A DNA stretch of 64,000 bases from Arcicella aurantiaca (GTDB lineage: Bacteria; Bacteroidota; Bacteroidia; Cytophagales; Spirosomataceae): the NCBI RefSeq assembly GCF_003148625.1, contig NZ_QGGO01000002.1, forward strand, positions 247,475 to 311,474. The letters run 5' to 3'. The notes beneath the pieces were generated by a model that saw nothing but the letters and a program-made list of their open reading frames with translations, searched no databases and was not told the DNA's origin. How positions within the stretch are numbered: the stretch's first letter is position 1; every line of letters starts with the position of its first letter. Of the stretch, positions 1-64,000 are shown piece after piece. Both the position numbers and the translations under genes were made by a program.

Positions 1-533
1 GCATCTTTAGAGATTGAACCAAAGATTGCATAAGAAACTAAAGCAGGTCCAATTGTTCCTCCTAAGTTATTAACTGCACCACCTAAATTGATACGTTGAG
101 CACCCGTTTCTGGAGGTCCTAAAGCAATCATAAATGGCTGTGTTGCCGTTTGTTGTAATGAGAATCCAAGTCCAACAATAAACAAACCTGCAAGCAATAA
201 AGGATAAGAAGCCGTTTGAGCCGCAGGATAAAACAATAATGTTCCAATTGCCGAAATCAAAAGACCAATGACAATTCCGTTTTTGTAACCAATTTTATTC
301 AGAATATCCCCTCCCATAATACGTGAGAAAATTAAATAAAGCACAGAACCAATAAAATATGCCGCATAAAAAGCAAAGTCAACCAATTGAGCTTGGGTCT
401 GACTTAAAGCAAATTTTTCTTTGAATAAAGGTATTAATATTCCATTTGATGCTGCCACAAAACTCCAAAAAAACCAAACGGTCATTAAGGTGTACAGGGC
501 TGATTGATTACTTTTTGTTGATTGTTGTGTCAT
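1..533 (-). CDS. MFS transporter, FucP/sugar permease-like (partial, 3' end outside window)
   Basis: Reading the minus strand from the ATG at 533 gives an uninterrupted frame of about 177 codons that runs off the window edge. It begins MTQQSTKSNQ and continues into hydrophobic helices with segments such as LMTVWFFWSFVAASNGILIP and GLGFSLQQTATQPFMI, typical of the fucose:H+ symporter branch of the major facilitator superfamily. At least four membrane segments are visible. It is divergent from uxuA with 169 bp between them, which suggests uptake of a sugar or uronate that feeds UxuA. The substrate is inferred only from context. The C-terminal half is not visible. Confidence 0.8.
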   Translation of the reverse strand, partial: MTQQSTKSNQSALYTLMTVWFFWSFVAASNGILIPLFKEKFALSQTQAQLVDFAFYAAYFIGSVLYLIFSRIMGGDILNKIGYKNGIVIGLLISAIGTLLFYPAAQTASYPLLLAGLFIVGLGFSLQQTATQPFMIALGPPETGAQRINLGGAVNNLGGTIGPALVSYAIFGSISKD

Positions 534-702
534 GAAATTTAAAGTTTTGGGATAATTGATTAGAATTGAATCCAAATCTACTATTTTTCAAAGTAAAATT
601 TGTGCTTCTTTGCATCTATAATGAATATATTTTTAGGTTTTTGGGTAAAAACCAAAGAAAATTCTCTTTTATAATCATAAAACAAGTAATAAATTACATA
701 TT

Positions 703-1893
703 ATGCCCTTAGAACAAACTTTTCGTTGGTTTGGGACGAAAGACCCAGTACCATTAGCTCATATTCGTCAGGCAGGAGCAACAGGAATTGTAACCGCCCT
801 TCACCACCTTCCCAACGGTGTTATTTGGGGTATTGATGAGATACAAAATCGTAAAGCTGAAATCGAAGCAGCAGGTTTAAATTTTTCGGTTGTAGAAAGC
901 GTACCTGTACACGAAGACATTAAAAAGCGTTCGGGGAATTATCGTCAGTATATTGAAAATTACAAACAATCACTTATCAATTTAGGAAAAGCGGGTATTG
1001 ATACGGTTTGTTATAATTTCATGCCCGTTCTCGATTGGACTCGTACTGATTTGGACTATGCTTTACCAGACGGTTCAACAGCACTGCGTTTTGATGCTAC
1101 CGAATTTGCGGCTTTTGAAGTTCATATCTTGAAAAGACCAAATGCTGAAGCTAATTATACAGAAGCACAATTAGCAAAAGCGGGCGAATGGTTTGCTAAA
1201 GCCTCACAAGCACAAAAAGATAAATTGATTCGTAATATTATTGCAGGATTACCGGGAAGTGAAGAAAGTTTTACGGTAGAAGAATTTGCTCAAGTTTTGA
1301 AAACTTATGATGAAGTTGGCGATAAAGAACTGAGAAATAACTTGTACGATTTCCTTCGTGAAATTACGCCTGTTGCCGAAGAAGCAGGTATCAATTTAGC
1401 CATTCACCCAGACGACCCTCCTTTCCCGATTTTAGGTCTTCCACGTGTAGTAAGTACAGAAGCTGATGCACAACAAATTTTACAAGCCTACGAAAGTGCA
1501 AATAACGGATTGTGTTTCTGTACAGGAAGCTACGGCGTGCGTCCAGATAATGATTTAGTAGGAATGGTTGAACGCATGGGAAGCCGAATCAACTTTGTGC
1601 ATTTAAGAGCTACCAAAAGAGATATTGAAGGCAATTTCCACGAAGCCGACCACTTAGACGGCGATGTAGATATGTATGGCGTAATGAGAGCTTTGGTTTT
1701 GGAACAAAAAAGCAGAATTGAAGCAGGTAGAAAAGATTATCGTTTGCCATTCCGTCCTGACCACGGACACAGAATGTTGGACGACCTTAATCCAGAAAAA
1801 CGTACAAATCCGGGTTATACAGCCATTGGTCGCTTACGTGGTTTAGCAGAATTAAGAGGTTTGGAATTGGGGATTTTGAGAGGTTTGGAATAA
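703..1893 (+). CDS. uxuA: mannonate dehydratase UxuA
   Basis: 396 residues, the usual family length. UxuA dehydrates D-mannonate to 2-keto-3-deoxygluconate in cytoplasmic hexuronate (glucuronate) catabolism. The N-terminus ([20 protein letters not shown]) and the [12 protein letters not shown] and IHPDDPP segments are hallmark stretches of the TIM-barrel enzyme, as are the metal-site Cys and His in FCTGSYG and [11 protein letters not shown] and the C-terminal [11 protein letters not shown]. The ATG start directly precedes conserved sequence, so it is secure. Other hexuronate genes (uxaC, kdgK) are not in the window. The divergent MFS permease is the probable partner. A strong hairpin follows the gene. 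Confidence 0.95.
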
Positions 1894-1950
1894 AACGCTG
1901 ATGACGCTGATACTTCGTAACGCAGATTTAGAGGATTTTATCATTTCAGA

Positions 1951-1982
1951 GATTAGCCAACTTTTCAAAAAGTTGGCTAATC
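1951..1982 (+). terminator. hairpin terminator after uxuA
   Basis: Perfect 15-bp inverted repeat (arms 1951-1965 and 1968-1982, starting GATTAGCCAAC) followed by a short T-rich tail. It lies 57 bp past the uxuA stop. The preceding stretch 1893-1940 carries an 'acgctgat' motif repeated three times, like low-copy intergenic repeats. Confidence 0.7.
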
Positions 1983-2056
1983 TTATTTACTCAATGTTGG
2001 GCAAACAGACTTACCTATAAATTATTTCTTTCCTCTATTTTAAGCTAAATGGGAAG

Positions 2057-2383
2057 TCACCCAAATGATAAATTCACTCTTTTTCCTAATCCTTGCTCAA
2101 AAATTCGATAAAGGGTAGATATTTGAATATCACATTGACCGTTTTCAATTCTTGAAATATAACTTTTTTTAGTCCCTATTTTTACTGCCAACTCCTCTTG
2201 TGTCATTTTAGCCTCTTTACGAGATTCTTTTAACATCTCGCTAATAACAAAATATTGAGCTTTTTCTTCAAATACATCTCTATCGTGTGTTCCAATTTGA
2301 CCGTATTTAATATTTAAAAGTTCATCAAATGACTTCGCTTTTTTTAGTTTTTCGATTTCCATTTTCTTAAAGTTTTTGTTCAA
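2057..2383 (-). CDS. XRE-family antitoxin, HigA-like
   Basis: 108 residues with a C-terminal helix-turn-helix of the Xre/Cro type (about residues 57-105; KMTQEELAVKIGTKKSYISRIENG). Its start overlaps the end of the upstream toxin gene by 17 bp, so the two are probably translationally coupled. In HigBA modules the antitoxin binds the toxin through its N-terminal part and represses its own operon through the HTH. Toxin-before-antitoxin order is the usual higBA arrangement. I infer the function from the pair; the protein alone could be any small Xre regulator. Confidence 0.85.
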   Translation of the reverse strand: MNKNFKKMEIEKLKKAKSFDELLNIKYGQIGTHDRDVFEEKAQYFVISEMLKESRKEAKMTQEELAVKIGTKKSYISRIENGQCDIQISTLYRIFEQGLGKRVNLSFG

Positions 2384-2702
2384 AATACTCTTGCATTAAT
2401 TTTTCAGCCAACTCTATTTCTTTTTTAGGAGTCTTCTGTGTTTTCTTTTGGAAAGCATTAAAAAGAACAACTATTTTACCTTCATCAAAACAACAAAAAA
2501 TACGGTAAATATTACTCCCAACTTCTATTCTAACCTCATATAGCCCATCTGTACCTGTGAGATGTTTCAGAAATTTTTCTGGGACTCTTTCTATTGTCCG
2601 TATAATTGTAAAAACGTATTCTATCTTTTCTTGTACTTTCTGAGGTTGTTCAACATAGAAATCAATAAAATAATCTTCATGAAAAATAATAGTTCGTTCC
2701 AA
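2367..2702 (-). CDS. HigB/RelE-like toxin (Gp49 family)
   Basis: 111 residues of the phage-derived Gp49-like/HigB group, a RelE-fold ribosome-dependent mRNA interferase family. Visible signatures are LTGTDGLYEVRIEVGSNIYR in the middle and the C-terminal VLFNAFQKKTQKTPKKEI with the Ala-Glu-Lys helix that follows. The basic, aromatic-rich C-terminal half is where the RNA-cleaving residues lie in relatives. It is encoded first in the operon and overlaps its HigA-like antitoxin. No mobile-element genes flank it, but it sits between uxuA and uvrA, an accessory-looking spot. Confidence 0.85.
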   Translation of the reverse strand: MERTIIFHEDYFIDFYVEQPQKVQEKIEYVFTIIRTIERVPEKFLKHLTGTDGLYEVRIEVGSNIYRIFCCFDEGKIVVLFNAFQKKTQKTPKKEIELAEKLMQEYFEQKL

Positions 2703-2748
2703 AATAAAAAGTTATCTTTAAAGTTATCAAAAAATCAACAAATTACTA

Positions 2749-5652
2749 CTACACTTTCCCTTTCAAAAAGTCAGCCGTATAATTTCCTTCGATTTTTACC
2801 ATTGTTTCGGGTGTACCTTCAAAAGTGATATAACCACCTTTATCTCCGCCTTCTGGACCAATGTCAATAATATGGTCAGCCGATTTTATCACTTCCATAT
2901 TATGTTCAATGATAATGACCGAATCGCCCTGTTCTACCAAAGCATTGATGGCTTTCAAGAGTTTTTTGATGTCGTGAAAATGTAATCCTGTGGTCGGTTC
3001 ATCAAAAATGAATAAGGTTTTCCCTTTATTCGGATTTCCCTTTCCTAAGAAACTCGCCAATTTTACACGCTGTGCTTCTCCACCCGACAGGGAATTGGAC
3101 GATTGCCCTAATTTCACATAACCCAAACCAACTTCTTGCAAGGGCAATAATTTTTCCACCAATTTCGGTTGGTCTTTTCTAAATAAATCAATGGCATCAT
3201 CCACCGTCATATCCAAAATATCTGCGATGTCATTTTCATGATATTTTACGTCCAAAATTTCCTGTTTGAAACGCTTTCCTCCGCATGATTCGCATTTGAG
3301 TTTTACGTCTGCCATGAATTGCATTTCGATGGTTACAAAACCTTCTCCCTGACAAGTTTCACAACGTCCACCTTCTACATTAAACGAAAAATGAGCAGGT
3401 TTATATCCTCTTGATTTGGCAACAGGTTGTTCGGAATACAACAAACGAATTTGGTCATACGCCTTCACGTATGTAACTGGATTTGAGCGTGACGATTTCC
3501 CAATCGGATTTTGGTCAACCATTTCTACGGCTTCAATTTTACCGATACTGCCCGCCATTTCCGTAAATTTCCCTGATTCATCGGTATAAGTTCCTAAATG
3601 TCTTCCGATGGCAGGATACAAAATTTTACGTACCAAAGTCGATTTCCCTGAGCCACTCACGCCTGTAACAACCGTCAAAATGCCCAATGGAAATTTCACT
3701 GAAACGTCTTTTAAATTATTTTCATAAGCTCCTTTAATCTCTATAAAACTGGTTGATTTTCTACGGAATTTAGGCACTTCTATTTTATCCGTTCCATTCA
3801 AAAAGTTAATGGTGTGAGAATTATGAGGTGAACGGGATGCGTAACCTTGTGAATTGTGAATTGTGGCTTCTAACTCGGCATTTTCAAAACTTCCTTGAAA
3901 AACCAATTCTCCGCCATTTCGTCCTGCGTCTGGACCAATGTCTATAATTTGGTCAGCGGCACGCATTACTTCTTCTTCATGTTCAACTACCACAACGGTA
4001 TTTCCCATGTCTCGCAAAGATTCCAAAACCGAAACCAAACGTAAAGTATCTCTTGGATGCAAGCCAATGCTCGGTTCGTCCAAAATATACATGGAACCCA
4101 CCAAAGCACTACCCAAAGACGTAGCCAATTTTATCCGCTGGAATTCTCCTCCCGAAAGCGTTGAAGACAAACGATTGAGCGTTAAATATCCCAAGCCAAC
4201 CTTGTTCATATATTCTAAACGAGTTTCTATTTCTTGCAAAATTCGCTTAGAAACACCGTATTGATAATCAGCCAATTCGAGCGTATTGAAAAATTCCATT
4301 ACGTCTGAAATTGGCAATAAAACCAATTCAATGATTGATTTTCCGCCTATTTTCACATAACCTGCATCCTGACGCAAACGTGAGCCTTTACACTCAGGAC
4401 AAGTTGTACGTCCACGATAACGAGAAAGCATTACTCGGTACTGAATTTTATGGGTTTCGGCTTCCAACATTTTAAAAAACGCATCTAAACCGATAAAATA
4501 TTCATTGCCAGTCCATAAAACTGCTTTTTGAACATCTGTTAATTCTTTATAAGGACGATGAATTGGAAAATCAAACTTGGTAGCATTTTTAATAAGCGGA
4601 ATCAAATATTCGCTCATTTTTTCAGTTCTCCACGGAGCAATTGCCCCTTCGTAAATCGAGAGACTTTTATCTGGGAAAACCAAGTCTGGGTCAAGCCCCA
4701 AAATACGTCCAAAACCTTCGCAACGCTTACAAGCTCCGTAAGGATTATTAAAGCTAAAAAGGTTTAAAGAGGGTTCTTCAAAAGGAATTCCGTCAGCTTC
4801 AAAGCGGTCGGAAAACGATTTTGTTTCTCCACCCAGAATTTCGACAAAACAAGTTCCATCTCCTTCAAAAAAAGCAGTTTGAACAGAATCTGAAAGACGG
4901 AATTGCGTTTCTTCATCGGGTTGCCCGTCTTCTTCTTTCTTAACTGCCACACGGTCAATCAAGATTTTATAATTATTGGTGAATAGATTTATCGGAGGCA
5001 GACTCTTTAATTCTTCTTTATTGTCTAAAAGTTCTTCCAAAAATTTCGTCTCTCCATCAATCACAATTCTGGTATATCCTTTTTGCAATAATACCTTCAT
5101 TTCTTCGGCAAGTGTTCGTTCTTGTTTTAGAAATAAAGGGGACAAAATCATCACTCTTTGTGATTCTTCTAAGGTAAAAACATAATCAACCACACTCGAA
5201 ACGGTATTTTTTGTCACTTCGTTTCCAGAAATTGGCGAATATGTTATTCCAATTCGGGCGAAAAGCAGTTTTAAATAATCATAAATTTCGGTAGTTGTTC
5301 CAACGGTTGAGCGGGGGTTTTTCGTCGAAACTTTTTGTTCAATAGCAATAGCAGGAGAAAGCCCTTTGATGTAATCGACATCGGGTTTTTCCATTCTTCC
5401 CAAAAACTGACGAGTATATGAACTCAAACTTTCCACGTACATTCGTTGTCCTTCAGCAAAAAGCGTATCAAATGCCAAAGACGACTTTCCCGAACCAGAT
5501 AAACCCGTGATTACCACCAATTTATTGCGTGGAATGGCAACATCAATATTTTTTAGATTATTTACTCTCGCCCCTTTGATAAGGATAAAACGCTTTGGGT
5601 CAAGGTCTTCAATGGAAGTATTATCGTGATTCTTAATTTCAGTACTGTTCAT
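2749..5652 (-). CDS. uvrA: excinuclease ABC subunit A (UvrA)
   Basis: 967 residues from the ATG at 5652. An upstream in-frame ATG at 5805 would add 51 residues unlike any UvrA, so I chose 5652. UvrA is the damage-recognition ATPase of nucleotide excision repair. Seen: first Walker [10 protein letters not shown] near the N-terminus, the zinc modules CKRC and CPEC, ABC signature [12 protein letters not shown], second Walker [10 protein letters not shown], second zinc finger [14 protein letters not shown], and second signature [13 protein letters not shown] short variable linker lies before the second ATPase half. uvrB is encoded in the same window at 18.3-20.4 kb, unlinked to it. Confidence 0.97.
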
Positions 5653-5724
5653 GAATTTAGGGAGTGGTGATTTGGTTTTGGGGTTTAGAATTTTGCCCGA
5701 TAAATCACTGATAAATGAATTTAA

Positions 5725-5732
5725 CAAAGATA
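5725..5732 (-). promoter_or_regulatory. possible -7 box for uvrA
   Basis: Minus strand TATCTTTG matches the Bacteroidota -7 consensus TAnnTTTG, about 73 nt upstream of the chosen uvrA start. I see no good -33 TTTG at the right distance. Its position downstream of the longer ORF start also favours the 5652 start codon. Confidence 0.35.
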
Positions 5733-5897
5733 ATAAATTCTGAGATTGTTTTGTCAGAAGAATAAGGGCTTGCCACAATGAAATGTTCTTACTTAAAAGA
5801 GACACTTTTTCAGAAAAGAATGTTTCGTATCTTGCAAGAAATTATAAAAAAATTCGTTTAATCATAAATGTTTAAACGACTAATTATAACCAAAATC

Positions 5898-6470
5898 ATG
5901 AAAAAATTACTTTTCTTTTTACTTATATCAATTATTTCATACACAAGCACTTACGCACAAGACCCAATCGTTATTAAACAAGATAGTTCTGTTAGAGACT
6001 TAGACGTAGAGCAAGATGTACGTGAATTGCCATTCCGTCAGCGTATCAGAATCGGGGGAGGTATCGGAGGGTTGCAATTCGGAAATCCAACAGTTATTAG
6101 TGTTTCTCCGATGGTTGGTTATCAGGTAACAAACGATTTTACGGCAGGTTTAGCCGTTGATTATCAATACACAAAATACACAGGCTATACGGCATTAAAT
6201 CTATATGGTCCACGTCTTTTTGGTCAATACCGTTTGCAGTTTTTGGAAAGTATTCTTTCAAGAGCTTTTGCACAAGCTGAAATTCAAAAATATTACGCAT
6301 CATCAGGCGGGCAATCTTTAGACTATAATATGCAAACTTTGGCAGGACTTGGTTTGGGTTATGGCGGTTTTCAGATAACGGCTTTGTATAATTTTTCTTA
6401 TTCTGCCAACGGACTTAATTCTCCGTACAGTAGCCCTGTTGTTATCCGAGTTGGCGGATTCTTTTTCTAA
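5898..6470 (+). CDS. outer-membrane beta-barrel protein, unknown function
   Basis: 190 residues from the ATG at 5898. A longer in-frame ATG at 5868 precedes it, but only the later start gives a clean signal peptide (MKKLLFFLLISIISYTSTYA, cleavage before QDP). The mature part alternates hydrophobic and polar residues in short strands rich in Gly and aromatics and ends in an aromatic residue (GGFFF). This is the look of a small eight- to ten-strand outer-membrane barrel. It is followed 5 bp later by a small membrane protein and then by the PorE-like gene. Function not recognised. Confidence 0.7.
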   Translation: MKKLLFFLLISIISYTSTYAQDPIVIKQDSSVRDLDVEQDVRELPFRQRIRIGGGIGGLQFGNPTVISVSPMVGYQVTNDFTAGLAVDYQYTKYTGYTALNLYGPRLFGQYRLQFLESILSRAFAQAEIQKYYASSGGQSLDYNMQTLAGLGLGYGGFQITALYNFSYSANGLNSPYSSPVVIRVGGFFF

Positions 6471-6475
6471 GAATT

Positions 6476-6718
6476 ATGTCTGAAAAGTCAAATCCGTTTG
6501 ATAATCTTCGTCCAATATTACTTTCGGTAATCATTGGTATTCTCCAATTATTCATTTGGATAGAGATTTTAGTTATTCTCGTGATGATGTATGCTTGGCA
6601 AAAAGATTCGGTTTCATTTACCCAAAATAGTACAGATAAAGGGCTAATTGTCTTGGTTATTGTTTTGATTTTGACGTATTTAGTAAAACGAAATATTCAT
6701 AAATTGTTGAAAAATTAG
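6476..6718 (+). CDS. small two-TM inner-membrane protein, unknown
   Basis: 80 residues with two predicted membrane helices (about residues 13-40 and 57-73) joined by a short polar loop, and a basic C-terminus (KRNIHKLLKN) that should stay in the cytoplasm. Only 5 bp separate it from the preceding barrel gene, so the two are probably co-transcribed; a strong hairpin ends the pair. I do not recognise a family. Confidence 0.6.
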   Translation: MSEKSNPFDNLRPILLSVIIGILQLFIWIEILVILVMMYAWQKDSVSFTQNSTDKGLIVLVIVLILTYLVKRNIHKLLKN

Positions 6719-6749
6719 AGGAAGCCTTCGCTTTGAGCGAAGGCTTCCT
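6719..6749. terminator. strong hairpin after the 80-aa membrane protein gene
   Basis: Perfect 14-bp stem (6719-6732 / 6736-6749, AGGAAGCCTTCGCT) with a 3-nt loop, starting directly after the stop codon. The T-rich side is on the minus strand, so it may act in both directions. Confidence 0.7.
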
Positions 6750-6778
6750 TAAAATTCGGAAAATAACACAAAACTTTC

Positions 6779-8776
6779 ATGCAAAAACTGCGTACTTCTA
6801 TATCAATTTTATCCGCAATTATTTTATTAAATAGTTGTAATTCCGCCTTGCAATCCTTCAAAAAAGGACAAAAGAAATTTGATAATGGCGAATACGAATT
6901 GGCTATCAAAGAGCTACAAAAAGCATCTGGGGCAGGCTATGAATTAGGGAAAACCAATTACTTAATTGCAGAATCTTATCGTTTATCAAACCGTCCTTTA
7001 CAAGCGGGTGATTATTACGAAAAAGCATTGGCAAGCAATAGTCGTGAAAATGATTTACGTTATCATTTAGCCATGACTCAAAAAATGCAAGGCAAATACA
7101 AAGAAGCAGGCGAAAATTTAGAAAAATATCTTTCGGGAATACCGAGTAAAGAACTAAAAAATAAGGCTCAAACCGAAATAGATTTACTTCCAGAAGTTGA
7201 AGAATTAGCCAATAAAAAAACCTACATTGAAGTAAAACCGTTGAGTTTGAACTCGACAGGAACAGAATTTGCTCCCATTCCACAAGGAAATGAGTTGATT
7301 TTTACGGCTTCACGCAAGGATATTATCTACAAAAACAACGGTTTGCCATATTTGGGTTTATATCGTGCAACGCTGAATTCTCCAACAGAAATTGGCACTC
7401 CTTCCCTTTTCAGTTCAACCATTTTTAAAGACAACGCTAACGAAGGAACACCAACGTTTTCAAAAGATGGAAAGATGATGGTTTTTGCTCGTGGAAATAC
7501 AGGAAAACGCTCTGACGCTTCACCTGATGTTGATTTGTATATTTCTAAAAATATTGATGGCGTTTGGTCTGAACCAGAAATGGTTTCAGTTTCTGATTCT
7601 TTGGCTTGGGACGGTTGCCCATCTTTTTCAGCCGACAATAAAACTTTGTATTTTGGCTCAAATCGTGCAGGTGGAAAAGGAGGAATTGATATTTACCGAG
7701 CCAATATTGACAATGCAGGAAGATTTGGACGTGCCATCAATATGGGTTCTGATATTAATACCGCTGGCGATGAAATGTTCCCGTATGTTTCTAAAGATGG
7801 AAAATTGTACTTTTCTTCTGACGGACACGCTGGAATTGGTGGCTTAGATTTGTATTCAGCCACTCGTATAAATGGTGAAATTAAAGTAGAACATTTGGGT
7901 ATTCCGCTTAATTCCCGCTTTGATGATTTTGGTTTAGTAGCTATTGATTCGACAAAAGGATATTTTGCCTCAAATCGTGATTCTGGCAAAGGAGACGACG
8001 ATATTTATTATTATGAGAATACTCAACCGGGTAAAAAATACGAAAATGTACCGCCAGTAGTAGCCAAAAAAGACGAGCCAAAAAAGAAAACTATTCGTTA
8101 TTTCTTAGCAGGTAATGTTACAGATATAAACAATCAAGCTCTTGATTCTGTGAAAGTTGCCATTTTGGATAATTCCACGAATCAAGCGATTGATGAAGTC
8201 TATACAAAAGGCGAAGGAACATTTGGAAAAGTAAAAATGGAAGAAGAAAAAACATACACCATTGTTACTGAAAAGAAAGGGTATTTTACCAAACGTGAGC
8301 CTTTTACGATGGTCGGAAAATCTATTTCTTTGGATAAATTGACCAAAGCAGAAACAGACACTATTTTCTATGCAAGTATTAAAATGGAGAAACCAGAAGT
8401 CGGTAAAGACATTACCAAAACCTTCAATATTGCTCCTATTTATTACAACTTAGATAAATCAGAAATTAGAAATGACGCTGCCAACGAATTGGATAGAATC
8501 GTTCAAGTTTTGGTAGATAATCCAACTATTAAATTAGAATTGGGTTCACATACAGACTCACGTGCAACCGCAGAATATAATCAAAAATTATCACAAAGAC
8601 GTGCAGATTCTGCCGTAGCTTATATTATTTCTAAGGGAATTTCATCAGCACGTATCGTAGCAAAAGGCTACGGAGAAAGTCAATTAGTAAATAAATGTGC
8701 CGATGGCGTTCCGTGTTCAGAAGAAGAACACCAAGCCAACCGTCGTACAGAATTTAAAGTGTTGGAAGTAAAGTAG
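6779..8776 (+). CDS. TPR / beta-propeller / CRD / OmpA lipoprotein, PorE-like
   Basis: 665 residues. Lipobox ending at Cys20 (IILLNSC), then TPR repeats (about 25-150), PD40/WD40-like propeller repeats (about 170-410, e.g. GTPTFSKDGKMMVFAR and CPSFSADNKTLYFGS), a carboxypeptidase-regulatory-like beta domain (about 440-525) and a C-terminal OmpA domain (about 550-665) with the peptidoglycan-binding GSHTDSRATAEYNQKLSQRR motif. This exact domain order is that of PorE, the outer-membrane lipoprotein that anchors the type IX secretion machinery to peptidoglycan. Bacteroidota often carry several paralogues, so true PorE function is inferred. The preceding hairpin suggests its own transcription unit. 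Confidence 0.85.
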   Translation: MQKLRTSISILSAIILLNSCNSALQSFKKGQKKFDNGEYELAIKELQKASGAGYELGKTNYLIAESYRLSNRPLQAGDYYEKALASNSRENDLRYHLAMTQKMQGKYKEAGENLEKYLSGIPSKELKNKAQTEIDLLPEVEELANKKTYIEVKPLSLNSTGTEFAPIPQGNELIFTASRKDIIYKNNGLPYLGLYRATLNSPTEIGTPSLFSSTIFKDNANEGTPTFSKDGKMMVFARGNTGKRSDASPDVDLYISKNIDGVWSEPEMVSVSDSLAWDGCPSFSADNKTLYFGSNRAGGKGGIDIYRANIDNAGRFGRAINMGSDINTAGDEMFPYVSKDGKLYFSSDGHAGIGGLDLYSATRINGEIKVEHLGIPLNSRFDDFGLVAIDSTKGYFASNRDSGKGDDDIYYYENTQPGKKYENVPPVVAKKDEPKKKTIRYFLAGNVTDINNQALDSVKVAILDNSTNQAIDEVYTKGEGTFGKVKMEEEKTYTIVTEKKGYFTKREPFTMVGKSISLDKLTKAETDTIFYASIKMEKPEVGKDITKTFNIAPIYYNLDKSEIRNDAANELDRIVQVLVDNPTIKLELGSHTDSRATAEYNQKLSQRRADSAVAYIISKGISSARIVAKGYGESQLVNKCADGVPCSEEEHQANRRTEFKVLEVK

Positions 8777-8826
8777 TTCAGATTTCTAATCTGACATATT
8801 TCCTAAGAAGAAATTTTAACAAAATT

Positions 8827-8856
8827 TTTGATTTTAAATTTTAAACGCTAAGTTTG
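8827..8856 (+). promoter_or_regulatory. promoter of the trp operon
   Basis: TTTG at 8827-8830, an 18-nt spacer, then TAAGTTTG at 8849-8856: a near-perfect match to the Bacteroidota primary-sigma promoter (TTTG, 17-23 nt, TAnnTTTG). Transcription would begin about 8860, some 15 nt before the leader peptide. Confidence 0.75.
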
Positions 8857-8874
8857 CAACATCAAAACGACAAA

Positions 8875-8931
8875 ATGACAACAAATTTCAAAAATACAGC
8901 ATGGTGGTGGCAATTGACAAACGTCGGTTGA
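8875..8931 (+). CDS. trpL: tryptophan operon leader peptide
   Basis: An 18-codon ORF (MTTNFKNTAWWWQLTNVG, then TGA) starting about 15 nt after the predicted transcription start. Residues 10-12 are three consecutive Trp codons at 8902-8910, in a genome where TGG is rare. The stop codon lies inside RNA segment 2 of the attenuator. A short reading frame with a Trp triplet, a promoter before it, a terminator after it and trpE downstream is the classic pattern of ribosome-mediated attenuation. Confidence 0.9.
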   Translation: MTTNFKNTAWWWQLTNVG

Positions 8932-9008
8932 ACAGTCCCATTATGTATTTTCGATAAAGATATATTTATCACGAAAAGGCTTACTGTTCAACCAGTAAGC
9001 CTTTTTTT
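8911..9008 (+). promoter_or_regulatory. trp attenuator (1:2, 2:3 and 3:4 hairpins)
   Basis: Four RNA segments can be paired directly. 1:2 is 8911-8918 with 8923-8930 (8 bp, two G-U, loop AAAC). 2:3, the antiterminator, is 8926-8935 with 8984-8993 (GGTTGAACAG with CTGTTCAACC, perfect). 3:4, the terminator, is 8974-8986 with 8993-9005 (core AAAGGCTTACTG), followed by a T run. 2:3 and 3:4 share bases and exclude each other. A ribosome stalled at the Trp codons would block 1:2 and let 2:3 form, giving readthrough. Efficient translation to the stop codon would mask segment 2, so 3:4 terminates. Confidence 0.88.
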
Positions 9009-9044
9009 GTTTTCCAATGGGTGAATTAGAACGTGGGCAAAGCT

Positions 9045-9078
9045 AACTTCTCGAAAGTTTTAGAACTTTCGAGAAGTT
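9045..9078. repeat. palindrome of the AACTTCTCGAAA family
   Basis: Perfect 15-bp arms (AACTTCTCGAAAGTT) with a 4-nt loop, between the attenuator and trpE. A degenerate copy with the same arms occurs at 34500-34547, so it looks like a dispersed intergenic palindrome and not part of the attenuator. Confidence 0.7.
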
Positions 9079-9165
9079 CCTCCCTCAATCTGACATATTA
9101 GCGTCAATGCTAATTTCATACACTCATTTTATCAATCATTGAAATTATTCGCTAATTGAAAAAAC

Positions 9166-10578
9166 ATGAATTTTAAAGTTACAACAACCTCGAAAAAACG
9201 TCTTGCAGATACGGTTACGCCCGTAGGGATATTTCTTAAACTCAGAAATCAGTTTAAGAACACCGTCATGTTGGAAAGTGCTGATTATCACGGAAAAGAA
9301 CATGGATATTCGCATATTGCCTGCGACCCTGTGGCGAGTATTATCATCAACAATGACATTGTTACGCAGACTTTCCCAGACGGCACAACGGAATCATTCA
9401 AATTAGCAAAACGCAAAGATGCAGTTCAAGCATTAATGAATTTTGCCAAGAGATTTGAATGGACTCGTCAAGCAGATGATGCCCCAATGGCAAACGGAAT
9501 GTTCGGACATATCAGTTATGATGCCGTTGAATATTTTGAGGATATTGAAATTCAAGATAAAAATGAGAATACAGAAATTCCGTCTATCATTTATCATGTT
9601 TATCGTTATGTAATTGCCATCAATCATTTTAAAGATGAAATGTCAATTTATGAACACCAATTTGGCGATGAAAAATCAACGGAAAAGCCCTTTGAGAAAC
9701 TTGATTTCTTAATGAATTTACCGCATTATTCAACCAAGCCATTCAAACTTACCAGCGAAGAAACCACCAATTATACTGATGATGAAATGCGAGTTATCAT
9801 CAACGAATGTATTAAGCATTGTTTAAGAGGTGACGTTTTCCAAATTGTACCTTCACGTCGTTTCAGCCGTACTTTTGAAGGAGATGATTTCCAGATTTAT
9901 CGTGCTTTGCGTTCAGTAAATCCGTCGCCTTATATGTTTTATTATGATTATGAAAACTACCATATTTTTGGAGCTTCGCCCGAAAAACAAATTGCGATAA
10001 AAGGAAATATGGCAGAAATTCACCCCATTGCAGGGACATTCAGACGTACAGGAGATGATGAAAAAGATGCAGAATTAGCCCGTGAATTATTAGCTGACCC
10101 CAAAGAATCTGCCGAACACGTGATGTTAGTAGATTTAGCGAGAAATGATTTATCAAGAAGTTCTGACGTGGTAAAAGTGGAAACTTTCAAAGAAGTTCAA
10201 TTCTATTCGCACGTAATTCACTTGGTTTCAAAAGTAACTGGACAAATGACAGCAGGTACAAACCCATTACAATTAGTGGCAGATACTTTTCCTGCGGGAA
10301 CGCTTTCAGGTTCACCAAAACACAATGCCATGAGTATCATTAATCGCTTAGAAAATGTCAATCGACACATTTACGGCGGAGCAATTGGCTACATGGATTT
10401 TGATGGTAATTTTAACCACGCTATTGCTATCCGTACTTTTATGAGTAAAAATAACACGCTTTTCTATCAAGCAGGGATGGGCGTTGTAGCAAAATCTGTG
10501 GTAGAAACAGAAATGAATGAGATTAAATTGAAATTGGGAGCTTTGAGAAAAGCGTTGGAATTGGCAGAAGGGATTTAG
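9166..10578 (+). CDS. trpE: anthranilate synthase component I
   Basis: 470 residues. TrpE converts chorismate and ammonia (from TrpG) to anthranilate, the first committed step of tryptophan synthesis. Seen: N-terminal LES segment of the Trp feedback site (MLESADYHGKEHGYSHIA), then chorismate-binding motifs IHPIAGTFRRTG, EHVMLVDLARNDL and the FPAGTLSGSPK signature near the C-terminus. First structural gene of the operon, about 235 nt after the leader-peptide stop. Expression should be under the attenuator, with allosteric feedback by tryptophan expected from the family. Confidence 0.96.
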   Translation: MNFKVTTTSKKRLADTVTPVGIFLKLRNQFKNTVMLESADYHGKEHGYSHIACDPVASIIINNDIVTQTFPDGTTESFKLAKRKDAVQALMNFAKRFEWTRQADDAPMANGMFGHISYDAVEYFEDIEIQDKNENTEIPSIIYHVYRYVIAINHFKDEMSIYEHQFGDEKSTEKPFEKLDFLMNLPHYSTKPFKLTSEETTNYTDDEMRVIINECIKHCLRGDVFQIVPSRRFSRTFEGDDFQIYRALRSVNPSPYMFYYDYENYHIFGASPEKQIAIKGNMAEIHPIAGTFRRTGDDEKDAELARELLADPKESAEHVMLVDLARNDLSRSSDVVKVETFKEVQFYSHVIHLVSKVTGQMTAGTNPLQLVADTFPAGTLSGSPKHNAMSIINRLENVNRHIYGGAIGYMDFDGNFNHAIAIRTFMSKNNTLFYQAGMGVVAKSVVETEMNEIKLKLGALRKALELAEGI

Positions 10579-10582
10579 TTTT

Positions 10583-10763
10583 TAGCCACAAAGGCACAAA
10601 GACGCTAAGATTAAATTTAGGGTTGCCACTAAGGCACGAAGACGCTAATTATATTAACAATATTCGTGGCTTTTAGTCTTCGTGGCTAAAACAAATTCTT
10701 AAAGACTCTGAGCCTTCGTAGCTAAAATAAAATCTTAGAGGCTTTGTGCCTTCGTGGCTAAAA
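10583..10763. repeat. clustered direct and inverted repeats between trpE and trpG
   Basis: Two direct copies of a GCCACAAAGGCACAAAGACG-type unit (about 10583-10610 and 10623-10650) are followed by three inverted copies ending TTCGTGGCTAAA (about 10671-10690, 10698-10726 and 10734-10762). The array can fold into alternative hairpins within the trp transcript. No ORF is seen in it. Confidence 0.8.
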
Positions 10764-10787
10764 TCACAGTAAAATAAAGATACAAAA

Positions 10788-11354
10788 ATGAAAATATTAG
10801 TCTTAGATAATTACGATTCATTTGTTTATAATTTGGTGTATATCCTCAAAGAATTAGGCAATGATGTGGACGTTTTTCGTAATGATAAAATAGCATTAGA
10901 AGAGGTCAGAAAATACGATAAAATTCTTCTTTCTCCAGGGCCAGGAATTCCCGAAGAAGCAGGAATTTTATTAGATGTTATCCGTGAATATGCTCCGACC
11001 ATTCCAATGTTAGGCGTATGTTTGGGACATCAAGCCATTGGTGAAGCTTTTGGAGCAAAATTGCACAACATGGGCGACGTACTTCACGGGGTAACGACCA
11101 AATGTATCATCACTGACCCATCGGAAGTCCTTTTTCAAGGCATTCCAAAAGAATTTGACGTTTGTCGCTACCATTCGTGGACGGTCGTTGCCGATACAAT
11201 GCCCGAAGATTTAAAAATTACCGCTATTGACGAAAATAATTTTGTGATGGCAGAAGCTCACACTCGTTATGATGTGCGTGGGGTACAATTTCACCCAGAA
11301 GCGTATTTGACGCAATATGGCGTGAAAATGGTGGAGAATTGGGTGAAAATGTAA
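10788..11354 (+). CDS. trpG: anthranilate synthase component II (glutamine amidotransferase)
   Basis: 188 residues, a single class I glutamine amidotransferase domain that supplies ammonia to TrpE. Catalytic triad visible: Cys78 in GVCLGHQAIG, His169 and Glu171 in VQFHPEAYLT; the oxyanion loop is SPGPGIPEEAG. No fusion to TrpD or TrpE. It lies 209 bp after trpE, separated by a repeat cluster, and 32 bp before trpD. In some bacteria the same subunit also serves PabB; no pabB is seen here. Confidence 0.95.
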   Translation: MKILVLDNYDSFVYNLVYILKELGNDVDVFRNDKIALEEVRKYDKILLSPGPGIPEEAGILLDVIREYAPTIPMLGVCLGHQAIGEAFGAKLHNMGDVLHGVTTKCIITDPSEVLFQGIPKEFDVCRYHSWTVVADTMPEDLKITAIDENNFVMAEAHTRYDVRGVQFHPEAYLTQYGVKMVENWVKM

Positions 11355-11386
11355 ATTGATTCTCCTGAATCGAAACAGACAAAAAC

Positions 11387-12376
11387 ATGAAACAATACTT
11401 ACAAAAACGAATCTCAGGTGAAATCCTCAGCAAAGCCGAAGCTAAAGAAGCTCTTTCAATCATTGGAAAGGGAGAAGCAAATGTTAGCCAAATTGCTGCT
11501 TTTTTAACCACTTACATGATAAAATCTATCACGGCAGACGAATTAGAAGGCTTCCGTGACGCCATGTTAGACTTAGCTATAACCGTTGACCTTTCTGAAT
11601 TTTCGCCGATGGACGTTTGCGGAACGGGTGGCGATGGTAAAGACACTTTTAATATTTCAACGACTTCCTCTTTCATCGTTGCGGGTGCGGGGCAGTACGT
11701 AGCAAAACACGGCAATCATGGGGTTTCGTCGTCCGTTGGTTCTTCAACGGTTTTGGAATATTTAGGCGTAAAATTCACCAATGATGAAAGTTATCTAAAA
11801 GCCAAAATTGAAGACGCTGGCATTTGTTTTTTACACGCACCATTGTTTCACCCAGCTATGCGTTTTGTGGGTCCAATTCGTAAGGAGTTAGGCATGAAAA
11901 CGTTTTTCAATATGCTCGGACCAATTCTAAATCCTGCACAAGTAAAAAAACAAGTCACGGGCGTTTACAACCAAGAGATTTTGGGCATTTACGGACAATT
12001 ATTTCAAAAAGCAGAAGGTAATTTTGGCGTTTTATTCGGGTTAGATGGTTACGACGAAATTTCATTAACTTCTGACTTTGAGTTAATTACAAAAAGAGGA
12101 AAAGAAACGTTTTCGCCAGAACAATTAGGTTTCACAAAATGTAAACAAGAAGATTTACACGGAGGAAATAACGTAGAAGAATCGGCAAAAATCTTAGTTT
12201 CTATTCTTGAAAATAAAGGAACGAAAGCTCAAACAGAAGTCGTTTTAGCCAATGCAGCCACCGCTTTATATTGTGCTGATGAGAATTTGAGCCTTTCAGA
12301 CGCAGTTTTGAAAGCAAAAGAATCTTTAGAAAGTGGAAAAGCCTTAACTTCGTTTAAAAAATTTGTAATGCCATGA
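11387..12376 (+). CDS. trpD: anthranilate phosphoribosyltransferase
   Basis: 329 residues. TrpD transfers phosphoribose from PRPP to anthranilate. The PRPP/Mg-binding signature CGTGGDGKDTFNISTTSS is at about residues 79-96, and KHGNHGVSSSVGS follows. The anthranilate-site region (HPAMRFVGPIRKELGMKTFF) is intact. The stop codon overlaps the start of the next gene by 4 bp (ATGA), so the Uma2-type gene is translationally coupled to it. Confidence 0.95.
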   Translation: MKQYLQKRISGEILSKAEAKEALSIIGKGEANVSQIAAFLTTYMIKSITADELEGFRDAMLDLAITVDLSEFSPMDVCGTGGDGKDTFNISTTSSFIVAGAGQYVAKHGNHGVSSSVGSSTVLEYLGVKFTNDESYLKAKIEDAGICFLHAPLFHPAMRFVGPIRKELGMKTFFNMLGPILNPAQVKKQVTGVYNQEILGIYGQLFQKAEGNFGVLFGLDGYDEISLTSDFELITKRGKETFSPEQLGFTKCKQEDLHGGNNVEESAKILVSILENKGTKAQTEVVLANAATALYCADENLSLSDAVLKAKESLESGKALTSFKKFVMP

Positions 12377-12957
12377 CATTTGCAGAATTAGACCTTAACG
12401 GCACTTATACGTATGCCGATTATTTGAAATGGACTTTTGAAGAACGCCTTGAAATTATTAAAGGCAAAATCTTCCCAATGTCCGCCCCTGCGAGGATTCA
12501 CCAACGAATTTCTTGGAAATTTACTGAAGCTATTGTAAAGTTTTTGGAAGGGAAAAAATGTGAAGCATATACTGCTCCTTTTGACGTAAGACTAACTCCA
12601 CTAAAAAGAGATAACTCCTCCAACAAAGTTCATACTGTTGTTCAACCTGACTTGTGTGTAATTTGTGATTTAGATAAATTAGACGATAAAGGCTGTGTGG
12701 GTGCTCCTGACCTAATTATTGAAATTCTTTCTCCAGGTAACTCCCGCAAAGAAATGAGAGAAAAGTATGAAGTTTATGAGGAAAATGGCGTAAAAGAATA
12801 TTGGTTAGTTGAGCCACAAGATAAATGCGTTTTTGTCTATGTATTGAATGAAGCGGGCAAATACATTGGTTTACAACCTGTTACAGATGAAGACATTTTA
12901 ACTTCTACTACATTCCCCGATTTACAAATAGATTTATCCAGAGTTTTTGATAATTAA
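12373..12957 (+). CDS. Uma2-family (DUF820) PD-(D/E)XK nuclease-like protein
   Basis: 194 residues of the Uma2/DUF820 family, a restriction-endonuclease-like fold abundant in cyanobacteria and some Bacteroidota. Seen: VQPDLCVIC (Asp93), then GAPDLIIEILSPGNSRKE (Asp113, Glu117), the putative metal-binding core, and YEENGVKEYWLVEP with its conserved aromatic. Whether it cleaves DNA is unknown for most members. It starts on the ATGA overlap with trpD and sits inside the trp operon before trpC, with no known link to tryptophan metabolism. Probably a passenger insertion. Confidence 0.85.
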   Translation: MTFAELDLNGTYTYADYLKWTFEERLEIIKGKIFPMSAPARIHQRISWKFTEAIVKFLEGKKCEAYTAPFDVRLTPLKRDNSSNKVHTVVQPDLCVICDLDKLDDKGCVGAPDLIIEILSPGNSRKEMREKYEVYEENGVKEYWLVEPQDKCVFVYVLNEAGKYIGLQPVTDEDILTSTTFPDLQIDLSRVFDN

Positions 12958-12968
12958 TTCTTAGTGGC

Positions 12969-13038
12969 TGGGATTTAGGGGTTAGGATTTTTTAAAGATT
13001 AACCATTTTAACCCCTAAATCCTAACCCCTAATCCCCA
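12969..13038. repeat. imperfect palindrome of the GGGGTTAGG family
   Basis: GGATTTAGGGGTTAGGATTT is followed after about 20 nt by the complementary ACCCCTAAATCCTAACCCC. Related sequences occur at about 24010-24145, 48195-48250, 50336-50365 and 53551-53634, always between genes. It separates uma2 from trpC and could attenuate the transcript. Confidence 0.75.
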
Positions 13039-13044
13039 AGATAA

Positions 13045-13833
13045 ATGACCATTTTAGATAAAATAATTGCCCGAAAGCAAGAAGAAGTAGCCGAAAGAAA
13101 AGCACTGATTTCGGCAAAGGAATTAGAAATGAAAGGCTATTTTGCCAAAACTACTAATTCTCTAAAAACCAGCTTATTAAACCCTTCTTCAAGCGGAATA
13201 ATTTCAGAATTTAAGCGTAAATCTCCCTCAAAAGGCATCATAAACGCCAACGTAACGCCCGAAGATGTTACGTTTGGATATGTGCAAGCAGGAGCCGCTT
13301 GTTTGTCGGTTTTGACAGATATTGACTTTTTTGGAGGTTCAGACGATGATTTTCTAAGAGCCAGAAAAGCTAATCCAAGCATTCCGATGATTCGTAAGGA
13401 TTTTATGATTGATGAATACCAAATCATTGAAGCAAAATCTTTAGGAGCGGACGTTATTTTGTTGATTGCCGCCAATTTAAGTCCTCAAAGAATTAAAGAA
13501 TTAGGGAAATTAACAAAAGATTTAGGCATGGAAACACTTTTGGAAATTCATGATGAAGAAGAACTAAATCGTAGCCTTTGTGAGTATATTGATGTAGTGG
13601 GCGTAAACAACCGCAACCTCAAAAACTTCTCAGAGCAAAACGTGAATGCCTCTTTGGAATTAGCTGAAAAAATCCCTGCAAATTGTATTAAAATTTCAGA
13701 AAGTTGTATATCTCAAGCCGAAACCATAAAACTCTTAAAATCAGTTGGTTATCGTGGTTTTCTAATGGGAGAAACATTCATGAAAACTGAAAATCCTCCT
13801 AAAGCTTTAGCTGATTTAATTGCTCAACTTTAA
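13045..13833 (+). CDS. trpC: indole-3-glycerol phosphate synthase
   Basis: 262 residues, a TIM barrel that decarboxylates and closes CdRP to indole-3-glycerol phosphate. Visible: the N-terminal IIARKQEEVAERK helix, catalytic-lysine segment SEFKRKSPSKG, IRKDFMIDEYQI, LEIHDEEEL, VVGVNNRNLKNF and the phosphate-binding SESCIS and FLMGETFM. It stands alone, not fused to TrpF. A gap of 96 bp separates it from trpF. Confidence 0.96.
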   Translation: MTILDKIIARKQEEVAERKALISAKELEMKGYFAKTTNSLKTSLLNPSSSGIISEFKRKSPSKGIINANVTPEDVTFGYVQAGAACLSVLTDIDFFGGSDDDFLRARKANPSIPMIRKDFMIDEYQIIEAKSLGADVILLIAANLSPQRIKELGKLTKDLGMETLLEIHDEEELNRSLCEYIDVVGVNNRNLKNFSEQNVNASLELAEKIPANCIKISESCISQAETIKLLKSVGYRGFLMGETFMKTENPPKALADLIAQL

Positions 13834-13929
13834 GAACATTGCCCATTTATAGCCACTATAATTGCTTTTTATGATAATTGACTGATTTTCAGTAAATTTG
13901 CTCAATTGTTATTAGCCCCTTTAAAAATT

Positions 13930-14568
13930 ATGCGACTAAAAGTTTGTGGTATGCGTGATGCGGAAAATATCCGCCAATTATTAGCCCTTCAACCAGATTT
14001 TATGGGCTTCATTTTTTACGAAAAATCAAGCCGTTTTGTAGGTGAAGAATTAGATGAGGAATTGCTAAAATCGTTTCCTCATACAACTCGTAAAGTAGGT
14101 GTTTTTGTAAATGCTACGGCTTCGTACATCTTAGAAAATTACAAAAAATATAACCTCGACTACGTTCAGTTACATGGTGAAGAATTGCCCGATTTTTGTC
14201 GAAGTTTAAAATTGAAGGGAGTAAATATTATTAAAGCGTTTTCGGTAGATGAAAGTTTCTATTTTGGAAAACTTCAAAATTATAAACCTTATTGCGACTA
14301 CTTTTTATTCGATACTAAAGGCGTAGAAAAAGGTGGAAATGGCATCACTTTCGATTGGAGTATTCTGAAGAAATATGATAACGAAAAACCGTTTTTCTTA
14401 GCTGGTGGAATTGATTTAGAAAATGCCCATAAAGCTCTTGAAATCCAGAATTTAAAAGTTTATGCTTTAGATGTAAACAGCAAATTTGAGATTAGTCCTG
14501 CGCTAAAAGACATTAATAAATTAGAAGAATTAATACGAATTATCAAGCCAGAAATGGTTGAAATATAA
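13930..14568 (+). CDS. trpF: phosphoribosylanthranilate isomerase
   Basis: 212 residues from the ATG at 13930, where the family's standard N-terminus RLKVCGMRD begins; a TTG 24 nt upstream is unlikely. TrpF performs the Amadori rearrangement of PRA to CdRP. Catalytic Cys in KVCGMRD and the Asp in DYFLFDTKG are present, with GGNGITFDW and FLAGGIDLENA forming the phosphate site. A TAAATTTG -7-like box lies at 13893-13900 in the gap before it and may be a weak internal promoter. trpB follows after 14 bp. Confidence 0.94.
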   Translation: MRLKVCGMRDAENIRQLLALQPDFMGFIFYEKSSRFVGEELDEELLKSFPHTTRKVGVFVNATASYILENYKKYNLDYVQLHGEELPDFCRSLKLKGVNIIKAFSVDESFYFGKLQNYKPYCDYFLFDTKGVEKGGNGITFDWSILKKYDNEKPFFLAGGIDLENAHKALEIQNLKVYALDVNSKFEISPALKDINKLEELIRIIKPEMVEI

Positions 14569-14582
14569 AATAAACACCCAAA

Positions 14583-15776
14583 ATGACGATTACCGAATCA
14601 CAATATAACGTAAACGAAAAAGGTTATTACGGACAATTTGGTGGAGCTTTCATTCCAGAAATGCTTTATCCAAATGTGGAAGAACTACGAGTTTCATATC
14701 TCAGTATTATAGACGAACCTTCATTTCAAGAAGAATTTAATGGCTTATTGAAAGATTATGTTGGTCGCCCAACTCCCCTTTTCTTAGCAAAGCGTTTATC
14801 AGAAAAATACAATACTACGGTTTATCTAAAAAGAGAAGATTTGTGCCATACAGGAGCTCATAAAGTAAACAATACAATTGGGCAAATTTTGGTGGCAAAA
14901 CGTTTGGGTAAAAAGAAAATCGTAGCAGAAACAGGAGCTGGTCAACATGGCGTGGCAACGGCTACGGTTTGTGCGTTAATGGGCTTAGAGTGTATCGTTT
15001 ACATGGGTGAAATTGACATTCAACGTCAAGCTCCGAATGTAGCCCGTATGAAAATGTTAGGTGCAGAAGTATGTGCAGCAATAAGTGGCTCAAAAACGCT
15101 AAAAGATGCCACCAACGAAGCGATGCGTCACTGGATAAATAATCCTGTTGATACGCATTATATCATTGGTTCGGTGGTTGGGCCTCACCCTTACCCTGAT
15201 ATGGTTGCCAAATTTCAGTCAATTATTTCGGAAGAAATTAAATGGCAATTATTAGAAAAAACGGGCAAAGAAACACCAGATTATGTGATTGCTTGCGTTG
15301 GTGGTGGTTCAAATGCAGCGGGTGCATTTTATCACTTTTTGGATGATGCAGAAACTCGTTTAATTGCTGCAGAAGCAGGCGGGCATGGTATTAATTCGGG
15401 ATTTTCTGCCGCTACTACTTTCTTAGGAAAAATGGGCGTTCTTCACGGAAGTAAAAGTTTATTAATGCAAACACCTGACGGACAAGTAGTTGAGCCACAT
15501 TCTATTTCAGCTGGTTTAGATTATCCAGGAATTGGACCTATGCACGCACACCTTTGGGATACCAAAAGAGCTGAATTTTATGCCATAACCGACGAAGAAG
15601 CATTAGAATCAGCGATGGAACTTTCAAAATTAGAAGGAATTATTCCTGCTCTTGAATCGTCTCATGCTTTGGCAGTTTTGAAATATTTGAATGCAAAACC
15701 AAATGAAACAGTAGTAATCAATCTTTCAGGACGTGGCGATAAAGATTTGGATACTTATATGAAACACGTTTTGTAA
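14583..15776 (+). CDS. trpB: tryptophan synthase beta chain
   Basis: 397 residues, normal for the TrpB1 class. It condenses indole with serine using PLP. The PLP lysine is Lys94 in HTGAHKVNN; the phosphate-binding GGGSNAAG loop and [10 protein letters not shown] are present. TrpB normally works as an alpha2-beta2 complex that channels indole from TrpA, but no trpA lies next to it. The downstream neighbour is a convergent phosphatase gene. A long hairpin ends the operon. Confidence 0.96.
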
Positions 15777-15792
15777 ATAGATTTTAAAAGTT

Positions 15793-15845
15793 AAGCAAAA
15801 GTCACGGCAAAGGTTTTCAGAAAACCTTTGCCGTGACTTTTGCTT
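15793..15845 (+). terminator. terminator of the trp operon
   Basis: Perfect 25-bp stem (15793-15817 / 15821-15845, containing GTCACGGCAAAGG) with a 3-nt loop, 16 bp after the trpB stop. The strong stem has little T-tract after it, so it may also act as a 3' stabiliser. Confidence 0.75.
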
Positions 15846-15855
15846 TTACACAGAC

Positions 15856-16088
15856 TTTAAAGAGCCGTAGGCTCGACCAATTTGGTAGCAACGGTTTTTA
15901 ATCCGTTGAGAAATGGAAACACATTTGAGTGCGTAGGCTCGACCAATTTGGTAGCAACGGTTTTTAATCCGTTGAAAATTCGACCGATTTTGTATGTTTC
16001 GTCCTAAATTCCGAAAACATTATATTTCATTTTCACCAACGGATTGAAATCCGTTGCTACAAAATCGGTCGAGCCTACGGCTCTTTAA
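15856..16088. repeat. composite palindromic repeat (GTAGCAACGG family)
   Basis: Two direct copies (15862-15909 and 15931-15975) share the run from GTAGGCTCGACC through TTTTAATCCGTTGA. An inverted copy lies at 16037-16088, so the outer ends are complementary (AAAGAGCCGTAGGCTCGACC). Each unit also contains an internal small palindrome (CAACGGATT/AATCCGTTG). It fills the space between the trp operon and the convergent kdsC-like gene. No ORF inside. Confidence 0.8.
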
Positions 16089-16144
16089 AACTTTATAAAA
16101 TCGCATCACAGTTAAAGTGAGCTTTTACGAAATTCAGAAAAAAC

Positions 16145-16654
16145 TCAAAACTTCAACCACTCTCCTTTTCCTCTCATTACTTGCTCAATTACATCACGAA
16201 CGGCTCCTTTTCCTCCATTTTTAGGGGAAATATAATTGGCAATTTCCAGAATTTCATCACAGGAATCAGCAGGGCAAGTAGCAAACAAATCTGGGCGAGA
16301 CATTACTTCATAATCGGGCAAATCGTCACCCATATATAAAATATTTTCTTCTGAAACACCTGATTCTGCCAACCAGCCTTTATAAATTTCTAATTTACTT
16401 TTTCCTCCCGAACCCATAAATACATCATGGATTTTAAGGTTTTGCAGACGCTTACGCACGCCTTCGTGCTTTCCACCCGTGATGACACATATTCTGTAAC
16501 CCGCTTGCACGGCACGCTCAATGGCGTATCCATCACGAATATGAAATACTCGGTAATGCTCGCCAGTTTCTAACACGTGAACTGAACCATCAGTCATAAC
16601 ACCATCAATATCGAAGACGAAAGTGGTTATATTTTTGAATTTTTCTTGGGACAT
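16145..16654 (-). CDS. kdsC: KdsC-like HAD phosphatase (KDO-8-phosphate phosphatase)
   Basis: 169 residues, the size of KdsC, a cap-less HAD hydrolase that removes phosphate from KDO 8-P in lipopolysaccharide core synthesis. HAD motifs: FVFDIDGVMTDG (nucleophile Asp plus Asp+2), ICVITGG, KSKLEIY (Lys), and YMGDDLPDYEVM with the acidic pair. The basic C-terminus (GGKGAVRDVIEQVM) matches KdsC. Next to a DUF2520 gene, a common Bacteroidota pairing. Related cap-less phosphatases such as NeuNAc-9-P phosphatase cannot be excluded. Confidence 0.85.
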   Translation of the reverse strand: MSQEKFKNITTFVFDIDGVMTDGSVHVLETGEHYRVFHIRDGYAIERAVQAGYRICVITGGKHEGVRKRLQNLKIHDVFMGSGGKSKLEIYKGWLAESGVSEENILYMGDDLPDYEVMSRPDLFATCPADSCDEILEIANYISPKNGGKGAVRDVIEQVMRGKGEWLKF

Positions 16655-16656
16655 TT

Positions 16657-16900
16657 TAGTAGCACAGGTTTCAACCTGTACGTTAATATTTTTATGGAAC
16701 TATCTACAATTTGTCGCAGAATAAAAATCGACCACAGATTATACTGATTTGACAGATTTACACTGGGATACACAGTCGGAAAAATTAAAGAAAAATCAGT
16801 GAAAATCTGTTTTATCTGTTCTATCAGTGGTCTAATTTTGTCTTGCGACAAATTGTAGATAATTCCGTATTTTTACTTACAGGTTAAAACCTGTGTTACT
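16657..16900. repeat. nested inverted repeats between kdsC and the DUF2520 gene
   Basis: Three layers of complementary sequence. The outer layer is ACAGGTTTCAACCTGT (16664-16679) against ACAGGTTAAAACCTGT (16879-16894). The middle layer is a perfect 18-bp arm pair (16701-16718 / 16844-16861, CTACAATTTGTCGC). The inner layer is a CACAGATTATACTGATTTG-type arm at about 16731 pairing near 16830. It looks like palindromic repeats inserted into one another. The small ORFs here are repeat-derived. Confidence 0.75.
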
Positions 16901-17720
16901 TTTTCTTCAAAATTCCTTCCGACAAAACTCGATAAATTTGTTGATAATCGGGTTGTTGTTTCAAGAAAAGAAGATGCTGATTGATTATTTTATTATCGCC
17001 ACGACGAGCAGGTCCTGTTTGGGCTTTGAAAATATTTTCAGCAGACATTGCCTTTCTGAAAGTTTCATTGATTAAAGGTTTTAGCAAATCAAACTCCAAT
17101 TCGTTATCTTCCACGATTTCCTGAGCCACCGCCCACAGGTGATTGGTGAAATTACAGGCAAAAACCGCCGCTACGTGTAACACTCGCCTTTCTTCCGAAT
17201 TTATCAGATAAGTAATGTCTGAAATATCCTGACCCAAGTTTATCAACACTTTTTCCACATCCTCTTCTTCCGACTCAATACAGATAGGAATTTCGGCAAA
17301 ATTAACCTTATAGTTTTTTGTGAAGGTTTGTAAAGGGTAAAATACCCCCGTTTTTATCGTAACGTCGCTATTGAGTCTGAGGAGTTCGTCCAACTCCGCC
17401 AACGACTTACTACCCGAAGTGTGGATAAGCATAGAGTCTTCTGGTAGAACCAATTGCTTGGCTACTTCCAACATAGAATCGTCGGTTACGCACAAAAAGA
17501 AGACTTTAGCTTGAGAATCTGCAAAATTGAGGTCACGTTGTACTTTAGCATCGTACAAATATTTGGTAAGTTCTTCGGCATTTTTGACATTACGGCTAAA
17601 AACCTCCGCCACATTATGCCCTGCATTTTCGAGTGTTTGTGCCAAATGCCACGAAACATTACCCGCACCAATAAAAGATATTTTCAACTGATTATAAGAT
17701 TTAGTTATTCGCCAAGGCAT
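16896..17720 (-). CDS. Rossmann-fold and DUF2520 domain protein
   Basis: 274 residues. The N-terminal NAD(P)-binding Rossmann domain has the loop FIGAGNVSWHLAQ (about residues 16-28), then FFLCVTDDSMLEVA and HTSGSKSLAEL. The C-terminal helical DUF2520 domain has YLINSEERRVLHVAAVFACN, resembling the 6-phosphogluconate-dehydrogenase-like dimer domain of ketopantoate reductases. Predicted oxidoreductase; the substrate is unknown. In Bacteroidota this family usually lies next to the KdsC-like gene, as here (about 240 bp of repeats between them). The start could be M1 or an internal site close to LKISFIG. Confidence 0.85.
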   Translation of the reverse strand: MPWRITKSYNQLKISFIGAGNVSWHLAQTLENAGHNVAEVFSRNVKNAEELTKYLYDAKVQRDLNFADSQAKVFFLCVTDDSMLEVAKQLVLPEDSMLIHTSGSKSLAELDELLRLNSDVTIKTGVFYPLQTFTKNYKVNFAEIPICIESEEEDVEKVLINLGQDISDITYLINSEERRVLHVAAVFACNFTNHLWAVAQEIVEDNELEFDLLKPLINETFRKAMSAENIFKAQTGPARRGDNKIINQHLLFLKQQPDYQQIYRVLSEGILKKK

Positions 17721-17760
17721 CAGTCGGAACGACTTTGCATTTATTTAATTTTTGAATGGA

Positions 17761-18102
17761 TTACTTAAAAATTTGCTCGTAATTATCCGCATTAAATCCC
17801 ATTACCACAATTTTATCATTTTCAATAATAGGTCTTTTTATCATCGAAGGTTTGTCTATCATCAGTTTTGACGCTCCAATTTCATCCGTCGATTTTTCTT
17901 CATCTGATAATTTCTTCCAAGTTGTCCCTGCTTTGTTGATAAGCACGTCCCAAGGTTTTTGGGTAAGCCATTCTTGGATTTTTTCCTCCGAAATTCCTTC
18001 TTTTTTATAATCATGAAATTCAAAAGGAACATTATTTTCTGTTAACCATGTCATCGCTTTTTTCATGGTGTCACAATTTTTAATACCGTAAACTTTGTAC
18101 AT
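17761..18102 (-). CDS. ArsC/Spx-family thioredoxin-fold protein (YffB-like)
   Basis: 113 residues from the ATG at 18102, the family length; a longer upstream frame adds repeat-derived sequence with no homology. N-terminus MYKVYGIKNCDTMKKAMTWL carries the single active-site Cys (NCDTMKK) of the YffB-like branch, and the C-terminal half has KRPIIENDKIVVMGF, the ArsC/Spx signature. Members are thought to be glutathione- or thiol-dependent reductases; true arsenate reduction is unlikely without an ars context. It is downstream of uvrB and a gene scrap on the same strand. Confidence 0.85.
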   Translation of the reverse strand: MYKVYGIKNCDTMKKAMTWLTENNVPFEFHDYKKEGISEEKIQEWLTQKPWDVLINKAGTTWKKLSDEEKSTDEIGASKLMIDKPSMIKRPIIENDKIVVMGFNADNYEQIFK

Positions 18103-18234
18103 TTTTCTATTTTTAAAAGATTGGGGATTATGTACTAAGTACCAAGAAAACCAATCCCAAAACTTGTATTTATTTCGTGGAAAATTCTTAGGACTTAACA
18201 CATAATACTTTTACACAATCCCAGTCTAACCATT

Positions 18235-18321
18235 TTATTTCTTCAAATATTTATTAAACCATGCAAGATAACGCTCAAAACGGTCTTTTGGGAAACTTGG
18301 ATTAGTAATTCCTTGAAATTT
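18235..18321 (-). pseudogene. C-terminal scrap resembling a serine peptidase/hydrolase
   Basis: Immediately after the uvrB stop codon and in the same frame, 28 sense codons encode KFQGITNPSFPKDRFERY followed by LAWFNKYLKK and a stop. The amphipathic ending (RYLAWFNKYLKK) resembles the C-terminus of S9-family prolyl oligopeptidase-like enzymes. No start codon or catalytic part remains. I read it as the 3' remnant of a deleted gene. Homology is judged by eye only. Confidence 0.35.
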
Positions 18322-20355
18322 CTACCCCTTTCCCTCCATCAACTTTTTCAAACCTAACATTTCGTCACGCAGACGAGCAGCGGCGATGAAGTCTAATTCT
18401 TTAGCGGCTTTTTCCATATCGGCTTGTACTTTTTTGATTTGTTTTGCCAGCTCGTCTTTGCTCATGTAAGCCACCACAGGGTCGGCAGCCATTTGAATTT
18501 CCTGTGGTTCGGTATAGTATTTTAAATTCTTGATTGGTTTACCCATCACGTCTGCAATAGATGTTTGCTCCATGATTTTTTCTTTAGATTTCAACACCGT
18601 TTTTGGAGTGATTCCATTTTCCAAATTATACTCCATTTGGATAGCTCTACGACGATTGGTTTCATCAATGGCTTTTTCCATAGAACCCGTAATACGGTCG
18701 GCGTACATCAAAACCTTTCCGTGGTCGTTACGAGCCGCACGCCCAATGGTTTGAATCAACGAGCGAATATCACGCAAAAACCCCTCTTTGTCAGCATCCA
18801 TAATTGCCACCAACGACACTTCTGGCAAATCTAAGCCTTCACGTAATAAATTCACGCCCACCAATACATCAAATACGCCCAAACGCAATTCTCGCAGAAT
18901 TTCGATACGGTCTAAGGTTTTTACTTCCGAGTGAATATAACGACATTTCACGCCTACTCTATCCAAATATTTTGATAACTCTTCTGCCATTCTTTTGGTT
19001 AAAGTCGTTATCAAAACCCGTTCTTCACTCGCAATTCTTTTATGAACTTCTTCCAATAAATCATCAATTTGATTGAGACTCGGACGAACCTCAATTTCGG
19101 GGTCAAGTAATCCTGTTGGACGAATAATTTGCTCAACCACAACACCTTCCGAACGTCTCAGTTCATAATCGGCAGGAGTTGCCGAAACAAAAACCGTTTG
19201 TCCTGTAATATTCTCAAACTCTTGGAAAGTAAGTGGACGATTATCCATCGCCGAAGGCAAACGAAAACCATAATCCACCAAAGCCTCTTTTCGAGAACGG
19301 TCGCCCCCCCACATAGCTCTGATTTGGGGCATCGTAGCGTGACTTTCATCAACTACCAGTACAAAGTCTTCAGGAAAGAAATCCAACAAACAGAAAGGTC
19401 TTTGTCCCGGTTTTCGTTGGTCAAAATAACGTGAATAGTTCTCAATTCCAGAGCAATAGCCCAATTCTCGCATCATTTCCATATCAAATTCTGTACGTTG
19501 TTTGATACGGTCAGCTTCCAATAATCGGCTTTCAGATTCAAAGAATTTTATCTGCGAAACCAAATCATCTTGAATAAAATTAATAGCATTGTTCAACACA
19601 TCACGACCCGTTACAAAGAGATTAGCAGGGAAAATAGCAATCATTTTTTCATCAGAAATCTTCTTGCCATTTTGTGGATTAATGCGTTGAATTGTCTCAA
19701 TTTCATCACCAAAAAACATAATTCGATAACCAAAATCAGCATAAGGTAAATTTATATCAACGGTATCGCCTTTTACTCTGAATGTTCCTCTTGTAAATTC
19801 TGCTTCGGTTCGAGAATATAGAATTTCGACCAAACGAAAGAGAAATTGATTTCGAGAAATAGTTTCGCCAACCCCAAAGCGAAGAATACTTTTGCGGTAT
19901 TCATCGGGGTTTCCCATACCATAAATACACGAAACCGAAGCAACCACAATAATATCTCTTCTACCAGACATCAACGCTGAAGTTGTAGAAAGACGAAGTT
20001 TGTCAATTTCCTCATTAATCATGAGGTCTTTTTCAATGTAGGTATTGGTAGAAGCAATGAAGGCTTCGGGCTGATAATAATCGTAGTAAGAAACAAAATA
20101 TTCAACGGCATTTTCAGGGAAAAACTGCTTAAATTCACCGTACAATTGAGCCGCAAGGGTTTTATTATGACTCAAAATCAAGGTCGGGCGATTGATTTCT
20201 TTTATCATATTGGCTACTGTAAAAGTCTTTCCTGACCCCGTAACCCCCAATAAAGTTTGTGATTGTTCCCCATTTTGAACACCCTCCACAAGTTTAGCAA
20301 TTGCCTGCGGTTGGTCGCCAGTGGGTTTATATTCTGAAATAAGTTTGAAGTCCAT
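18322..20355 (-). CDS. uvrB: excinuclease ABC subunit B (UvrB)
   Basis: 677 residues, full length. UvrB is the helicase-like subunit that verifies damage in nucleotide excision repair. Seen: Walker [14 protein letters not shown], beta-hairpin region [17 protein letters not shown]-like [12 protein letters not shown], helicase motifs [30 protein letters not shown] and QTIGRAARN, and the C-terminal UVR domain ([16 protein letters not shown]) that contacts UvrC. The start codon is standard. A TATCTTTA box, one mismatch from the -7 consensus, lies at 20377-20384. Confidence 0.97.
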
Positions 20356-20481
20356 TTTTGAAGATTTTGTAAAGAGTAAAGATACAAAAAATTAGGGGCA
20401 TTTCACAGTACCCTGCTTGATAGTGAAGTGTAGGTTTTTCCGTAAATTTTCTTAGCTTTATTGAAACAACTCAACAACAAA

Positions 20482-21318
20482 ATGAAAATTCCTTTTATCT
20501 CAGCAACGCTCGGCGTGGTTATTATTTCAATGGCTTTCAAGGCAAATATTGCCGTGAGTGACACCAATACAAATGCTTCTGAATTTGAATCTAAGCCTTA
20601 TTGGGCAGATGAATTTAATAAAAATGGGTTACCCGATGCTAAAAAATGGGGTTATGATATAGGCGGAAGCGGTTGGGGAAATCATGAGCTACAATATTAC
20701 ACGAAAGATAATTTGAAAAATGCTCGTGTAGAAAATGGCAAATTGATTATTGAAGCCATAAAAGAGCCCCTCGAAGGCAAAAATTACACATCTGCCCGCC
20801 TCACGAGCAAAGGAAAAGCTGATTTTCTATATGGTCGTTTTGAGATAAAAGCAAAATTGCCCAAAGGTTTAGGCACTTGGCCAGCAATTTGGATGTTGGC
20901 AACGGAGCATTCTTATGGTCAAAATTATTGGCCTGATAACGGAGAAATTGACATCATGGAACACGTTGGTTATGACCCCAATGTGATTCATGCCTCAGTA
21001 CACACAAAATCGTATTATCACAGTATCGGAACACAAAAAACGGCAGTCAAAACAGTTCCGACTTCAATGACAGAATTTCACGTTTACCGCATAGATTGGA
21101 CGCCAGAGAAAATTGATTCTTATATTGATGGAGAATTATATTTTACCTTCAAAAATGAAAAAACGGGTTGGAAAGAATGGCCTTTTGATAAAAAACAACA
21201 TCTTTTATTAAACCTTGCCGTTGGTGGAGATTGGGGAGGACAAAAAGGCGTTGATGATTCTATTTTTCCTCAAAAGTTTGAAATTGACTATGTGAGGGTT
21301 TATAAAATGAAGAAATAA
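20482..21318 (+). CDS. family 16 glycoside hydrolase (beta-glucanase/laminarinase-like)
   Basis: 278 residues from the ATG at 20482; an in-frame TTG 21 nt upstream is less likely. An N-terminal hydrophobic signal segment (about 1-25) targets it for export. The GH16 catalytic motif GEIDIMEH supplies nucleophile Glu155, Asp157 and acid/base Glu160, with the extra Met of the EIDIME laminarinase/lichenase subtype. GTWPAIWML and the Trp-rich end (LNLAVGGDWGG) are typical. It should hydrolyse beta-1,3- or mixed-link glucans outside the cell. No SusC/D or PUL neighbours. Confidence 0.92.
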   Translation: MKIPFISATLGVVIISMAFKANIAVSDTNTNASEFESKPYWADEFNKNGLPDAKKWGYDIGGSGWGNHELQYYTKDNLKNARVENGKLIIEAIKEPLEGKNYTSARLTSKGKADFLYGRFEIKAKLPKGLGTWPAIWMLATEHSYGQNYWPDNGEIDIMEHVGYDPNVIHASVHTKSYYHSIGTQKTAVKTVPTSMTEFHVYRIDWTPEKIDSYIDGELYFTFKNEKTGWKEWPFDKKQHLLLNLAVGGDWGGQKGVDDSIFPQKFEIDYVRVYKMKK

Positions 21319-21370
21319 CAGGGTTGAATTAATAAGTAATGGCGAATAGCATTCGCCTATTTCAAATTAC

Positions 21371-21403
21371 AACGAAGGCAGCGTTTTGAACACTGCCTTC
21401 GTT
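21371..21403. terminator. bidirectional hairpin between GH16 gene and purB
   Basis: 11-bp stem AACGAAGGCAG (21371-21381) with CTGCCTTCGTT (21393-21403) between convergent genes. A second small palindrome at 21341-21357 (GGCGAAT, loop, ATTCGCC) belongs to the same type as the long repeat at 62574. Confidence 0.65.
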
Positions 21404-21415
21404 AACATATTAAAT

Positions 21416-22762
21416 TTATTCAACTACACCCACATAATTAAATGGCGTGATGCGTTTCAATTCGTATTTAATTTTATCGCCAACTTCTAAATTATCAATA
21501 AATTCAGTAATTGTTTTTTCCGTAATCTTATCGTTTTTACGAGTTAATGCTTTTAGAGCTTCGTAAGGTTGTGGATAATTTTCACGTCTCAAAATCGTTT
21601 GGATTGCCTCTGCAACTACCGCCCAGTTATCTTCCAAATCAGCATTGATAGCATCTTGATTCAATTCTAATTTATTTAAACCTCTCAAAAGGGCAGTCAA
21701 AGCAATTACTTGGTGAGCAATAGGCACACCCAAATTTCTAAGAACAGTCGAGTCCGTTAAATCTCTTTGTAATCTTGAAACTGGTAATTTTGCTGCTAAA
21801 AATTCATATAAAGCATTCGCAATTCCAACGTTTCCTTCTGAGTTTTCAAAATCAATTGGATTTACTTTATGTGGCATTGCCGACGAACCAACTTCACCTG
21901 CTTTGATTTTTTGTTTGAAATAACCCATTGAGATATAAGTCCAAATATCACGGTCAAGGTCTAAAACGATGTTGTTCAAACGTTTTAAGTTATCCATCAA
22001 AGCCGCTAAATTATCGTAATGCTCAATTTGCGTAGTGAATTTACTACGAACCAAACCCAAAGATTTTACAAAATTATTGCCAAAATCAATCCAAGAAGTT
22101 TCTGGATACGCTACCGTATGAGCGTTGAAATTACCCGTAGCACCACCAAATTTAGCTGAATATGGAATGGTTTTCAATAAATCCATTTGACGCTCCATTC
22201 TTTCCACAAAAACCTGAAACTCTTTTCCCAAACGAGTTGGCGATGCAGGTTGTCCGTGCGTATGGGCAAGTAAAGAAATATCTTTCCATTCTACCGCCAA
22301 CGATGCAATTTTAGCAATGATTTCATTCAATTTAGGAATCAAAATATCATTCATTGCTTCCATCAACGACAAAGGAATTGCCGTGTTATTGATGTCTTGA
22401 GAAGTCAAACCGAAGTGGATAAATTCTAAGTATTGCTCAATTCCAAACTTCTCTAATTTATATTTTATAAAATATTCAACCGCCTTTACGTCGTGATTGG
22501 TTTCACGTTCTTTTTCCTTAATCCAAAGAGCATCTTCTTCCGAAAAATTACGATAAATATCTCTTAATGAATCGAATAAACTACTTTTTACGCCTTCCAA
22601 TTGTGGCAAAGGAATTTCGCAAAGAGCAATAAAGTATTCTATCTCGATTTGAACTCGATATTTGATAAGTCCAAATTCTGAAAAATATGGAGCAAGACTT
22701 TCTACCTGCTTACGATAACGCCCATCGATTGGCGAAATGGCGGTTAATTGGTTTAATTGCAT
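21416..22762 (-). CDS. purB: adenylosuccinate lyase
   Basis: 448 residues from the ATG at 22762, where the family N-terminus MQLNQLTAISPIDGRY begins; the upstream ATG at 22798 would add 12 unrelated residues. PurB splits SAICAR and adenylosuccinate in purine synthesis. The fumarase-superfamily signature GSSAMPHKVNPIDFEN and the HTHGQPASPT catalytic region are present. A minus-strand TAAATTTG (22849-22856) is a plausible -7 box. Confidence 0.96.
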   Translation of the reverse strand: MQLNQLTAISPIDGRYRKQVESLAPYFSEFGLIKYRVQIEIEYFIALCEIPLPQLEGVKSSLFDSLRDIYRNFSEEDALWIKEKERETNHDVKAVEYFIKYKLEKFGIEQYLEFIHFGLTSQDINNTAIPLSLMEAMNDILIPKLNEIIAKIASLAVEWKDISLLAHTHGQPASPTRLGKEFQVFVERMERQMDLLKTIPYSAKFGGATGNFNAHTVAYPETSWIDFGNNFVKSLGLVRSKFTTQIEHYDNLAALMDNLKRLNNIVLDLDRDIWTYISMGYFKQKIKAGEVGSSAMPHKVNPIDFENSEGNVGIANALYEFLAAKLPVSRLQRDLTDSTVLRNLGVPIAHQVIALTALLRGLNKLELNQDAINADLEDNWAVVAEAIQTILRRENYPQPYEALKALTRKNDKITEKTITEFIDNLEVGDKIKYELKRITPFNYVGVVE

Positions 22763-22947
22763 GAGTTTGGTAATTGAATAATGAGCGAATTGTATCACTT
22801 AATGTTTGATTGGCTTTGAAAATCATACCAAACGCTCAAACGAAAGAACAAATTTACGAAAGAATAATTTGGGATAAGCTACTGATGACTTTAACTATCG
22901 TAAATTTGTGTGTTATTTGACTATTTCATTTCACTGTTTATCGCAAA

Positions 22948-23988
22948 ATGCTCTTAAACCCCAGACTTTTAGCTTTTCTATTGGCAATTTCTACTGCCAT
23001 TTTCACAACGGCTTTTCTTTCCTTTGTGCCAGAAGCCAACGGCAATATATTGTTTATCAGCTTTGTAGCTTGTTTAGTGATTAGTGGCGTTCTGATTTAT
23101 TTTGTGTTGGATTATTTGGTTTTTCAAGAAATCAATAAAATGTACGACACTATTAATCGCTTGAAAATGAAAGATTTTGGCGTGTCAAGAAAGAAACTAC
23201 AAAAAGATAATAACCCACTCCGTAAACTCAATGACGAACTTTTTGTGTATGTTTCTAAAAAAGAACAAGAGGTTACAGAATTGAAACGCTTGGAAAAATA
23301 TCGTAGAGAGTTTTTGGCAAATGTTTCGCATGAACTCAAAACACCCATTTTTGCGGCACAAGGTTTTGTACATACACTTTTAGACGGAGCAATGGACGAC
23401 GAAAATGTTCGAGAGAAATTCTTGAATAAAGCCGCCAAAAGTTTAGACGGTTTGGATATTCTGGTAAAGGATTTATTAACGCTATCCCAAATGGAAACGG
23501 GCGATATTAAGATGAATCCTGCCCGAGTGGATGTAAAGCAAATCACCAAAGAAGTTTTTGAGCAATTAGAAAATAAAGCCAATTCTAAAAATGTAACGAT
23601 ACAAATTAAATCCCCTTTTCCGAATATTTGGGTTCGTGCCGACGCTCAGCGAATCGGACAAGTAATGACAAATTTGGTAGAAAATGCCATCAAATACGGC
23701 AATGAAAACGGTAATGTTTGGGTAATTTTTGAAGAAGATAAAAAAGATTGGAAAATTTCAATCAAAGACGATGGACCGGGTATTGCCTCAGAACATTTAA
23801 ACCGAATTTTTGAAAGATTTTACCGTGTAGATAAAGCTCGTAGTCGCTCAGATGGTTCTTCTGGCTTGGGTTTAGCCATTGTAAAACATATTTTACAGGC
23901 ACATAGAACTAAAATATCGGTGATTTCAAAACCTGAAAAGGGAACAACTTTTTCATTTAGATTAGAAAAATCTTTGAATGAAGCATAA
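22948..23988 (+). CDS. sensor histidine kinase, PhoR-like, two TM
   Basis: 346 residues: two N-terminal membrane helices (about 8-25 and 34-57) with almost no periplasmic loop, a short linker, the phosphoacceptor His128 in FLANVSHELKTP, and an ATPase domain with N box NLVENAIKYG, G1 DDGPGI and G2 SSGLGLAIV. The minimal periplasmic part suggests it senses the membrane or a partner protein. No response regulator is adjacent. A TAAATTTG -7 box is at 22901-22908, 40 nt upstream. Confidence 0.9.
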   Translation: MLLNPRLLAFLLAISTAIFTTAFLSFVPEANGNILFISFVACLVISGVLIYFVLDYLVFQEINKMYDTINRLKMKDFGVSRKKLQKDNNPLRKLNDELFVYVSKKEQEVTELKRLEKYRREFLANVSHELKTPIFAAQGFVHTLLDGAMDDENVREKFLNKAAKSLDGLDILVKDLLTLSQMETGDIKMNPARVDVKQITKEVFEQLENKANSKNVTIQIKSPFPNIWVRADAQRIGQVMTNLVENAIKYGNENGNVWVIFEEDKKDWKISIKDDGPGIASEHLNRIFERFYRVDKARSRSDGSSGLGLAIVKHILQAHRTKISVISKPEKGTTFSFRLEKSLNEA

Positions 23989-24009
23989 ATAAAAAGATTT
24001 TTAGTATCA

Positions 24010-24145
24010 ATAGGGGTTGAGATTTAGGCGTTAGGATTTCGTGACACAACAACCCTGACTATCAATAATTTACAAAATACATTTTAAAGTTCGATAAGCC
24101 ATTGATTACCAAACTTATGATAATACTTAATCCTAACACCTATTT
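24010..24145. repeat. GGGGTTAGG-family repeat with a conserved middle
   Basis: Starts with GGGGTTGAGATTTAGGCGTT and ends with the complementary AATCCTAACACCTA. The inner part (GATTACCAAACTTATGATAA) resembles the stretch at about 50301-50330, which is followed by AATCCTAACCCCTAAATCC. The shared arrangement supports a real repeat family with an internal segment. Confidence 0.6.
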
Positions 24146-24196
24146 AACTGCTTTACAATTATTAAAACAACATTTCCGCTTAACTGTCTTGCATAT

Positions 24197-24204
24197 TACC
24201 TTTG
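24197..24204 (+). promoter_or_regulatory. -7 box of the frameshifted lipoprotein gene
   Basis: TACCTTTG, a full TAnnTTTG match, 28 nt before the ATG at 24233. No clear -33 element. Confidence 0.5.
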
Positions 24205-24232
24205 TAATTCTAAAACTTAAATACATATTTCA

Positions 24233-24725
24233 ATGAAACACTTAAACAAATTATTTTTATTAATCTTCGTTCTTGCTTTCGCTATTGGTTGTAGCAAATC
24301 TTCAGACCCTGCACCTGCCTTCTATCGTTGGAAAATGGAAAGCTTCAACTGTAAAAGGTAGTGCCACTGTATTAGGACAAACTCAGTCTATCAGTGAAGC
24401 AATTGATGCTACTTTTGAATTTAAAGCAGACAATACTTTTACGACTACTGGAACAATTAACGCTTTGGATACAGATGTTGTCAATAACACAAGCGTATCA
24501 GGAAAATACACTTTTACGGGTTCGGAAGTGACGATGACTTACACAGACCCAAGCACAAAAAAAGAAACTGTTGAAACGTATAAAATTACCATTTCTGGTT
24601 CAACAATGACTTGGAATCTTAATCTTGATGCTTACAAAAAATTAGCAGCTAATGACCCTAATTCAGCCCTTATTTTAGCTTTTATCAGTGCATTAGACTT
24701 AAATATTACTTTACAGAAACAATAA
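24233..24725 (+). pseudogene. lipocalin-like lipoprotein with a frameshift
   Basis: The ATG at 24233 opens a lipoprotein signal peptide (MKHLNKLFLLIFVLAFAIGC, lipobox Cys20) that continues KSSDPAPAF and stops at 24361 after 43 codons. The mature domain (PSIVGKWKAS to LNITLQKQ, about 140 residues) is in the +1 frame. The break falls in CCTGCACCTGCC at about 24305-24320, consistent with a 1-base insertion or a 2-base deletion. The content (VGKWKAS, FEFKADNTF, SGKYTFTGSEVTMTY) resembles DUF5004/lipocalin-like secreted proteins of Bacteroidota. Promoter and terminator are intact, so it is a recent mutation, a sequencing error or a programmed event. Confidence 0.75.
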
Positions 24726-24741
24726 GATTTCGTAGTAAAAT

Positions 24742-24773
24742 AAAAAAGGCAACTCTTTCGAGTTGCCTTTTTT
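24742..24773. terminator. bidirectional terminator between the lipoprotein pseudogene and prfA
   Basis: 14-bp stem (24742-24755 / 24760-24773, AAAAAAGGCAACTC) with loop TTTC; A-run before and T-run after, so it works on both strands. Confidence 0.9.
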
Positions 24774-24774
24774 A

Positions 24775-25851
24775 TTAAATAGCTCCTGCACCTTCTTTCA
24801 ACTTCTCGGCATTTTCTGCAATTCTTAATTGGTCAATAAAATCACCAATTTCTCCGTCCATTACCACTGGCAAATTATAAACTGTATAACCAATACGGTG
24901 GTCAGTTACACGTCCTTGTGGATAATTGTAAGTACGAATTTTATCAGAACGGTCGCCAGAACCTACCATTGAACGACGGTCGCCTGCAATAGCATCTTGT
25001 TGTTTGGCTAATTCAATTTCATATAAACGAGAACGTAAAACGGTCATCGCTTTATCAAAGTTCTTGATTTGTGAACGTTCATCTTGACATTGTACCACTA
25101 AACCTGATGGAATGTGAGTAACACGCACCGCTGAGTAAGTGGTGTTTACTGACTGCCCACCCGCACCCGACGAACAGAATGTATCTTTACGAATATCATT
25201 CATATTAATTTGCACATCAACGTCATCAACTTCTGGCAAAACTGCCACCGTAGCCGCTGACGTGTGAATACGTCCTTGAGATTCTGTCGCAGGAACACGT
25301 TGTACACGGTGTACTCCCGACTCAAATTTCATTTTTCCGTACACATCTTCTCCTTGAATATTAGCGATAATCTCTTTATAACCTCCAGATGACGCCATCG
25401 TGAAGTCAATAATTTGAAATTGCCAGCCTTGATTTGCACAAAAACGTTGGTACATTCTGAATAAATCTCCCGCAAAAATACCCGCTTCATCACCTCCTGT
25501 ACCTGCACGAATCTCCATAATGATGTTTTTAGAGTCGTTCGGGTCTTTTGGAATCAACATTTCTTTCAAAATGTTTTCCATTTCTTCTTTTTTAGGGTTC
25601 AATTCGTCCAATTCAGCTTTTGCCATATCTCTGAAATCTTCGTCTTTTTCAGTAGCAATTACTTCTTTGGCTGATTCTATGTTTGATAAAACGTTTTGGT
25701 ATTCTTTATATTGATTAACGATTTTTTCAAGGTCTTTATATTCCTTACTAATCGTTTTGTATTTGTTCATATCCGAAACGATTTCGGGTTGCGTCATTTG
25801 CTGGGCAACTTCATTGAATCGTTCGTTGATAGCTTCTAATTGTTCTAACAT
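24775..25851 (-). CDS. prfA: peptide chain release factor 1
   Basis: 358 residues, full length. RF1 reads UAA and UAG and triggers peptide release. The catalytic GGQ is in [17 protein letters not shown], and the RF-1 class stretch [18 protein letters not shown] is present. Its codon-recognition PxT lies in [13 protein letters not shown] good promoter sits upstream. The gene is isolated: the usual hemK/prmC neighbour is not present. Confidence 0.96.
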
Positions 25852-25921
25852 ATCTTAATTAATTGCGGGAGTTTCGAATATAAATTTCAGATTTTTTCGT
25901 TCTATAATTGAAATTAGGGTG

Positions 25922-25955
25922 CAAAGATACAAAAGATTTGTTTTGGACTATCCAA
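25922..25955 (-). promoter_or_regulatory. promoter of prfA
   Basis: Minus strand TTG (25955-25953), a 23-nt spacer and TATCTTTG (25929-25922), within the Bacteroidota spacing range, about 71 nt upstream of the start codon. Confidence 0.55.
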
Positions 25956-26089
25956 TCTAAAAATTTTCAAAATCAAATAGGGGTATTTTACCGCTTCGGT
26001 GTCTATTATTCAGATACCTGAGTAAATAGTTTTGCACTTATTTAAACCTTTCGAACGCTATATTTTCTAAGATATAAAATTTTAAAATT

Positions 26090-26338
26090 ATGAGAAAGCT
26101 AAAAATTCATAAAACCCTTGCAGTCTTGACGTTAGTAGTTGGACTTGCGATGTTAGTTATTTCTTGTGGCCCAACGTATGTGCGTGGAGATTATGGTTAT
26201 CGTCGTCCATATTATAATTATCCCCCGCCACGTCCTTATCGTTATGCAGTACCACCTCCTCCACGTGTGGTTATTGTTCCGAGATACTCACACCCACCAC
26301 GTTCATATAGAGGTAGAGGTTATGGACGAAGAGGATAA
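26090..26338 (+). CDS. small Arg/Tyr/Pro-rich lipoprotein
   Basis: 82 residues: signal peptide with lipobox ending at Cys26 (MLVISC), then a low-complexity mature part made of Tyr, Arg, Pro and Gly (GDYGYRRPYYNY, PPPPRVVIVPRYSHPP, RGRGYGRRG). The mature part is strongly basic and aromatic, unlike neighbouring genes. It is probably surface- or periplasm-exposed and disordered, perhaps binding anionic polymer. Similar small YXRP-rich proteins are known in Bacteroidota without assigned function. Monocistronic, ended by a strong terminator. Confidence 0.7.
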   Translation: MRKLKIHKTLAVLTLVVGLAMLVISCGPTYVRGDYGYRRPYYNYPPPRPYRYAVPPPPRVVIVPRYSHPPRSYRGRGYGRRG

Positions 26339-26348
26339 ATCAATATTG

Positions 26349-26377
26349 AGCCGTAGTATTCTGCTACGGCTTTTTTA
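26349..26377 (+). terminator. terminator after the Arg/Tyr-rich lipoprotein gene
   Basis: 8-bp stem AGCCGTAG/CTACGGCT with a 7-nt loop, followed by six T residues. Confidence 0.85.
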
Positions 26378-26390
26378 TTGGTCAATGTTG

Positions 26391-26398
26391 TATCTTTG
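26391..26398 (+). promoter_or_regulatory. -7 box of the 205-aa lipoprotein gene
   Basis: TATCTTTG, a full consensus match, 31 nt before the ATG at 26430. Confidence 0.5.
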
Positions 26399-26429
26399 TG
26401 CCAAATAAACGATTCAAAAAATAGACAAG

Positions 26430-27047
26430 ATGAATAAATCCTTCAACATAAACTACCTACTCATAACTTCCATCTGCCTACTCTTAACAAGTTGCGACTT
26501 CAGCAAACGCATTGACACAACCGCAGCCGTCAAAGAACTTCATGAACGTGAAGTGAAACGCATTACTCCTGCTCAGTTTACGGCACAAGTAGATGAATGG
26601 GGAAAGGTAATTGTAGATTCTCTGAATAAAAATTTTGGAAAAAATCTCGAAAATAACGTTCTGATTGATTCTCTTTCAAACAAATATAGAGTTGAGATTT
26701 CGTTGGGAAGTCCACTAAAATTGAAAAATCCAGCTTTGGGAGAAAAAATAAATCAAATTTTAGATGCTTATCAGTACAATGCAGAAAGACATTTAGAGCA
26801 AATTGACAATATTCAGAAGTCAGATGATGAAAAGTTTTTCTATTATACTGCTCCCATTTTATTCAAAAATCAGTTTGAAGGCTTGAAAAAAGCTAAAATT
26901 GAGGAATTAGGTAAAATTGGAAAATTGGATAGTTTAACTTCCCGCAAAAAAGGAGATTTCATCGGATTATGGATGATAAAATTCTCTAAAAAAGAAGTTG
27001 TAAGATTAGCAGACCCTAAACATTTGAAGAGTTTGAGCGAAAAATAG
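26430..27047 (+). CDS. hypothetical lipoprotein
   Basis: 205 residues. Signal peptide with lipobox ending at Cys22 (LLLTSC), then a mostly alpha-helical, charged mature part without obvious motifs. A repeated pattern of charged heptads (about 30-60 and 140-170) may form short coiled coils. It resembles DUF3365-like periplasmic proteins in length, but I see no haem motif and would not assign it. A TATCTTTG promoter precedes it and a hairpin follows. Confidence 0.7.
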   Translation: MNKSFNINYLLITSICLLLTSCDFSKRIDTTAAVKELHEREVKRITPAQFTAQVDEWGKVIVDSLNKNFGKNLENNVLIDSLSNKYRVEISLGSPLKLKNPALGEKINQILDAYQYNAERHLEQIDNIQKSDDEKFFYYTAPILFKNQFEGLKKAKIEELGKIGKLDSLTSRKKGDFIGLWMIKFSKKEVVRLADPKHLKSLSEK

Positions 27048-27052
27048 TTAAT

Positions 27053-27090
27053 AGAGATATATGACGCTTTTAGATAAGTCATATATCTCT
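27053..27090. terminator. hairpin between the lipoprotein gene and the convergent esterase gene
   Basis: 13-bp perfect stem AGAGATATATGAC (27053-27065) with 27078-27090 and a 12-nt loop. The esterase stop codon lies in its right arm, so both genes end on it. Confidence 0.7.
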
Positions 27091-27876
27091 CACAATTCTT
27101 TTAAAGAAATCAAACTGCACTTTTATTGATTTTTGCCAATAGGCTTTATCGTGTTTTCCAGGTTGAGAAATATAAGTTGCTTTTACTTTCAATTCATCGC
27201 AACGTCTTCTAAAATCGTTATTTGCTTCATAATTAACGTCCTCTGTTCCGCAGTCAAAAATGATTTCTTTTTGAGAAGCCGCCAACTTTCCAACATTATT
27301 AATGACAGAAAACTTCCTTAAAACATCACTTTCACCAGACCCTAAAATATTTTGTAAACTTGCATTGGCAGACTCTACACTCAAATCAACCACCCCGCCC
27401 GAACTTCCTGCTGACCTAAAAAGTTCTGGTCTTTTAGCAAATAAACTCAATGCTCCGTGTCCACCCGAACAGATTCCTGTAATAAAAACTTGCTCTTCTT
27501 CTACTCGATATTTTTGCTTGATGGCAGGATATAAATCTTTAAAGAAAAAATCTTCAAATTTACTCATTTGCTTGCGTGGACTATTGACGTACCATGAATC
27601 CTTCAAACCATCAGGGCAAACGATGATAAAACCATACGCATCTGCATATTTTTGGACGTTGATAATGGTATTCCACTGACGGTAAGTTGCCCCACAACCA
27701 TGTAAAAGATACATGACAGGATATTTTTTACCAGATGCCATTGAATAATCTTTGGGTGTAAAAACTAAGGTGGTATCAGTATGAGGAACATAAAGCGGAT
27801 TGAAATACAACTGCTCCTGTGCAAGCATAGAGAAGGAAGTCAAGCATATTCCGATAATAACAATTAGGGACTTCAT
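27079..27876 (-). CDS. secreted esterase (EstD/feruloyl-esterase-like) with Cys at the nucleophile position
   Basis: 265 residues, signal peptide (about 1-19, ending SMLAQ). Alpha/beta hydrolase of the putative-esterase family (S-formylglutathione hydrolase/feruloyl esterase type): YLLHGCGATYRQWN oxyanion region, elbow FITGICSGGHGA, acid Asp213 in CGTEDVNY, His242 in PGKHDKAYW. Family members have G-x-S-x-G; here it reads Gly134-Ile-Cys136-Ser-Gly138, so Cys replaces the usual Ser (TGT codon, 27469-27471). The other triad residues remain. It may be a Cys hydrolase, like dienelactone hydrolases, or altered in activity. Confidence 0.85.
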   Translation of the reverse strand: MKSLIVIIGICLTSFSMLAQEQLYFNPLYVPHTDTTLVFTPKDYSMASGKKYPVMYLLHGCGATYRQWNTIINVQKYADAYGFIIVCPDGLKDSWYVNSPRKQMSKFEDFFFKDLYPAIKQKYRVEEEQVFITGICSGGHGALSLFAKRPELFRSAGSSGGVVDLSVESANASLQNILGSGESDVLRKFSVINNVGKLAASQKEIIFDCGTEDVNYEANNDFRRRCDELKVKATYISQPGKHDKAYWQKSIKVQFDFFKRIVRDI

Positions 27877-27971
27877 ATTTTTAAATTCTTGGGTTAAATA
27901 ATAGTGTAAAAATGCTCAAAATTTATGCCAAATAAATTCAATTTTTAGGCTAATTTACTGACAATCAAGCG

Positions 27972-29276
27972 TTAATTATTTTGGTGTATTTCAGTTAGTA
28001 TATTGACCATTTCCTTTCGTATTTCAGCGGTCGATTTGGTAAAATTGTTGTTCATGACACTAAAAATGAACACTTTTCCTTTTTTCGTAAGCAAATAACC
28101 ACTCAAACAATAAATATTACTTAATGAACCCGATTTGGCAAAAATAAAAGGTTCGTCAATTTTCATCATATTTCTAAGCGTTCCCGATTTTCCTGCGGCG
28201 GGTAAAAGTCTGAAGAGCCTTTCTTCGGGAACAATGTCATGGATTTTACCTAATAACGCTACAATACTACGTGGTGTAAAAAGGTTGTATCTCGACAAAC
28301 CAGAACCGTCAATCCAACGGGGAACATCTGGTAAGTCTGCCAAAAACTTTTCTTTTACTTTTTCAATTCCAACGTTTACGTTCAATTCATTTCCTAAAGC
28401 ATCAGCATTCAACAACATTAAATGTTCTGCAATCATGTTATCGCTCACGTGCAACATTCGTTTATACAAACTATCAGCAGGTAAACTAAAAATCGTTTTT
28501 GTTGACCTTTCTAATGGCTTATTTATCAATGTAACTTCCTTTTTTAAGGTATCTGCTAATAAAACCGTTGTTACTTCAACGCCCGTTTTGAAAGGAACAT
28601 CTTGTTTATAATTTGCTTTTATTTCTTTTCCTGCGGGATAACTAAAAAGGTTTGTTCCTAAATCTCTTTGAACAGAAAAACTTTCAGATTTTGACCAATT
28701 ATAGGTTTTCTCAGCAAAAAATTTAGGCTGAATTTCTATACCATTTTCTTTATTTCCTGTAAATCTGACTACATTTCCATGAATTGGGAAAGAAGAAACT
28801 TCTGCGGCGTAGTCATCGTTATAATCGTCCCAAGCCCAACCTTTTCCATAAAATGAACCTGTGAAATTATCATTTGAAAAATAGATTTTTTCTGGACGAT
28901 TTTTCAAGAAATCATATACTTTGCTTTTCGGTAAATCAGGATTCAGAAATGAAGGGTCGCCTGTTCCCCAAATAATCAAAGAATCACTCGCAATTTGATA
29001 ATGCAAAGCAGGAATAGAGTCGCCCAAAGTTTTCAGACTCGCATAAAACGTAAACAGTTTTGTATTAGATGCGGGCGTGAAATAACGTTCAGCGTTATGT
29101 TCAAGCAACATTTTCTTTTCAGAAATGTCGTAAAGAGCAAAACCCGTAAAGTTTTGTGAAAAAGTTGGCGATTCTTTCAACTTTCGAGATACCGATTTCA
29201 TACTAATTTTGGTGGCATCACAAGCCAACAAAAGCATCACAAACGAGATAATTATGGATTTAGAGAGAATATTCAA
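27972..29276 (-). CDS. dacB: D-alanyl-D-alanine carboxypeptidase/endopeptidase, PBP4-type (family S13)
   Basis: 434 residues. Lipobox-like signal ending at Cys19 (FVMLLLAC). Penicillin-binding motifs: Ser70-x-x-Lys73 in PASNTKLF, SDN in HVSDNMIAEH, and KSG in FAKSGSLSN. These define the S13 class that trims peptidoglycan crosslinks in the periplasm. The extra domain II between motifs 1 and 2 is present. Divergent spacing of 436 bp from the next gene is filled by a MITE-like repeat. Confidence 0.9.
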   Translation of the reverse strand: MNILSKSIIISFVMLLLACDATKISMKSVSRKLKESPTFSQNFTGFALYDISEKKMLLEHNAERYFTPASNTKLFTFYASLKTLGDSIPALHYQIASDSLIIWGTGDPSFLNPDLPKSKVYDFLKNRPEKIYFSNDNFTGSFYGKGWAWDDYNDDYAAEVSSFPIHGNVVRFTGNKENGIEIQPKFFAEKTYNWSKSESFSVQRDLGTNLFSYPAGKEIKANYKQDVPFKTGVEVTTVLLADTLKKEVTLINKPLERSTKTIFSLPADSLYKRMLHVSDNMIAEHLMLLNADALGNELNVNVGIEKVKEKFLADLPDVPRWIDGSGLSRYNLFTPRSIVALLGKIHDIVPEERLFRLLPAAGKSGTLRNMMKIDEPFIFAKSGSLSNIYCLSGYLLTKKGKVFIFSVMNNNFTKSTAEIRKEMVNILTEIHQNN

Positions 29277-29293
29277 CGCAGATTCTTTTTAAT

Positions 29294-29466
29294 AGAACCT
29301 GTTTAAACTTTCTGTTTTGATAAGAAATTTGAATCATTTTGAACCTGCTATTTCAATATTTGAAGCCCCAGTGGAACTGCATAGCAGAGCTACGTTGAGA
29401 AAATATTGAATTATCAGATTAAAAATGAACAGGTTTATACCGAAAGAGAAAGTTTAAACAGGTTCT
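29294..29466. mobile_element. MITE-like element with 20-bp terminal repeats and TAAT target duplication
   Basis: 173 bp with perfect 20-bp terminal inverted repeats beginning AGAACCTGTTTAAAC, flanked on both sides by TAAT (29290-29293 and 29467-29470), a probable 4-bp target duplication. Inside is a second inverted pair (TTCAATATTT / AAATATTGAA) and the motif GCATAGCAGAGCTACG at 29379-29394. No ORF. Size, TIRs and duplication fit a non-autonomous element mobilised by an IS elsewhere. Confidence 0.7.
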
Positions 29467-29613
29467 TAATTGCAATACAAAGTGGCGGTTGTATTTCAAT
29501 TGAAGTTAAATATTTCCTTTGAAAATTACTATTAATGAAAGATAATTTTATTTTTTGGTAAAAGTGGAGAAGCATCTTTTCAATCGTCAAACCTCTAAAC
29601 AAAAAATCTTGAT

Positions 29614-29621
29614 TAACTTTG
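29614..29621 (+). promoter_or_regulatory. -7 box for the ferredoxin-reductase-like gene
   Basis: TAACTTTG, a full consensus match, 92 nt before the ATG at 29713. No clear -33 element. The rest of 29467-29712 holds nothing else I can identify. Confidence 0.45.
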
Positions 29622-29712
29622 TGACGGTTTTCTTGAATTACTCAAACCAGAAGCTTAATCTCTGAGTTATCCTTGAAATTTATATCCAAATATTACAAAA
29701 AGCCGAACGCTG

Positions 29713-30771
29713 ATGTCCGTAAAATATTTTCATCTTACAGTAAAAGAAATTATTGAAGAAACTCCCGATACCAAAACTTTCACATTTTGGCACCCAATTC
29801 ACGCAGCAGTATCTTATAAAGCTGGTCAATTCCTTACCTTAATGCCTGTCATTAATGGGCAAAAAGTACGTCGTAGCTACTCAATGTCATCTTCGCCAAA
29901 CAAAGATGCGTCAATTGCCGTGACAGTAAAAAGAGTTGCCAACGGTTTAGTTTCAAATTATTTGTGCGACCATGTAAAAGTGGGCGATGCCATTGAAATA
30001 ATGGAGCCAATGGGTCATTTTGTGGTTGAACCAAACCCCAATAAAGAACGTACAATTGTTCTTTTCGGTGGAGGTTCAGGAATTACGCCATTGATGTCAA
30101 TTTTGAAGTCTGTTTTACCTGTTGAGCAAAGCACAAAAGTATATTTGGTGTATGGTTCTCGTGATGAAAACAGTATTATTTTCAAGAAAGAATTAGAAAA
30201 TTTAGAGCAAAAATATGAAGGTCGCCTACGTGTATTACACGTATTGAGTAAGCCCTCTTATACTTGGACAGGTTACAAAACCCGTATCAATCAAGCTTCA
30301 GCGGTTACGTTTTTGAAACAAGATTTTGCCATTGATATTGCTACGGCTGAATACTTCTTGTGTGGCCCAGAAGGCATGATGGAGGAAGTAACAAATTCGT
30401 TAAAAATCTTCAATGTTCCTGCTGATAATATTCACCAAGAGCATTTTGGTAGCGGTATTTTACACGTTGAAGAAGAAGACGGAGACGATTCTGTAAAAGA
30501 ACAAACCGTTACAATTCAGTACGAAGGAACAGATTATCAAGTGCTTGTAAAACCCCACGAAACGATTTTAGAAGCGGCTCTTCGTGAAGACATCGACCTT
30601 CCGTATTCGTGTCAGGCAGGTATGTGTACGGCTTGTATGGGTAAATGTGTATCGGGTAAAGTTCACATGGACGAAGAAGATGGTTTGACCGATAAAGAAA
30701 TTCAACAAGGATATATTCTTACGTGTGTAGCTCACCCGAAAACTGCGGGAGTAGTTATTGAAGTAGAATAA
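29713..30771 (+). CDS. 2Fe-2S ferredoxin/FAD-dependent NAD(P) reductase (PaaE-like)
   Basis: 352 residues in three domains: FAD-binding barrel (about 1-105, flavin motif RRSYSMSS), NAD(P) domain (about 110-235, FGGGSGITPLMS), and C-terminal plant-type 2Fe-2S ferredoxin (about 265-352) with cysteines in YSCQAGMCTACMGKC and LTCVA. This is the organisation of phenylacetyl-CoA epoxidase reductase PaaE and related oxygenase reductases. No oxygenase genes are adjacent, so the partner is unknown. The ABM gene follows after 128 bp. Confidence 0.92.
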   Translation: MSVKYFHLTVKEIIEETPDTKTFTFWHPIHAAVSYKAGQFLTLMPVINGQKVRRSYSMSSSPNKDASIAVTVKRVANGLVSNYLCDHVKVGDAIEIMEPMGHFVVEPNPNKERTIVLFGGGSGITPLMSILKSVLPVEQSTKVYLVYGSRDENSIIFKKELENLEQKYEGRLRVLHVLSKPSYTWTGYKTRINQASAVTFLKQDFAIDIATAEYFLCGPEGMMEEVTNSLKIFNVPADNIHQEHFGSGILHVEEEDGDDSVKEQTVTIQYEGTDYQVLVKPHETILEAALREDIDLPYSCQAGMCTACMGKCVSGKVHMDEEDGLTDKEIQQGYILTCVAHPKTAGVVIEVE

Positions 30772-30899
30772 CATTTCGTGATTATTTTAAAATATACTTA
30801 AACAATTTAGATTTGCAGAAGAGAAACTACATAAGCTATTGATTTTTAAAAGCTTAATTATTCGCTTTTCGCAAATCGCTTTTCGCTTCATATAAAAAA

Positions 30900-31187
30900 A
30901 TGATTTTAGAACTTGCAACAATTGATATTAAAGCTGACCAAAACGCTGGATTTGAGGCTGCTTTGACACAAGCTCAAGAAGTCTTGAAACAGTCGAAAGG
31001 ATATGTTTCTCATGAGTTTAAGAAATGTATTGAACAGCCAAACCGTTATATTTTACTGATAACTTGGGAAACTTTAGAAGCCCATACCGTTGGTTTCAGA
31101 GAGTCTGAATTATTTGTTCAATGGAGAGGTTTAATCGGGTCATTTTTCGAGAATCCTCCTGTGGTAGTGCATTATAGGGCTATTTAA
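30900..31187 (+). CDS. antibiotic biosynthesis monooxygenase (ABM) family protein
   Basis: 95 residues, a single ABM/dimeric alpha-beta-barrel domain (LELATIDIKADQNAGFEAAL, SHEFKKCIEQPNRYILLITW). Such small proteins are quinol or aromatic monooxygenases, or haem/ligand-binding proteins. Trp and His near the middle (WETLEAHTVGFRES) match the family consensus. Same strand as the PaaE-like reductase 128 bp upstream, so a functional link is possible but unproven. Confidence 0.88.
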   Translation: MILELATIDIKADQNAGFEAALTQAQEVLKQSKGYVSHEFKKCIEQPNRYILLITWETLEAHTVGFRESELFVQWRGLIGSFFENPPVVVHYRAI

Positions 31188-31198
31188 GCTATTTCAAC

Positions 31199-31233
31199 AA
31201 AAATCCCGTCAATTGAGAATTGACGGGATTTTT
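31199..31233. terminator. terminator after the ABM gene
   Basis: 16-bp stem AAAAATCCCGTCAATT (31199-31214) with 31218-31233, loop GAG, T-rich tail. A 22-nt palindrome of the ACAGGTT family follows at 31242-31263 and overlaps the end of the convergent gene. Confidence 0.9.
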
Positions 31234-31259
31234 TGTTTTTTACAGGTTAGAAACTTGTG

Positions 31260-34200
31260 TTACTTACCTTTCTTTATCGCCTGATAAATCACTTCGTTGA
31301 TATTCGTTCTCACGTTTAAGTCGGATAATTTTGAGTTGTTGCGGGTTGGGTAAACTCGGTTGCAAAGAAATACATAAACCAATTGATGTTCGGGGTCAAC
31401 CCACGTGTATGTACCTGTAAAACCTGAATGTCCAAAACTACTTGGACTTGCACTTGGAGCGGCACTGATACCTGCACGTTTGCGGTCGGGCTTATCAAAA
31501 CCAACGCCTCTACGGCTATTTACTTCCGTCGGGAAAGGGTAGCTTGTCCATTCGTTCATGGTCTTTTCGCTGATAAATTGCTTTCCTCCGTAATACCCTT
31601 TTTGCAAATACATTTGCATCAATTTAGCCAAATCCTGAGCCGTTCCAAATAAACCTGCGTGTCCAGAAATTCCACCTAACATAGATGCACCTTCATCGTG
31701 TACACGTCCATGAATGAGATTTTTACGATAAAGCGAATCATATTCCGTCGGGACAATTCTTGATAATGGATAAAAATCTCTGGCATTGTACGTCAGCGTA
31801 GTTGCTCCCAAAGGTTTATAAAAAGTATCTTTCAAATAAGTCTGAAAATCTTTGCCCGTGAGACGTGGAATAATTTGCGGATATAGATAATACGATAAAT
31901 CTGAATAAACGTATTCTTTTTTCTCTCGCAAAGGCGAATCTTCAATGGCTTTGTAAAGCGTATTGTGATAATCTTTATGTAACCACAAATTGTCTGCCAC
32001 TTGCACTGAAAAATCGTCTGATTGTTTGTACGCAAAAGTATTTGGTTTCCAAATTGTTGGGTCTTTGGTAAGATTTACACAGTCTTTCCAAAGATTTTTA
32101 TCCGTCTGAATTGCCTGACACATTCTTTGCAAAGCCTTTTTCTTTCTGAATAATTTATCCCAAAACGTGATTGTATATTTCTCAGAATACTTCTCTTTGT
32201 AAATCTTACTTGCCAAAACCATTTTGGTAGAATCGATACAATCCATCCAGAACGGAATCCATGCTTTTAGGCGTGCTTGGTGCGTAAAAATATCTCGGTA
32301 AACTAAGCCCGCTTTGTTACTATTTTGCCACGAAGGCACTAAGTCACCAAGTGTTTTATCTAAATTGAATTTCCCTTCGTCCTCCATCTTCATCATCAAC
32401 GGTACGGAGGTACTAATTTTCGTTATCGAAGCCAAATCGTATAAATCCGTCAATTGTACTTTTTGCGTGCCTTCGTAGGTTTGTTTTCCGTAGGCTTTGT
32501 GTAAAATCACTTTGCCGTTTTTGGCTACTAAAACCACAGCCCCCGGAGTTGCCTTTTGTTTAATCGCCTCATTTACAATAGAATCTACTTTATTATTCAA
32601 GAATTTAGAATCAATCCCAACGTTTTCGGCCAAAGCGTATTGGAATCTTTTGATAGGTTCAGTCGTGATGCCATCATTGTATCTGAAAGTCATATTTACC
32701 GAAACAGGTAGTTTTCCTTTCGCTCCAATTGCTCCAAAAATAACTTCGGCAGTAGCAACGGCTTCGTGCATTTGTGGGCTTTCTTGATAGGTAATTGTCA
32801 AGGCTTTTGCTTTATCTAAATTCTCAAATTTCGACAAAGTATAAGCATTTGAAAATAAAGAAACTACCGTTTTTGAAGAATTAGCAAACTCAGCTACCAA
32901 AGTCTGAATTTTAGGATTGATACTATAATTTTTCGCAGGACGAACCGATTGTCCATTAACCGCCATCAAAACTAAATTGTAATTTTTCAAAGATTCACGC
33001 ACTTTTTGAATAGCCGCTTCGTCTGAGTTTTCATCTAAATTAAAATGCGTAACGTCGGTATAATTGGAAAGCATTTTTTGATAATCCGTTGGTGATTTTG
33101 AGCCAAAACTTGGATTGCCAATATTCAAAGAAGCAATGCGTAAAGTATCTAAATTTTGAAGAGGAAGAATGTTGTTCGTATTTTTCAAAAGCGTAATGGT
33201 TTCCTCCGCAAATTGACGGTTGAGGGCTTCTGATTTCTTCGGGTTCAAATCTTCAATCAATCCTTTTATTTCAATCGGTTTGTATTTATCTAAACCCGCC
33301 CAAGCCTTTGCTGTTAAAATTCTTTTTACTCTAAAATCAATATCCGACTGAGCAATTTCTCCTTTTTCCAACGCCTTTTTTATCGCATTAAATGCCGCAG
33401 GGACATCTATGAAAGTTTCTAACACATCATTTCCTGCCAAAATAGCTTTTACGTTTGCCGTTCCTTCGGGAAAAAACTTTACTGCTCCTTGCATATCCAT
33501 CGCATCGGTAAAGACTAAACCTTTGAAATCTAAATCTTTACGCAATAAATTGGTAACGATTTTTTGAGATAAAGTCGAAGCTAAATTTTTAGTAGTATCC
33601 AAAGACGGGATACTCAAATGAGCCACCATTACGCCCTGCAAACCATTTTGGATTAATTCACGATAAGGGAATAATTCAAGCGAATCCAAGCGATTACGAG
33701 TATGTCCAATTACGGGTAAATCGGTATGCGAATCTACACCCGTATCTCCATGTCCGGGAAAATGTTTTGCCGAAGTAATAATTCCTCCTTTTTGCAAGCC
33801 ACGCATATAGGCAAGAGCCTTTGAAGTTACTTTTTCCCGATTTTCACCAAAAGAACGGAAATTAATTACAGGATTATTCGGGTTATTATTTACGTCCACC
33901 ACAGGAGCATAATTGACGTGTACACCCATACGCTTACATTGTTGAGCCAACTGCAAACCCATTTCTTCAATCATCGCTTCGTTGCCCTGCATCGCTCCTA
34001 ATGTCATTTGATACGGAAAACGAATGGTACTATCCAAACGCATTTCCATACCCCATTCCAAGTCCATTCCAATCATCATGGGTACTTTACTCATGGCTTG
34101 TAACTTATTGACCAACAACGCCTGAGCTGTTGGACGGTTACGAAAAAGCACAAATCCACCAACGTGATAATCTCTAACAATTTTGTTCAGTCGGGCGGTG

Positions 34201-34433
34201 TCATAATCATAACTATAATTACCACGAGGCATCATTAATTGTCCAATTTTTTCATCCACCGAAAGGGTATTGAATACCGAATCAACCCAACGCAAATTAG
34301 CATTTGGGAAAAGGTCAGTTGAATTTGTGGGAGCAATTATTGTTGAATTATTCGCCTGTGAAAAAACAGAGAAGGGTAATAATGGTAAAATAATAACGAG
34401 AAAAATACTTTTGATGAAGTAATTTATTTTCAT
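31260..34433 (-). CDS. GH3 beta-N-acetylhexosaminidase fused to class C beta-lactamase-like serine hydrolase
   Basis: 1057 residues with signal peptide (cleavage near SVFSQ). The N-terminal NagZ-type GH3 domain has KHFPGHG (223-229), DSH (234-236) and the nucleophile Asp310 in FTDAMDM. A GH3 C-terminal domain (about 420-590) follows. The C-terminal beta-lactamase/DD-peptidase-like domain (about 620-1050) has the SxxK motif in DLASITKIST and HSG in FGHSGFTGTYTW. The fusion is common in Bacteroidota and probably works on peptidoglycan fragments or muropeptides in the periplasm: sugar cleavage plus amidase/esterase activity. No accessory transport genes are adjacent. Confidence 0.92.
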   Translation of the reverse strand: MKINYFIKSIFLVIILPLLPFSVFSQANNSTIIAPTNSTDLFPNANLRWVDSVFNTLSVDEKIGQLMMPRGNYSYDYDTARLNKIVRDYHVGGFVLFRNRPTAQALLVNKLQAMSKVPMMIGMDLEWGMEMRLDSTIRFPYQMTLGAMQGNEAMIEEMGLQLAQQCKRMGVHVNYAPVVDVNNNPNNPVINFRSFGENREKVTSKALAYMRGLQKGGIITSAKHFPGHGDTGVDSHTDLPVIGHTRNRLDSLELFPYRELIQNGLQGVMVAHLSIPSLDTTKNLASTLSQKIVTNLLRKDLDFKGLVFTDAMDMQGAVKFFPEGTANVKAILAGNDVLETFIDVPAAFNAIKKALEKGEIAQSDIDFRVKRILTAKAWAGLDKYKPIEIKGLIEDLNPKKSEALNRQFAEETITLLKNTNNILPLQNLDTLRIASLNIGNPSFGSKSPTDYQKMLSNYTDVTHFNLDENSDEAAIQKVRESLKNYNLVLMAVNGQSVRPAKNYSINPKIQTLVAEFANSSKTVVSLFSNAYTLSKFENLDKAKALTITYQESPQMHEAVATAEVIFGAIGAKGKLPVSVNMTFRYNDGITTEPIKRFQYALAENVGIDSKFLNNKVDSIVNEAIKQKATPGAVVLVAKNGKVILHKAYGKQTYEGTQKVQLTDLYDLASITKISTSVPLMMKMEDEGKFNLDKTLGDLVPSWQNSNKAGLVYRDIFTHQARLKAWIPFWMDCIDSTKMVLASKIYKEKYSEKYTITFWDKLFRKKKALQRMCQAIQTDKNLWKDCVNLTKDPTIWKPNTFAYKQSDDFSVQVADNLWLHKDYHNTLYKAIEDSPLREKKEYVYSDLSYYLYPQIIPRLTGKDFQTYLKDTFYKPLGATTLTYNARDFYPLSRIVPTEYDSLYRKNLIHGRVHDEGASMLGGISGHAGLFGTAQDLAKLMQMYLQKGYYGGKQFISEKTMNEWTSYPFPTEVNSRRGVGFDKPDRKRAGISAAPSASPSSFGHSGFTGTYTWVDPEHQLVYVFLCNRVYPTRNNSKLSDLNVRTNINEVIYQAIKKGK

Positions 34434-34776
34434 GAGATATTTAATTTATTACACTGTTTAATAAGTTATCTGGATAATTTTTATTCCAAAATCTTGTAGA
34501 ACTTCTCGAAACAATATCCATTGCGGGTAAAGAACTTTCGGGAAGTTGAAGAAACTTCTTAAACACTGTATTTATTTGCCTTGCAATTTACGAAGTAGTT
34601 TAGATTTTTCTGTAAAAACAGGAATCATAGTCATAAAGCTATTGCAGATTCATTTTCGCCAGCACTCTTAAACTATTACGTCGCTCTTCTCTGCCCATTC
34701 ATCACAGAACGTTTTTAATTAAAATCATTCTTCAGTATTTTCGTTGTTTATAGAAAATAAAACAACACGATTCATC
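34434..34776. other. divergent intergenic region with one degenerate palindrome
   Basis: 343 bp between divergent genes. 34500-34547 holds AACTTCTCGAAA and, 24 nt later, TTTCGGGAAGTT, a degenerate copy of the palindrome at 9045. I see no ORF or full promoter consensus on either strand. Confidence 0.6.
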
Positions 34777-37347
34777 ATGCTAAAAATTTCCCACAAAGCA
34801 TTATTCTTAGCTTCAGCGGTTTGCCTAACCATCTCTGCACAAGCACAAGATAAAAAAGGAGATGCTAAAGCACCAGCGGCTGCACCAACAGCTCCTGCTA
34901 AACCCGCCGAAGCACCCAAAACAGGCCCTAAACCATACAAAGAGGTTATTACGGACAAAGCAAAAACCACAAAAGGCTTATTTACTGTTCATAAATTAGA
35001 GGATAAATACTTCTTCGAGATTCCTGATTCATTGATGGGACGTGAAGTGATGACGGTAACTCGTATCACCAAAGCGGCAACAATTCCGGGAACTTACGGC
35101 GGAGAAATGTTGAACCGTCAGGTGATTAATTTTGAAAAAGGCCCTGATAATAAAGTATTTTTAAGAGCAATCCAATACATCAACGTTTCGCCAGATTCTA
35201 CTGCTCCGATGTACAAAGCTGTTAAAAACTCAAACGTACAACCAATTGCACAAGCCTTTGATGTGAAAGCATTTAAAAAGGATTCTGTTAGCAAACAAGG
35301 TTCAACGGTAATTGAAATAACGGATTTCTTTAAAGGAGATAATCAAATTGTTTCATTGCCTCCGTTTACGAAGACAATGTACAAAATCACTTCTATTGCT
35401 GCCGACCGTTCTTATATCCAAAGTATTAAAACATTCCCGATTAATACTGAAATCAGAACAGTAAAAACTTTCAATGGAACGCCACCAATGCCATCTTTTG
35501 GAGGTGCTCCAAGCCCAATTCCTTCGGTGAATATTCCTGCCATTGCGGCATCGGGTGCGGTTACGATGGAAATTAACACGTCCATGATTTTGTTGCCAAA
35601 AGAAACGATGAAGCAACGTTATTTTGACCCACGTGTTGGATATTTTGCTAATGGTTATACTGTTTTTGACGAAGGTTCGCAACGTACTGAAGACCGTACT
35701 TTTGCTGTTCGTTGGCGTTTAGAGCCTAAAAATGCCGAAGATGCAGCTAAGCAAAAACAAGGTCAATTGATTGAACCTAAAAAACCAATTGTCTATTATA
35801 TCGACCCTGCAACGCCTGCCAAATGGAGAAAATATTTGAAATTAGGTGTTGATGATTGGCAAAAAGCATTTGAAGCGGCTGGTTGGAAAAACGCTATCAG
35901 AGCTGAAATCTTAGCAGATAATGACACCACTATTAGTTTAGAAGATGCACGTTATTCGGCTATTCGTTATTTTGCTTCGGATATTGAAAACGCTTATGGC
36001 CCCAACGTACACGACCCACGCTCAGGCGAGATTTTGGAAAGTCATATCGGTTGGTATCATAACGTAATGAAATTATTGAAAAAATGGTACATGACGCAAG
36101 CCGCTGCCGTTGACCCAAGAGCAAGAAAGAATAAATTGGATGATGAATTGATGGGAGATTTAATTCGTTTTGTATCATCTCACGAAGTTGGTCACACGAT
36201 TGGGTTACGCCATAATTTTGGTTCAAGTAGTACAGTGCCTGTTGAAAATTTACGTAATCCGAAATGGATTGCTGAACACGGACATACGCCTTCAATCATG
36301 GATTATGCTCGTTTTAACTACGTTGCACAACCAGAAGACGGTGTAAAGGATTTATATCCACGCATTGGCGAATATGATATTTGGGCTATCAAATGGGCAT
36401 ATCAAACACTTGATGGTGCAACTGCTGAAGACGACCAAAAAACTTTGAACAAGCAGTTTATTACGGAATATGCTAAAAATCCAAGAATTTGGTTTGGTAC
36501 AGAAATAAACCCGTATGACCCACGTACACAGTCGGAATGTTTGGGAGACAACAACATGTTGGCAAGTGAATATGGTATCAAAAACTTGAAAAGAATTGTT
36601 CCAAATTTAACAGAATGGACAAAAGAAGAAGCTCAAGATTATGATATGCTTTCAGAAGCTTACGGAGAAATCGTAACTCAATATCGTCGTTATATTGGTC
36701 ATGTTACCAAAAATGTAGGCGGTATTTATGAAACACCAAAAACAACCGACGAAGCTGGTACAGTTTATGAGCCAACGCCACGTAGCATTCAAAAAGATGC
36801 CGTTTTATGGTTAAATCGTCAGGTTTTTGAAACACCTACGTGGTTATTAGACGGAAAAATTATGGCTCAAATTCGTCCAGACCAAGGTCTTGATGCTATC
36901 AGCCGTATTCAAGAAGCAACATTAACCAACTTATTAGCTGTTGACCGTTTGCAACGTTTAATTGAAACAAATGCTAAATATGCTACTGCATATAGTTTAG
37001 ACGAAATGTTTACAGATGTTCGTACTTCTATTTGGTCAGAATTGCGTTCTCGTAAAGCAATTGATGCTTCTCGTAGAAATTTACAGAAAATTTACGTTGA
37101 GAAAATGATTTCAACTCTAAACGCAACAGGGGTAGCTCCAACTGGAGGATTCAGTTTCAGAGGAACCGTTGTTCCTGCGGCGGTTGACCCACGTAAAACA
37201 GATATTATTTCAGTATCACGTGGTCATTTATTGACATTGAAAGACGAAATCAAATCAGCATTGGTTCAACCAACTTTAGATAAAATGGGCAAATATCATT
37301 TACAAGATTGTTTGTTCAGAATTGAAAAAGGTCTTGACCCGAAATAA
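34777..37347 (+). CDS. zinc-dependent metalloprotease (DUF5117/DUF5118/DUF4953 family)
   Basis: 856 residues from the ATG at 34777, which gives a clean signal peptide (cleavage after AQAQ); the TTG-initiated extension upstream is rejected. After an Ala/Pro/Lys-rich linker come the DUF5118 and DUF5117 regions and then the metzincin-like zinc site SSHEVGHTIGLRHNFG (HEVGH, with the extended Leu-Arg-His). It belongs to a family of large extracytoplasmic metallopeptidases widespread in Bacteroidota. Its substrate is unknown. Single gene with its own terminator. Confidence 0.9.
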   Translation: MLKISHKALFLASAVCLTISAQAQDKKGDAKAPAAAPTAPAKPAEAPKTGPKPYKEVITDKAKTTKGLFTVHKLEDKYFFEIPDSLMGREVMTVTRITKAATIPGTYGGEMLNRQVINFEKGPDNKVFLRAIQYINVSPDSTAPMYKAVKNSNVQPIAQAFDVKAFKKDSVSKQGSTVIEITDFFKGDNQIVSLPPFTKTMYKITSIAADRSYIQSIKTFPINTEIRTVKTFNGTPPMPSFGGAPSPIPSVNIPAIAASGAVTMEINTSMILLPKETMKQRYFDPRVGYFANGYTVFDEGSQRTEDRTFAVRWRLEPKNAEDAAKQKQGQLIEPKKPIVYYIDPATPAKWRKYLKLGVDDWQKAFEAAGWKNAIRAEILADNDTTISLEDARYSAIRYFASDIENAYGPNVHDPRSGEILESHIGWYHNVMKLLKKWYMTQAAAVDPRARKNKLDDELMGDLIRFVSSHEVGHTIGLRHNFGSSSTVPVENLRNPKWIAEHGHTPSIMDYARFNYVAQPEDGVKDLYPRIGEYDIWAIKWAYQTLDGATAEDDQKTLNKQFITEYAKNPRIWFGTEINPYDPRTQSECLGDNNMLASEYGIKNLKRIVPNLTEWTKEEAQDYDMLSEAYGEIVTQYRRYIGHVTKNVGGIYETPKTTDEAGTVYEPTPRSIQKDAVLWLNRQVFETPTWLLDGKIMAQIRPDQGLDAISRIQEATLTNLLAVDRLQRLIETNAKYATAYSLDEMFTDVRTSIWSELRSRKAIDASRRNLQKIYVEKMISTLNATGVAPTGGFSFRGTVVPAAVDPRKTDIISVSRGHLLTLKDEIKSALVQPTLDKMGKYHLQDCLFRIEKGLDPK

Positions 37348-37361
37348 TGATTGATTAAATA

Positions 37362-37399
37362 AAAAACGGCTTGGTTCTACGTAGAATCAAGCCGTTTTT
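37362..37399. terminator. terminator after the metalloprotease gene
   Basis: 19-bp palindrome with one G-T pair (AAAAACGGCTTG arms), A-run before and T-run after. A second imperfect palindrome (TAACCGCTGACGA / TCGTCAGGGTTA) follows at 37411-37447. Confidence 0.85.
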
Positions 37400-37463
37400 C
37401 ATTTGTCAACTAACCGCTGACGAGGTCTTTAACCGTCGTCAGGGTTATTGTCAGATTAACTAT

Positions 37464-38093
37464 TTAAAAATTCACCCCTAATCTTATCGCCATTCGGTTG
37501 AAATTATATTGGTTTTCGATAAGATAAGGATAATCCAACGTTCCATTATCAATTTTACTTTTGAAACGATTATGCTTATACCCAACACTCAAAGTAAAAT
37601 TGGCATTTCCACCTGTCGGAATTAATAAACCTACCATCGGGCTAATAGCTAAACCTCCCTTTATTTCATTACTTGGAGAAATTTCATCATTGAGCCACAT
37701 AAATCCGAAACCTGCATCTATTCCTGCAAAAGTTTTAACCTTTTTCGTTTTAATATCTCCAAATGTATTACGGATTCCTAATGAAATCGGAATGATTTGA
37801 TAACTACTAAACCAATCCACGCCAACGGTTGCTCCTACCGCCAAGTTTTTATAAACCTTCAAACCATTAAATGTTTGAATGGTAAAATTGGTACTTGCTT
37901 TTACGGTGTAACTATAATTCGGGTTTTGAATAGCATTTGGCGTTATTTGATATGATTTCCCGAATAAACCTCCAATATCGGTAAAATTGACATAATTTTC
38001 TTTTACAAAACGCTTAAAAGAATTTTGCGTTTTCTCCTGCGAATACGCCATCGTACATACAAGCAAGAACATACCCGTGATTATCTTTTTCAT
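37464..38093 (-). CDS. outer-membrane beta-barrel protein, last gene of the ECF operon
   Basis: 209 residues from the ATG at 38093 (an ATG 9 nt earlier is also possible). Signal peptide MKKIITGMFLLVCTMAYS, then short alternating strands with many aromatics and Gly (ISPMVGLLIPTGGNANFTLS), ending in MAIRLGVNF with the C-terminal Phe recognised by the BAM machine. Probably a porin-like or structural barrel of about eight strands. It follows the LVIVD gene by 13 bp, so it is cotranscribed with the sigma factor operon. Family not recognised. Confidence 0.75.
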   Translation of the reverse strand: MKKIITGMFLLVCTMAYSQEKTQNSFKRFVKENYVNFTDIGGLFGKSYQITPNAIQNPNYSYTVKASTNFTIQTFNGLKVYKNLAVGATVGVDWFSSYQIIPISLGIRNTFGDIKTKKVKTFAGIDAGFGFMWLNDEISPSNEIKGGLAISPMVGLLIPTGGNANFTLSVGYKHNRFKSKIDNGTLDYPYLIENQYNFNRMAIRLGVNF

Positions 38094-38106
38094 ATTTGTC
38101 AATGCG

Positions 38107-39402
38107 TTAAGATGCCGTTTTTACTGCTATTTTACTCAATAATTTCAAACTATTCGGATTTGAATAATCATACTGATACAAGCCATCTTTCCCAATTAAC
38201 ATCAAGGTATTATTAAGCGGAATAACATCAAAAGCATTCATTTCTTTGAAGTGTTGTAATTGCTTAATATTCATCACATCGTTGGCATCAAAGGTCTTCA
38301 AACCGCCTGTTCCTTCACAGATAAATAGTTTTTTATTATCAATTCCTAAACCGTAAGGGCTATCCATTGGATAAGTTTTCTTCAAAATTGGACTTGCTGG
38401 ATTCGACACATCAATAACATCTAATTGATTGGCACTCGCTGCTCCACATCTGGTAAAATTATTAACTGAACGGAGCGTTACATACGCAATATCGTTTTCA
38501 ACCACCACAGGGTCACAGGCACGGGCGTGGTCGAGACGAGATAAATACGTTGGTTTTTGTGGGTTGGCATTGTCCCAAATTTGTACACCTGTTGATGTTC
38601 CTAAGAACAATTTATTCTTGTACGGAAAAATGGTTTCAATGCCAAAACCCAAATTAATACTTCCTTCTTGCGAAGGATTTGAAGGGTTTTTGAGGTTAAA
38701 AAGTTTCATATCACTTTGCGTAACGGCATACAATCTATTATCCACAATGGCAAAACGAGCCGTTGAGCCACTCACGCCTGTACCATTTGCCGTAGGTAAA
38801 CCCGTTTTGATTCCGCCAGAAGACAACCCTTGGTCAAAGGCGATTCCACCCCCGTAATAATAAACAGGATTTTGGGGTTCACAGGCTACTTCTTGCGTTG
38901 TGGTGTATAATTTGTACTTAGAGTCATAAATTGTTTGGTCGCTTGCATTATAACTCCATGTAATACCGTCAACTTGTCCATTATTAAAAACGTCTTTATT
39001 TCGAGATACTTCTTTTACGTCATTTGGATTGGTAATGTCAAGAGCCACAAAATCGGTGTAACTGTCGGCATAAAGAATATTTCCATTAACAGCAATGTCA
39101 ATATTTCCTAAAATTTGAATAAAAGAAACCGCCTTCGGAGCAGACGGATTAGAATTATCTATTATATGAATACCTTTTTTGACTTCATTAATAAACAAAA
39201 AATTATCTTTCACATAGATTTTACCGGGGTTTTCCAAAGCCTGAGCAGGCAGTGTTTTAATGCCACTCCGCAACTCAGAAAGAGTCACTTTCACAGATTC
39301 TGCACCTCTATAAGTAACTGTTTGCGTACAATTATCTTTACAAGAGGCAAAAGCAGTTACTAACGCTACCCATTGGAGCGTTCTAAAAATTACCTTTTTC
39401 AT
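38107..39402 (-). CDS. LVIVD-repeat lipoprotein (beta-propeller)
   Basis: 431 residues. Lipobox ending at Cys21 (VTAFASC). The mature part consists of LVIVD repeats of about 40-45 residues (e.g. IHIIDNSNPSAPKAV, FVALDITNPNDVKEV, LDVIDVSNPASPILKK), predicted to make a surface-exposed beta-propeller. A cysteine pair lies in ACEPQNPV and another in HARACDPVV. In Bacteroidota such proteins often follow an ECF sigma/anti-sigma pair with small Cys-rich lipoproteins, exactly as here. Role unknown; probably adhesion, sensing or binding of a ligand. Confidence 0.88.
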   Translation of the reverse strand: MKKVIFRTLQWVALVTAFASCKDNCTQTVTYRGAESVKVTLSELRSGIKTLPAQALENPGKIYVKDNFLFINEVKKGIHIIDNSNPSAPKAVSFIQILGNIDIAVNGNILYADSYTDFVALDITNPNDVKEVSRNKDVFNNGQVDGITWSYNASDQTIYDSKYKLYTTTQEVACEPQNPVYYYGGGIAFDQGLSSGGIKTGLPTANGTGVSGSTARFAIVDNRLYAVTQSDMKLFNLKNPSNPSQEGSINLGFGIETIFPYKNKLFLGTSTGVQIWDNANPQKPTYLSRLDHARACDPVVVENDIAYVTLRSVNNFTRCGAASANQLDVIDVSNPASPILKKTYPMDSPYGLGIDNKKLFICEGTGGLKTFDANDVMNIKQLQHFKEMNAFDVIPLNNTLMLIGKDGLYQYDYSNPNSLKLLSKIAVKTAS

Positions 39403-39417
39403 GACGTTAAGATTTAA

Positions 39418-39801
39418 TTAATTTGAAGTACAAACTCCATTCAGACAATTAACGGTTGGAGGAATTAATGCTTCGCAAGTACCCATTTTATTGTACTTTA
39501 CATTCAGTTCTTTCTCTAAATTGGTATAAGCTGTTATTTTCTCTGTCAATTGCTTTTCATCTGTTTTAGATAAAGCATAGATGATAAATCTGGAAGGACC
39601 ACCGCATGGTCTTGCCCCCATTTCAATTACCTTACAATCGTCGCCACCTGCACAAGTTTTATTTTTGGCGAATAAATCTATTTCTGTTGCCAGATTTACT
39701 AATTTTTGTTCGTCTGAAACATTGGTAATATCATCATTTTTAGTACAAGAAGAAAATAGTACAAAACCAACAATAGAGAGTTTCAAAAAAAGCGTTTTCA
39801 T
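39418..39801 (-). CDS. small Cys-rich lipoprotein of the ECF operon
   Basis: 127 residues, lipobox ending at Cys19 (VLFSSC). The mature protein has conserved-looking cysteines in KTCAGGDDCKVIEMGARPCGG, MGTCEAL and VNCLNGVC, enough for three or four disulfides. 'ARPCGGP' resembles small secreted-inhibitor-like or metal-binding domains, but I do not recognise a family. It lies between the 174-aa lipoprotein and the LVIVD gene in the same direction, with gaps of 29 and 15 bp. Confidence 0.75.
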   Translation of the reverse strand: MKTLFLKLSIVGFVLFSSCTKNDDITNVSDEQKLVNLATEIDLFAKNKTCAGGDDCKVIEMGARPCGGPSRFIIYALSKTDEKQLTEKITAYTNLEKELNVKYNKMGTCEALIPPTVNCLNGVCTSN

Positions 39802-39830
39802 TTTGTTTACGGGTGAGTTTATAGTTTATG

Positions 39831-40355
39831 TTAATATTTAATTTCAGAAAAAACATCAGCCACGGTTTTTCCATATTTAGCTAAATAAGCAGGGAATGGC
39901 TGATTGATTACATCATTATCACTTCTAAAAACAGCATCATCAATTCGCCACGTTTTAATTTCTTGTCCACTAACTTTTAATTGAATAAAAAACATTCCAC
40001 CGTCGGCACAACCTGGACAACCAAAAGTTTTGCTCGATTCTTTCGTTAATTCAGCGGGAAAACTGCTTACAAAAACCTTAGCTTTTTGATATTCGCTATC
40101 TGGCAATTGATAGCCCGAAAACTGATAGTTTTCTTGATTTTTGCAAAATACTCTTGAGGTATCAGCATATAATTTTCCTTGCTCAATTTTATAAATGACA
40201 TTTGCTCCACAAATTCTTCCTAAACCCACATACCCAAAAACAAGATAGTCGGAAGATGTTGCCAAAGTGGATTCAGCAATATTTATATCATCTTTTTTGC
40301 AAGATTTAATTGACAACACTGCCATGAAAAACATTAAAAAAGTTGCTATTTTCAT
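39831..40355 (-). CDS. lipoprotein of the ECF operon, unknown
   Basis: 174 residues, lipobox ending at Cys19 (LSIKSC), then a beta-rich mature domain with cysteines in GRICGANVIY, VFCKNQ and TFGCPGCADGG. The CPGC pair could be a redox or metal site. Similar in size and setting to proteins that accompany LVIVD operons, but without an assigned function. It starts 52 bp after the anti-sigma candidate. Confidence 0.7.
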   Translation of the reverse strand: MKIATFLMFFMAVLSIKSCKKDDINIAESTLATSSDYLVFGYVGLGRICGANVIYKIEQGKLYADTSRVFCKNQENYQFSGYQLPDSEYQKAKVFVSSFPAELTKESSKTFGCPGCADGGMFFIQLKVSGQEIKTWRIDDAVFRSDNDVINQPFPAYLAKYGKTVADVFSEIKY

Positions 40356-40407
40356 CGTTATATATTTTTAAATTGAGTATATTTTTTCTAAAAACTAATC
40401 CTTATTT

Positions 40408-41010
40408 TTACTGATAAACCCCTATTCCACCCGAAATTCTAACATTTCTAAAGATAGGTTTCTTCTTGGGTTTAGGCTTTGGTTTTTCATAATAAGGTGT
40501 TTGTTCATGTTGTAAGTCTGGTGTAGTAGTCGTAAAATCCAAAGGGATTTGTTTTGGTGAAATTGGTGTAATAAAATCAACTGAATCTATGAGTATTTTT
40601 TCTACCTTTTCAGTTTGTATTTCCACTATTTGAGGCTCAACAATTGTTTCTTCTTTGGGAATAATTACTTTGGGAGTAGCTATTCTTTCTTTGGGTTTAA
40701 TAGCTATTATTTCATTCGTTTTAGACAAAATTTCTTCTTTTTTCTCTACAACAACTCGCTTATTTTCTATTGCTGGAAATGGTTTTATTTCCTCTTTATT
40801 TCCAACAAAATACCACAATGCAATGCTTAAAATCAATGCAGAAACGGCTCCCCAATAATAGGTTTGATTCCCTGATTTTGGTTGAATATTGTTGTCTAAA
40901 CTTACCTCAATCTTCTCCCAAACTCCCTCTGGAGGAGTCATAGAAGCATCATCAAAGGCATTTTGCCATTGCTCCTCGAAAGAATTATGTTGTAAATCGT
41001 CTATATTCAT
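40408..41010 (-). CDS. probable membrane anti-sigma factor
   Basis: 200 residues. Soluble N-terminal part (1-50; EQWQNAFDDASMTPPEGVWEKI, the typical start of Bacteroidota anti-sigma/OmpA-linked proteins), one membrane helix (about 53-68, WGAVSALILSIALWYF), then a long Lys/Pro/Glu-rich periplasmic stretch (EKPKPKPKKKPIF). Its start codon overlaps the sigma-factor stop by 4 bp, so synthesis is coupled. There is no canonical zinc HxxxCxxC, so anti-sigma activity is inferred from context and topology. Confidence 0.7.
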   Translation of the reverse strand: MNIDDLQHNSFEEQWQNAFDDASMTPPEGVWEKIEVSLDNNIQPKSGNQTYYWGAVSALILSIALWYFVGNKEEIKPFPAIENKRVVVEKKEEILSKTNEIIAIKPKERIATPKVIIPKEETIVEPQIVEIQTEKVEKILIDSVDFITPISPKQIPLDFTTTTPDLQHEQTPYYEKPKPKPKKKPIFRNVRISGGIGVYQ

Positions 41011-41534
41011 TTCACTGATAAAATTCCCTGTAAAATTGCCTTTGCTCGTGCATATTGCGATTTTGAAGTTCCTTCTGAAATATTCAACATTTCGGCAATT
41101 TCGTTGTGTTTATATCCTTCAATGGCAAATAAATTAAAAACCGTCTGACAACCCTTTGGTAGTTTTTGAATCATTTCAATTAATTCCTTAAAATGGATTC
41201 CTTCTATCCCCGATTGAAAATCACTAATCTGATTTTCATAATCTTGAATATCCCCCATATCCTGAAAATGTTGTTGCGAGCGTATTTGATTGATAGCGGT
41301 ATTCACCACAATTCGTTTAATCCAAGCCCCTAATGTACTTTCTGCACGAAATTTGTCTAAATTTTGGAAAATCTTGATGAAAGCTTCTTGCAAAATATCC
41401 TCAGCCTCAGCTTGACTTTGGGCATAGCGGTTACACACGACCAACATTCGCCCTGCGTAGGCATTATATAGCTTTCGTTGGGCATTTCGGTCATTTTGTA
41501 AACAGGCTTGTATAAGTTGAGCTTCGGTTTCCAA
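41007..41534 (-). CDS. ECF sigma factor (sigma-70 family)
   Basis: 175 residues. Region 2 (AEDILQEAFIKIFQNLDKFR) and region 4 (GYKHNEIAEMLNISEGTSKSQYARAKAIL) are complete. The start codon is TTG at 41534, since no upstream ATG lies in frame before a stop and region 2 begins soon after. It heads the operon sigma, anti-sigma, two lipoproteins, LVIVD, barrel on the minus strand and probably directs its own transcription. The control signal is unknown. Confidence 0.92.
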   Translation of the reverse strand: METEAQLIQACLQNDRNAQRKLYNAYAGRMLVVCNRYAQSQAEAEDILQEAFIKIFQNLDKFRAESTLGAWIKRIVVNTAINQIRSQQHFQDMGDIQDYENQISDFQSGIEGIHFKELIEMIQKLPKGCQTVFNLFAIEGYKHNEIAEMLNISEGTSKSQYARAKAILQGILSVK

Positions 41535-41640
41535 AGAAATTATAACATTTCAATCTTCATTTTTATAAAGACTCAATTTACTTTAAAACGGTTGGAATGA
41601 AGGTAAAATTTTCTATCAATAATTATCAAGGAGGTTTTGT

Positions 41641-41648
41641 TATCTTTG
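41641..41648 (+). promoter_or_regulatory. -7 box of the restriction-modification cassette
   Basis: TATCTTTG, a full consensus match, 32 nt before the TTG start of the first methylase. A seven-codon ATG reading frame (41660-41683) ends on the methylase start (GGTTGA), which might affect initiation. Confidence 0.5.
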
Positions 41649-41679
41649 TGGATATTTTCATGATAGCAAATAATAAAGG

Positions 41680-42594
41680 TTGAAAAATAAAGTAGCGAAA
41701 CCATTTTTAAAATGGGCAGGAGGTAAAACTCAATTAATCGGAGAAATAGAGAAAAATTTACCTTACGAAATGATGGGTCATAATTTTACTTATCTTGAAC
41801 CATTTGTGGGTAGTGGGGCTGTATTGTTTTGGATGCTCAACAATTTCCCGAAATTAGAAAAAGCTGTCATTTGTGATATTAATGAGGATTTAATCAATAC
41901 TTACCAAGTTATTGCATCAAATCCCAAAGAATTGATTTCTACTCTCTATCAGTTTCAAAACGAGTATCATTCTTTAGAAACAAAAGAAGAAGAGAAAAAG
42001 CAATACTATTATAACAAAAGAGACATTTATAATTTGAGGCAAACGGATAAAATTATCCAATCTGCATTATTTATTTTCCTTAATAGAACTTGCTTTAATG
42101 GTTTGTATCGTGTTAATCAAAAGAATGTGTTTAATGTACCTATGGGTGCCTATAAAATGCCTACAATTTGTGACGACGTTAATTTATTGGCGGTGAGTGA
42201 AGTCTTAAAGAAAGTTGAAATAATACACGGGGATTATGAAAAGTCGTTAGAATATGCTGAAAAAAACTCTCTATTCTATTTTGACCCTCCTTACAAACCA
42301 TTAAGTAATACTTCATCTTTCAATTCTTATGCAAAAGATGTTTTTGATGATAATGAACAAATAAGATTAAGAGATTTTTGTTCAAAGTTAAATATCTTAA
42401 AACACAAATGGATATTAAGTAATTCAGACGTTAGTGGAGAAAATACAAACAATGATTTCTTTGATAAAATATATGATAATTTCTTAATCAAGAGGGTGAA
42501 AGCCAAAAGAAGTATTAATGCAAATGCTTCAAGAAGAGGAGAATTAAATGAGTTATTAATCACAAATTTTAATATGATTTTAGAATATGCTTAG
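41680..42594 (+). CDS. Dam/DpnM-like DNA adenine methyltransferase (GATC type)
   Basis: 304 residues from a TTG start; no ATG lies upstream before the SAM-binding motif KPFLKWAGGK (7-16). Alpha-class N6-adenine methylase with PFVGSGAV (41-48), a target-recognition segment typical of Dam (FLNRTCFNGLYRVN, 133-146, followed by FNVPMG) and catalytic DPPY (202-205). Relatives methylate GATC on double-stranded DNA. First gene of a three-gene cassette; its end overlaps the nuclease gene by 8 bp. The region looks more AT-rich than its neighbours. Confidence 0.93.
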   Translation: MKNKVAKPFLKWAGGKTQLIGEIEKNLPYEMMGHNFTYLEPFVGSGAVLFWMLNNFPKLEKAVICDINEDLINTYQVIASNPKELISTLYQFQNEYHSLETKEEEKKQYYYNKRDIYNLRQTDKIIQSALFIFLNRTCFNGLYRVNQKNVFNVPMGAYKMPTICDDVNLLAVSEVLKKVEIIHGDYEKSLEYAEKNSLFYFDPPYKPLSNTSSFNSYAKDVFDDNEQIRLRDFCSKLNILKHKWILSNSDVSGENTNNDFFDKIYDNFLIKRVKAKRSINANASRRGELNELLITNFNMILEYA

Positions 42595-43285
42595 TAGTAA
42601 AGCCATAACAATATTAACACCCCTTTTTAAAATAATTGAAGAATCAAAAGGTAAGACTATTGGTGAAATTAAGTCATTATTAAACCATGAGAGAACCAAT
42701 ATGAAAAAAGGGGCATCAGGTTTAATTGTTGAAACATTATTAGGAATTAAAAATAACAATAACGCAGATGCCGATATTCCTGAAATTGGTTGTGAAGTTA
42801 AAATTTTACCTATTCAAAAAAATAGAAATGGTGAAGTAAAAGTAAAAGAACCCACTCAAATTCAGATGATAAACTATTTTGAAGTAGCAAATGAAAAGTG
42901 GGAAACAGCTAAAATCAGAAAAAAAATTACCCTAACTTTTTGGATTGTTTACTTAGCTAAAGAAAATAGCAAGTCACTTAATCAAGATGACTATAAAATC
43001 ATTGACTACTTTATTGATCATCCAAATGAGTATAAATTACAGATTTTTCAGAGAGATTGGGAAGCAATACAATCATACATAATAAATGGCTTAAGTGATA
43101 AATTATCATGTAGCATGGGCGAATATATTGAACCTAAAACAAAAGGAGCGAACAATCAAGATGTAACAAACGCACCTGACGGAAAGGGTGGAATATTAAA
43201 AGCAAGGAGAAGAGCATTTTACTTTAAAAAGAAGTACACTAACTCTCAAATTATACCCAATATTGACTTAAAGACTCTATTGTAA
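42587..43285 (+). CDS. MutH/Sau3AI-family endonuclease, single-domain
   Basis: 232 residues, the length of MutH and half of Sau3AI. The alignment to E. coli MutH by eye is convincing: GKTIGEIKSLL, KGASGLIVETLLG, catalytic Asp63...Glu70-Val-Lys72 (MutH D70, E77, K79), WETAKIRKK, RDWEAIQSYII, GEYIEPKTKGAN and the C-terminal RAFYFKKKYTNSQII. These enzymes cut unmethylated GATC. Its setting between two GATC-type methylases argues for restriction and not MutL-dependent repair, but a nicking role cannot be excluded. It contains the only GATC I found in the window (43016-43019). Confidence 0.9.
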   Translation: MLSSKAITILTPLFKIIEESKGKTIGEIKSLLNHERTNMKKGASGLIVETLLGIKNNNNADADIPEIGCEVKILPIQKNRNGEVKVKEPTQIQMINYFEVANEKWETAKIRKKITLTFWIVYLAKENSKSLNQDDYKIIDYFIDHPNEYKLQIFQRDWEAIQSYIINGLSDKLSCSMGEYIEPKTKGANNQDVTNAPDGKGGILKARRRAFYFKKKYTNSQIIPNIDLKTLL

Positions 43286-43289
43286 ATTA

Positions 43290-44168
43290 ATGATTATACC
43301 TTTCTTTAGCTCTACTGATAAAAACTTTAATCTCCTTCAAGGTGATTCTACACAACTATTGCCACAATTCGAGCATAAATTTGATATGGTTTTCGCAGAC
43401 CCTCCTTATTTTTTATCAAATGGAGGATTATCTATTCAAAGCGGGGAAATTGTTAGTGTAAATAAAGGAGATTGGGATAAATCTCAAGGGCTCACTTTTA
43501 TACACGACTTTAATAGAAAATGGCTTTCATTAGTTCGAGACAAAATGAAAGAAGATGGAACAATTTGGATAAGTGGGACAATGCACAATATTTTCTCTAT
43601 TGGGCAGATTCTCATAGAATTAGATTTTAAAATACTGAATATTATTACTTGGGAAAAAACAAATCCCCCTCCCAATTTTTCATGTAGGTATTTTACCCAT
43701 TCAACTGAACAAATAATTTGGGCTCGTAAAAATGTAAAAACACCACATTTTTACAACTATGAACTTATGAAAAGGTTGAATGGAGATAAACAAATGAAAG
43801 ATGTTTGGACGTTACCAGCTATAGCTCCTTGGGAAAAATCGTGTGGTAAACACCCTACACAAAAACCTTTATCTGTTTTAACAAGACTTATATTAGCTTC
43901 AACTAAACAAAACGCATGGATACTCGACCCTTTTACAGGAAGTAGCACTACGGGAATTGCCGCAAATTTAACAAATAGACGATTTTTGGGAATAGACCAA
44001 CAATTAGATTTTTTAGAAATCAGTAAGAACAGAAAAATAGAAATTGAGGACTTAAAAATAAGAAATATATACAAGCAAAAGCTGAGTGGATTTAGTGAAA
44101 AAACACAACTTGACCAATTTCTATTAAATGAACCACAAATAGCTTATCAATCAGAATTATTATTTTAG
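43290..44168 (+). CDS. DpnA-like DNA methyltransferase (beta class)
   Basis: 292 residues, close by eye to M2.DpnII (DpnA): FADPPYFLSNGG (35-46, DPPY 37-40), NKGDWDK, FNRKWL, FSCRYFTHSTEQIIWARKN, KQMKDVWTLP, GKHPTQKPLSVL and the SAM motif LDPFTGSSTTGI. DpnA can methylate single-stranded GATC DNA, which in Streptococcus protects transforming DNA from the co-resident nuclease. A 4-bp gap follows the MutH-like gene and 1 bp separates its stop from gatB, so gatB may depend on the cassette transcript. Confidence 0.92.
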   Translation: MIIPFFSSTDKNFNLLQGDSTQLLPQFEHKFDMVFADPPYFLSNGGLSIQSGEIVSVNKGDWDKSQGLTFIHDFNRKWLSLVRDKMKEDGTIWISGTMHNIFSIGQILIELDFKILNIITWEKTNPPPNFSCRYFTHSTEQIIWARKNVKTPHFYNYELMKRLNGDKQMKDVWTLPAIAPWEKSCGKHPTQKPLSVLTRLILASTKQNAWILDPFTGSSTTGIAANLTNRRFLGIDQQLDFLEISKNRKIEIEDLKIRNIYKQKLSGFSEKTQLDQFLLNEPQIAYQSELLF

Positions 44169-44169
44169 A

Positions 44170-45624
44170 ATGAAACAAGAAATCAGAGATAAATACGAAG
44201 TCGTTATTGGCTTAGAAGTACACGCTCAGTTACAGACTGAAAGTAAAATTTTTGCGGCTGATGCTGCCTCTTTTGGCGGTTTGCCCAATACGCATATTTC
44301 ACCTATTACGCTCGGACATCCAGGTACGCTTCCGAAACTCAATCGTAAAGCAGTAGAATATGCCATCAAAATGGGTTTGGCTTGCAATTCTCAAATTACT
44401 GAAAACCAATATTTCGACCGTAAAAATTATTTCTATCCTGACCTCCCAAAAGGTTATCAAATTACGCAAGATAAAACCCCAATTTGTATGGGTGGTGGCG
44501 TGAAGGTAAAGCTTTCGACGGGCGAAAAAACAGTTCGTTTTCATCATATTCATTTAGAGGAAGACGCTGGAAAATCGCTTCATGCAGAGGGTTCAACTGA
44601 TAGTTTGATTGACTACAATCGTGCTGGAACGCCATTAATTGAAATGGTTACTGAACCCGAAATTAAATCTGCCGAAGAAGCCGCTACTTTTATGAATGAG
44701 GTTCGTAAATTGGTTCGTTATTTAGGTATTTGCGACGGAAACATGGAAGAAGGTTCGCTACGTTGTGATGTCAATATTTCGGTAATGCCTGTTGGTAGCA
44801 AAGTATTTGGTACAAAAGTTGAAATCAAGAATATGAACTCAATGCGTTTTATCCAAAAAGCTATTGAATATGAAGTGGTTAGACAAATTGATGCCGTAGA
44901 AAATGGAGAGAAATTAATTCAAGAAACTCGTAGTTTTGACCCTGCAACGGGACGTACTTCGGGTATGCGTGAAAAGGAAACCCAAAACGATTATCGTTAT
45001 TTCCCTGAACCAGATTTAGTGCCTTTGACTATTTCAGAAGCATGGCTTTCGGAAGTGAAAAACATGATGCCCGCTTTGCCTTGGGAGCTTTTTGAGAAAT
45101 TTACGAAGCAATATAATTTACCAGAATACGACGCTAACGTTTTGACTGAAACTCGTGAAGTAGCAGAATATTTTGAAGCAACTTCTCAGTTTACCAAAAA
45201 CTACAAAGCGGTTTCCAACTGGATTATGGGTACGGTGAAATCTTACTTAAACGATAATAATTTAGAAATTGGTCAATTAACCGTTACTCCCGAACGCTTG
45301 GGAGCATTGATTAATCTGATTGACGAAGGAAAAGTAAGTACGTCAACTGCCGCACAGCAAATCTTCCCAGAGTTGGTACAAGATTCGAGCAAAACACCTT
45401 TGCAAATTGCCGAAGCAAAGAATCTAATTCAGCAAAGCAATACCGATACACTTCAATCGTTAATTGATGAGGTTTTAGCAAATAATCCTGCTAAAGTAAA
45501 AGAATACAAATCGGGTAAAAAAGGACTTTTAGCAATGTTCATGGGCGAAATCATGAAAAAGTCAAAAGGTTCTGCCGACCCAAAAGTTACAACGGCATTA
45601 TTGCAAAAAACATTAGAAATGTAA
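44170..45624 (+). CDS. gatB: Asp-tRNA(Asn)/Glu-tRNA(Gln) amidotransferase subunit B
   Basis: 484 residues. GatB is the kinase-like subunit of the GatCAB amidotransferase that makes Gln-tRNA(Gln) and Asn-tRNA(Asn) from mischarged precursors. Signature segments: VIGLEVHAQLQTESKIF, YPDLPKGYQITQ, LRCDVNISV, and the C-terminal YqeY-like tail (EYKSGKKGLLAMFMGEIMKK). gatA and gatC are elsewhere. It begins 1 bp after the DpnA-like stop; no separate promoter is visible in the spacer. Confidence 0.96.
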   Translation: MKQEIRDKYEVVIGLEVHAQLQTESKIFAADAASFGGLPNTHISPITLGHPGTLPKLNRKAVEYAIKMGLACNSQITENQYFDRKNYFYPDLPKGYQITQDKTPICMGGGVKVKLSTGEKTVRFHHIHLEEDAGKSLHAEGSTDSLIDYNRAGTPLIEMVTEPEIKSAEEAATFMNEVRKLVRYLGICDGNMEEGSLRCDVNISVMPVGSKVFGTKVEIKNMNSMRFIQKAIEYEVVRQIDAVENGEKLIQETRSFDPATGRTSGMREKETQNDYRYFPEPDLVPLTISEAWLSEVKNMMPALPWELFEKFTKQYNLPEYDANVLTETREVAEYFEATSQFTKNYKAVSNWIMGTVKSYLNDNNLEIGQLTVTPERLGALINLIDEGKVSTSTAAQQIFPELVQDSSKTPLQIAEAKNLIQQSNTDTLQSLIDEVLANNPAKVKEYKSGKKGLLAMFMGEIMKKSKGSADPKVTTALLQKTLEM

Positions 45625-45644
45625 AACGGACGGTTCGACGCATC

Positions 45645-45701
45645 GACAGCCTTGTCCGTAAACATAAATTAAGTATTACTCTTTTGACGGACAAGGCTGT
45701 C
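45645..45701. repeat. inverted repeat between gatB and the TlpA-like gene
   Basis: 15-bp perfect arms GACAGCCTTGTCCGT (45645-45659) and 45687-45701 with a 27-nt loop, ending 12 nt before the next start codon. It may terminate gatB or be a short dispersed palindrome. Confidence 0.7.
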
Positions 45702-45713
45702 CGTATTACATAT

Positions 45714-46856
45714 ATGAAAAAGCTATTTTTGGGCGTAATATTCGCCATGATTTCTACCATTACTTTCGGGCAAGGCAGTAAACCTGTGGCTATTACGGGA
45801 AAGGTCAACAATGTTGTTCCCGACAAAAAAGTTTATCTACAATTTATCAATGGCAGAGGAACTCCCGTAACGATGGATTCAGCCAATGTTGCTGTCGATA
45901 AAACCTTCAAATTCAATGCAAATATTATTGATGGCGGTGGTTATTATTTACTCAATTTCTTCGGAATGGAATTGAGCCAAAAGATTTTATTAATCTTAGA
46001 AGGAGGCGAAACAATTAATATAATTGCCGACGGAATGGATTTACCCAACAAACGTGGTACATTCCAAATAACAGGCAATTCTAAGAATATTGAATATTTT
46101 AATAGAATCTTAAAACTGAATACCGACTTACAGGCCAAAGTAGAAACTTGGAATAAACAAGTAGCAACCGCTCAAGCCAAAAAAGACGAAGCCACTTTGC
46201 AGAAAATCCAAAATGATTTTCAAGCCGCACAGCAAGCTAATGTCAATAAAATCAAAGCAATGATTCCAGAAATGGGAACAAATTTGGTAGCATTATGGAC
46301 GGCAGGCAATTTCTTAAATCCAGAAAATGATTTAGAAACCTTAACGCAAGTTTCAGAAAGATTCAAGGCAGAAAAACCAAATTCTCCTAACATACACATC
46401 AAGACTTTTCATCAGCAAATTATGCGTTTGAAAGGTGTAGATGTAGGTTCTGAAGCACCCGAAATTGCGATGAAAACGCCTTCAGATAGCACATTAGCAC
46501 TTTCTTCACTTCGTGGAAAATATGTACTGATTGACTTCTGGGCAAGTTGGTGCGGGCCATGTAGAAAAGAAAATCCAAATGTGGTAAGAATGTATTACAA
46601 ATTCAAAGACAAAGGTTTTGATATTTTCTCAGTAAGTCTCGACCAAGAAAAAGAATCATGGGTAAAAGCCATTGAAAAAGACGGATTACCTTGGCATCAT
46701 GTTTCAGACCTGCAATTTTGGAACTCCGCCGCCGCCGCCGCTTATGGCGTACAAGCCATTCCTGCTACCTTTTTATTAGACAAAGAAGGAAAAATTATAG
46801 CTAAATTTTTAAGAGGAGACGACTTAGAAAGGAAATTAGAAGAAGTATTGAAATAG
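45714..46856 (+). CDS. TlpA-like thiol-disulfide protein with DUF4369 domain
   Basis: 380 residues from the ATG at 45714; the TTG-based extension upstream is repeat-derived. Signal peptide ending near TFGQ. N-terminal beta-sandwich DUF4369 domain (about 25-120), a helical linker with many Gln/Lys/Ala, and a C-terminal thioredoxin fold with the redox CxxC in WASWCGPCRKE and cis-Pro AIPATFLLD. A poly-Ala tract (five codons, four of them GCC) lies near 46730. Probably a periplasmic disulfide reductase. Confidence 0.9.
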   Translation: MKKLFLGVIFAMISTITFGQGSKPVAITGKVNNVVPDKKVYLQFINGRGTPVTMDSANVAVDKTFKFNANIIDGGGYYLLNFFGMELSQKILLILEGGETINIIADGMDLPNKRGTFQITGNSKNIEYFNRILKLNTDLQAKVETWNKQVATAQAKKDEATLQKIQNDFQAAQQANVNKIKAMIPEMGTNLVALWTAGNFLNPENDLETLTQVSERFKAEKPNSPNIHIKTFHQQIMRLKGVDVGSEAPEIAMKTPSDSTLALSSLRGKYVLIDFWASWCGPCRKENPNVVRMYYKFKDKGFDIFSVSLDQEKESWVKAIEKDGLPWHHVSDLQFWNSAAAAAYGVQAIPATFLLDKEGKIIAKFLRGDDLERKLEEVLK

Positions 46857-46956
46857 GTAATCAGAAGATAGATTTTAGAGAAAAGAGAATAGAGAGTTAT
46901 TGTTTTACACTTAGTTCATCATAGAGATTATACTTTACACTTAAAAATTAATTGAA

Positions 46957-47343
46957 ATGACTAATAAAATAGCCAATCACAAAAGCTATTCTTTTGCTTT
47001 AAGAATAATCAAACTCTATCAGTTATTGTCGAAAGAAAAACAAGAATATGTTATTTCAAAACAAATATTGAGAAGCGGAACCGCTATTGGGGCGTTAATT
47101 CGTGAAGCTGAATGTGCAGAAAGCAAAGCAGATTTTATTCATAAATTAGCTATTTCCAATAAAAAAGCGAACGAAACACATTATTGGATTATGCTTTTGA
47201 GAGATAGCAATTTGATAGATACTAAATTAGCCAACTCTTTTCTCCTTGATTGCGAAGAATTACAAAAACTGCTTAATTCAAGTATAAAAACAGCCAAAAC
47301 TAATCTAAAAACAATTAAAAAAGATAATGAGAATCAGAAATAG
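46957..47343 (+). CDS. four-helix bundle protein (23S rRNA intervening-sequence protein family)
   Basis: 128 residues of the S23/IVP-type four-helix bundle family: KSYSFALRIIKLYQLL, SGTAIGALIREAECAESKADFIHKLAISNKK (split around the conserved Arg and Glu) and ANETHYWIMLLRDS are family signatures. These small proteins form basic pentameric bundles and are often found as accessory genes. Function is unknown; nucleic-acid binding is suggested. It lies alone between the TlpA-like gene and proC. Confidence 0.88.
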   Translation: MTNKIANHKSYSFALRIIKLYQLLSKEKQEYVISKQILRSGTAIGALIREAECAESKADFIHKLAISNKKANETHYWIMLLRDSNLIDTKLANSFLLDCEELQKLLNSSIKTAKTNLKTIKKDNENQK

Positions 47344-47393
47344 CAAAGCGATAAACACTATCATCTAAACTCTATTATCTATCATCTAATAAC

Positions 47394-48194
47394 ATGAAAG
47401 TAGCCATCATCGGAGCAGGAAATATGGGTATGGCATTTGCCAAGTCATTCATCCAATACGAATTAGTAAAAAAAGAAAACCTTTTTTTGATTGAAAAAAA
47501 TGCCGAACGTGCTGAAGCTCTTCGCCAAGAAAAAGCAGGCGTTGTCATTGATACTATTTCTCCTAAACTCGGAGAATATGATTTGATAATTTTATCGGTT
47601 AAACCACAAGATTTCGCTTCCTTAAAAGACGAGCTTGCGTCTGTTATCCAGCCTAACCAATTGGTTTTGAGCATCATGGCAGGTATTTCAATTGATAAAA
47701 TCAAAGAATCCCTCAATCATAATTTAGTAGTACGTGCAATGCCTAATACACCTGCATTATTAGGTATGGGTATGACGGCATTCTCGGCAGCAGGAGATAT
47801 TACTTTAAGTCAATTAAAGAAAGTAGAAAACCTTATCAACTCAACCGGAAGAGCCGTTTTCTTAGAAGATGAAAGCCTTTTAGATGCTGTTACAGCAGTG
47901 AGTGGAAGTGGTCCTGCGTATTTCTTCTACTTAGTAAAAGCAATGGTTGAAGCAGGAAAAGAATTAGGGTTTGAAGACTCAATGGCTTCATTATTAGTGA
48001 AACAAACAATGTTAGGTTCGTTTCATTTGATTAATAATTCCGAGAAAAGTTTAGATGAATTAATTAAAGCTGTTGCTTCAAAAGGAGGAACGACAGAAGC
48101 AGCCTTGAAACGTTTTGAAGAGGGTTTATTAGCTCAAAACCTCAAAGAAGGTATTTTTGCAGCACAAAAAAGAGCAACCGAACTTTCTAAATAG
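47394..48194 (+). CDS. proC: pyrroline-5-carboxylate reductase
   Basis: 266 residues. ProC reduces P5C to proline with NADPH. The N-terminal Rossmann motif is VAIIGAGNMGMAFAKSF, and the C-terminal signature VTAVSGSGPAYFFYLVKAM is complete, as is TSKGGTTEAAL-type ASKGGTTEAALKRFEE. The start is secure. The proA/proB genes are not in the window. Confidence 0.95.
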   Translation: MKVAIIGAGNMGMAFAKSFIQYELVKKENLFLIEKNAERAEALRQEKAGVVIDTISPKLGEYDLIILSVKPQDFASLKDELASVIQPNQLVLSIMAGISIDKIKESLNHNLVVRAMPNTPALLGMGMTAFSAAGDITLSQLKKVENLINSTGRAVFLEDESLLDAVTAVSGSGPAYFFYLVKAMVEAGKELGFEDSMASLLVKQTMLGSFHLINNSEKSLDELIKAVASKGGTTEAALKRFEEGLLAQNLKEGIFAAQKRATELSK

Positions 48195-48250
48195 GAATTT
48201 TGGGGGTTGGGGGTTAAAAAACTATAATAACAACTAACCCCTAACTTCTT
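48195..48250. repeat. GGGGTTAGG-family palindrome between proC and merC-like gene
   Basis: GGGGGTTGGGGGTTA and, after about 20 nt, TAACCCCTAA form a hairpin between convergent genes; it may serve as terminator. Confidence 0.6.
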
Positions 48251-48255
48251 ATAAA

Positions 48256-48633
48256 TTAACAGTTACAAGCTTTTTTATATTTCCAATTAAAGTAATATGC
48301 AGCAGCAATAAATAATGCACCAATACTGCCTGTAAGAAATTCTAAACTCTCTCCTAACCACAAAATCTCCATCAATTTAGTACATAAACTTGCACCTAAT
48401 AATACCAAAGGCAAATAGTTTTGATGCTTACGAAAATCAGTATATAAAAGCGTTCCTGCCAAAATCAAACTTCCACCAATAAACCAAATCTCCCACGAAT
48501 GATTGACTAAGCTACTCCCTAAAAATGGAAGCACAGTTATTAAAACAGGCGTTGCGATACAGTGAATTGCACAAGCCACCGAAAGGTAAAAACCCAACTT
48601 CTCTATCTTATTATTGTCGTGCGAATGGTTCAT
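48256..48633 (-). CDS. MerC-domain membrane protein
   Basis: 125 residues from the ATG at 48633 (the in-frame ATG at 48645 lies inside the operator palindrome). MerC-family protein with four predicted membrane helices and the conserved Cys pair region SVACAIHCIATPV. A His-rich N-terminus (MNHSHDNN) and a Cys-containing tail (KKACNC) suggest metal binding. Original MerC imports mercury, but stand-alone bacterial MerC proteins are thought to handle other metals. A 34-bp palindrome directly upstream suggests metalloregulator control. Confidence 0.85.
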   Translation of the reverse strand: MNHSHDNNKIEKLGFYLSVACAIHCIATPVLITVLPFLGSSLVNHSWEIWFIGGSLILAGTLLYTDFRKHQNYLPLVLLGASLCTKLMEILWLGESLEFLTGSIGALFIAAAYYFNWKYKKACNC

Positions 48634-48640
48634 TGTTGTA

Positions 48641-48674
48641 ATCATGTTGCAAAAATAATAATTTGCAACATGAT
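48641..48674 (-). promoter_or_regulatory. probable metalloregulator operator at merC
   Basis: Perfect 34-bp palindrome: 13-bp arms ATCATGTTGCAAA and TTTGCAACATGAT with an 8-bp A/T spacer. Another TTGCAA lies just beyond it (48674-48679). The position directly before the chosen start fits a repressor site of the Fur/Zur type; the regulator is not in the window. Confidence 0.6.
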
Positions 48675-48696
48675 TGCAAAAGAAAAGCCAATATTT

Positions 48697-50124
48697 TTAA
48701 CACAACTGATATTCTGGTAATGATGTAATACTTTGCGAAGCCATTTTTAATAACTCAATACCTGATTTTCCATCTATTTTTTGCTGAATAAACGCTTTTT
48801 GCTGAAGAGATAATGGTCTGGGCAATAAATAAGAAGACAATTTTTCAATAATTGTCGGTACATCTTCTTCCGAAAATTCATTTTGAAATGCCGACCAGTT
48901 AATCGCTGCCTGCATTCTATTTACTTTTTTACTGAGGTTTTCGGTATTAACATCACCGTCATCTTTAAGTTTAAAATTGATTTCAGAATCTTTAAAAATG
49001 ATTTCGGGTAATTTCATCCTTGTCATTAAAGTTGAAGAATCTATCCAATTTTTTCCACCAGACCAACCCGCAACATTTGGCGGATAAAATAAAACCTGTC
49101 CCAATGATTTTTGAATAAACAAAACAGCTTGTCTTTGTTGAAAATCAATCCCAAAATTTCGTTGTAAACCAACCAATAATTCAACAGGAGACTTTATTCT
49201 TGTACCAATATTTTCAGGGTTATAAAACCAATCACTTTTAAAAACGTATTCCATCAAATCAGCAATATCATAATCGGTTGAATGAAAACGTTTTGCCATT
49301 TTATCAACTAACTGATTATCAGCATTTTCATTTACGAAGTAACGATAAATTTTAGTACAAATAAAAGTAGCAGTTTGAGGATTTTGAAGGATAATTTTCA
49401 AAATATCTTCTCCGTTAAAATTACCCGTTTTCCCTTGAAAAGTCTTTTGACCATTATCATGCTGATTAGGTCTAAAAACAAACTCTCCCTGCAAATTGGA
49501 AGTCCAACCTGTAAAAGCTCTTGCCGCTTCTTTTACATCATTTTCAGTATAATTTCCTCGCCCCAAAGTAAACAATTCCATTACTTCACGAGCAAAATTT
49601 TCGTTTGGCGAATTCTTCTTATTCTGCTGATTATTAAGAAATTGCAACATATCTGGGTCTTTTGAAACTGCCAAAAGTAAATCTCCAAATTTTCCCAAAG
49701 CATTTTCTCTAATTACATTATGTTGAATTTGAACAGTTAGCGGTCTTCTTCCTCTACAAGCGAAATGCCCGTGCCAAAATAAGGTCATTTTTTCACGAAG
49801 CATTCCTTCTCCCGATGCCATTCTATTTATCCACAAATAATTCAATTCTGCGATTTTCTCTCTCGCTTCTTTTAATTTTTCTTTTATTTCATTTTCAGAA
49901 GCACCCTTTAATTCTAATAAAGTCTTTAAAGCTTTCTTTCTGATAACTTCTTTATCTTCATTTTCTACCACCAATAAAGGAATTGCTTTTTCAGAATTGC
50001 TCAATAAAAATTTTAAGGCTTTATCAGGAGATTTCTTTCCAAATTCCTTCACTTGAGCAGGCGTAGCACCAAAACCTGCTCGCATAAATAAATGCTCAAC
50101 TTTTATCTGATTATCTATTTTCAT
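48697..50124 (-). CDS. DUF1800-family protein
   Basis: 475 residues. Conserved stretches: EHLFMRAGFGATPAQV, REKMTLFWHGHFA, NFAREVMELFTLGRGNYTE and FTGWTSN, all hallmarks of DUF1800. Most members have a signal peptide and sit next to a DUF1501 (sulfatase-fold, often Tat-exported) gene; here no DUF1501 is adjacent and the N-terminus is not a signal peptide. Function unknown. It is transcribed toward merC, 51 bp away, with its own operator in between. Confidence 0.9.
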   Translation of the reverse strand: MKIDNQIKVEHLFMRAGFGATPAQVKEFGKKSPDKALKFLLSNSEKAIPLLVVENEDKEVIRKKALKTLLELKGASENEIKEKLKEAREKIAELNYLWINRMASGEGMLREKMTLFWHGHFACRGRRPLTVQIQHNVIRENALGKFGDLLLAVSKDPDMLQFLNNQQNKKNSPNENFAREVMELFTLGRGNYTENDVKEAARAFTGWTSNLQGEFVFRPNQHDNGQKTFQGKTGNFNGEDILKIILQNPQTATFICTKIYRYFVNENADNQLVDKMAKRFHSTDYDIADLMEYVFKSDWFYNPENIGTRIKSPVELLVGLQRNFGIDFQQRQAVLFIQKSLGQVLFYPPNVAGWSGGKNWIDSSTLMTRMKLPEIIFKDSEINFKLKDDGDVNTENLSKKVNRMQAAINWSAFQNEFSEEDVPTIIEKLSSYLLPRPLSLQQKAFIQQKIDGKSGIELLKMASQSITSLPEYQLC

Positions 50125-50372
50125 ATCTTAAATATTTTCAATAAGACACGTTTTTAATAGGAAGGTTTAAGTGGGGAATTAGTTATTGGTGATTAGAAAC
50201 TGGTAGAGTCCTTATTCCCATTTATATATTTTGTGGAGCTACCCAATAAATTTGAAAATTCATATAAGTAAGTACAGTGACTATTTAAGAATTATGATTG
50301 CCATGAATTTGATAATCAAGCTCATGATAATACAAAATCCTAACCCCTAAATCCCAAACCCTACTAAAAACA

Positions 50373-50407
50373 AAAATCCTTCTCAATTTTGAATTGAGAA
50401 GGATTTT
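50373..50407 (-). terminator. terminator of the DUF349 gene
   Basis: 16-bp stem AAAATCCTTCTCAATT (50373-50388 / 50392-50407), T-rich on the minus side. A GGGGTTAGG-family fragment (50336-50365) lies just past it. The rest of 50125-50372 shows no gene. Confidence 0.85.
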
Positions 50408-50423
50408 AAATATTCTTAAATGA

Positions 50424-51704
50424 TTATTGACCTAATAAAATTTCAAGTTCTTTCTTGAATTCGATTAAAAGGGTTTCTTTCATTGAGATTTTGCGTTTTT
50501 GTGTATTGATTTTATTCATCACCAATTTATCACCCATTTGACCGCTATATTGAGAATCCGTAATGAAAGCATCCAATTCGTTTTTCTCTTTTTTAGTCAT
50601 GTAATCCATTTGGTTAATCATAATTTTCAATTGCTCCACTCTTGGTTTATCATCTAAAGCTGGGTGGCGATAGCTGATTACACGTAAAAGGTAGTTCATT
50701 TCAAAAATCTTATCACAAACATTTCTGAAACGCTCGGCAATGTTACGGTCGAGATTTTTAGTTTGTGCTGCCAATTCTTTCCATTTTACTAAATAACCTT
50801 TTGCTTTCTCAGAAGTTGATGGAATTTGCGACTGAATTTTGAATAAGCTTTCTAATTCAGTAGTCATTTCCTTCATTTGCTGTACACGTGGGTCAATTCT
50901 TACTGTTGCAACAATACCTTTTTCACGGTTATAACGCTCGAAGAAGAAGTCATTTGAACGCTTAAATTGCTTCCAAAGCATACTTTGTTTCTTCGGTGGA
51001 ACGTTAGTAATTGTTTTCCACTCACGTTGCAAGTTTTTGATAACTTCAAAAGCAACATCAACATCTTTCTCATAACGTAAATTACGAGCATCATCTACGA
51101 TACGTTGAAGCGTTGCCAATTTTTCATCAATAATTCTATTTTTCTCTGAATAGTATTCACGACGACGAACAAAGAACTCATCAACGATTTCATTAAATTC
51201 TCCTTCTACTCCATCCTGAAGAGCTTTATCAACTGGACCAGTTTTCAACCATTTGGTTTTAATTTCCATAATGGTTTCAGTCGCAACTGCCCAATCTTCA
51301 ATTTGTCCCGCCTCTTTCAATTCTTCAATTAAAGCTTTCTTAATTTCAAGATTTTTGATTTGATTGTTCAAAATCAATTCTCTCAATTCAAGCTCCAATC
51401 CGTCTAAGCGTTCAAGCAAAGGGATGAAGTTTCCTAAACCGTCAAATTCTGTGAGGCTTTTGCGTAGTTGAAGTAATTTCGTTAGATACGACCCTTTGTT
51501 TTGGGCCTCTTCTACTTGTTCAAATAGGGTGCTTACTTTGTTTTCGGCAATAGAGAAGCGATTAATAAAGTATTGTAATGCTTCTTCTTCGGTATTTCTG
51601 ACTACACCAATCTGTCGGTCTTCGTATTCAGAGTAGCCTTTTAAATAGACTTTACCGTCTTTACAGTAGCCATAATCGGCTGAATTCTTAATTGAGTTTT
51701 CCAT
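50424..51704 (-). CDS. DUF349 domain protein
   Basis: 426 residues, all alpha-helical with several DUF349 repeats of about 70 residues (recognisable by repeated K-W-K-x-[ST]-G-P-V, as in EIKTKWLKTGPVDK and REWKTITNVPPKKQ). Highly charged, no signal peptide or TM. DUF349 proteins are abundant in Bacteroidota and some proteobacteria; the function is unknown, possibly a scaffold linked to cell envelope or DNA. The 283-bp upstream gap 51705-51987 holds no gene I can support, only a small hairpin (51871-51896). Confidence 0.88.
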   Translation of the reverse strand: MENSIKNSADYGYCKDGKVYLKGYSEYEDRQIGVVRNTEEEALQYFINRFSIAENKVSTLFEQVEEAQNKGSYLTKLLQLRKSLTEFDGLGNFIPLLERLDGLELELRELILNNQIKNLEIKKALIEELKEAGQIEDWAVATETIMEIKTKWLKTGPVDKALQDGVEGEFNEIVDEFFVRRREYYSEKNRIIDEKLATLQRIVDDARNLRYEKDVDVAFEVIKNLQREWKTITNVPPKKQSMLWKQFKRSNDFFFERYNREKGIVATVRIDPRVQQMKEMTTELESLFKIQSQIPSTSEKAKGYLVKWKELAAQTKNLDRNIAERFRNVCDKIFEMNYLLRVISYRHPALDDKPRVEQLKIMINQMDYMTKKEKNELDAFITDSQYSGQMGDKLVMNKINTQKRKISMKETLLIEFKKELEILLGQ

Positions 51705-51987
51705 TGTTTTACATTACATGAATAGAGTTTCTGGCAAGGCTCATTACTCTAAGGGATTCATGGTTTAGGTTAATTAAAGTTTTAGTAGCTTTATTAATTT
51801 ACAGTTGTTTTGGGTTGTTATGAATATTTTTATTGCAAGTTACTGATTTTCAACAAAAAATCTAATCTTTTAACCACATAATCCATTGAGTGGTTATTTT
51901 TTATTTTATAGTTTCTAAAATACAACAACCAGACCAAAATTAAAAGTCAAAACGATGTTTTTATTACTTTAAATGTAACGGAAATGT

Positions 51988-53388
51988 TTATGATATAATT
52001 ACTTCTTCTTGATGTGCAGGAATATAAATTTTGGAATATCCTTCTTTCAAAAGCTTTTCTTTGAAAATAGTTTGTACGTCAAGCTCTCCATGTACCAAAA
52101 ATATTTCCTTAATTTTTGATTTATCCTGACATGACAAATATTGTATTATTTCTTGGTAATCGGCATGAGCAGAGAATGAATCCATTACGATAACTTCGGC
52201 TCTTACATCAAATTCTTTCCCGAAAATATTGACTTTTTTTGCCCCAGCTTTTAGTTGTCCTCCCAAGCTATCAGGCGATGTATAACCTACCAAAAGCACA
52301 GCACAACGAATATCTTCAATGTGGTTGGCGATATGGTGTTTTATCCGTCCAGCTTCTGCCATTCCCGACGATGAGATGATAATACACGGCTCATCTAATT
52401 CATTTAATTTTTTAGAATCCTCCGTCGAAGAAATATAAAATAAATTAGGAAATCCGAAAGCGTCACCATCTCCTTTTTTCAAATATGCCAACACCTCTGG
52501 ATTAAAACACTCTGGATGGTTTTTCATAATTTGTGTAGCATTTACCGACAACGGTGAATCTACAAAAACCTTGATTACAGGCCATTTTCCTTCATTTTCT
52601 AATTGGTCGAGAGCATAAACTAATTCTTGTGTACGGTCAATAGAGAATGCGGGAATCAATAATTTCCCTTTTTGTTCAACACATACTTTTTGAACTATCT
52701 CTCTCAAATGAGCTTTAACATCTGTTTCTGTTTCGTGCAATCTTGACCCATAAGTTGATTCACAAATAATATAATCCGCCTGTGGAAAAGCCTCTGGAGA
52801 ATTTAATATTTTATCATTCGGGCGACCAATATCTCCTGAGAAAAACAGTTTTATTTCCTTCTCATTCTCTTTAATAGTCAATGAAACAGCCGCTGAACCT
52901 AAGATATGTCCCGTATCAGTGAAGTAACAACTCACTTCATCATTCAGCCAAAAAATTTCTCTAAAATTGACCGCCACCATTTGGCTAAGTGTCTGTTCTA
53001 CATCTTCTTGCGAATATAAGTTTTCCAAGACAGTTTCCCCACGTTTTGCACGTCGTTTATTAATTCTGGCTAAGTCCGATTCTTGTATTCGGGCAGAATC
53101 ACCCAAAAGAATTGAGCATAAATCTTTTGTTGCAGAAGTACAGAAAATTTTTCCTGTATAACCTTTTTTAACTAATCGTGGCAATAAACCCGTATGGTCG
53201 ATATGAGCGTGAGAAAGCACTAAATAATCTATTTCAGAGGGGTCAAAAGCAAAATTTTGATTTAACTCCTGTGTATTTAATCCTTGAAACAATCCACAAT
53301 CCAATAAAATTTTTGTCCCTTTCTCTGTAATTATTAAATGTTTAGAGCCTGTAACTCTTTGAGCCGCCCCGTGAAATTGAATTTTCAT
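51988..53388 (-). CDS. MBL-fold beta-CASP ribonuclease-like protein (YSH1/CPSF73 type)
   Basis: 466 residues from the ATG at 53388; a longer frame to 53430 reads through a repeat and is rejected. Metallo-beta-lactamase motif LSHAHIDHTGLLP, downstream LFSGDIG, the beta-CASP domain (KVFVDSPLSVNAT, SSSGMAEAGRIKHH) and the C-terminal RNA-specificity domain motif DSFSAHADYQEI. Relatives are zinc-dependent endo/exoribonucleases. Role in this organism is not known; RNA processing or decay is likely. Confidence 0.9.
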   Translation of the reverse strand: MKIQFHGAAQRVTGSKHLIITEKGTKILLDCGLFQGLNTQELNQNFAFDPSEIDYLVLSHAHIDHTGLLPRLVKKGYTGKIFCTSATKDLCSILLGDSARIQESDLARINKRRAKRGETVLENLYSQEDVEQTLSQMVAVNFREIFWLNDEVSCYFTDTGHILGSAAVSLTIKENEKEIKLFFSGDIGRPNDKILNSPEAFPQADYIICESTYGSRLHETETDVKAHLREIVQKVCVEQKGKLLIPAFSIDRTQELVYALDQLENEGKWPVIKVFVDSPLSVNATQIMKNHPECFNPEVLAYLKKGDGDAFGFPNLFYISSTEDSKKLNELDEPCIIISSSGMAEAGRIKHHIANHIEDIRCAVLLVGYTSPDSLGGQLKAGAKKVNIFGKEFDVRAEVIVMDSFSAHADYQEIIQYLSCQDKSKIKEIFLVHGELDVQTIFKEKLLKEGYSKIYIPAHQEEVIIS

Positions 53389-53407
53389 GTTATCGTTTAA
53401 GTAAAAG

Positions 53408-53450
53408 TAACACAGACAAAAGTCTGTCATATTTCATACAAATTAAAGCC
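53408..53450. repeat. ACAG-type palindrome, GTAACACAG family
   Basis: GTAACACAGACAAAAGTCTGT near 53408-53428, followed by a degenerate AAAGCCTGTATCAC. Member of the dispersed family also seen at 16664, 16879, 31242 and 56797. Confidence 0.65.
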
Positions 53451-53530
53451 TGTATCACTAAAATAATCATTGCAATATAACAATTTTTTAAAAAAATTAT
53501 ACAAATTTATTATGCAAGCATACTATTTTG

Positions 53531-53538
53531 TATATTTG
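53531..53538 (+). promoter_or_regulatory. -7 box upstream of the first acyl-CoA dehydrogenase
   Basis: TATATTTG, a full consensus match, 104 nt before the ATG. A palindromic repeat lies in the leader. Confidence 0.4.
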
Positions 53539-53550
53539 AAAACTTTTTAA

Positions 53551-53634
53551 TAGGTGTTAGGTATTGGGTTATAGGGTTAGTTACTACGATAAACAACTAA
53601 CATCTAAAACCTAATCCCTAAAACCTAAAACCTG
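53551..53634. repeat. GGGGTTAGG-family imperfect palindrome before acyl-CoA dehydrogenase gene
   Basis: TAGGTGTTAGGTATTGGGTT is answered downstream by TAATCCCTAAAACCTAAAAC. It sits between the -7 box (53531-53538) and the start codon, so it would be transcribed in the leader. Confidence 0.6.
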
Positions 53635-53641
53635 AAAAAAC

Positions 53642-54805
53642 ATGAGTACGATGGCATTAGAAGGATTAAACCTCGACTTAACAGAAGAACACTTAGCGGT
53701 TCAACAAGCGGCAAGAGATTTTGCTCAAACAGAATTATTACCAAATGTCATTGAAAGAGATGACAAGGAATATTTTCCAGAAGAGTTAGTTCGTAAAATG
53801 GGAGAATTAGGTTTTTTAGGAATGATGGTGGCTCCAGAATATGGCGGTGGCGGAATGGATACCGTTTCGTATGTATTGGCGATGGAGGAACTTTCAAAAA
53901 TTGATGCTTCGGCTTCGGTAATTGTTTCGGTAAATAATTCATTGGTTTGCTATGGTTTAGAAAAATACGGTTCGGAAGAACAAAAACAAAAATATCTTGT
54001 GCCTTTGGCGAAAGGTGAAATTGTTGGAGCATTCGCTTTGTCAGAACCCGAAGCTGGTTCTGATGCAACTTCCCAACATACAACCGCCGAAGATATGGGT
54101 GATTATTATCTATTAAACGGAACAAAAAACTGGATAACCAACGGCGGGCGTGCAAGTGTGTATTTAGTAATGGCTCAAACTCACCCAGAATTAGGACATA
54201 AAGGAATTAATTGCCTCATTGTTGAAAAGGGAATGGAAGGTTTCCAAGTTGGCAAAAAAGAACAGAAATTAGGAATTCGTGGGTCTGATACTCATTCGTT
54301 AATGTTTACCGATGTGAAAGTTCCAAAAGAAAATAGAATAGGAGCTGACGGTTTTGGGTTCAAGTTTGCGATGTCAACCCTAAATGGTGGACGTATTGGA
54401 ATTGCTTCGCAAGCATTAGGCATTGCTTCGGGGGCTTATGAATTAGCGGTGAAATATTCAAAAGAACGAAAATCTTTCGGAAAAGCAATTTGTGAACACC
54501 AAGCGATTCAATTCAAATTATCGGATATGGCAACTAATATCGAAGCCGCACGTTTATTATGTTTCAAAGCAGCTTTAGACAAAGACAATCATAGAGACTA
54601 TGTGAAGTCGGCAGCGATGGCAAAATTATTTTGCTCGCAAGTAGCCATGGATACAACTGTCGAAGCCGTGCAAGTTCATGGAGGTTATGGTTTTGTCAAA
54701 GAGTTTCATGTCGAACGATTAATGCGAGATGCAAAAATCACTCAGATTTACGAAGGCACTTCCGAAATACAGAAAATGGTAATAGCTCGAGAAATTTTAA
54801 AATAA
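53642..54805 (+). CDS. acyl-CoA dehydrogenase (short-chain/butyryl type)
   Basis: 387 residues, an FAD flavoprotein that makes the first oxidation in beta-oxidation or branched-chain amino acid degradation. Signatures: ALSEPEAGSDATS (acyl-CoA dehydrogenase pattern 1), GNRIGADGFGF-like PKENRIGADGFGFKFAM, and the catalytic-base region QIYEGTSEIQKMVIARE, where the Glu of YEGTSEIQ is the base. Two ATGs near the start (positions 1 and 4) are possible. A second such gene lies at 57776. Confidence 0.93.
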   Translation: MSTMALEGLNLDLTEEHLAVQQAARDFAQTELLPNVIERDDKEYFPEELVRKMGELGFLGMMVAPEYGGGGMDTVSYVLAMEELSKIDASASVIVSVNNSLVCYGLEKYGSEEQKQKYLVPLAKGEIVGAFALSEPEAGSDATSQHTTAEDMGDYYLLNGTKNWITNGGRASVYLVMAQTHPELGHKGINCLIVEKGMEGFQVGKKEQKLGIRGSDTHSLMFTDVKVPKENRIGADGFGFKFAMSTLNGGRIGIASQALGIASGAYELAVKYSKERKSFGKAICEHQAIQFKLSDMATNIEAARLLCFKAALDKDNHRDYVKSAAMAKLFCSQVAMDTTVEAVQVHGGYGFVKEFHVERLMRDAKITQIYEGTSEIQKMVIAREILK

Positions 54806-54810
54806 TTCAA

Positions 54811-54849
54811 GAAAAAGGCGGAAAACTCAACAATTTTTCCGCCTTTTTC
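54811..54849. terminator. terminator after the first acyl-CoA dehydrogenase gene
   Basis: 15-bp stem GAAAAAGGCGGAAAA (54811-54825) with 54835-54849, then T/C-rich. The following 54850-55148 (299 bp) holds no gene I can see; it is very AT-rich and would contain the AraC-type gene's promoter. Confidence 0.9.
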
Positions 54850-55148
54850 ATTTCCCAAAACCTTCCATTACAAGATTCTCTTTCATTTTGATTTCAGAGA
54901 TTTCTCAAAATACTTCAATCTTTTTCCAAATTTCCTTTAAAACTACAAATAATCATTTTACGAAACGTTATCTTTAATATTCTCCATTCTTAGGATATTA
55001 CAATAAAATATTATTCAAAAGTGAAGCTATCCATTCAATAAGTATTTTACACTTTTTTTAATTATATTTTGGAATTTTACATGGATTTATTAGTTTTGTC
55101 CAAAATTAAACATAGTATAACTGAATATAATTAAAAAAAGCCGCAAAG

Positions 55149-56075
55149 ATGGAAGATTATAATAAGATAATTGAGTCGCTCGGTGTGAAGTTTATAAAGT
55201 CACGCAACATTAGAATATTACAACCTATCCGTATTAAAAACTTCTATGATGTTGAAAACACACTCTTGATTTTGTACAATGGTGAAGTTTCATTCGGAGA
55301 AGAAGCAGTTCATGCAGAGGTTGGCGATATGCTTTTTATTCCTGGCGGCAAAATGCTTTCTGTAACTTACGGAAACGCAGATAGACCAAAAGCTATTTCA
55401 AACGAAGAGTTTATGACTCATCGTGAACTATATTTTGAGCCAAATCTTGAGCCTGCAAAAATCGGTCAAATCGAAAACTCTTTCGGGATGGTTGCTTTTG
55501 AAGCTAAAGTTTTTGACTCGGTGAATTTCTTCACTTCTCTTGATATTCCTCCATTCTTAATCAAAAAAGATGACAAGTTGGCATTTATGTTAGCTGAAAT
55601 CTTGAAAGAAGATATGACGGATGATTTAGGGAAAGGACGTGTTATTAAGATTAAAACGGAAGAAATCGTTATCGAAATCATTCGTTATATCATTAAAAAC
55701 CGTTTATTTGTTGAGCAATTAGCTACTAACAGTACGTATTTCAAAGACCCAAGATTAATTGATATTTTTGCTTATATTAAAGACAATATCGGCGGAGATT
55801 TATCGAACAAAGTTTTGGCTAACGTTGCCAACGTTTCTGAAGATTATGTTGGACAGTATTTCAAAATGTTGACAGGTATCAATCCGCAAGATTATATCGA
55901 ATATCAAAGAATGGAAGCTGCCGTTGGTTTATTAAGAACTTCTAAGAAATCTATTCGTGCCATCGGTGCTGATGTAGGTTATAAAGATACTGCATATTTC
56001 TGCCGTCGTTTCAAAATGATGTTTGGTATTCCAGCAGGAAAAATGCGTAGAAGAGAATCATTGATGAATTTGTAG
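55149..56075 (+). CDS. AraC-family transcriptional regulator
   Basis: 308 residues. N-terminal cupin-like ligand domain (about 30-100, FGEEAVHAEVGDMLFIPGGK), a linker and a C-terminal AraC HTH pair (about 200-300): LANVANVSEDYVGQYFKMLT and SIRAIGADVGYKDTAYFCRR, typical of the second helix (GYKDTAYFCRRFK). The first conserved HTH is slightly degenerate. No adjacent obvious target operon; its terminator ends it alone. Confidence 0.92.
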   Translation: MEDYNKIIESLGVKFIKSRNIRILQPIRIKNFYDVENTLLILYNGEVSFGEEAVHAEVGDMLFIPGGKMLSVTYGNADRPKAISNEEFMTHRELYFEPNLEPAKIGQIENSFGMVAFEAKVFDSVNFFTSLDIPPFLIKKDDKLAFMLAEILKEDMTDDLGKGRVIKIKTEEIVIEIIRYIIKNRLFVEQLATNSTYFKDPRLIDIFAYIKDNIGGDLSNKVLANVANVSEDYVGQYFKMLTGINPQDYIEYQRMEAAVGLLRTSKKSIRAIGADVGYKDTAYFCRRFKMMFGIPAGKMRRRESLMNL

Positions 56076-56099
56076 TTTTATAAAGTATCAAAGGAACAG

Positions 56100-56146
56100 A
56101 GTTACAAAGGAGCAAAGTGTCTAAACAACCTTGCTCCTTTGTAACT
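56100..56146 (+). terminator. terminator after the AraC-type gene
   Basis: 16-bp perfect stem AGTTACAAAGGAGCAA (56100-56115) with 56131-56146 and a T-rich tail. Confidence 0.85.
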
Positions 56147-56174
56147 TTTTTATTTTTTGTCTTTGAACACTTTG

Positions 56175-56182
56175 TAACTTTG
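56175..56182 (+). promoter_or_regulatory. -7 box for hisH
   Basis: TAACTTTG, a full consensus match, 29 nt before the ATG. A TTTG at 56156-56159 is a -33 candidate with a slightly short 15-nt spacer. Confidence 0.45.
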
Positions 56183-56210
56183 TGCCTTTAAATACTTTGT
56201 ACTCTCGAAA

Positions 56211-56795
56211 ATGAAAACAGTAATTATAAAATATAACGCAGGTAACGTACAGTCGGTGATGTATGCTTTGGACAGAATTGGAGTAAATTATCTTTGGACA
56301 GACGACGAAACAGAAATTCGTTCCGCCGACCGAGTGATTTTTCCAGGTGTAGGAGAAGCAAGCACTGCCATGAGTTATTTGCGTGAAAAAGGTTTGGACA
56401 AAGTGATTCCGTCACTTACACAACCTGTTTTGGGTACGTGCGTAGGAATGCAATTGATGTGCCGTCACTCAGAAGAAAACGATACGACTTGTATGGGTAT
56501 TTTTGATATTGACGTAAAACGCTTTCAATCAAGCGAATACAAAGTACCACACGTGGGTTGGAACAATATTTACAATTTCAAAAATGGCTTGACTGAAGGC
56601 TTGAACGAAAACAGTTTTATGTATTTTGTTCATAGCTATTACGCAGAATTGAGCCCATATACCGTTGCTACTTGCGACTATGTTCAACCATTTTCGGCAA
56701 TGTTACAGAAAGACAACTTTTACGCAGCCCAATTTCATACGGAAATTAGTGGAAAAGAAGGACAAAGAATTATTGAGAATTTTTTGAAGGTTTAA
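56211..56795 (+). CDS. hisH: imidazole glycerol phosphate synthase glutaminase subunit
   Basis: 194 residues. HisH feeds ammonia to HisF in histidine synthesis. Class I amidotransferase with Cys77 in LGTCVGMQLM and His176/Glu178 in AQFHTEIS; PHVGWN and FVHSYY are HisH hallmarks. The usual QFHPE reads QFHTE here; catalytic His and Glu are kept. No other his gene is in the window, an isolated gene with its own promoter. Confidence 0.9.
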   Translation: MKTVIIKYNAGNVQSVMYALDRIGVNYLWTDDETEIRSADRVIFPGVGEASTAMSYLREKGLDKVIPSLTQPVLGTCVGMQLMCRHSEENDTTCMGIFDIDVKRFQSSEYKVPHVGWNNIYNFKNGLTEGLNENSFMYFVHSYYAELSPYTVATCDYVQPFSAMLQKDNFYAAQFHTEISGKEGQRIIENFLKV

Positions 56796-56796
56796 C

Positions 56797-56849
56797 GTAA
56801 CACAGACTTTAGTCTGTAAATTAAAAGTACAGACTAAAGTCTGTGTTAC
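56797..56849. terminator. perfect hairpin between hisH and the convergent enoyl-CoA hydratase gene
   Basis: 22-bp perfect arms starting GTAACACAGACTTTAGTCTG (56797-56818 / 56828-56849), 9-nt loop. It is both a probable shared terminator and a member of the GTAACACAG palindrome family; the stop codon of the minus-strand gene lies within it. Confidence 0.75.
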
Positions 56850-57607
56850 TTTCTTCCTAAAGTCCGCTTCGTAAACTCACTCAAAACCAAGCGTCCACTT
56901 ATTTCTGCTCTTTCTGCCAAAAGTTCGTCCCAATTGTCGGTATTTTTCCATAAAACACGCTTTAATGTTGTTAATGCTTCTGGATTGTAAGTTGTGAGAC
57001 GATTTGCTAAATTTTCTACGGCTTCGTCCATCGACTTGATGTCTTCAAAAACTTCCATAAAAAGTCCGTTCTCCTTTGCCCATTCTGCCGAAAAAAAATC
57101 ATTTGGATTAAAAGTCAGTTTTGAAAATGCCGAAAGTCCGATTTTTCGCTCAACGGCTGGTTCTATCACGGCTGGTATAATTCCAATATTTAGCTCACTC
57201 AATTTTATAGACGCAAATTGCGTAGCAAAGCAATAATCTGTCGCAGCCGCCAAGCCAACGCCACCACCCACAGACTTTCCTTGTACTCTTCCGATGATAA
57301 TTTTAGGAGATTTTCGGCACGCATTAATAACTTTTGCAAAGCCGTTAAAAAATATTTCTCCTGATTTTTCGTCCTTAATTTGCAATAATTGCTCAAAATT
57401 CGCTCCCGAACAAAAAGTACGCTCTCCCCCACTTTGCAAAATAATCACTTGTACATTTTCATCTTCCCCCAAATTTTCAATGGTCATTACTAATTCTTGC
57501 AATAAATCAATGGGCATAGAATTACTTGGAGAATTACTAAAAATGATTCTCGAGACTCCTTTTTGTGCATTTTCTACCACTATGGAACTTGATAAATTAT
57601 CTTGCAT
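56846..57607 (-). CDS. enoyl-CoA hydratase/isomerase family protein
   Basis: 253 residues, crotonase fold: oxyanion-hole loops RTFCSGANFEQL and VGGGVGLAAATDYCFA, the latter with the extended GVQGKSVGGG-type segment (GRVQGKSVGGG). The usual catalytic Glu of the second helix region is not obvious (IKLSELNIGIIPAVI), so hydratase versus isomerase activity is open. Neighbours are two acyl-CoA dehydrogenases, so a role in fatty-acid or amino-acid CoA catabolism is likely. Confidence 0.85.
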   Translation of the reverse strand: MQDNLSSSIVVENAQKGVSRIIFSNSPSNSMPIDLLQELVMTIENLGEDENVQVIILQSGGERTFCSGANFEQLLQIKDEKSGEIFFNGFAKVINACRKSPKIIIGRVQGKSVGGGVGLAAATDYCFATQFASIKLSELNIGIIPAVIEPAVERKIGLSAFSKLTFNPNDFFSAEWAKENGLFMEVFEDIKSMDEAVENLANRLTTYNPEALTTLKRVLWKNTDNWDELLAERAEISGRLVLSEFTKRTLGRK

Positions 57608-57775
57608 AATAAAAATATTTTAAGAAATTACATTACAATATTAAGAAACAGGGCATTAAAATTGTTTAAAACTCAATAATTAATCGTAAAACAATTAAAA
57701 GTTTATTCATTACATTTTTGCACTTTTCTAATATCATCAACAATATTCAAAAACAATCTCAATCAACAATTTAAA

Positions 57776-58915
57776 ATGTATAAGTCAGAACAATTAACCT
57801 TAGTACGTCAATCTGCCAAAGATTTTGCTGAACGCTATATCCGTCCACACATTATGGAATGGGACGAAGTACAAACTTTTCCAATAGAATTAATGCACCA
57901 ATTAGGCGAACATGGTTTTTTAGGAGTTTTAGTACCAGAACAATACGGAGGAGCAGGTTTGGGTTACCAAGAATATGTTTCCGTTATTGATGAAATTGCA
58001 CAGGTTTGTGGCTCAATCGGATTATCAGTAGCAGCTCATAACTCTTTGTGTACCAACCATATTTTACAATTCGGTTCGGAAGAACAAAAACAAAAATACC
58101 TTCCTAAACTCGCCACAGGACAATGGATTGGGGCGTGGGCTTTGACAGAAGCCAACACAGGTTCTGACTCTGCCCGTATGATGTGCGTAGCTCGTAGAGA
58201 AGGCGACGAATACGTTTTGAATGGTTCTAAATGCTGGATAACACACGGAAAATCTGGTGATGTGGTGGTAGTAATGACCCGCACGGGAGAAATTGGAGCA
58301 AAAAATAATTCGACCGCTTTTATTGTTGAACGTAGTAATGTTGGCTTAAAATACGGCAAAAAAGAGAATAAATTGGGCATGAGGGCTTCTGAAACGGCTG
58401 AAGTTATTTTGGAAGATTGCCGAGTACCAATTTCAGCACGTTTAGGAGAAGAGGGCGATGGTTTTAAACAAGCCATGAAGATTTTGGACGGCGGACGGAT
58501 TTCCATTGCGGCATTATCCTTGGGAATTGCCAAAGGTGCTATGTCGGCGGCGGCAAAATATGCTCAAGAACGCCAACAATTCGGACAACCAATTGCTAAT
58601 TTTCAAGGAATTAGCTTCAAATTAGCTGAAATGGCAACAAAAGTACACGCCGCAGAATTAATGACTCGTGAAGCAGCAGCTCTAAAAATGGAAGGTACAA
58701 GCATGACAAAAGAGGCAGCGATGGCAAAATTTTATGCTTCAGAAATTTGTGTGGAAGTTTCAACAGATGCCGTTCAGATTTTTGGAGGATATGGTTACAC
58801 CAAGGATTTTCCAGTAGAAAAATTCTATCGTGATTCTAAACTTTGCACCATTGGTGAAGGCACTTCTGAAATTCAGAAAATCGTGATTGCGAGAGAGGTT
58901 TTGAAGGAATATTGA
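57776..58915 (+). CDS. acyl-CoA dehydrogenase (second paralogue)
   Basis: 379 residues. Motifs: WALTEANTGSDSARM, NKLGMRASETAEV, RISIAALSLGIAKGAMSAA and CTIGEGTSEIQKIVIARE, where the usual Tyr of the YEGTSE base loop is Gly (IGEGTSE). The conserved Glu is kept. Divergent from the enoyl-CoA hydratase gene and 3 kb from the first acyl-CoA dehydrogenase, with which it shares limited identity, so the substrates probably differ. Confidence 0.93.
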   Translation: MYKSEQLTLVRQSAKDFAERYIRPHIMEWDEVQTFPIELMHQLGEHGFLGVLVPEQYGGAGLGYQEYVSVIDEIAQVCGSIGLSVAAHNSLCTNHILQFGSEEQKQKYLPKLATGQWIGAWALTEANTGSDSARMMCVARREGDEYVLNGSKCWITHGKSGDVVVVMTRTGEIGAKNNSTAFIVERSNVGLKYGKKENKLGMRASETAEVILEDCRVPISARLGEEGDGFKQAMKILDGGRISIAALSLGIAKGAMSAAAKYAQERQQFGQPIANFQGISFKLAEMATKVHAAELMTREAAALKMEGTSMTKEAAMAKFYASEICVEVSTDAVQIFGGYGYTKDFPVEKFYRDSKLCTIGEGTSEIQKIVIAREVLKEY

Positions 58916-58974
58916 TACTTGTATTATGATTATGGTACACAGATTAAACGGATTAGACACGGATTGAAATAATA

Positions 58975-59132
58975 GACTTCTTGCGAAAGTCCTGTATGAT
59001 TGAAAAATAGTGATTTTTTGAGCGAAAATTAGGTAAATTTTGAAAGCATAGCAGAGCTACGGTTGAAAAATTTACCTAATTTGTAGCCCAAAAAGTGCTT
59101 ACTTTCACCTTAAAGGACTTTTGCAAGAGGTC
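58975..59132. mobile_element. MITE-like element inserted inside a palindromic repeat
   Basis: 158 bp with imperfect terminal inverted repeats (GACTTCTTGCGAAAGTCCT against AGGACTTTTGCAAGAGGTC), flanked by TAATA on both sides (58970-58974 and 59133-59137). Inside is a nested inverted pair (AGGTAAATTTT/AAATTTACCT) and the motif GCATAGCAGAGCTACGG (59046-59062), shared with the element at 29294. The flanks are two halves of another palindrome (GGTACACAGATTAAACGGAT... and ...AATCTGTTCAATCCGTGTACC), so the insertion split it. Confidence 0.7.
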
Positions 59133-59186
59133 TAATATGTAAAATTTAAAATCCGTGTCTAATCTGTTCAATCCGTGTACCATTTT

Positions 59187-60467
59187 TCACGCCACAACAG
59201 GCACAATCAATTTAAACTCGCTTCCCTCTCCTACTTTACTTTTGAGTTCAATTTTTCCTTTGTGTCCTTCCACCATTTCTTTCACATAATATAAACCTAA
59301 TCCGAAGCCTTTTACATCGTGTACGTCGCCCGTATGCACACGGAAGAATTTATTAAAAACTTGCTTTTGGTCACGGTCGGCAATGCCAATTCCATTATCT
59401 TTTATACTGACAATCAAATCATTACCTATATTTTCTGTCGAAATTTCAATCATCGGGATTCTCTCACAATATTTCATTCCATTATCAATCAAATTATGAA
59501 TGATGTTAGTAAAATGTAGGCGGTCGGCTTTTATCAAAGCATTTGTCGCATTTAACTTGATAGACAATTCTCCATTTTTTTCCTTAAATAATGGCTCGCA
59601 ACTTATGGCTAAATCTTCCAAAAGTTCATGAACATCAACTTCTTCAAAATTGAGTTTATCTATTTTCTGAGCAATATTAGCAGTCTGCAAAACGGTATCT
59701 ACATTCTTTTTGAGGCGGGCAGCTTCTTTTCTAATAATTGCCGCATAACTCAATAATCTTTCGGGCGTGTTTACAATTTCAGGCTTCATTAAAACCTCAC
59801 TCGAAATAGAAATCGTAGAAATTGGCGTTTTAAATTCATGCGTCATGTTGTTGATAAAATCATTCTGAATTTCAGAAAGGCGTTTTTGCTTAAAAATCAA
59901 CATCAATGAATACACGAAAAATGCCATCACCACCAAAAGAATTGCCGACGATACAAACCAATTATTCAAATCGCCCAAAAGGAAACGTTTTTTATCAGGA
60001 AAATGAACCCCAAAATAATAATTATGAATATCTAAAGCAGGAAAATGATAATTAGCCGTTGAATCAGAACGGTCGCAATTTTCAGAAAAACAAACAAAAG
60101 AAGCATACCTAATTCTATCTTTTGAACAGTCATAAATTCCATATTCAAAATTCAAGCGAATATCAGCCTGAGCAAATTCTTGCTTGATAAATTCCTCTAA
60201 AATAAGATTATTGATAGTATCGTTTACTTGTACCGTGTAATAATTGGAAGTAACTCGCTCGACAGGTTTCAATAATTGGCTATTAGGATTTTTATTAAAT
60301 TCCAACAATCGTTTACTAACCACCCTCAAAGCAGTGGTAACTCGTTGGTCAAAATCACGGTCTTCGAGGTTATAAGCCTGTTTAAACCAAAAATATTGAA
60401 CCACCACAACGCTCCCCAATAACAAGACCGACAAGGCTACGAATATTCTAAGTGTTTTTGCATTCAT
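59187..60467 (-). CDS. sensor histidine kinase, two TM with periplasmic loop
   Basis: 426 residues: TM1 about 8-25, a periplasmic loop of about 140 residues with four cysteines (DCSKDRIRY, FVCFSENCDRS), TM2 about 170-191, then His210 in NNMTHEFKTPIS and ATPase motifs NLIDNGMKYC, KDNGIGI and GFGLGLYYV. The cysteine-bearing sensor loop suggests a redox or disulfide signal. The layout is of the PorY-like type. No response regulator is adjacent. Confidence 0.88.
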   Translation of the reverse strand: MNAKTLRIFVALSVLLLGSVVVVQYFWFKQAYNLEDRDFDQRVTTALRVVSKRLLEFNKNPNSQLLKPVERVTSNYYTVQVNDTINNLILEEFIKQEFAQADIRLNFEYGIYDCSKDRIRYASFVCFSENCDRSDSTANYHFPALDIHNYYFGVHFPDKKRFLLGDLNNWFVSSAILLVVMAFFVYSLMLIFKQKRLSEIQNDFINNMTHEFKTPISTISISSEVLMKPEIVNTPERLLSYAAIIRKEAARLKKNVDTVLQTANIAQKIDKLNFEEVDVHELLEDLAISCEPLFKEKNGELSIKLNATNALIKADRLHFTNIIHNLIDNGMKYCERIPMIEISTENIGNDLIVSIKDNGIGIADRDQKQVFNKFFRVHTGDVHDVKGFGLGLYYVKEMVEGHKGKIELKSKVGEGSEFKLIVPVVA

Positions 60468-60608
60468 TGAATTAATATGTATTTCTACAAAATTAACTGA
60501 TTATGAGCTTCATATATTATGTAATATTTTCTTTAGCTATTCTTTTATCTTAATTTGGAATAATTTTTGAAACATTCCTGCTTATAAAACCCATAATATC
60601 AACCTAAT

Positions 60609-62561
60609 ATGTCGAAGAAAAACAAGGCTCCCCAACCACCAACGCCAAAATCTAAAAATCTTGATAATCAACATCATGAAGCAAAAACACAAAATCCTAA
60701 AATTTGGTTTTGGACTTGTATTGGCGTATTGGTAATTGCCGTTTTCATTGCTTTCTCAGGCGGTTTCAATAATAACTTTGTCTCTTGGGATGACGGTGCT
60801 TATGTAACCGAAAATACAATTGTGCAGAAGCCTAACGGCAATTGGGGAAAGGCTTGGACAACCCACGTTGCTCTCAACTATCATCCGCTGACAATCACGT
60901 CTTTAATGTTAAATTCGGATATTTTTGGAACTGATAACGCTCGTCCATTCATCGTTACAAATACTCTTATTCACTTATTAAATGCCTTATTGGTCTTTTG
61001 GTTTGTGCTTTTGTTGCTTAAAAATAAAGATGAAGAAAATATTCCAATTACGGGGAAACCGCTTTTTGTGGCGTTTTTTACGGCTTTGGTTTTTGCTATT
61101 CATCCTCTAAAAGTAGAATCTGTCATTTGGGTTTCTGAACGGAAAGACGTGCTTTATAGCTTATTTTTCCTTTTGGGCTGTATCAATTATTTGAAATATT
61201 TGCACAATCCTCAAACAAAAAAATACCTGACTTATAGCTTTTTATTATTCATTCTTTCATGTTTATCGAAAGGACAAGCGGTGGTTTTCCCTGTTGTATT
61301 GTTGCTTTTAGATTATTGGAACGACCGCAAATTTGACACAAAAACCATCATCGAAAAAATTCCGTTTTTCTTGATTTCTTTACTTTTCGGGGTAATTGCC
61401 TCAAGCATACAAGCGGGCGATAATTTTTATGGATTAATCAAAAGTCTTGACAATGGAAATTATGTTGCCGTAAACACTCAGCATAATTTATGGAACGGGA
61501 TTAAATATTCAGCTTATGGTTTGTCGCAATATTGGGTAAAATTCTTTTTTCCGTACAGTTTATCGTCATTTTATCCTGTAACATTGTGGAAACAAGGACC
61601 ACTTCCTTATAATTTTCCGTTTGGGTTTGTCTTTACCTTATTTGTTTTGGGTGCATTTGTTTATGGTTTTAAGAAATCAAAAGCGATATTTTTCGGAATT
61701 GCCTTCTTCGGAATTACTTTCTTTTTAGTATCACAAATTTTATTGGTTGGTGGAGCAATTATGGCAGACCGTTATACCTATTTGCCGTACATCGGATTGG
61801 CATTTATGGTGTTTTATTTTCTGGCAGATATTTTTGAAAAGGGTAATTCTCAGAAATATGGATTGTTAGCCATTCTAATAGGATTTATGCTTTTCTTTGT
61901 GATAAAAACTCGAAATCAAGTTAAGGTTTGGGAAAATACCAGAACTTTAATGACCCAAAGAGTAGATTTATTGCCTGCCGATGATAGAGCTCATTATAAC
62001 ATTGCAAAATATTCTGGCGAGAAAGAAAACAACTACGATTTATGTATTAGCGAATATCTAAAATGCCTCGAAAATACCGATTCTACGCAATTGATTGATG
62101 TTTGGGCAAATATTGCAACGGCTTATTCTTTGAAAGGAGATTACCCAAAAGCCATTGAATATTATACTTCTTCTATCAAAAAAGAGCCTAAAGTAGGTGT
62201 ACATTACATGAATCGAGGGTTTCAATATTTAAAAACTCAACAACCCGAAAAAGCACTTCCCGATTTAGAAAAAGCAAGTGTGATGACCATGAAAAAAGAA
62301 GATAGAGCTTCTGTTTTTGGCGGTTTAGGTACGGCACAATTGAACGTGGGCAAAGCAGCAGAAGCCTTTAATAATTTGAATATTGCCATTGACAAAGAAG
62401 GCAGTAAAGATGCTATTCATTATTTTAATCGTGGCGTGGCTCGGCTTAAACTTTTCAATGATAAAACTGGGGCATTGGCAGACGTTAAAGCAAGTTTAAA
62501 AATTAATCCAAATTATGCAGATGCTTTAAATGGATTGAAGGTTTTGGAAAGTGCGAAGTAA
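60609..62561 (+). CDS. TMTC-like membrane glycosyltransferase with TPR domain
   Basis: 650 residues: a cytoplasmic N-terminus of about 30 residues, then about 11 membrane helices with GT-C motifs (SWDDGAYVTEN with the acidic pair, ALNYHPLTITS, FAIHPLKVESV, SERKDVLYS, MADRYTYLPYIG), then three or four TPRs (about 495-650). The architecture matches bacterial relatives of TMTC/protein O-mannosyltransferases. Probably transfers a sugar from a lipid donor to periplasmic or secreted proteins; the actual acceptor is unknown. Isolated gene. Confidence 0.82.
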   Translation: MSKKNKAPQPPTPKSKNLDNQHHEAKTQNPKIWFWTCIGVLVIAVFIAFSGGFNNNFVSWDDGAYVTENTIVQKPNGNWGKAWTTHVALNYHPLTITSLMLNSDIFGTDNARPFIVTNTLIHLLNALLVFWFVLLLLKNKDEENIPITGKPLFVAFFTALVFAIHPLKVESVIWVSERKDVLYSLFFLLGCINYLKYLHNPQTKKYLTYSFLLFILSCLSKGQAVVFPVVLLLLDYWNDRKFDTKTIIEKIPFFLISLLFGVIASSIQAGDNFYGLIKSLDNGNYVAVNTQHNLWNGIKYSAYGLSQYWVKFFFPYSLSSFYPVTLWKQGPLPYNFPFGFVFTLFVLGAFVYGFKKSKAIFFGIAFFGITFFLVSQILLVGGAIMADRYTYLPYIGLAFMVFYFLADIFEKGNSQKYGLLAILIGFMLFFVIKTRNQVKVWENTRTLMTQRVDLLPADDRAHYNIAKYSGEKENNYDLCISEYLKCLENTDSTQLIDVWANIATAYSLKGDYPKAIEYYTSSIKKEPKVGVHYMNRGFQYLKTQQPEKALPDLEKASVMTMKKEDRASVFGGLGTAQLNVGKAAEAFNNLNIAIDKEGSKDAIHYFNRGVARLKLFNDKTGALADVKASLKINPNYADALNGLKVLESAK

Positions 62562-62573
62562 AGGGATAAGATT

Positions 62574-62649
62574 GATATTTAGTAGGGACGAATAGCATTC
62601 GTCCAGCTCCAGAACCACGGGCGAATGCTATTCGTCCCTACTAAATATA
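62574..62649. repeat. 28-bp perfect palindrome after the TMTC-like gene
   Basis: Perfect 28-bp arms containing TAGTAGGGACGAATAGCATT (62574-62601 / 62622-62649) with a 20-nt loop. The core GGCGAATAGCATTCGCC-type sequence also occurs at 21341. Probably a shared terminator between convergent genes and a dispersed repeat. Confidence 0.8.
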
Positions 62650-62673
62650 TCAAATTCAATTATCAGAATATTT

Positions 62674-64000
62674 TTAAAACCCCAATCTAAAAATCGTTCC
62701 CTCTCCTTCTATTGAATGAACCGAAATTGTTCCTTTATGAAGTGTCATAATTTGCTTCGACAAACTCAAGCCAATACCTGAACCGTTTGGCTTAGAGGTA
62801 AAGAAAGGCACAAAGATTTTATCCATCAAATCAGGCGACATACCTATGCCATTATCACGCACTTCAATAACGGGTCGTTCGTCTTGTCCTCGATAAGTTG
62901 AAAGTATAATCTTAGGATTTTCTTGATTTTTTACGGCATCTATTGCATTGATAATCAAATTAATAAGCATTTGTTCCACCAAAACCATATCCCCTTCAAT
63001 AGTCAATTCAAAGTCTTTAATTACGACATCAAATTCAATATTTTTCTGTTCAATTTGATTTTCTAAAAGAATTTCTACGCCTTCAAAAAGGTCATGTACA
63101 AAAAAATCTGAGAAAGAAGTTATCGAAACTTTAGCCAATTGACGATACGTATCTGCAAATTTCAGTAGGTTTTCACTACGTTTGCGAATCGTGGAAATTC
63201 CTAAAACAATATCATCAAATTGTGCATTTTCAGTATTCAATTTTTCATTAGCTTGACCATTATGGTGCAAAGTTTTCTCAATTGTTTCTGCTAATGAGGC
63301 AATCGGAGCAACAGAATTCATAATCTCATGCGTCATTACTCGCAAGAGTTTTTGGTAAGCCTGAGCTTCGGTGTCTTCAATGGCTTCATTGACGTTCTGA
63401 AAAGCAATTAAATTGGTTTCAACATCTTCATTTAAAAAAGTGGTTTTTGCTAATAAAACTTGTTTTTGATTAATCTTCACCAATTGGCTATCACCATTTT
63501 CAAGATTCATAATTACCTGATAAACAACTACATCACGTTTTTCTAAGGAAGAAATATTCCGCAAATACGGCACATTCATCATGCGTTTGAACGACTCATT
63601 TATCCAACCAACTTCACCTTCTTGGTTATACGAAAGAATACCCGTATCAACCAATTCTAAGATTTTTTGGAGATACTGATATTGCTCTTCTCTTTCGGAA
63701 GATAATTGCTTGAAAGTAGAATTGATTTGGTTAAAAGCACGACGAAGTTGTCGAACAGAAACAGGAGCGTTTTTCTCGGTAAATTGTAAAGAAAAATCTC
63801 GATACCGAACCGCCTCAATAAATTGTGAAAGTTCGATATTGGTTTTATTAATGAATTGTACGAAGTTAAATATTTGGAAAACAAGCAGTAATATGGCAAA
63901 TACCAACAATGAATATTTAGCCATCACAATACAAAAAGCGGCTACCGTGATGCTGGCAAGCAACAAAACAACCCGAATGGTCAGACTGATTTCATAGCGA
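62674..64000 (-). CDS. sensor histidine kinase, NtrY-like (5' end outside window)
   Basis: At least 442 codons; the frame stays open to the window edge, so the first residues and possibly a TM segment are missing (visible RYEISLTIRVVLLLA precedes). Two membrane helices, a HAMP-like/coiled region, a PAS-like domain (about 95-195), then the phosphoacceptor in RVMTHEIMNSVAPI and ATPase motifs NLIINAIDAV, RDNGIGM and GSGIGLSLSKQI. The MTHEIMNS box is that of NtrY/NtrB-like kinases of Bacteroidota, which normally pair with a sigma-54-type (Fis-AAA) regulator, not seen here. Confidence 0.88.
   Translation of the reverse strand, partial: RYEISLTIRVVLLLASITVAAFCIVMAKYSLLVFAILLLVFQIFNFVQFINKTNIELSQFIEAVRYRDFSLQFTEKNAPVSVRQLRRAFNQINSTFKQLSSEREEQYQYLQKILELVDTGILSYNQEGEVGWINESFKRMMNVPYLRNISSLEKRDVVVYQVIMNLENGDSQLVKINQKQVLLAKTTFLNEDVETNLIAFQNVNEAIEDTEAQAYQKLLRVMTHEIMNSVAPIASLAETIEKTLHHNGQANEKLNTENAQFDDIVLGISTIRKRSENLLKFADTYRQLAKVSITSFSDFFVHDLFEGVEILLENQIEQKNIEFDVVIKDFELTIEGDMVLVEQMLINLIINAIDAVKNQENPKIILSTYRGQDERPVIEVRDNGIGMSPDLMDKIFVPFFTSKPNGSGIGLSLSKQIMTLHKGTISVHSIEGEGTIFRLGF

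Follow-up and report, generated by a model that had tools for sequence, protein, structure and literature searches.

A GATC cassette inserted at gatB

The window analysed here, a 64,000-nucleotide stretch of the Arcicella aurantiaca genome, carries ahead of gatB a restriction-modification cassette in which a MutH-family nuclease gene sits between two methyltransferase genes (Table 1). The cassette ends one base ahead of the gatB start codon, and comparison of its flanks with those of relatives identifies it as a local insertion; none of the six testable congeners has its genes in the fetched stretch upstream of gatB (the stretch from a seventh, G065, ends 8 bp upstream of gatB and falls outside this count). 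The best solved match of the D12 methyltransferase is the DpnII methyltransferase 2dpm, which we take to be DpnM, and the second methyltransferase has 76–78% identical copies in the cassettes of G036, G050, G066 and G118, the first three of which (77–78%) are DpnII cassettes. The cassette thus has in common with the DpnII type a Dam/DpnM-like D12 enzyme and a second N6/N4 enzyme, but the DpnII-family endonuclease (PF04556) has no match in this genome and the nuclease is of the MutH family, matching both Sau3AI (4pxg) and MutH structures. It falls below the NCBIfam equivalog cut-offs for Sau3AI (127.8 against 300 bits) and for MutH (92.9 and 104.9 against 229.9 and 243 bits). By sequence match it shares the MutH-fold nuclease family with Sau3AI, whose solved 509-aa chain has two stretches matching the query, whereas the cassette nuclease falls short of the two-domain length at 232 aa and is a one-domain match, its best stretch aligning to residues 36–230 of that chain.

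Table 1. Features of the window and of the gatB locus within it.
Feature	Coordinates	Strand	Basis
Depleted region	1..64000		Many symmetric 4–6-letter words scarce, observed/second-order Markov
ECF sigma factor, host gene at left junction	41007..41534	-	Profile match; adjoins gatB without cassette in G088, G105, G036, G097
Inserted GATC restriction-modification cassette	41601..44168	+	Flanks 40385-41600 and 44169-45623 lie 174 bp apart in L039, the closest relative
Dam/DpnM-like N6-adenine methyltransferase, D12 class	41680..42594	+	TIGR00571 E 1.9e-85; PF02086
Single-domain MutH/Sau3AI-superfamily endonuclease, 232 aa	42587..43285	+	PF02976 E 6.5e-21; PADLOC REase_II
Only GATC of the window	43016..43019		Inside nuclease gene, program count
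Second N6/N4 methyltransferase, "DpnA-like"	43290..44168	+	PF01555; name from place in GATC cassette
gatB, host gene at right junction	44170..45624	+	NF004014 E 2.4e-201

GATC is nearly absent and was lost largely by synonymous change

A first-pass annotation had reported by eye a single GATC in the window, inside the nuclease gene, where base composition predicted about 200, and a program count bears this out, finding exactly one site rather than tens or more. The expected number is 211 from base composition, 188 from a first-order and 166 from a second-order Markov model, and 60 second-order simulations of the window gave 144–196 sites each. GATA, GATG and GATT are each common, as had been noted (314, 213 and 456). 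The scarcity is genome-wide: a 654,660-bp sample (~11% of the assembly) holds 32 GATC against 1738 expected, a sample that counts 2,000 bp twice where two stretches (L025 and L121) overlap and that takes in eight stretches chosen for GGATCC sites or C5 methyltransferases; the figures are 32/1732 once the overlap is removed, and 14/1314 in the 504,000 bp left without the chosen stretches. Among the places that retain the word are tRNA genes (Lys twice, Arg), the genes for ribosomal proteins L2 and L14, pheT and restriction genes, and six residual sites fall in one gene for a 601-aa ATPase-domain protein; no single rule emerged from these locations.

GATC removal was largely synonymous. An Asp codon preceding C is GAC 872 times and GAT 15 times, and Ile following G is written ATC in only 2 of 1595 cases; non-ORF DNA is as depleted as coding DNA (10/378, observed/expected).

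Many other symmetric words are missing

The depletion had been taken as specific to GATC, and this did not hold up, as several other words are missing from the same window, an outcome that the annotation itself had named as a refutation. Scored as observed over second-order Markov expectation, which is not Karlin's Kr, the window holds CTAG at 0/82, CGCG at 0/54, GCGC at 1/58, CCGG at 10/96 and GGCC at 15/110, together with the degenerate sites GTMKAC (0/26) and RCATGY (1/31). In the 654,660-bp sample CTAG occurs twice against 891 expected, GTMKAC stands at 4/278 and RCATGY at 21/337, and 24 non-nested symmetric words, a list chosen post hoc, fall below 0.25 of expectation: GATC, five other 4-mers and 18 further symmetric words, several of them at 0.002–0.02. 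Such values place the sites strongly below a composition-based (Markov) expectation, as in Type II restriction-site avoidance. The comparison that the annotation had proposed with GTAC, CTAG and CATG came out divided, with CTAG absent from the window like GATC and the other two only mildly low (within 0.68–0.79). CTAG is, according to PMC4687349, underrepresented in most genomes regardless of restriction systems, which we count against restriction-site avoidance as its explanation.

The missing words spell degenerate restriction sites, and most of their near neighbours are normal: GTAGAC, GTATAC and GTCGAC stand at 0.04, 0.00 and 0.00, and GTAAAC, GTACAC and GTCCAC at 0.97, 0.95 and 1.26. Among 1893 non-palindromic 6-mers tested, 21 fall below 0.3, and of these 13 are symmetric at two of the three paired positions, seven contain a symmetric 5-mer and one, GGTCTC, is the BsaI site. 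With gapped dinucleotide pairs the only words below 0.4 are four symmetric ones, GGN2CC, CCN2GG, GGN1CC and CCN1GG, all listed restriction sites, against none of 2400 asymmetric tests. Among asymmetric gapped tests that used trinucleotide half-sites, 156 of 39,959 do fall below 0.4, which again counts against the avoidance reading, although 13 of the 14 such words listed contain a short symmetric depleted word. The depleted words are thus symmetric or known recognition sites and not arbitrary ones, as would be expected of Type II site avoidance.

A rival reading is that palindromes are broadly shunned on structural or regulatory grounds. Mild avoidance is described for most bacteria in PMC4687349 and PMC10359461, and GTAC, CATG, AGCT, TCGA, TGCA and ACGT lie at 0.68–0.79 in this genome. 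However, depletion is not uniform over the 64 hexamer palindromes, many of which are normal against a third-order expectation (AACGTT 1.01, CACGTG 1.29, TCATGA 1.10); depletion extends to the non-palindromic members of degenerate sites, and congeners differ in their sets, with CTAG at 0.002 in A. aurantiaca, 0.48 in G036 and 0.01 in G052, and AGTACT at 0.17, 1.44 and 0.29. We therefore reject this explanation as highly improbable.

Nor does it seem at all likely that the words were lost by mutation without restriction, methylated sites mutating faster through 5-methylcytosine deamination. Several depleted words do hold cytosines that C5 methyltransferases modify, the genome has six C5 matches, and some transition neighbours are raised (AGCC 1.25, ACGC 1.15, CCGA 1.15), but the transition excess is inconsistent: GCAC (0.81), CCAG (0.87) and CGCA (0.76) are not raised and the highest neighbours are transversions (ACGG 1.38, CTAC 1.36, GATA 1.32, CGCC 1.32), in what is a crude genome-average test and not a substitution spectrum. 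GATC, CTAG, GTATAC, ATGCAT and CATATG are, moreover, equally strongly depleted.

GATC systems vary across relatives

All seven sampled congeners are GATC-poor, with observed/expected ratios of 0.00–0.24, the samples of G065, G077, G088, G097 and G105 being small (6,942–27,602 bp) and partly methyltransferase loci; L039, L040 and L043, from identical match lengths and identities, appear to be G088, G077 and G097 and not further congeners. It is against this background that we consider it very unlikely that a single GATC-cutting nuclease, that of the window's cassette, removed GATC specifically. The cassette is real, its parts belong to GATC families and the lone GATC sits in its nuclease gene, but a cause confined to GATC is rejected by the many unrelated words missing alongside it, the seven GATC-poor congeners stand against the six testable gatB loci that lack the cassette, and a MutH-family nuclease was detected in only one of eight genus genomes. 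The check that the annotation had proposed, whether depletion tracks the cassette across the phylogeny, gave no simple link with nuclease presence in the family at large. Outside the genus, nuclease carriers range from 0.00 (G117) to 0.72 (G140), and a simple link is contradicted by G121 (0.68) and G140, which are barely depleted despite a Sau3AI-length MutH-domain nuclease, and by G001, which has 0/51 GATC in 20 kb and in which no member of the MutH or DpnII families was detected.

GATC cassettes turn over within this lineage. The genus appears by family assignment to hold three types of GATC nuclease, MutH/Sau3AI-like in A. aurantiaca, DpnII in G036 and DpnI in G052 (DpnI was searched in G052 only), so that G052 would have a methyl-directed and G036 a methyl-sensitive system. 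The G052 locus has a predicted DpnI, a DpnD and a broken gene for a DpnA-like methyltransferase, partner names that follow Pfam in part, and no flank in common with the G036 locus was found beyond the methyltransferase.

Elsewhere the A. aurantiaca genome encodes putative nucleases of NgoPII type (GGCC) and EcoRV type (GATATC), together with methyltransferases, and the two words are scarce; cognate nucleases are thus found by family membership for GATC, GGCC and GATATC in this genome or close relatives, and none was identified for the other words. Two observations weigh against the avoidance reading, beside the lack of a link between GATC depletion and nuclease presence in the family: the words depleted most strongly (CTAG, CGCG, ATGCAT) are among those with no nuclease identified, and GATATC is likewise scarce in G052 (24/105), a genome in which no D12-class methyltransferase turned up. 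The candidate partner of an HhaI-like methyltransferase, a 332-aa ORF in L119, gave no match in Pfam, NCBIfam or PADLOC and no credible one in the PDB, and its single-sequence structure model was uninformative (mean pLDDT 34).

The pressure might instead have acted mainly on DNA exchange, with neighbours' restriction destroying incoming DNA until exchangeable DNA had lost the communal sites, a possibility that we take seriously while on balance doubting it. The 24 avoided words exceed the 13 Type II-class methyltransferase genes recognised (six C5, one of them short, three D12, one N6_N4, two Eco57I-class and one MmeI-like), a count that excludes about five unclassified N6-type matches; the genus harbours both DpnI and DpnII types, and PMC4687349 proposes exchange for GATC in DpnI/DpnII species. 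On the other side, methyltransferase families outside the search may hide further systems, and the ribosomal-protein stretch L026 retains slightly more GATC (4/53, observed/expected); the equal depletion of non-ORF and coding DNA is compatible with either force.

Discussion

Type II restriction-site avoidance was reportedly the subject of an earlier study by Gelfand and Koonin in 1997. The depletion described here is extreme, and one GATC against ~166 expected is, as the first-pass annotation held, best explained by selection of a restriction type. We think it very probable that it reflects avoidance of many specificities under long-lasting pressure from numerous transient Type II systems. The genus that includes Arcicella would long have carried, lost and exchanged such systems; whenever methylation failed to cover a nuclease's targets in full, chromosomes carrying fewer of them would have survived better, and the sites would therefore have been removed, mostly by synonymous changes. 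DpnI, by family, would cut methylated GATC, the MutH/Sau3AI-like and DpnII enzymes being the genus's other two kinds. A swap between such incompatible GATC systems would be dangerous with GATC sites in place and nearly harmless without them. We infer the enzyme activities, specificities and time scale, and likewise that the chief force was self-cleavage at gain, loss or swap and not the restriction of DNA in exchange.

The kind of phenomenon is known, but its breadth is unusual, as is the missing CTNNAG in G052 (CTN2AG 95, against 955 with gap 1 and 962 with gap 3), which is not among the sites in the Bio.Restriction list; a literature search found no report of such multi-word depletion in Arcicella, which is not proof of absence. 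In Rusinov et al. (2015; PMC4687349), Type II recognition sites are underrepresented, with traces of lost systems common to related genomes, 38 of the 42 genomes that have DpnI-like systems avoid GATC, and a site counts as underrepresented at Kr ≤0.78; here the ratios, Markov-based and not Kr, reach 0.002–0.02 for several words and lie below 0.25 for 24. Microcystis aeruginosa and Crocosphaera have restriction-enzyme-rich genomes without certain palindromic 6-mers, PMC2442094 giving 6, 12 and 6 such words below 0.02 of the expectation from shuffling; our sample has 114 of 3648 testable six-mers below 0.02, sample size and method differing, mostly because six 4-mers are missing, and G052 has 93 of 3648 and G036 only 1 of 2688. 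The genus resembles the pneumococcal alternation, in which, according to PMC4687349, some related bacteria have a GATC system of the DpnII type and others one of the DpnI type, but differs in the third nuclease type, MutH/Sau3AI-like, between conserved methyltransferases, in showing different systems in different species of a single genus, and in having almost no GATC left in the genome.

In many cases site avoidance leaves a fainter statistical signal; here it is near-absolute for several words and strong for many, and full degenerate recognition sequences can therefore be read from the genome alone. Given three predicted GATC enzyme types and many missing words, the latter resemble a log of the DNA-cutting defences that the lineage has met. 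It is a tentative but tenable proposal that the lineage has become transparent to restriction, with communal Type II targets purged, incompatible systems gained, lost and swapped with little self-damage, and the missing words left as a readable catalogue of specificities, including the unlisted CTNNAG in G052. Genera like that of Arcicella could serve to predict the specificities of uncharacterised enzymes, and this one would be a direct test of the proposal, made in PMC4687349, that GATC removal lets strains with cutters of methylated and of unmethylated DNA exchange DNA.

Restriction sites missing from the genome

The first-pass annotation had counted a single GATC in the window by eye, and that count is exact: a program finds one, at 43016, where a second-order Markov model predicts 166 and base composition 211, and 60 simulated windows held 144-196 each (pairs such as 0/82 below give observed/expected counts, and O/E is their ratio). 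In a 654,660-bp sample of the genome, comprising the window and 30 further stretches (~11% of the 5.93-Mb assembly), GATC stands at 32/1738; this sample is non-random, with 2,000 bp double-counted and eight stretches chosen for GGATCC sites or C5 methyltransferases, and with those eight removed (504,000 bp left) the counts are 14/1314 for GATC and 1/687 for CTAG.

The depletion is not confined to GATC, contrary to the GATC-specific reading of that annotation. The window is also short of CTAG (0/82), CGCG (0/54), GCGC (1/58), CCGG (10/96) and GGCC (15/110), with GTAC (148/158) and CATG (130/161) at ordinary levels, and the sample gives CTAG 2/891, CGCG 2/424, GCGC 5/497, GGCC 104/1006 and CCGG 126/776. 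The absent words are restriction sites: 49 of the 366 distinct 4-6-letter sites in the Bio.Restriction list, many of them nested, have an O/E below 0.1. Once nesting was removed by hand, 24 words lay below 0.25 in a list picked after the data were seen, among them GTMKAC (4/278), ATGCAT (1/180), CGTACG (1/75), CATATG (2/132), CTTAAG (3/163), GATATC (9/130), RCATGY (21/337), CTRYAG (30/267), GDGCHC (53/414), GGNNCC (130/802) and CCWGG (134/574).

The depletion respects the degeneracy of the sites. Members of RCATGY are depleted (ACATGC 0.07, ACATGT 0.06, GCATGC 0.04) and its near neighbours are normal (ACATGG 1.00, CCATGC 0.92, GCATGA 0.93), as are many palindromes, AACGTT, CAATTG, CACGTG and TCATGA among them. 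Four symmetric gapped dinucleotide pairs (GGN2CC, CCN2GG, GGN1CC, CCN1GG) fall below 0.4, versus none in 2400 asymmetric tests; when the half-sites are trinucleotides, 156 asymmetric words out of 39,959 tested also do so, and 13 of the 14 such words listed contain one of those four.

In the 419 predicted ORFs, an Asp codon followed by C is GAC 872 times and GAT 15 times, as against 2075 and 6035 where another base follows, and Ile after G uses ATC in 2 of 1595 cases. The ORFs hold 22 GATC where 1325 are expected given the protein sequence, and the loss is therefore largely synonymous; since codon independence, with protein order ignored, predicts 1509, amino-acid pairs may be slightly affected. 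Outside the ORFs GATC is just as rare (10/378).

Comparison with other genomes

The share of testable sites, from a 125-site panel, with O/E below 0.3 was compared among named genomes in the 11-21 kb surrounding gatB; 74 of the 80 loci were of sufficient length. It is 25-31% in the three Arcicella-like loci; of the other 71, 52 have at most 5% and 61 at most 10%, the highest being Emticicia aquatilis at 33%. For 16-20 kb stretches the median is 30% in this genome (n=30, range 20-38%), 23% in the congener G036 (n=22, 6-30%) and 34% in the congener G052 (n=22, 29-44%). By raw copies per Mb in whole genomes, read by hand with no G+C correction, ATGCAT (25 copies) is the lowest among 150 family members, and TGATCA (31) and ACTAGT (3) are fifth and fourth lowest among 392 phylum genomes. 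These phylum ranks mean that near-absence of GATC is by itself not unique to this genome, which is alone in the bottom five for both words.

All seven sampled congeners are GATC-poor (G036 159/1390, G052 96/1416, G065 0/16, G077 14/64, G088 3/55, G097 17/83, G105 9/38). Other sites differ: in this genome, G036 and G052, respectively, O/E is 0.002, 0.48 and 0.01 for CTAG, 0.17, 1.44 and 0.29 for AGTACT, and 0.27, 0.29 and 0.00 for GRCGYC. Listed sites below 0.1, many nested, number 22/363 in G036 and 63/365 in G052, and six-mers below 0.02 of base-composition expectation number 114/3648 here, 93/3648 in G052 and only 1/2688 in G036. Also depleted in G052 are CCSGG (6/267), AAGCTT (11/183), GAAN4TTC (20/212) and CTNNAG (95/1035). 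In the G052 loci L032, L033 and L172-L191 the 95 CTNNAG compare with 955 words of one-base and 962 of three-base gap; CTNNAG was not found in the Bio.Restriction list and is possibly an unreported specificity.

The GATC cassette and other systems

Features of the GATC cassette and of other loci discussed
Feature	Stretch	Positions	Strand	Remark
Dam/DpnM-like methyltransferase gene	window	41680-42594	+	cassette
MutH/Sau3AI-like nuclease gene	window	42587-43285	+	cassette; single domain, 232 aa
DpnA-like gene	window	43290-44168	+	cassette; ends one base short of gatB
23S rRNA-intervening-sequence protein gene	window	46957-47343		four-helix bundle; flanked by thioredoxin-like gene and next ORF
ORF	window	47394-48194		
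C5 methyltransferase and overlapping 332-aa ORF	L119 (own genome, C1)	7502-9446		nearest solved structure M.HhaI
Two C5 methyltransferases, HNH nuclease, SocA/MqsA-type regulator	L121 (own genome, C4)	7362-11820		methyltransferase pair 88-90% identical in G052 (L248)
601-aa gene, HSP90-like ATPase domain	L137 (own genome, C42)	10217-12022		six residual GATC within 1.5 kb
184-aa ORF	L157 (G036)	11261-11815		between DpnII and DpnA-like gene; no Pfam match

The cassette flanks lie 174 bp apart in the closest relative (L039, matching G088), and no cassette genes were found in the fetched ~1.5 kb upstream of gatB in 6/6 testable congeners (G065, whose contig ends 8 bp upstream, was left out). As all seven sampled congeners are nonetheless GATC-poor, the depletion predates, or is independent of, insertion of the cassette at gatB.

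The nuclease varies between relatives. In G036, G050 and G066 a DpnII-type nuclease is flanked by copies (70-78% identical) of the cassette's two methyltransferases; G118 has both (67 and 76%), immediately preceded by a weak MutH-like gene; and the fetched 10.7-kb contig of G117, a family member, carries a Dam-like gene and DpnII with no DpnA-like match. At the fetched G052 locus, to which the DpnI observation is confined, DpnI and DpnD genes stand directly ahead of a DpnA-like copy split into three frame segments; no D12 methyltransferase match was found in that genome.

Elsewhere the genome of A. aurantiaca has an NgoPII-type (GGCC) pair, an EcoRV-type pair, an MmeI-like enzyme and further methyltransferases, three of which adjoin HsdS-type specificity genes; no nuclease for CTAG, CGCG or ATGCAT was found. 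The 332-aa ORF of L119, which lacks any family match, is a candidate nuclease. The HNH nuclease of L121 resembles phosphorothioate-DNA restriction enzymes, with a score below cut-off, and the 601-aa gene of L137 was perhaps recently acquired.

Cause of the depletion

GATC depletion does not simply follow the presence of a GATC nuclease: carriers in other genera span O/E values from 0.00 (G117) to 0.72 (G140). In G001, another family genome, GATC is 0/51 and neither GATC-nuclease family (MutH, DpnII) was detected. The lack of a nuclease match for CTAG, CGCG and ATGCAT, and the single six-mer below 0.02 in G036, also speak against a simple account. Restriction-site avoidance is an established phenomenon that persists after a system is lost, and avoidance at GATC linked with DpnI-type systems is already described (PMC4687349). 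Either self-cleavage or restriction of exchanged DNA may have been the dominant force, and the present data are compatible with both. The genus that includes Arcicella stands out for the unusual breadth and depth of its avoidance, most likely the outcome of prolonged contact with a shifting array of many Type II systems.
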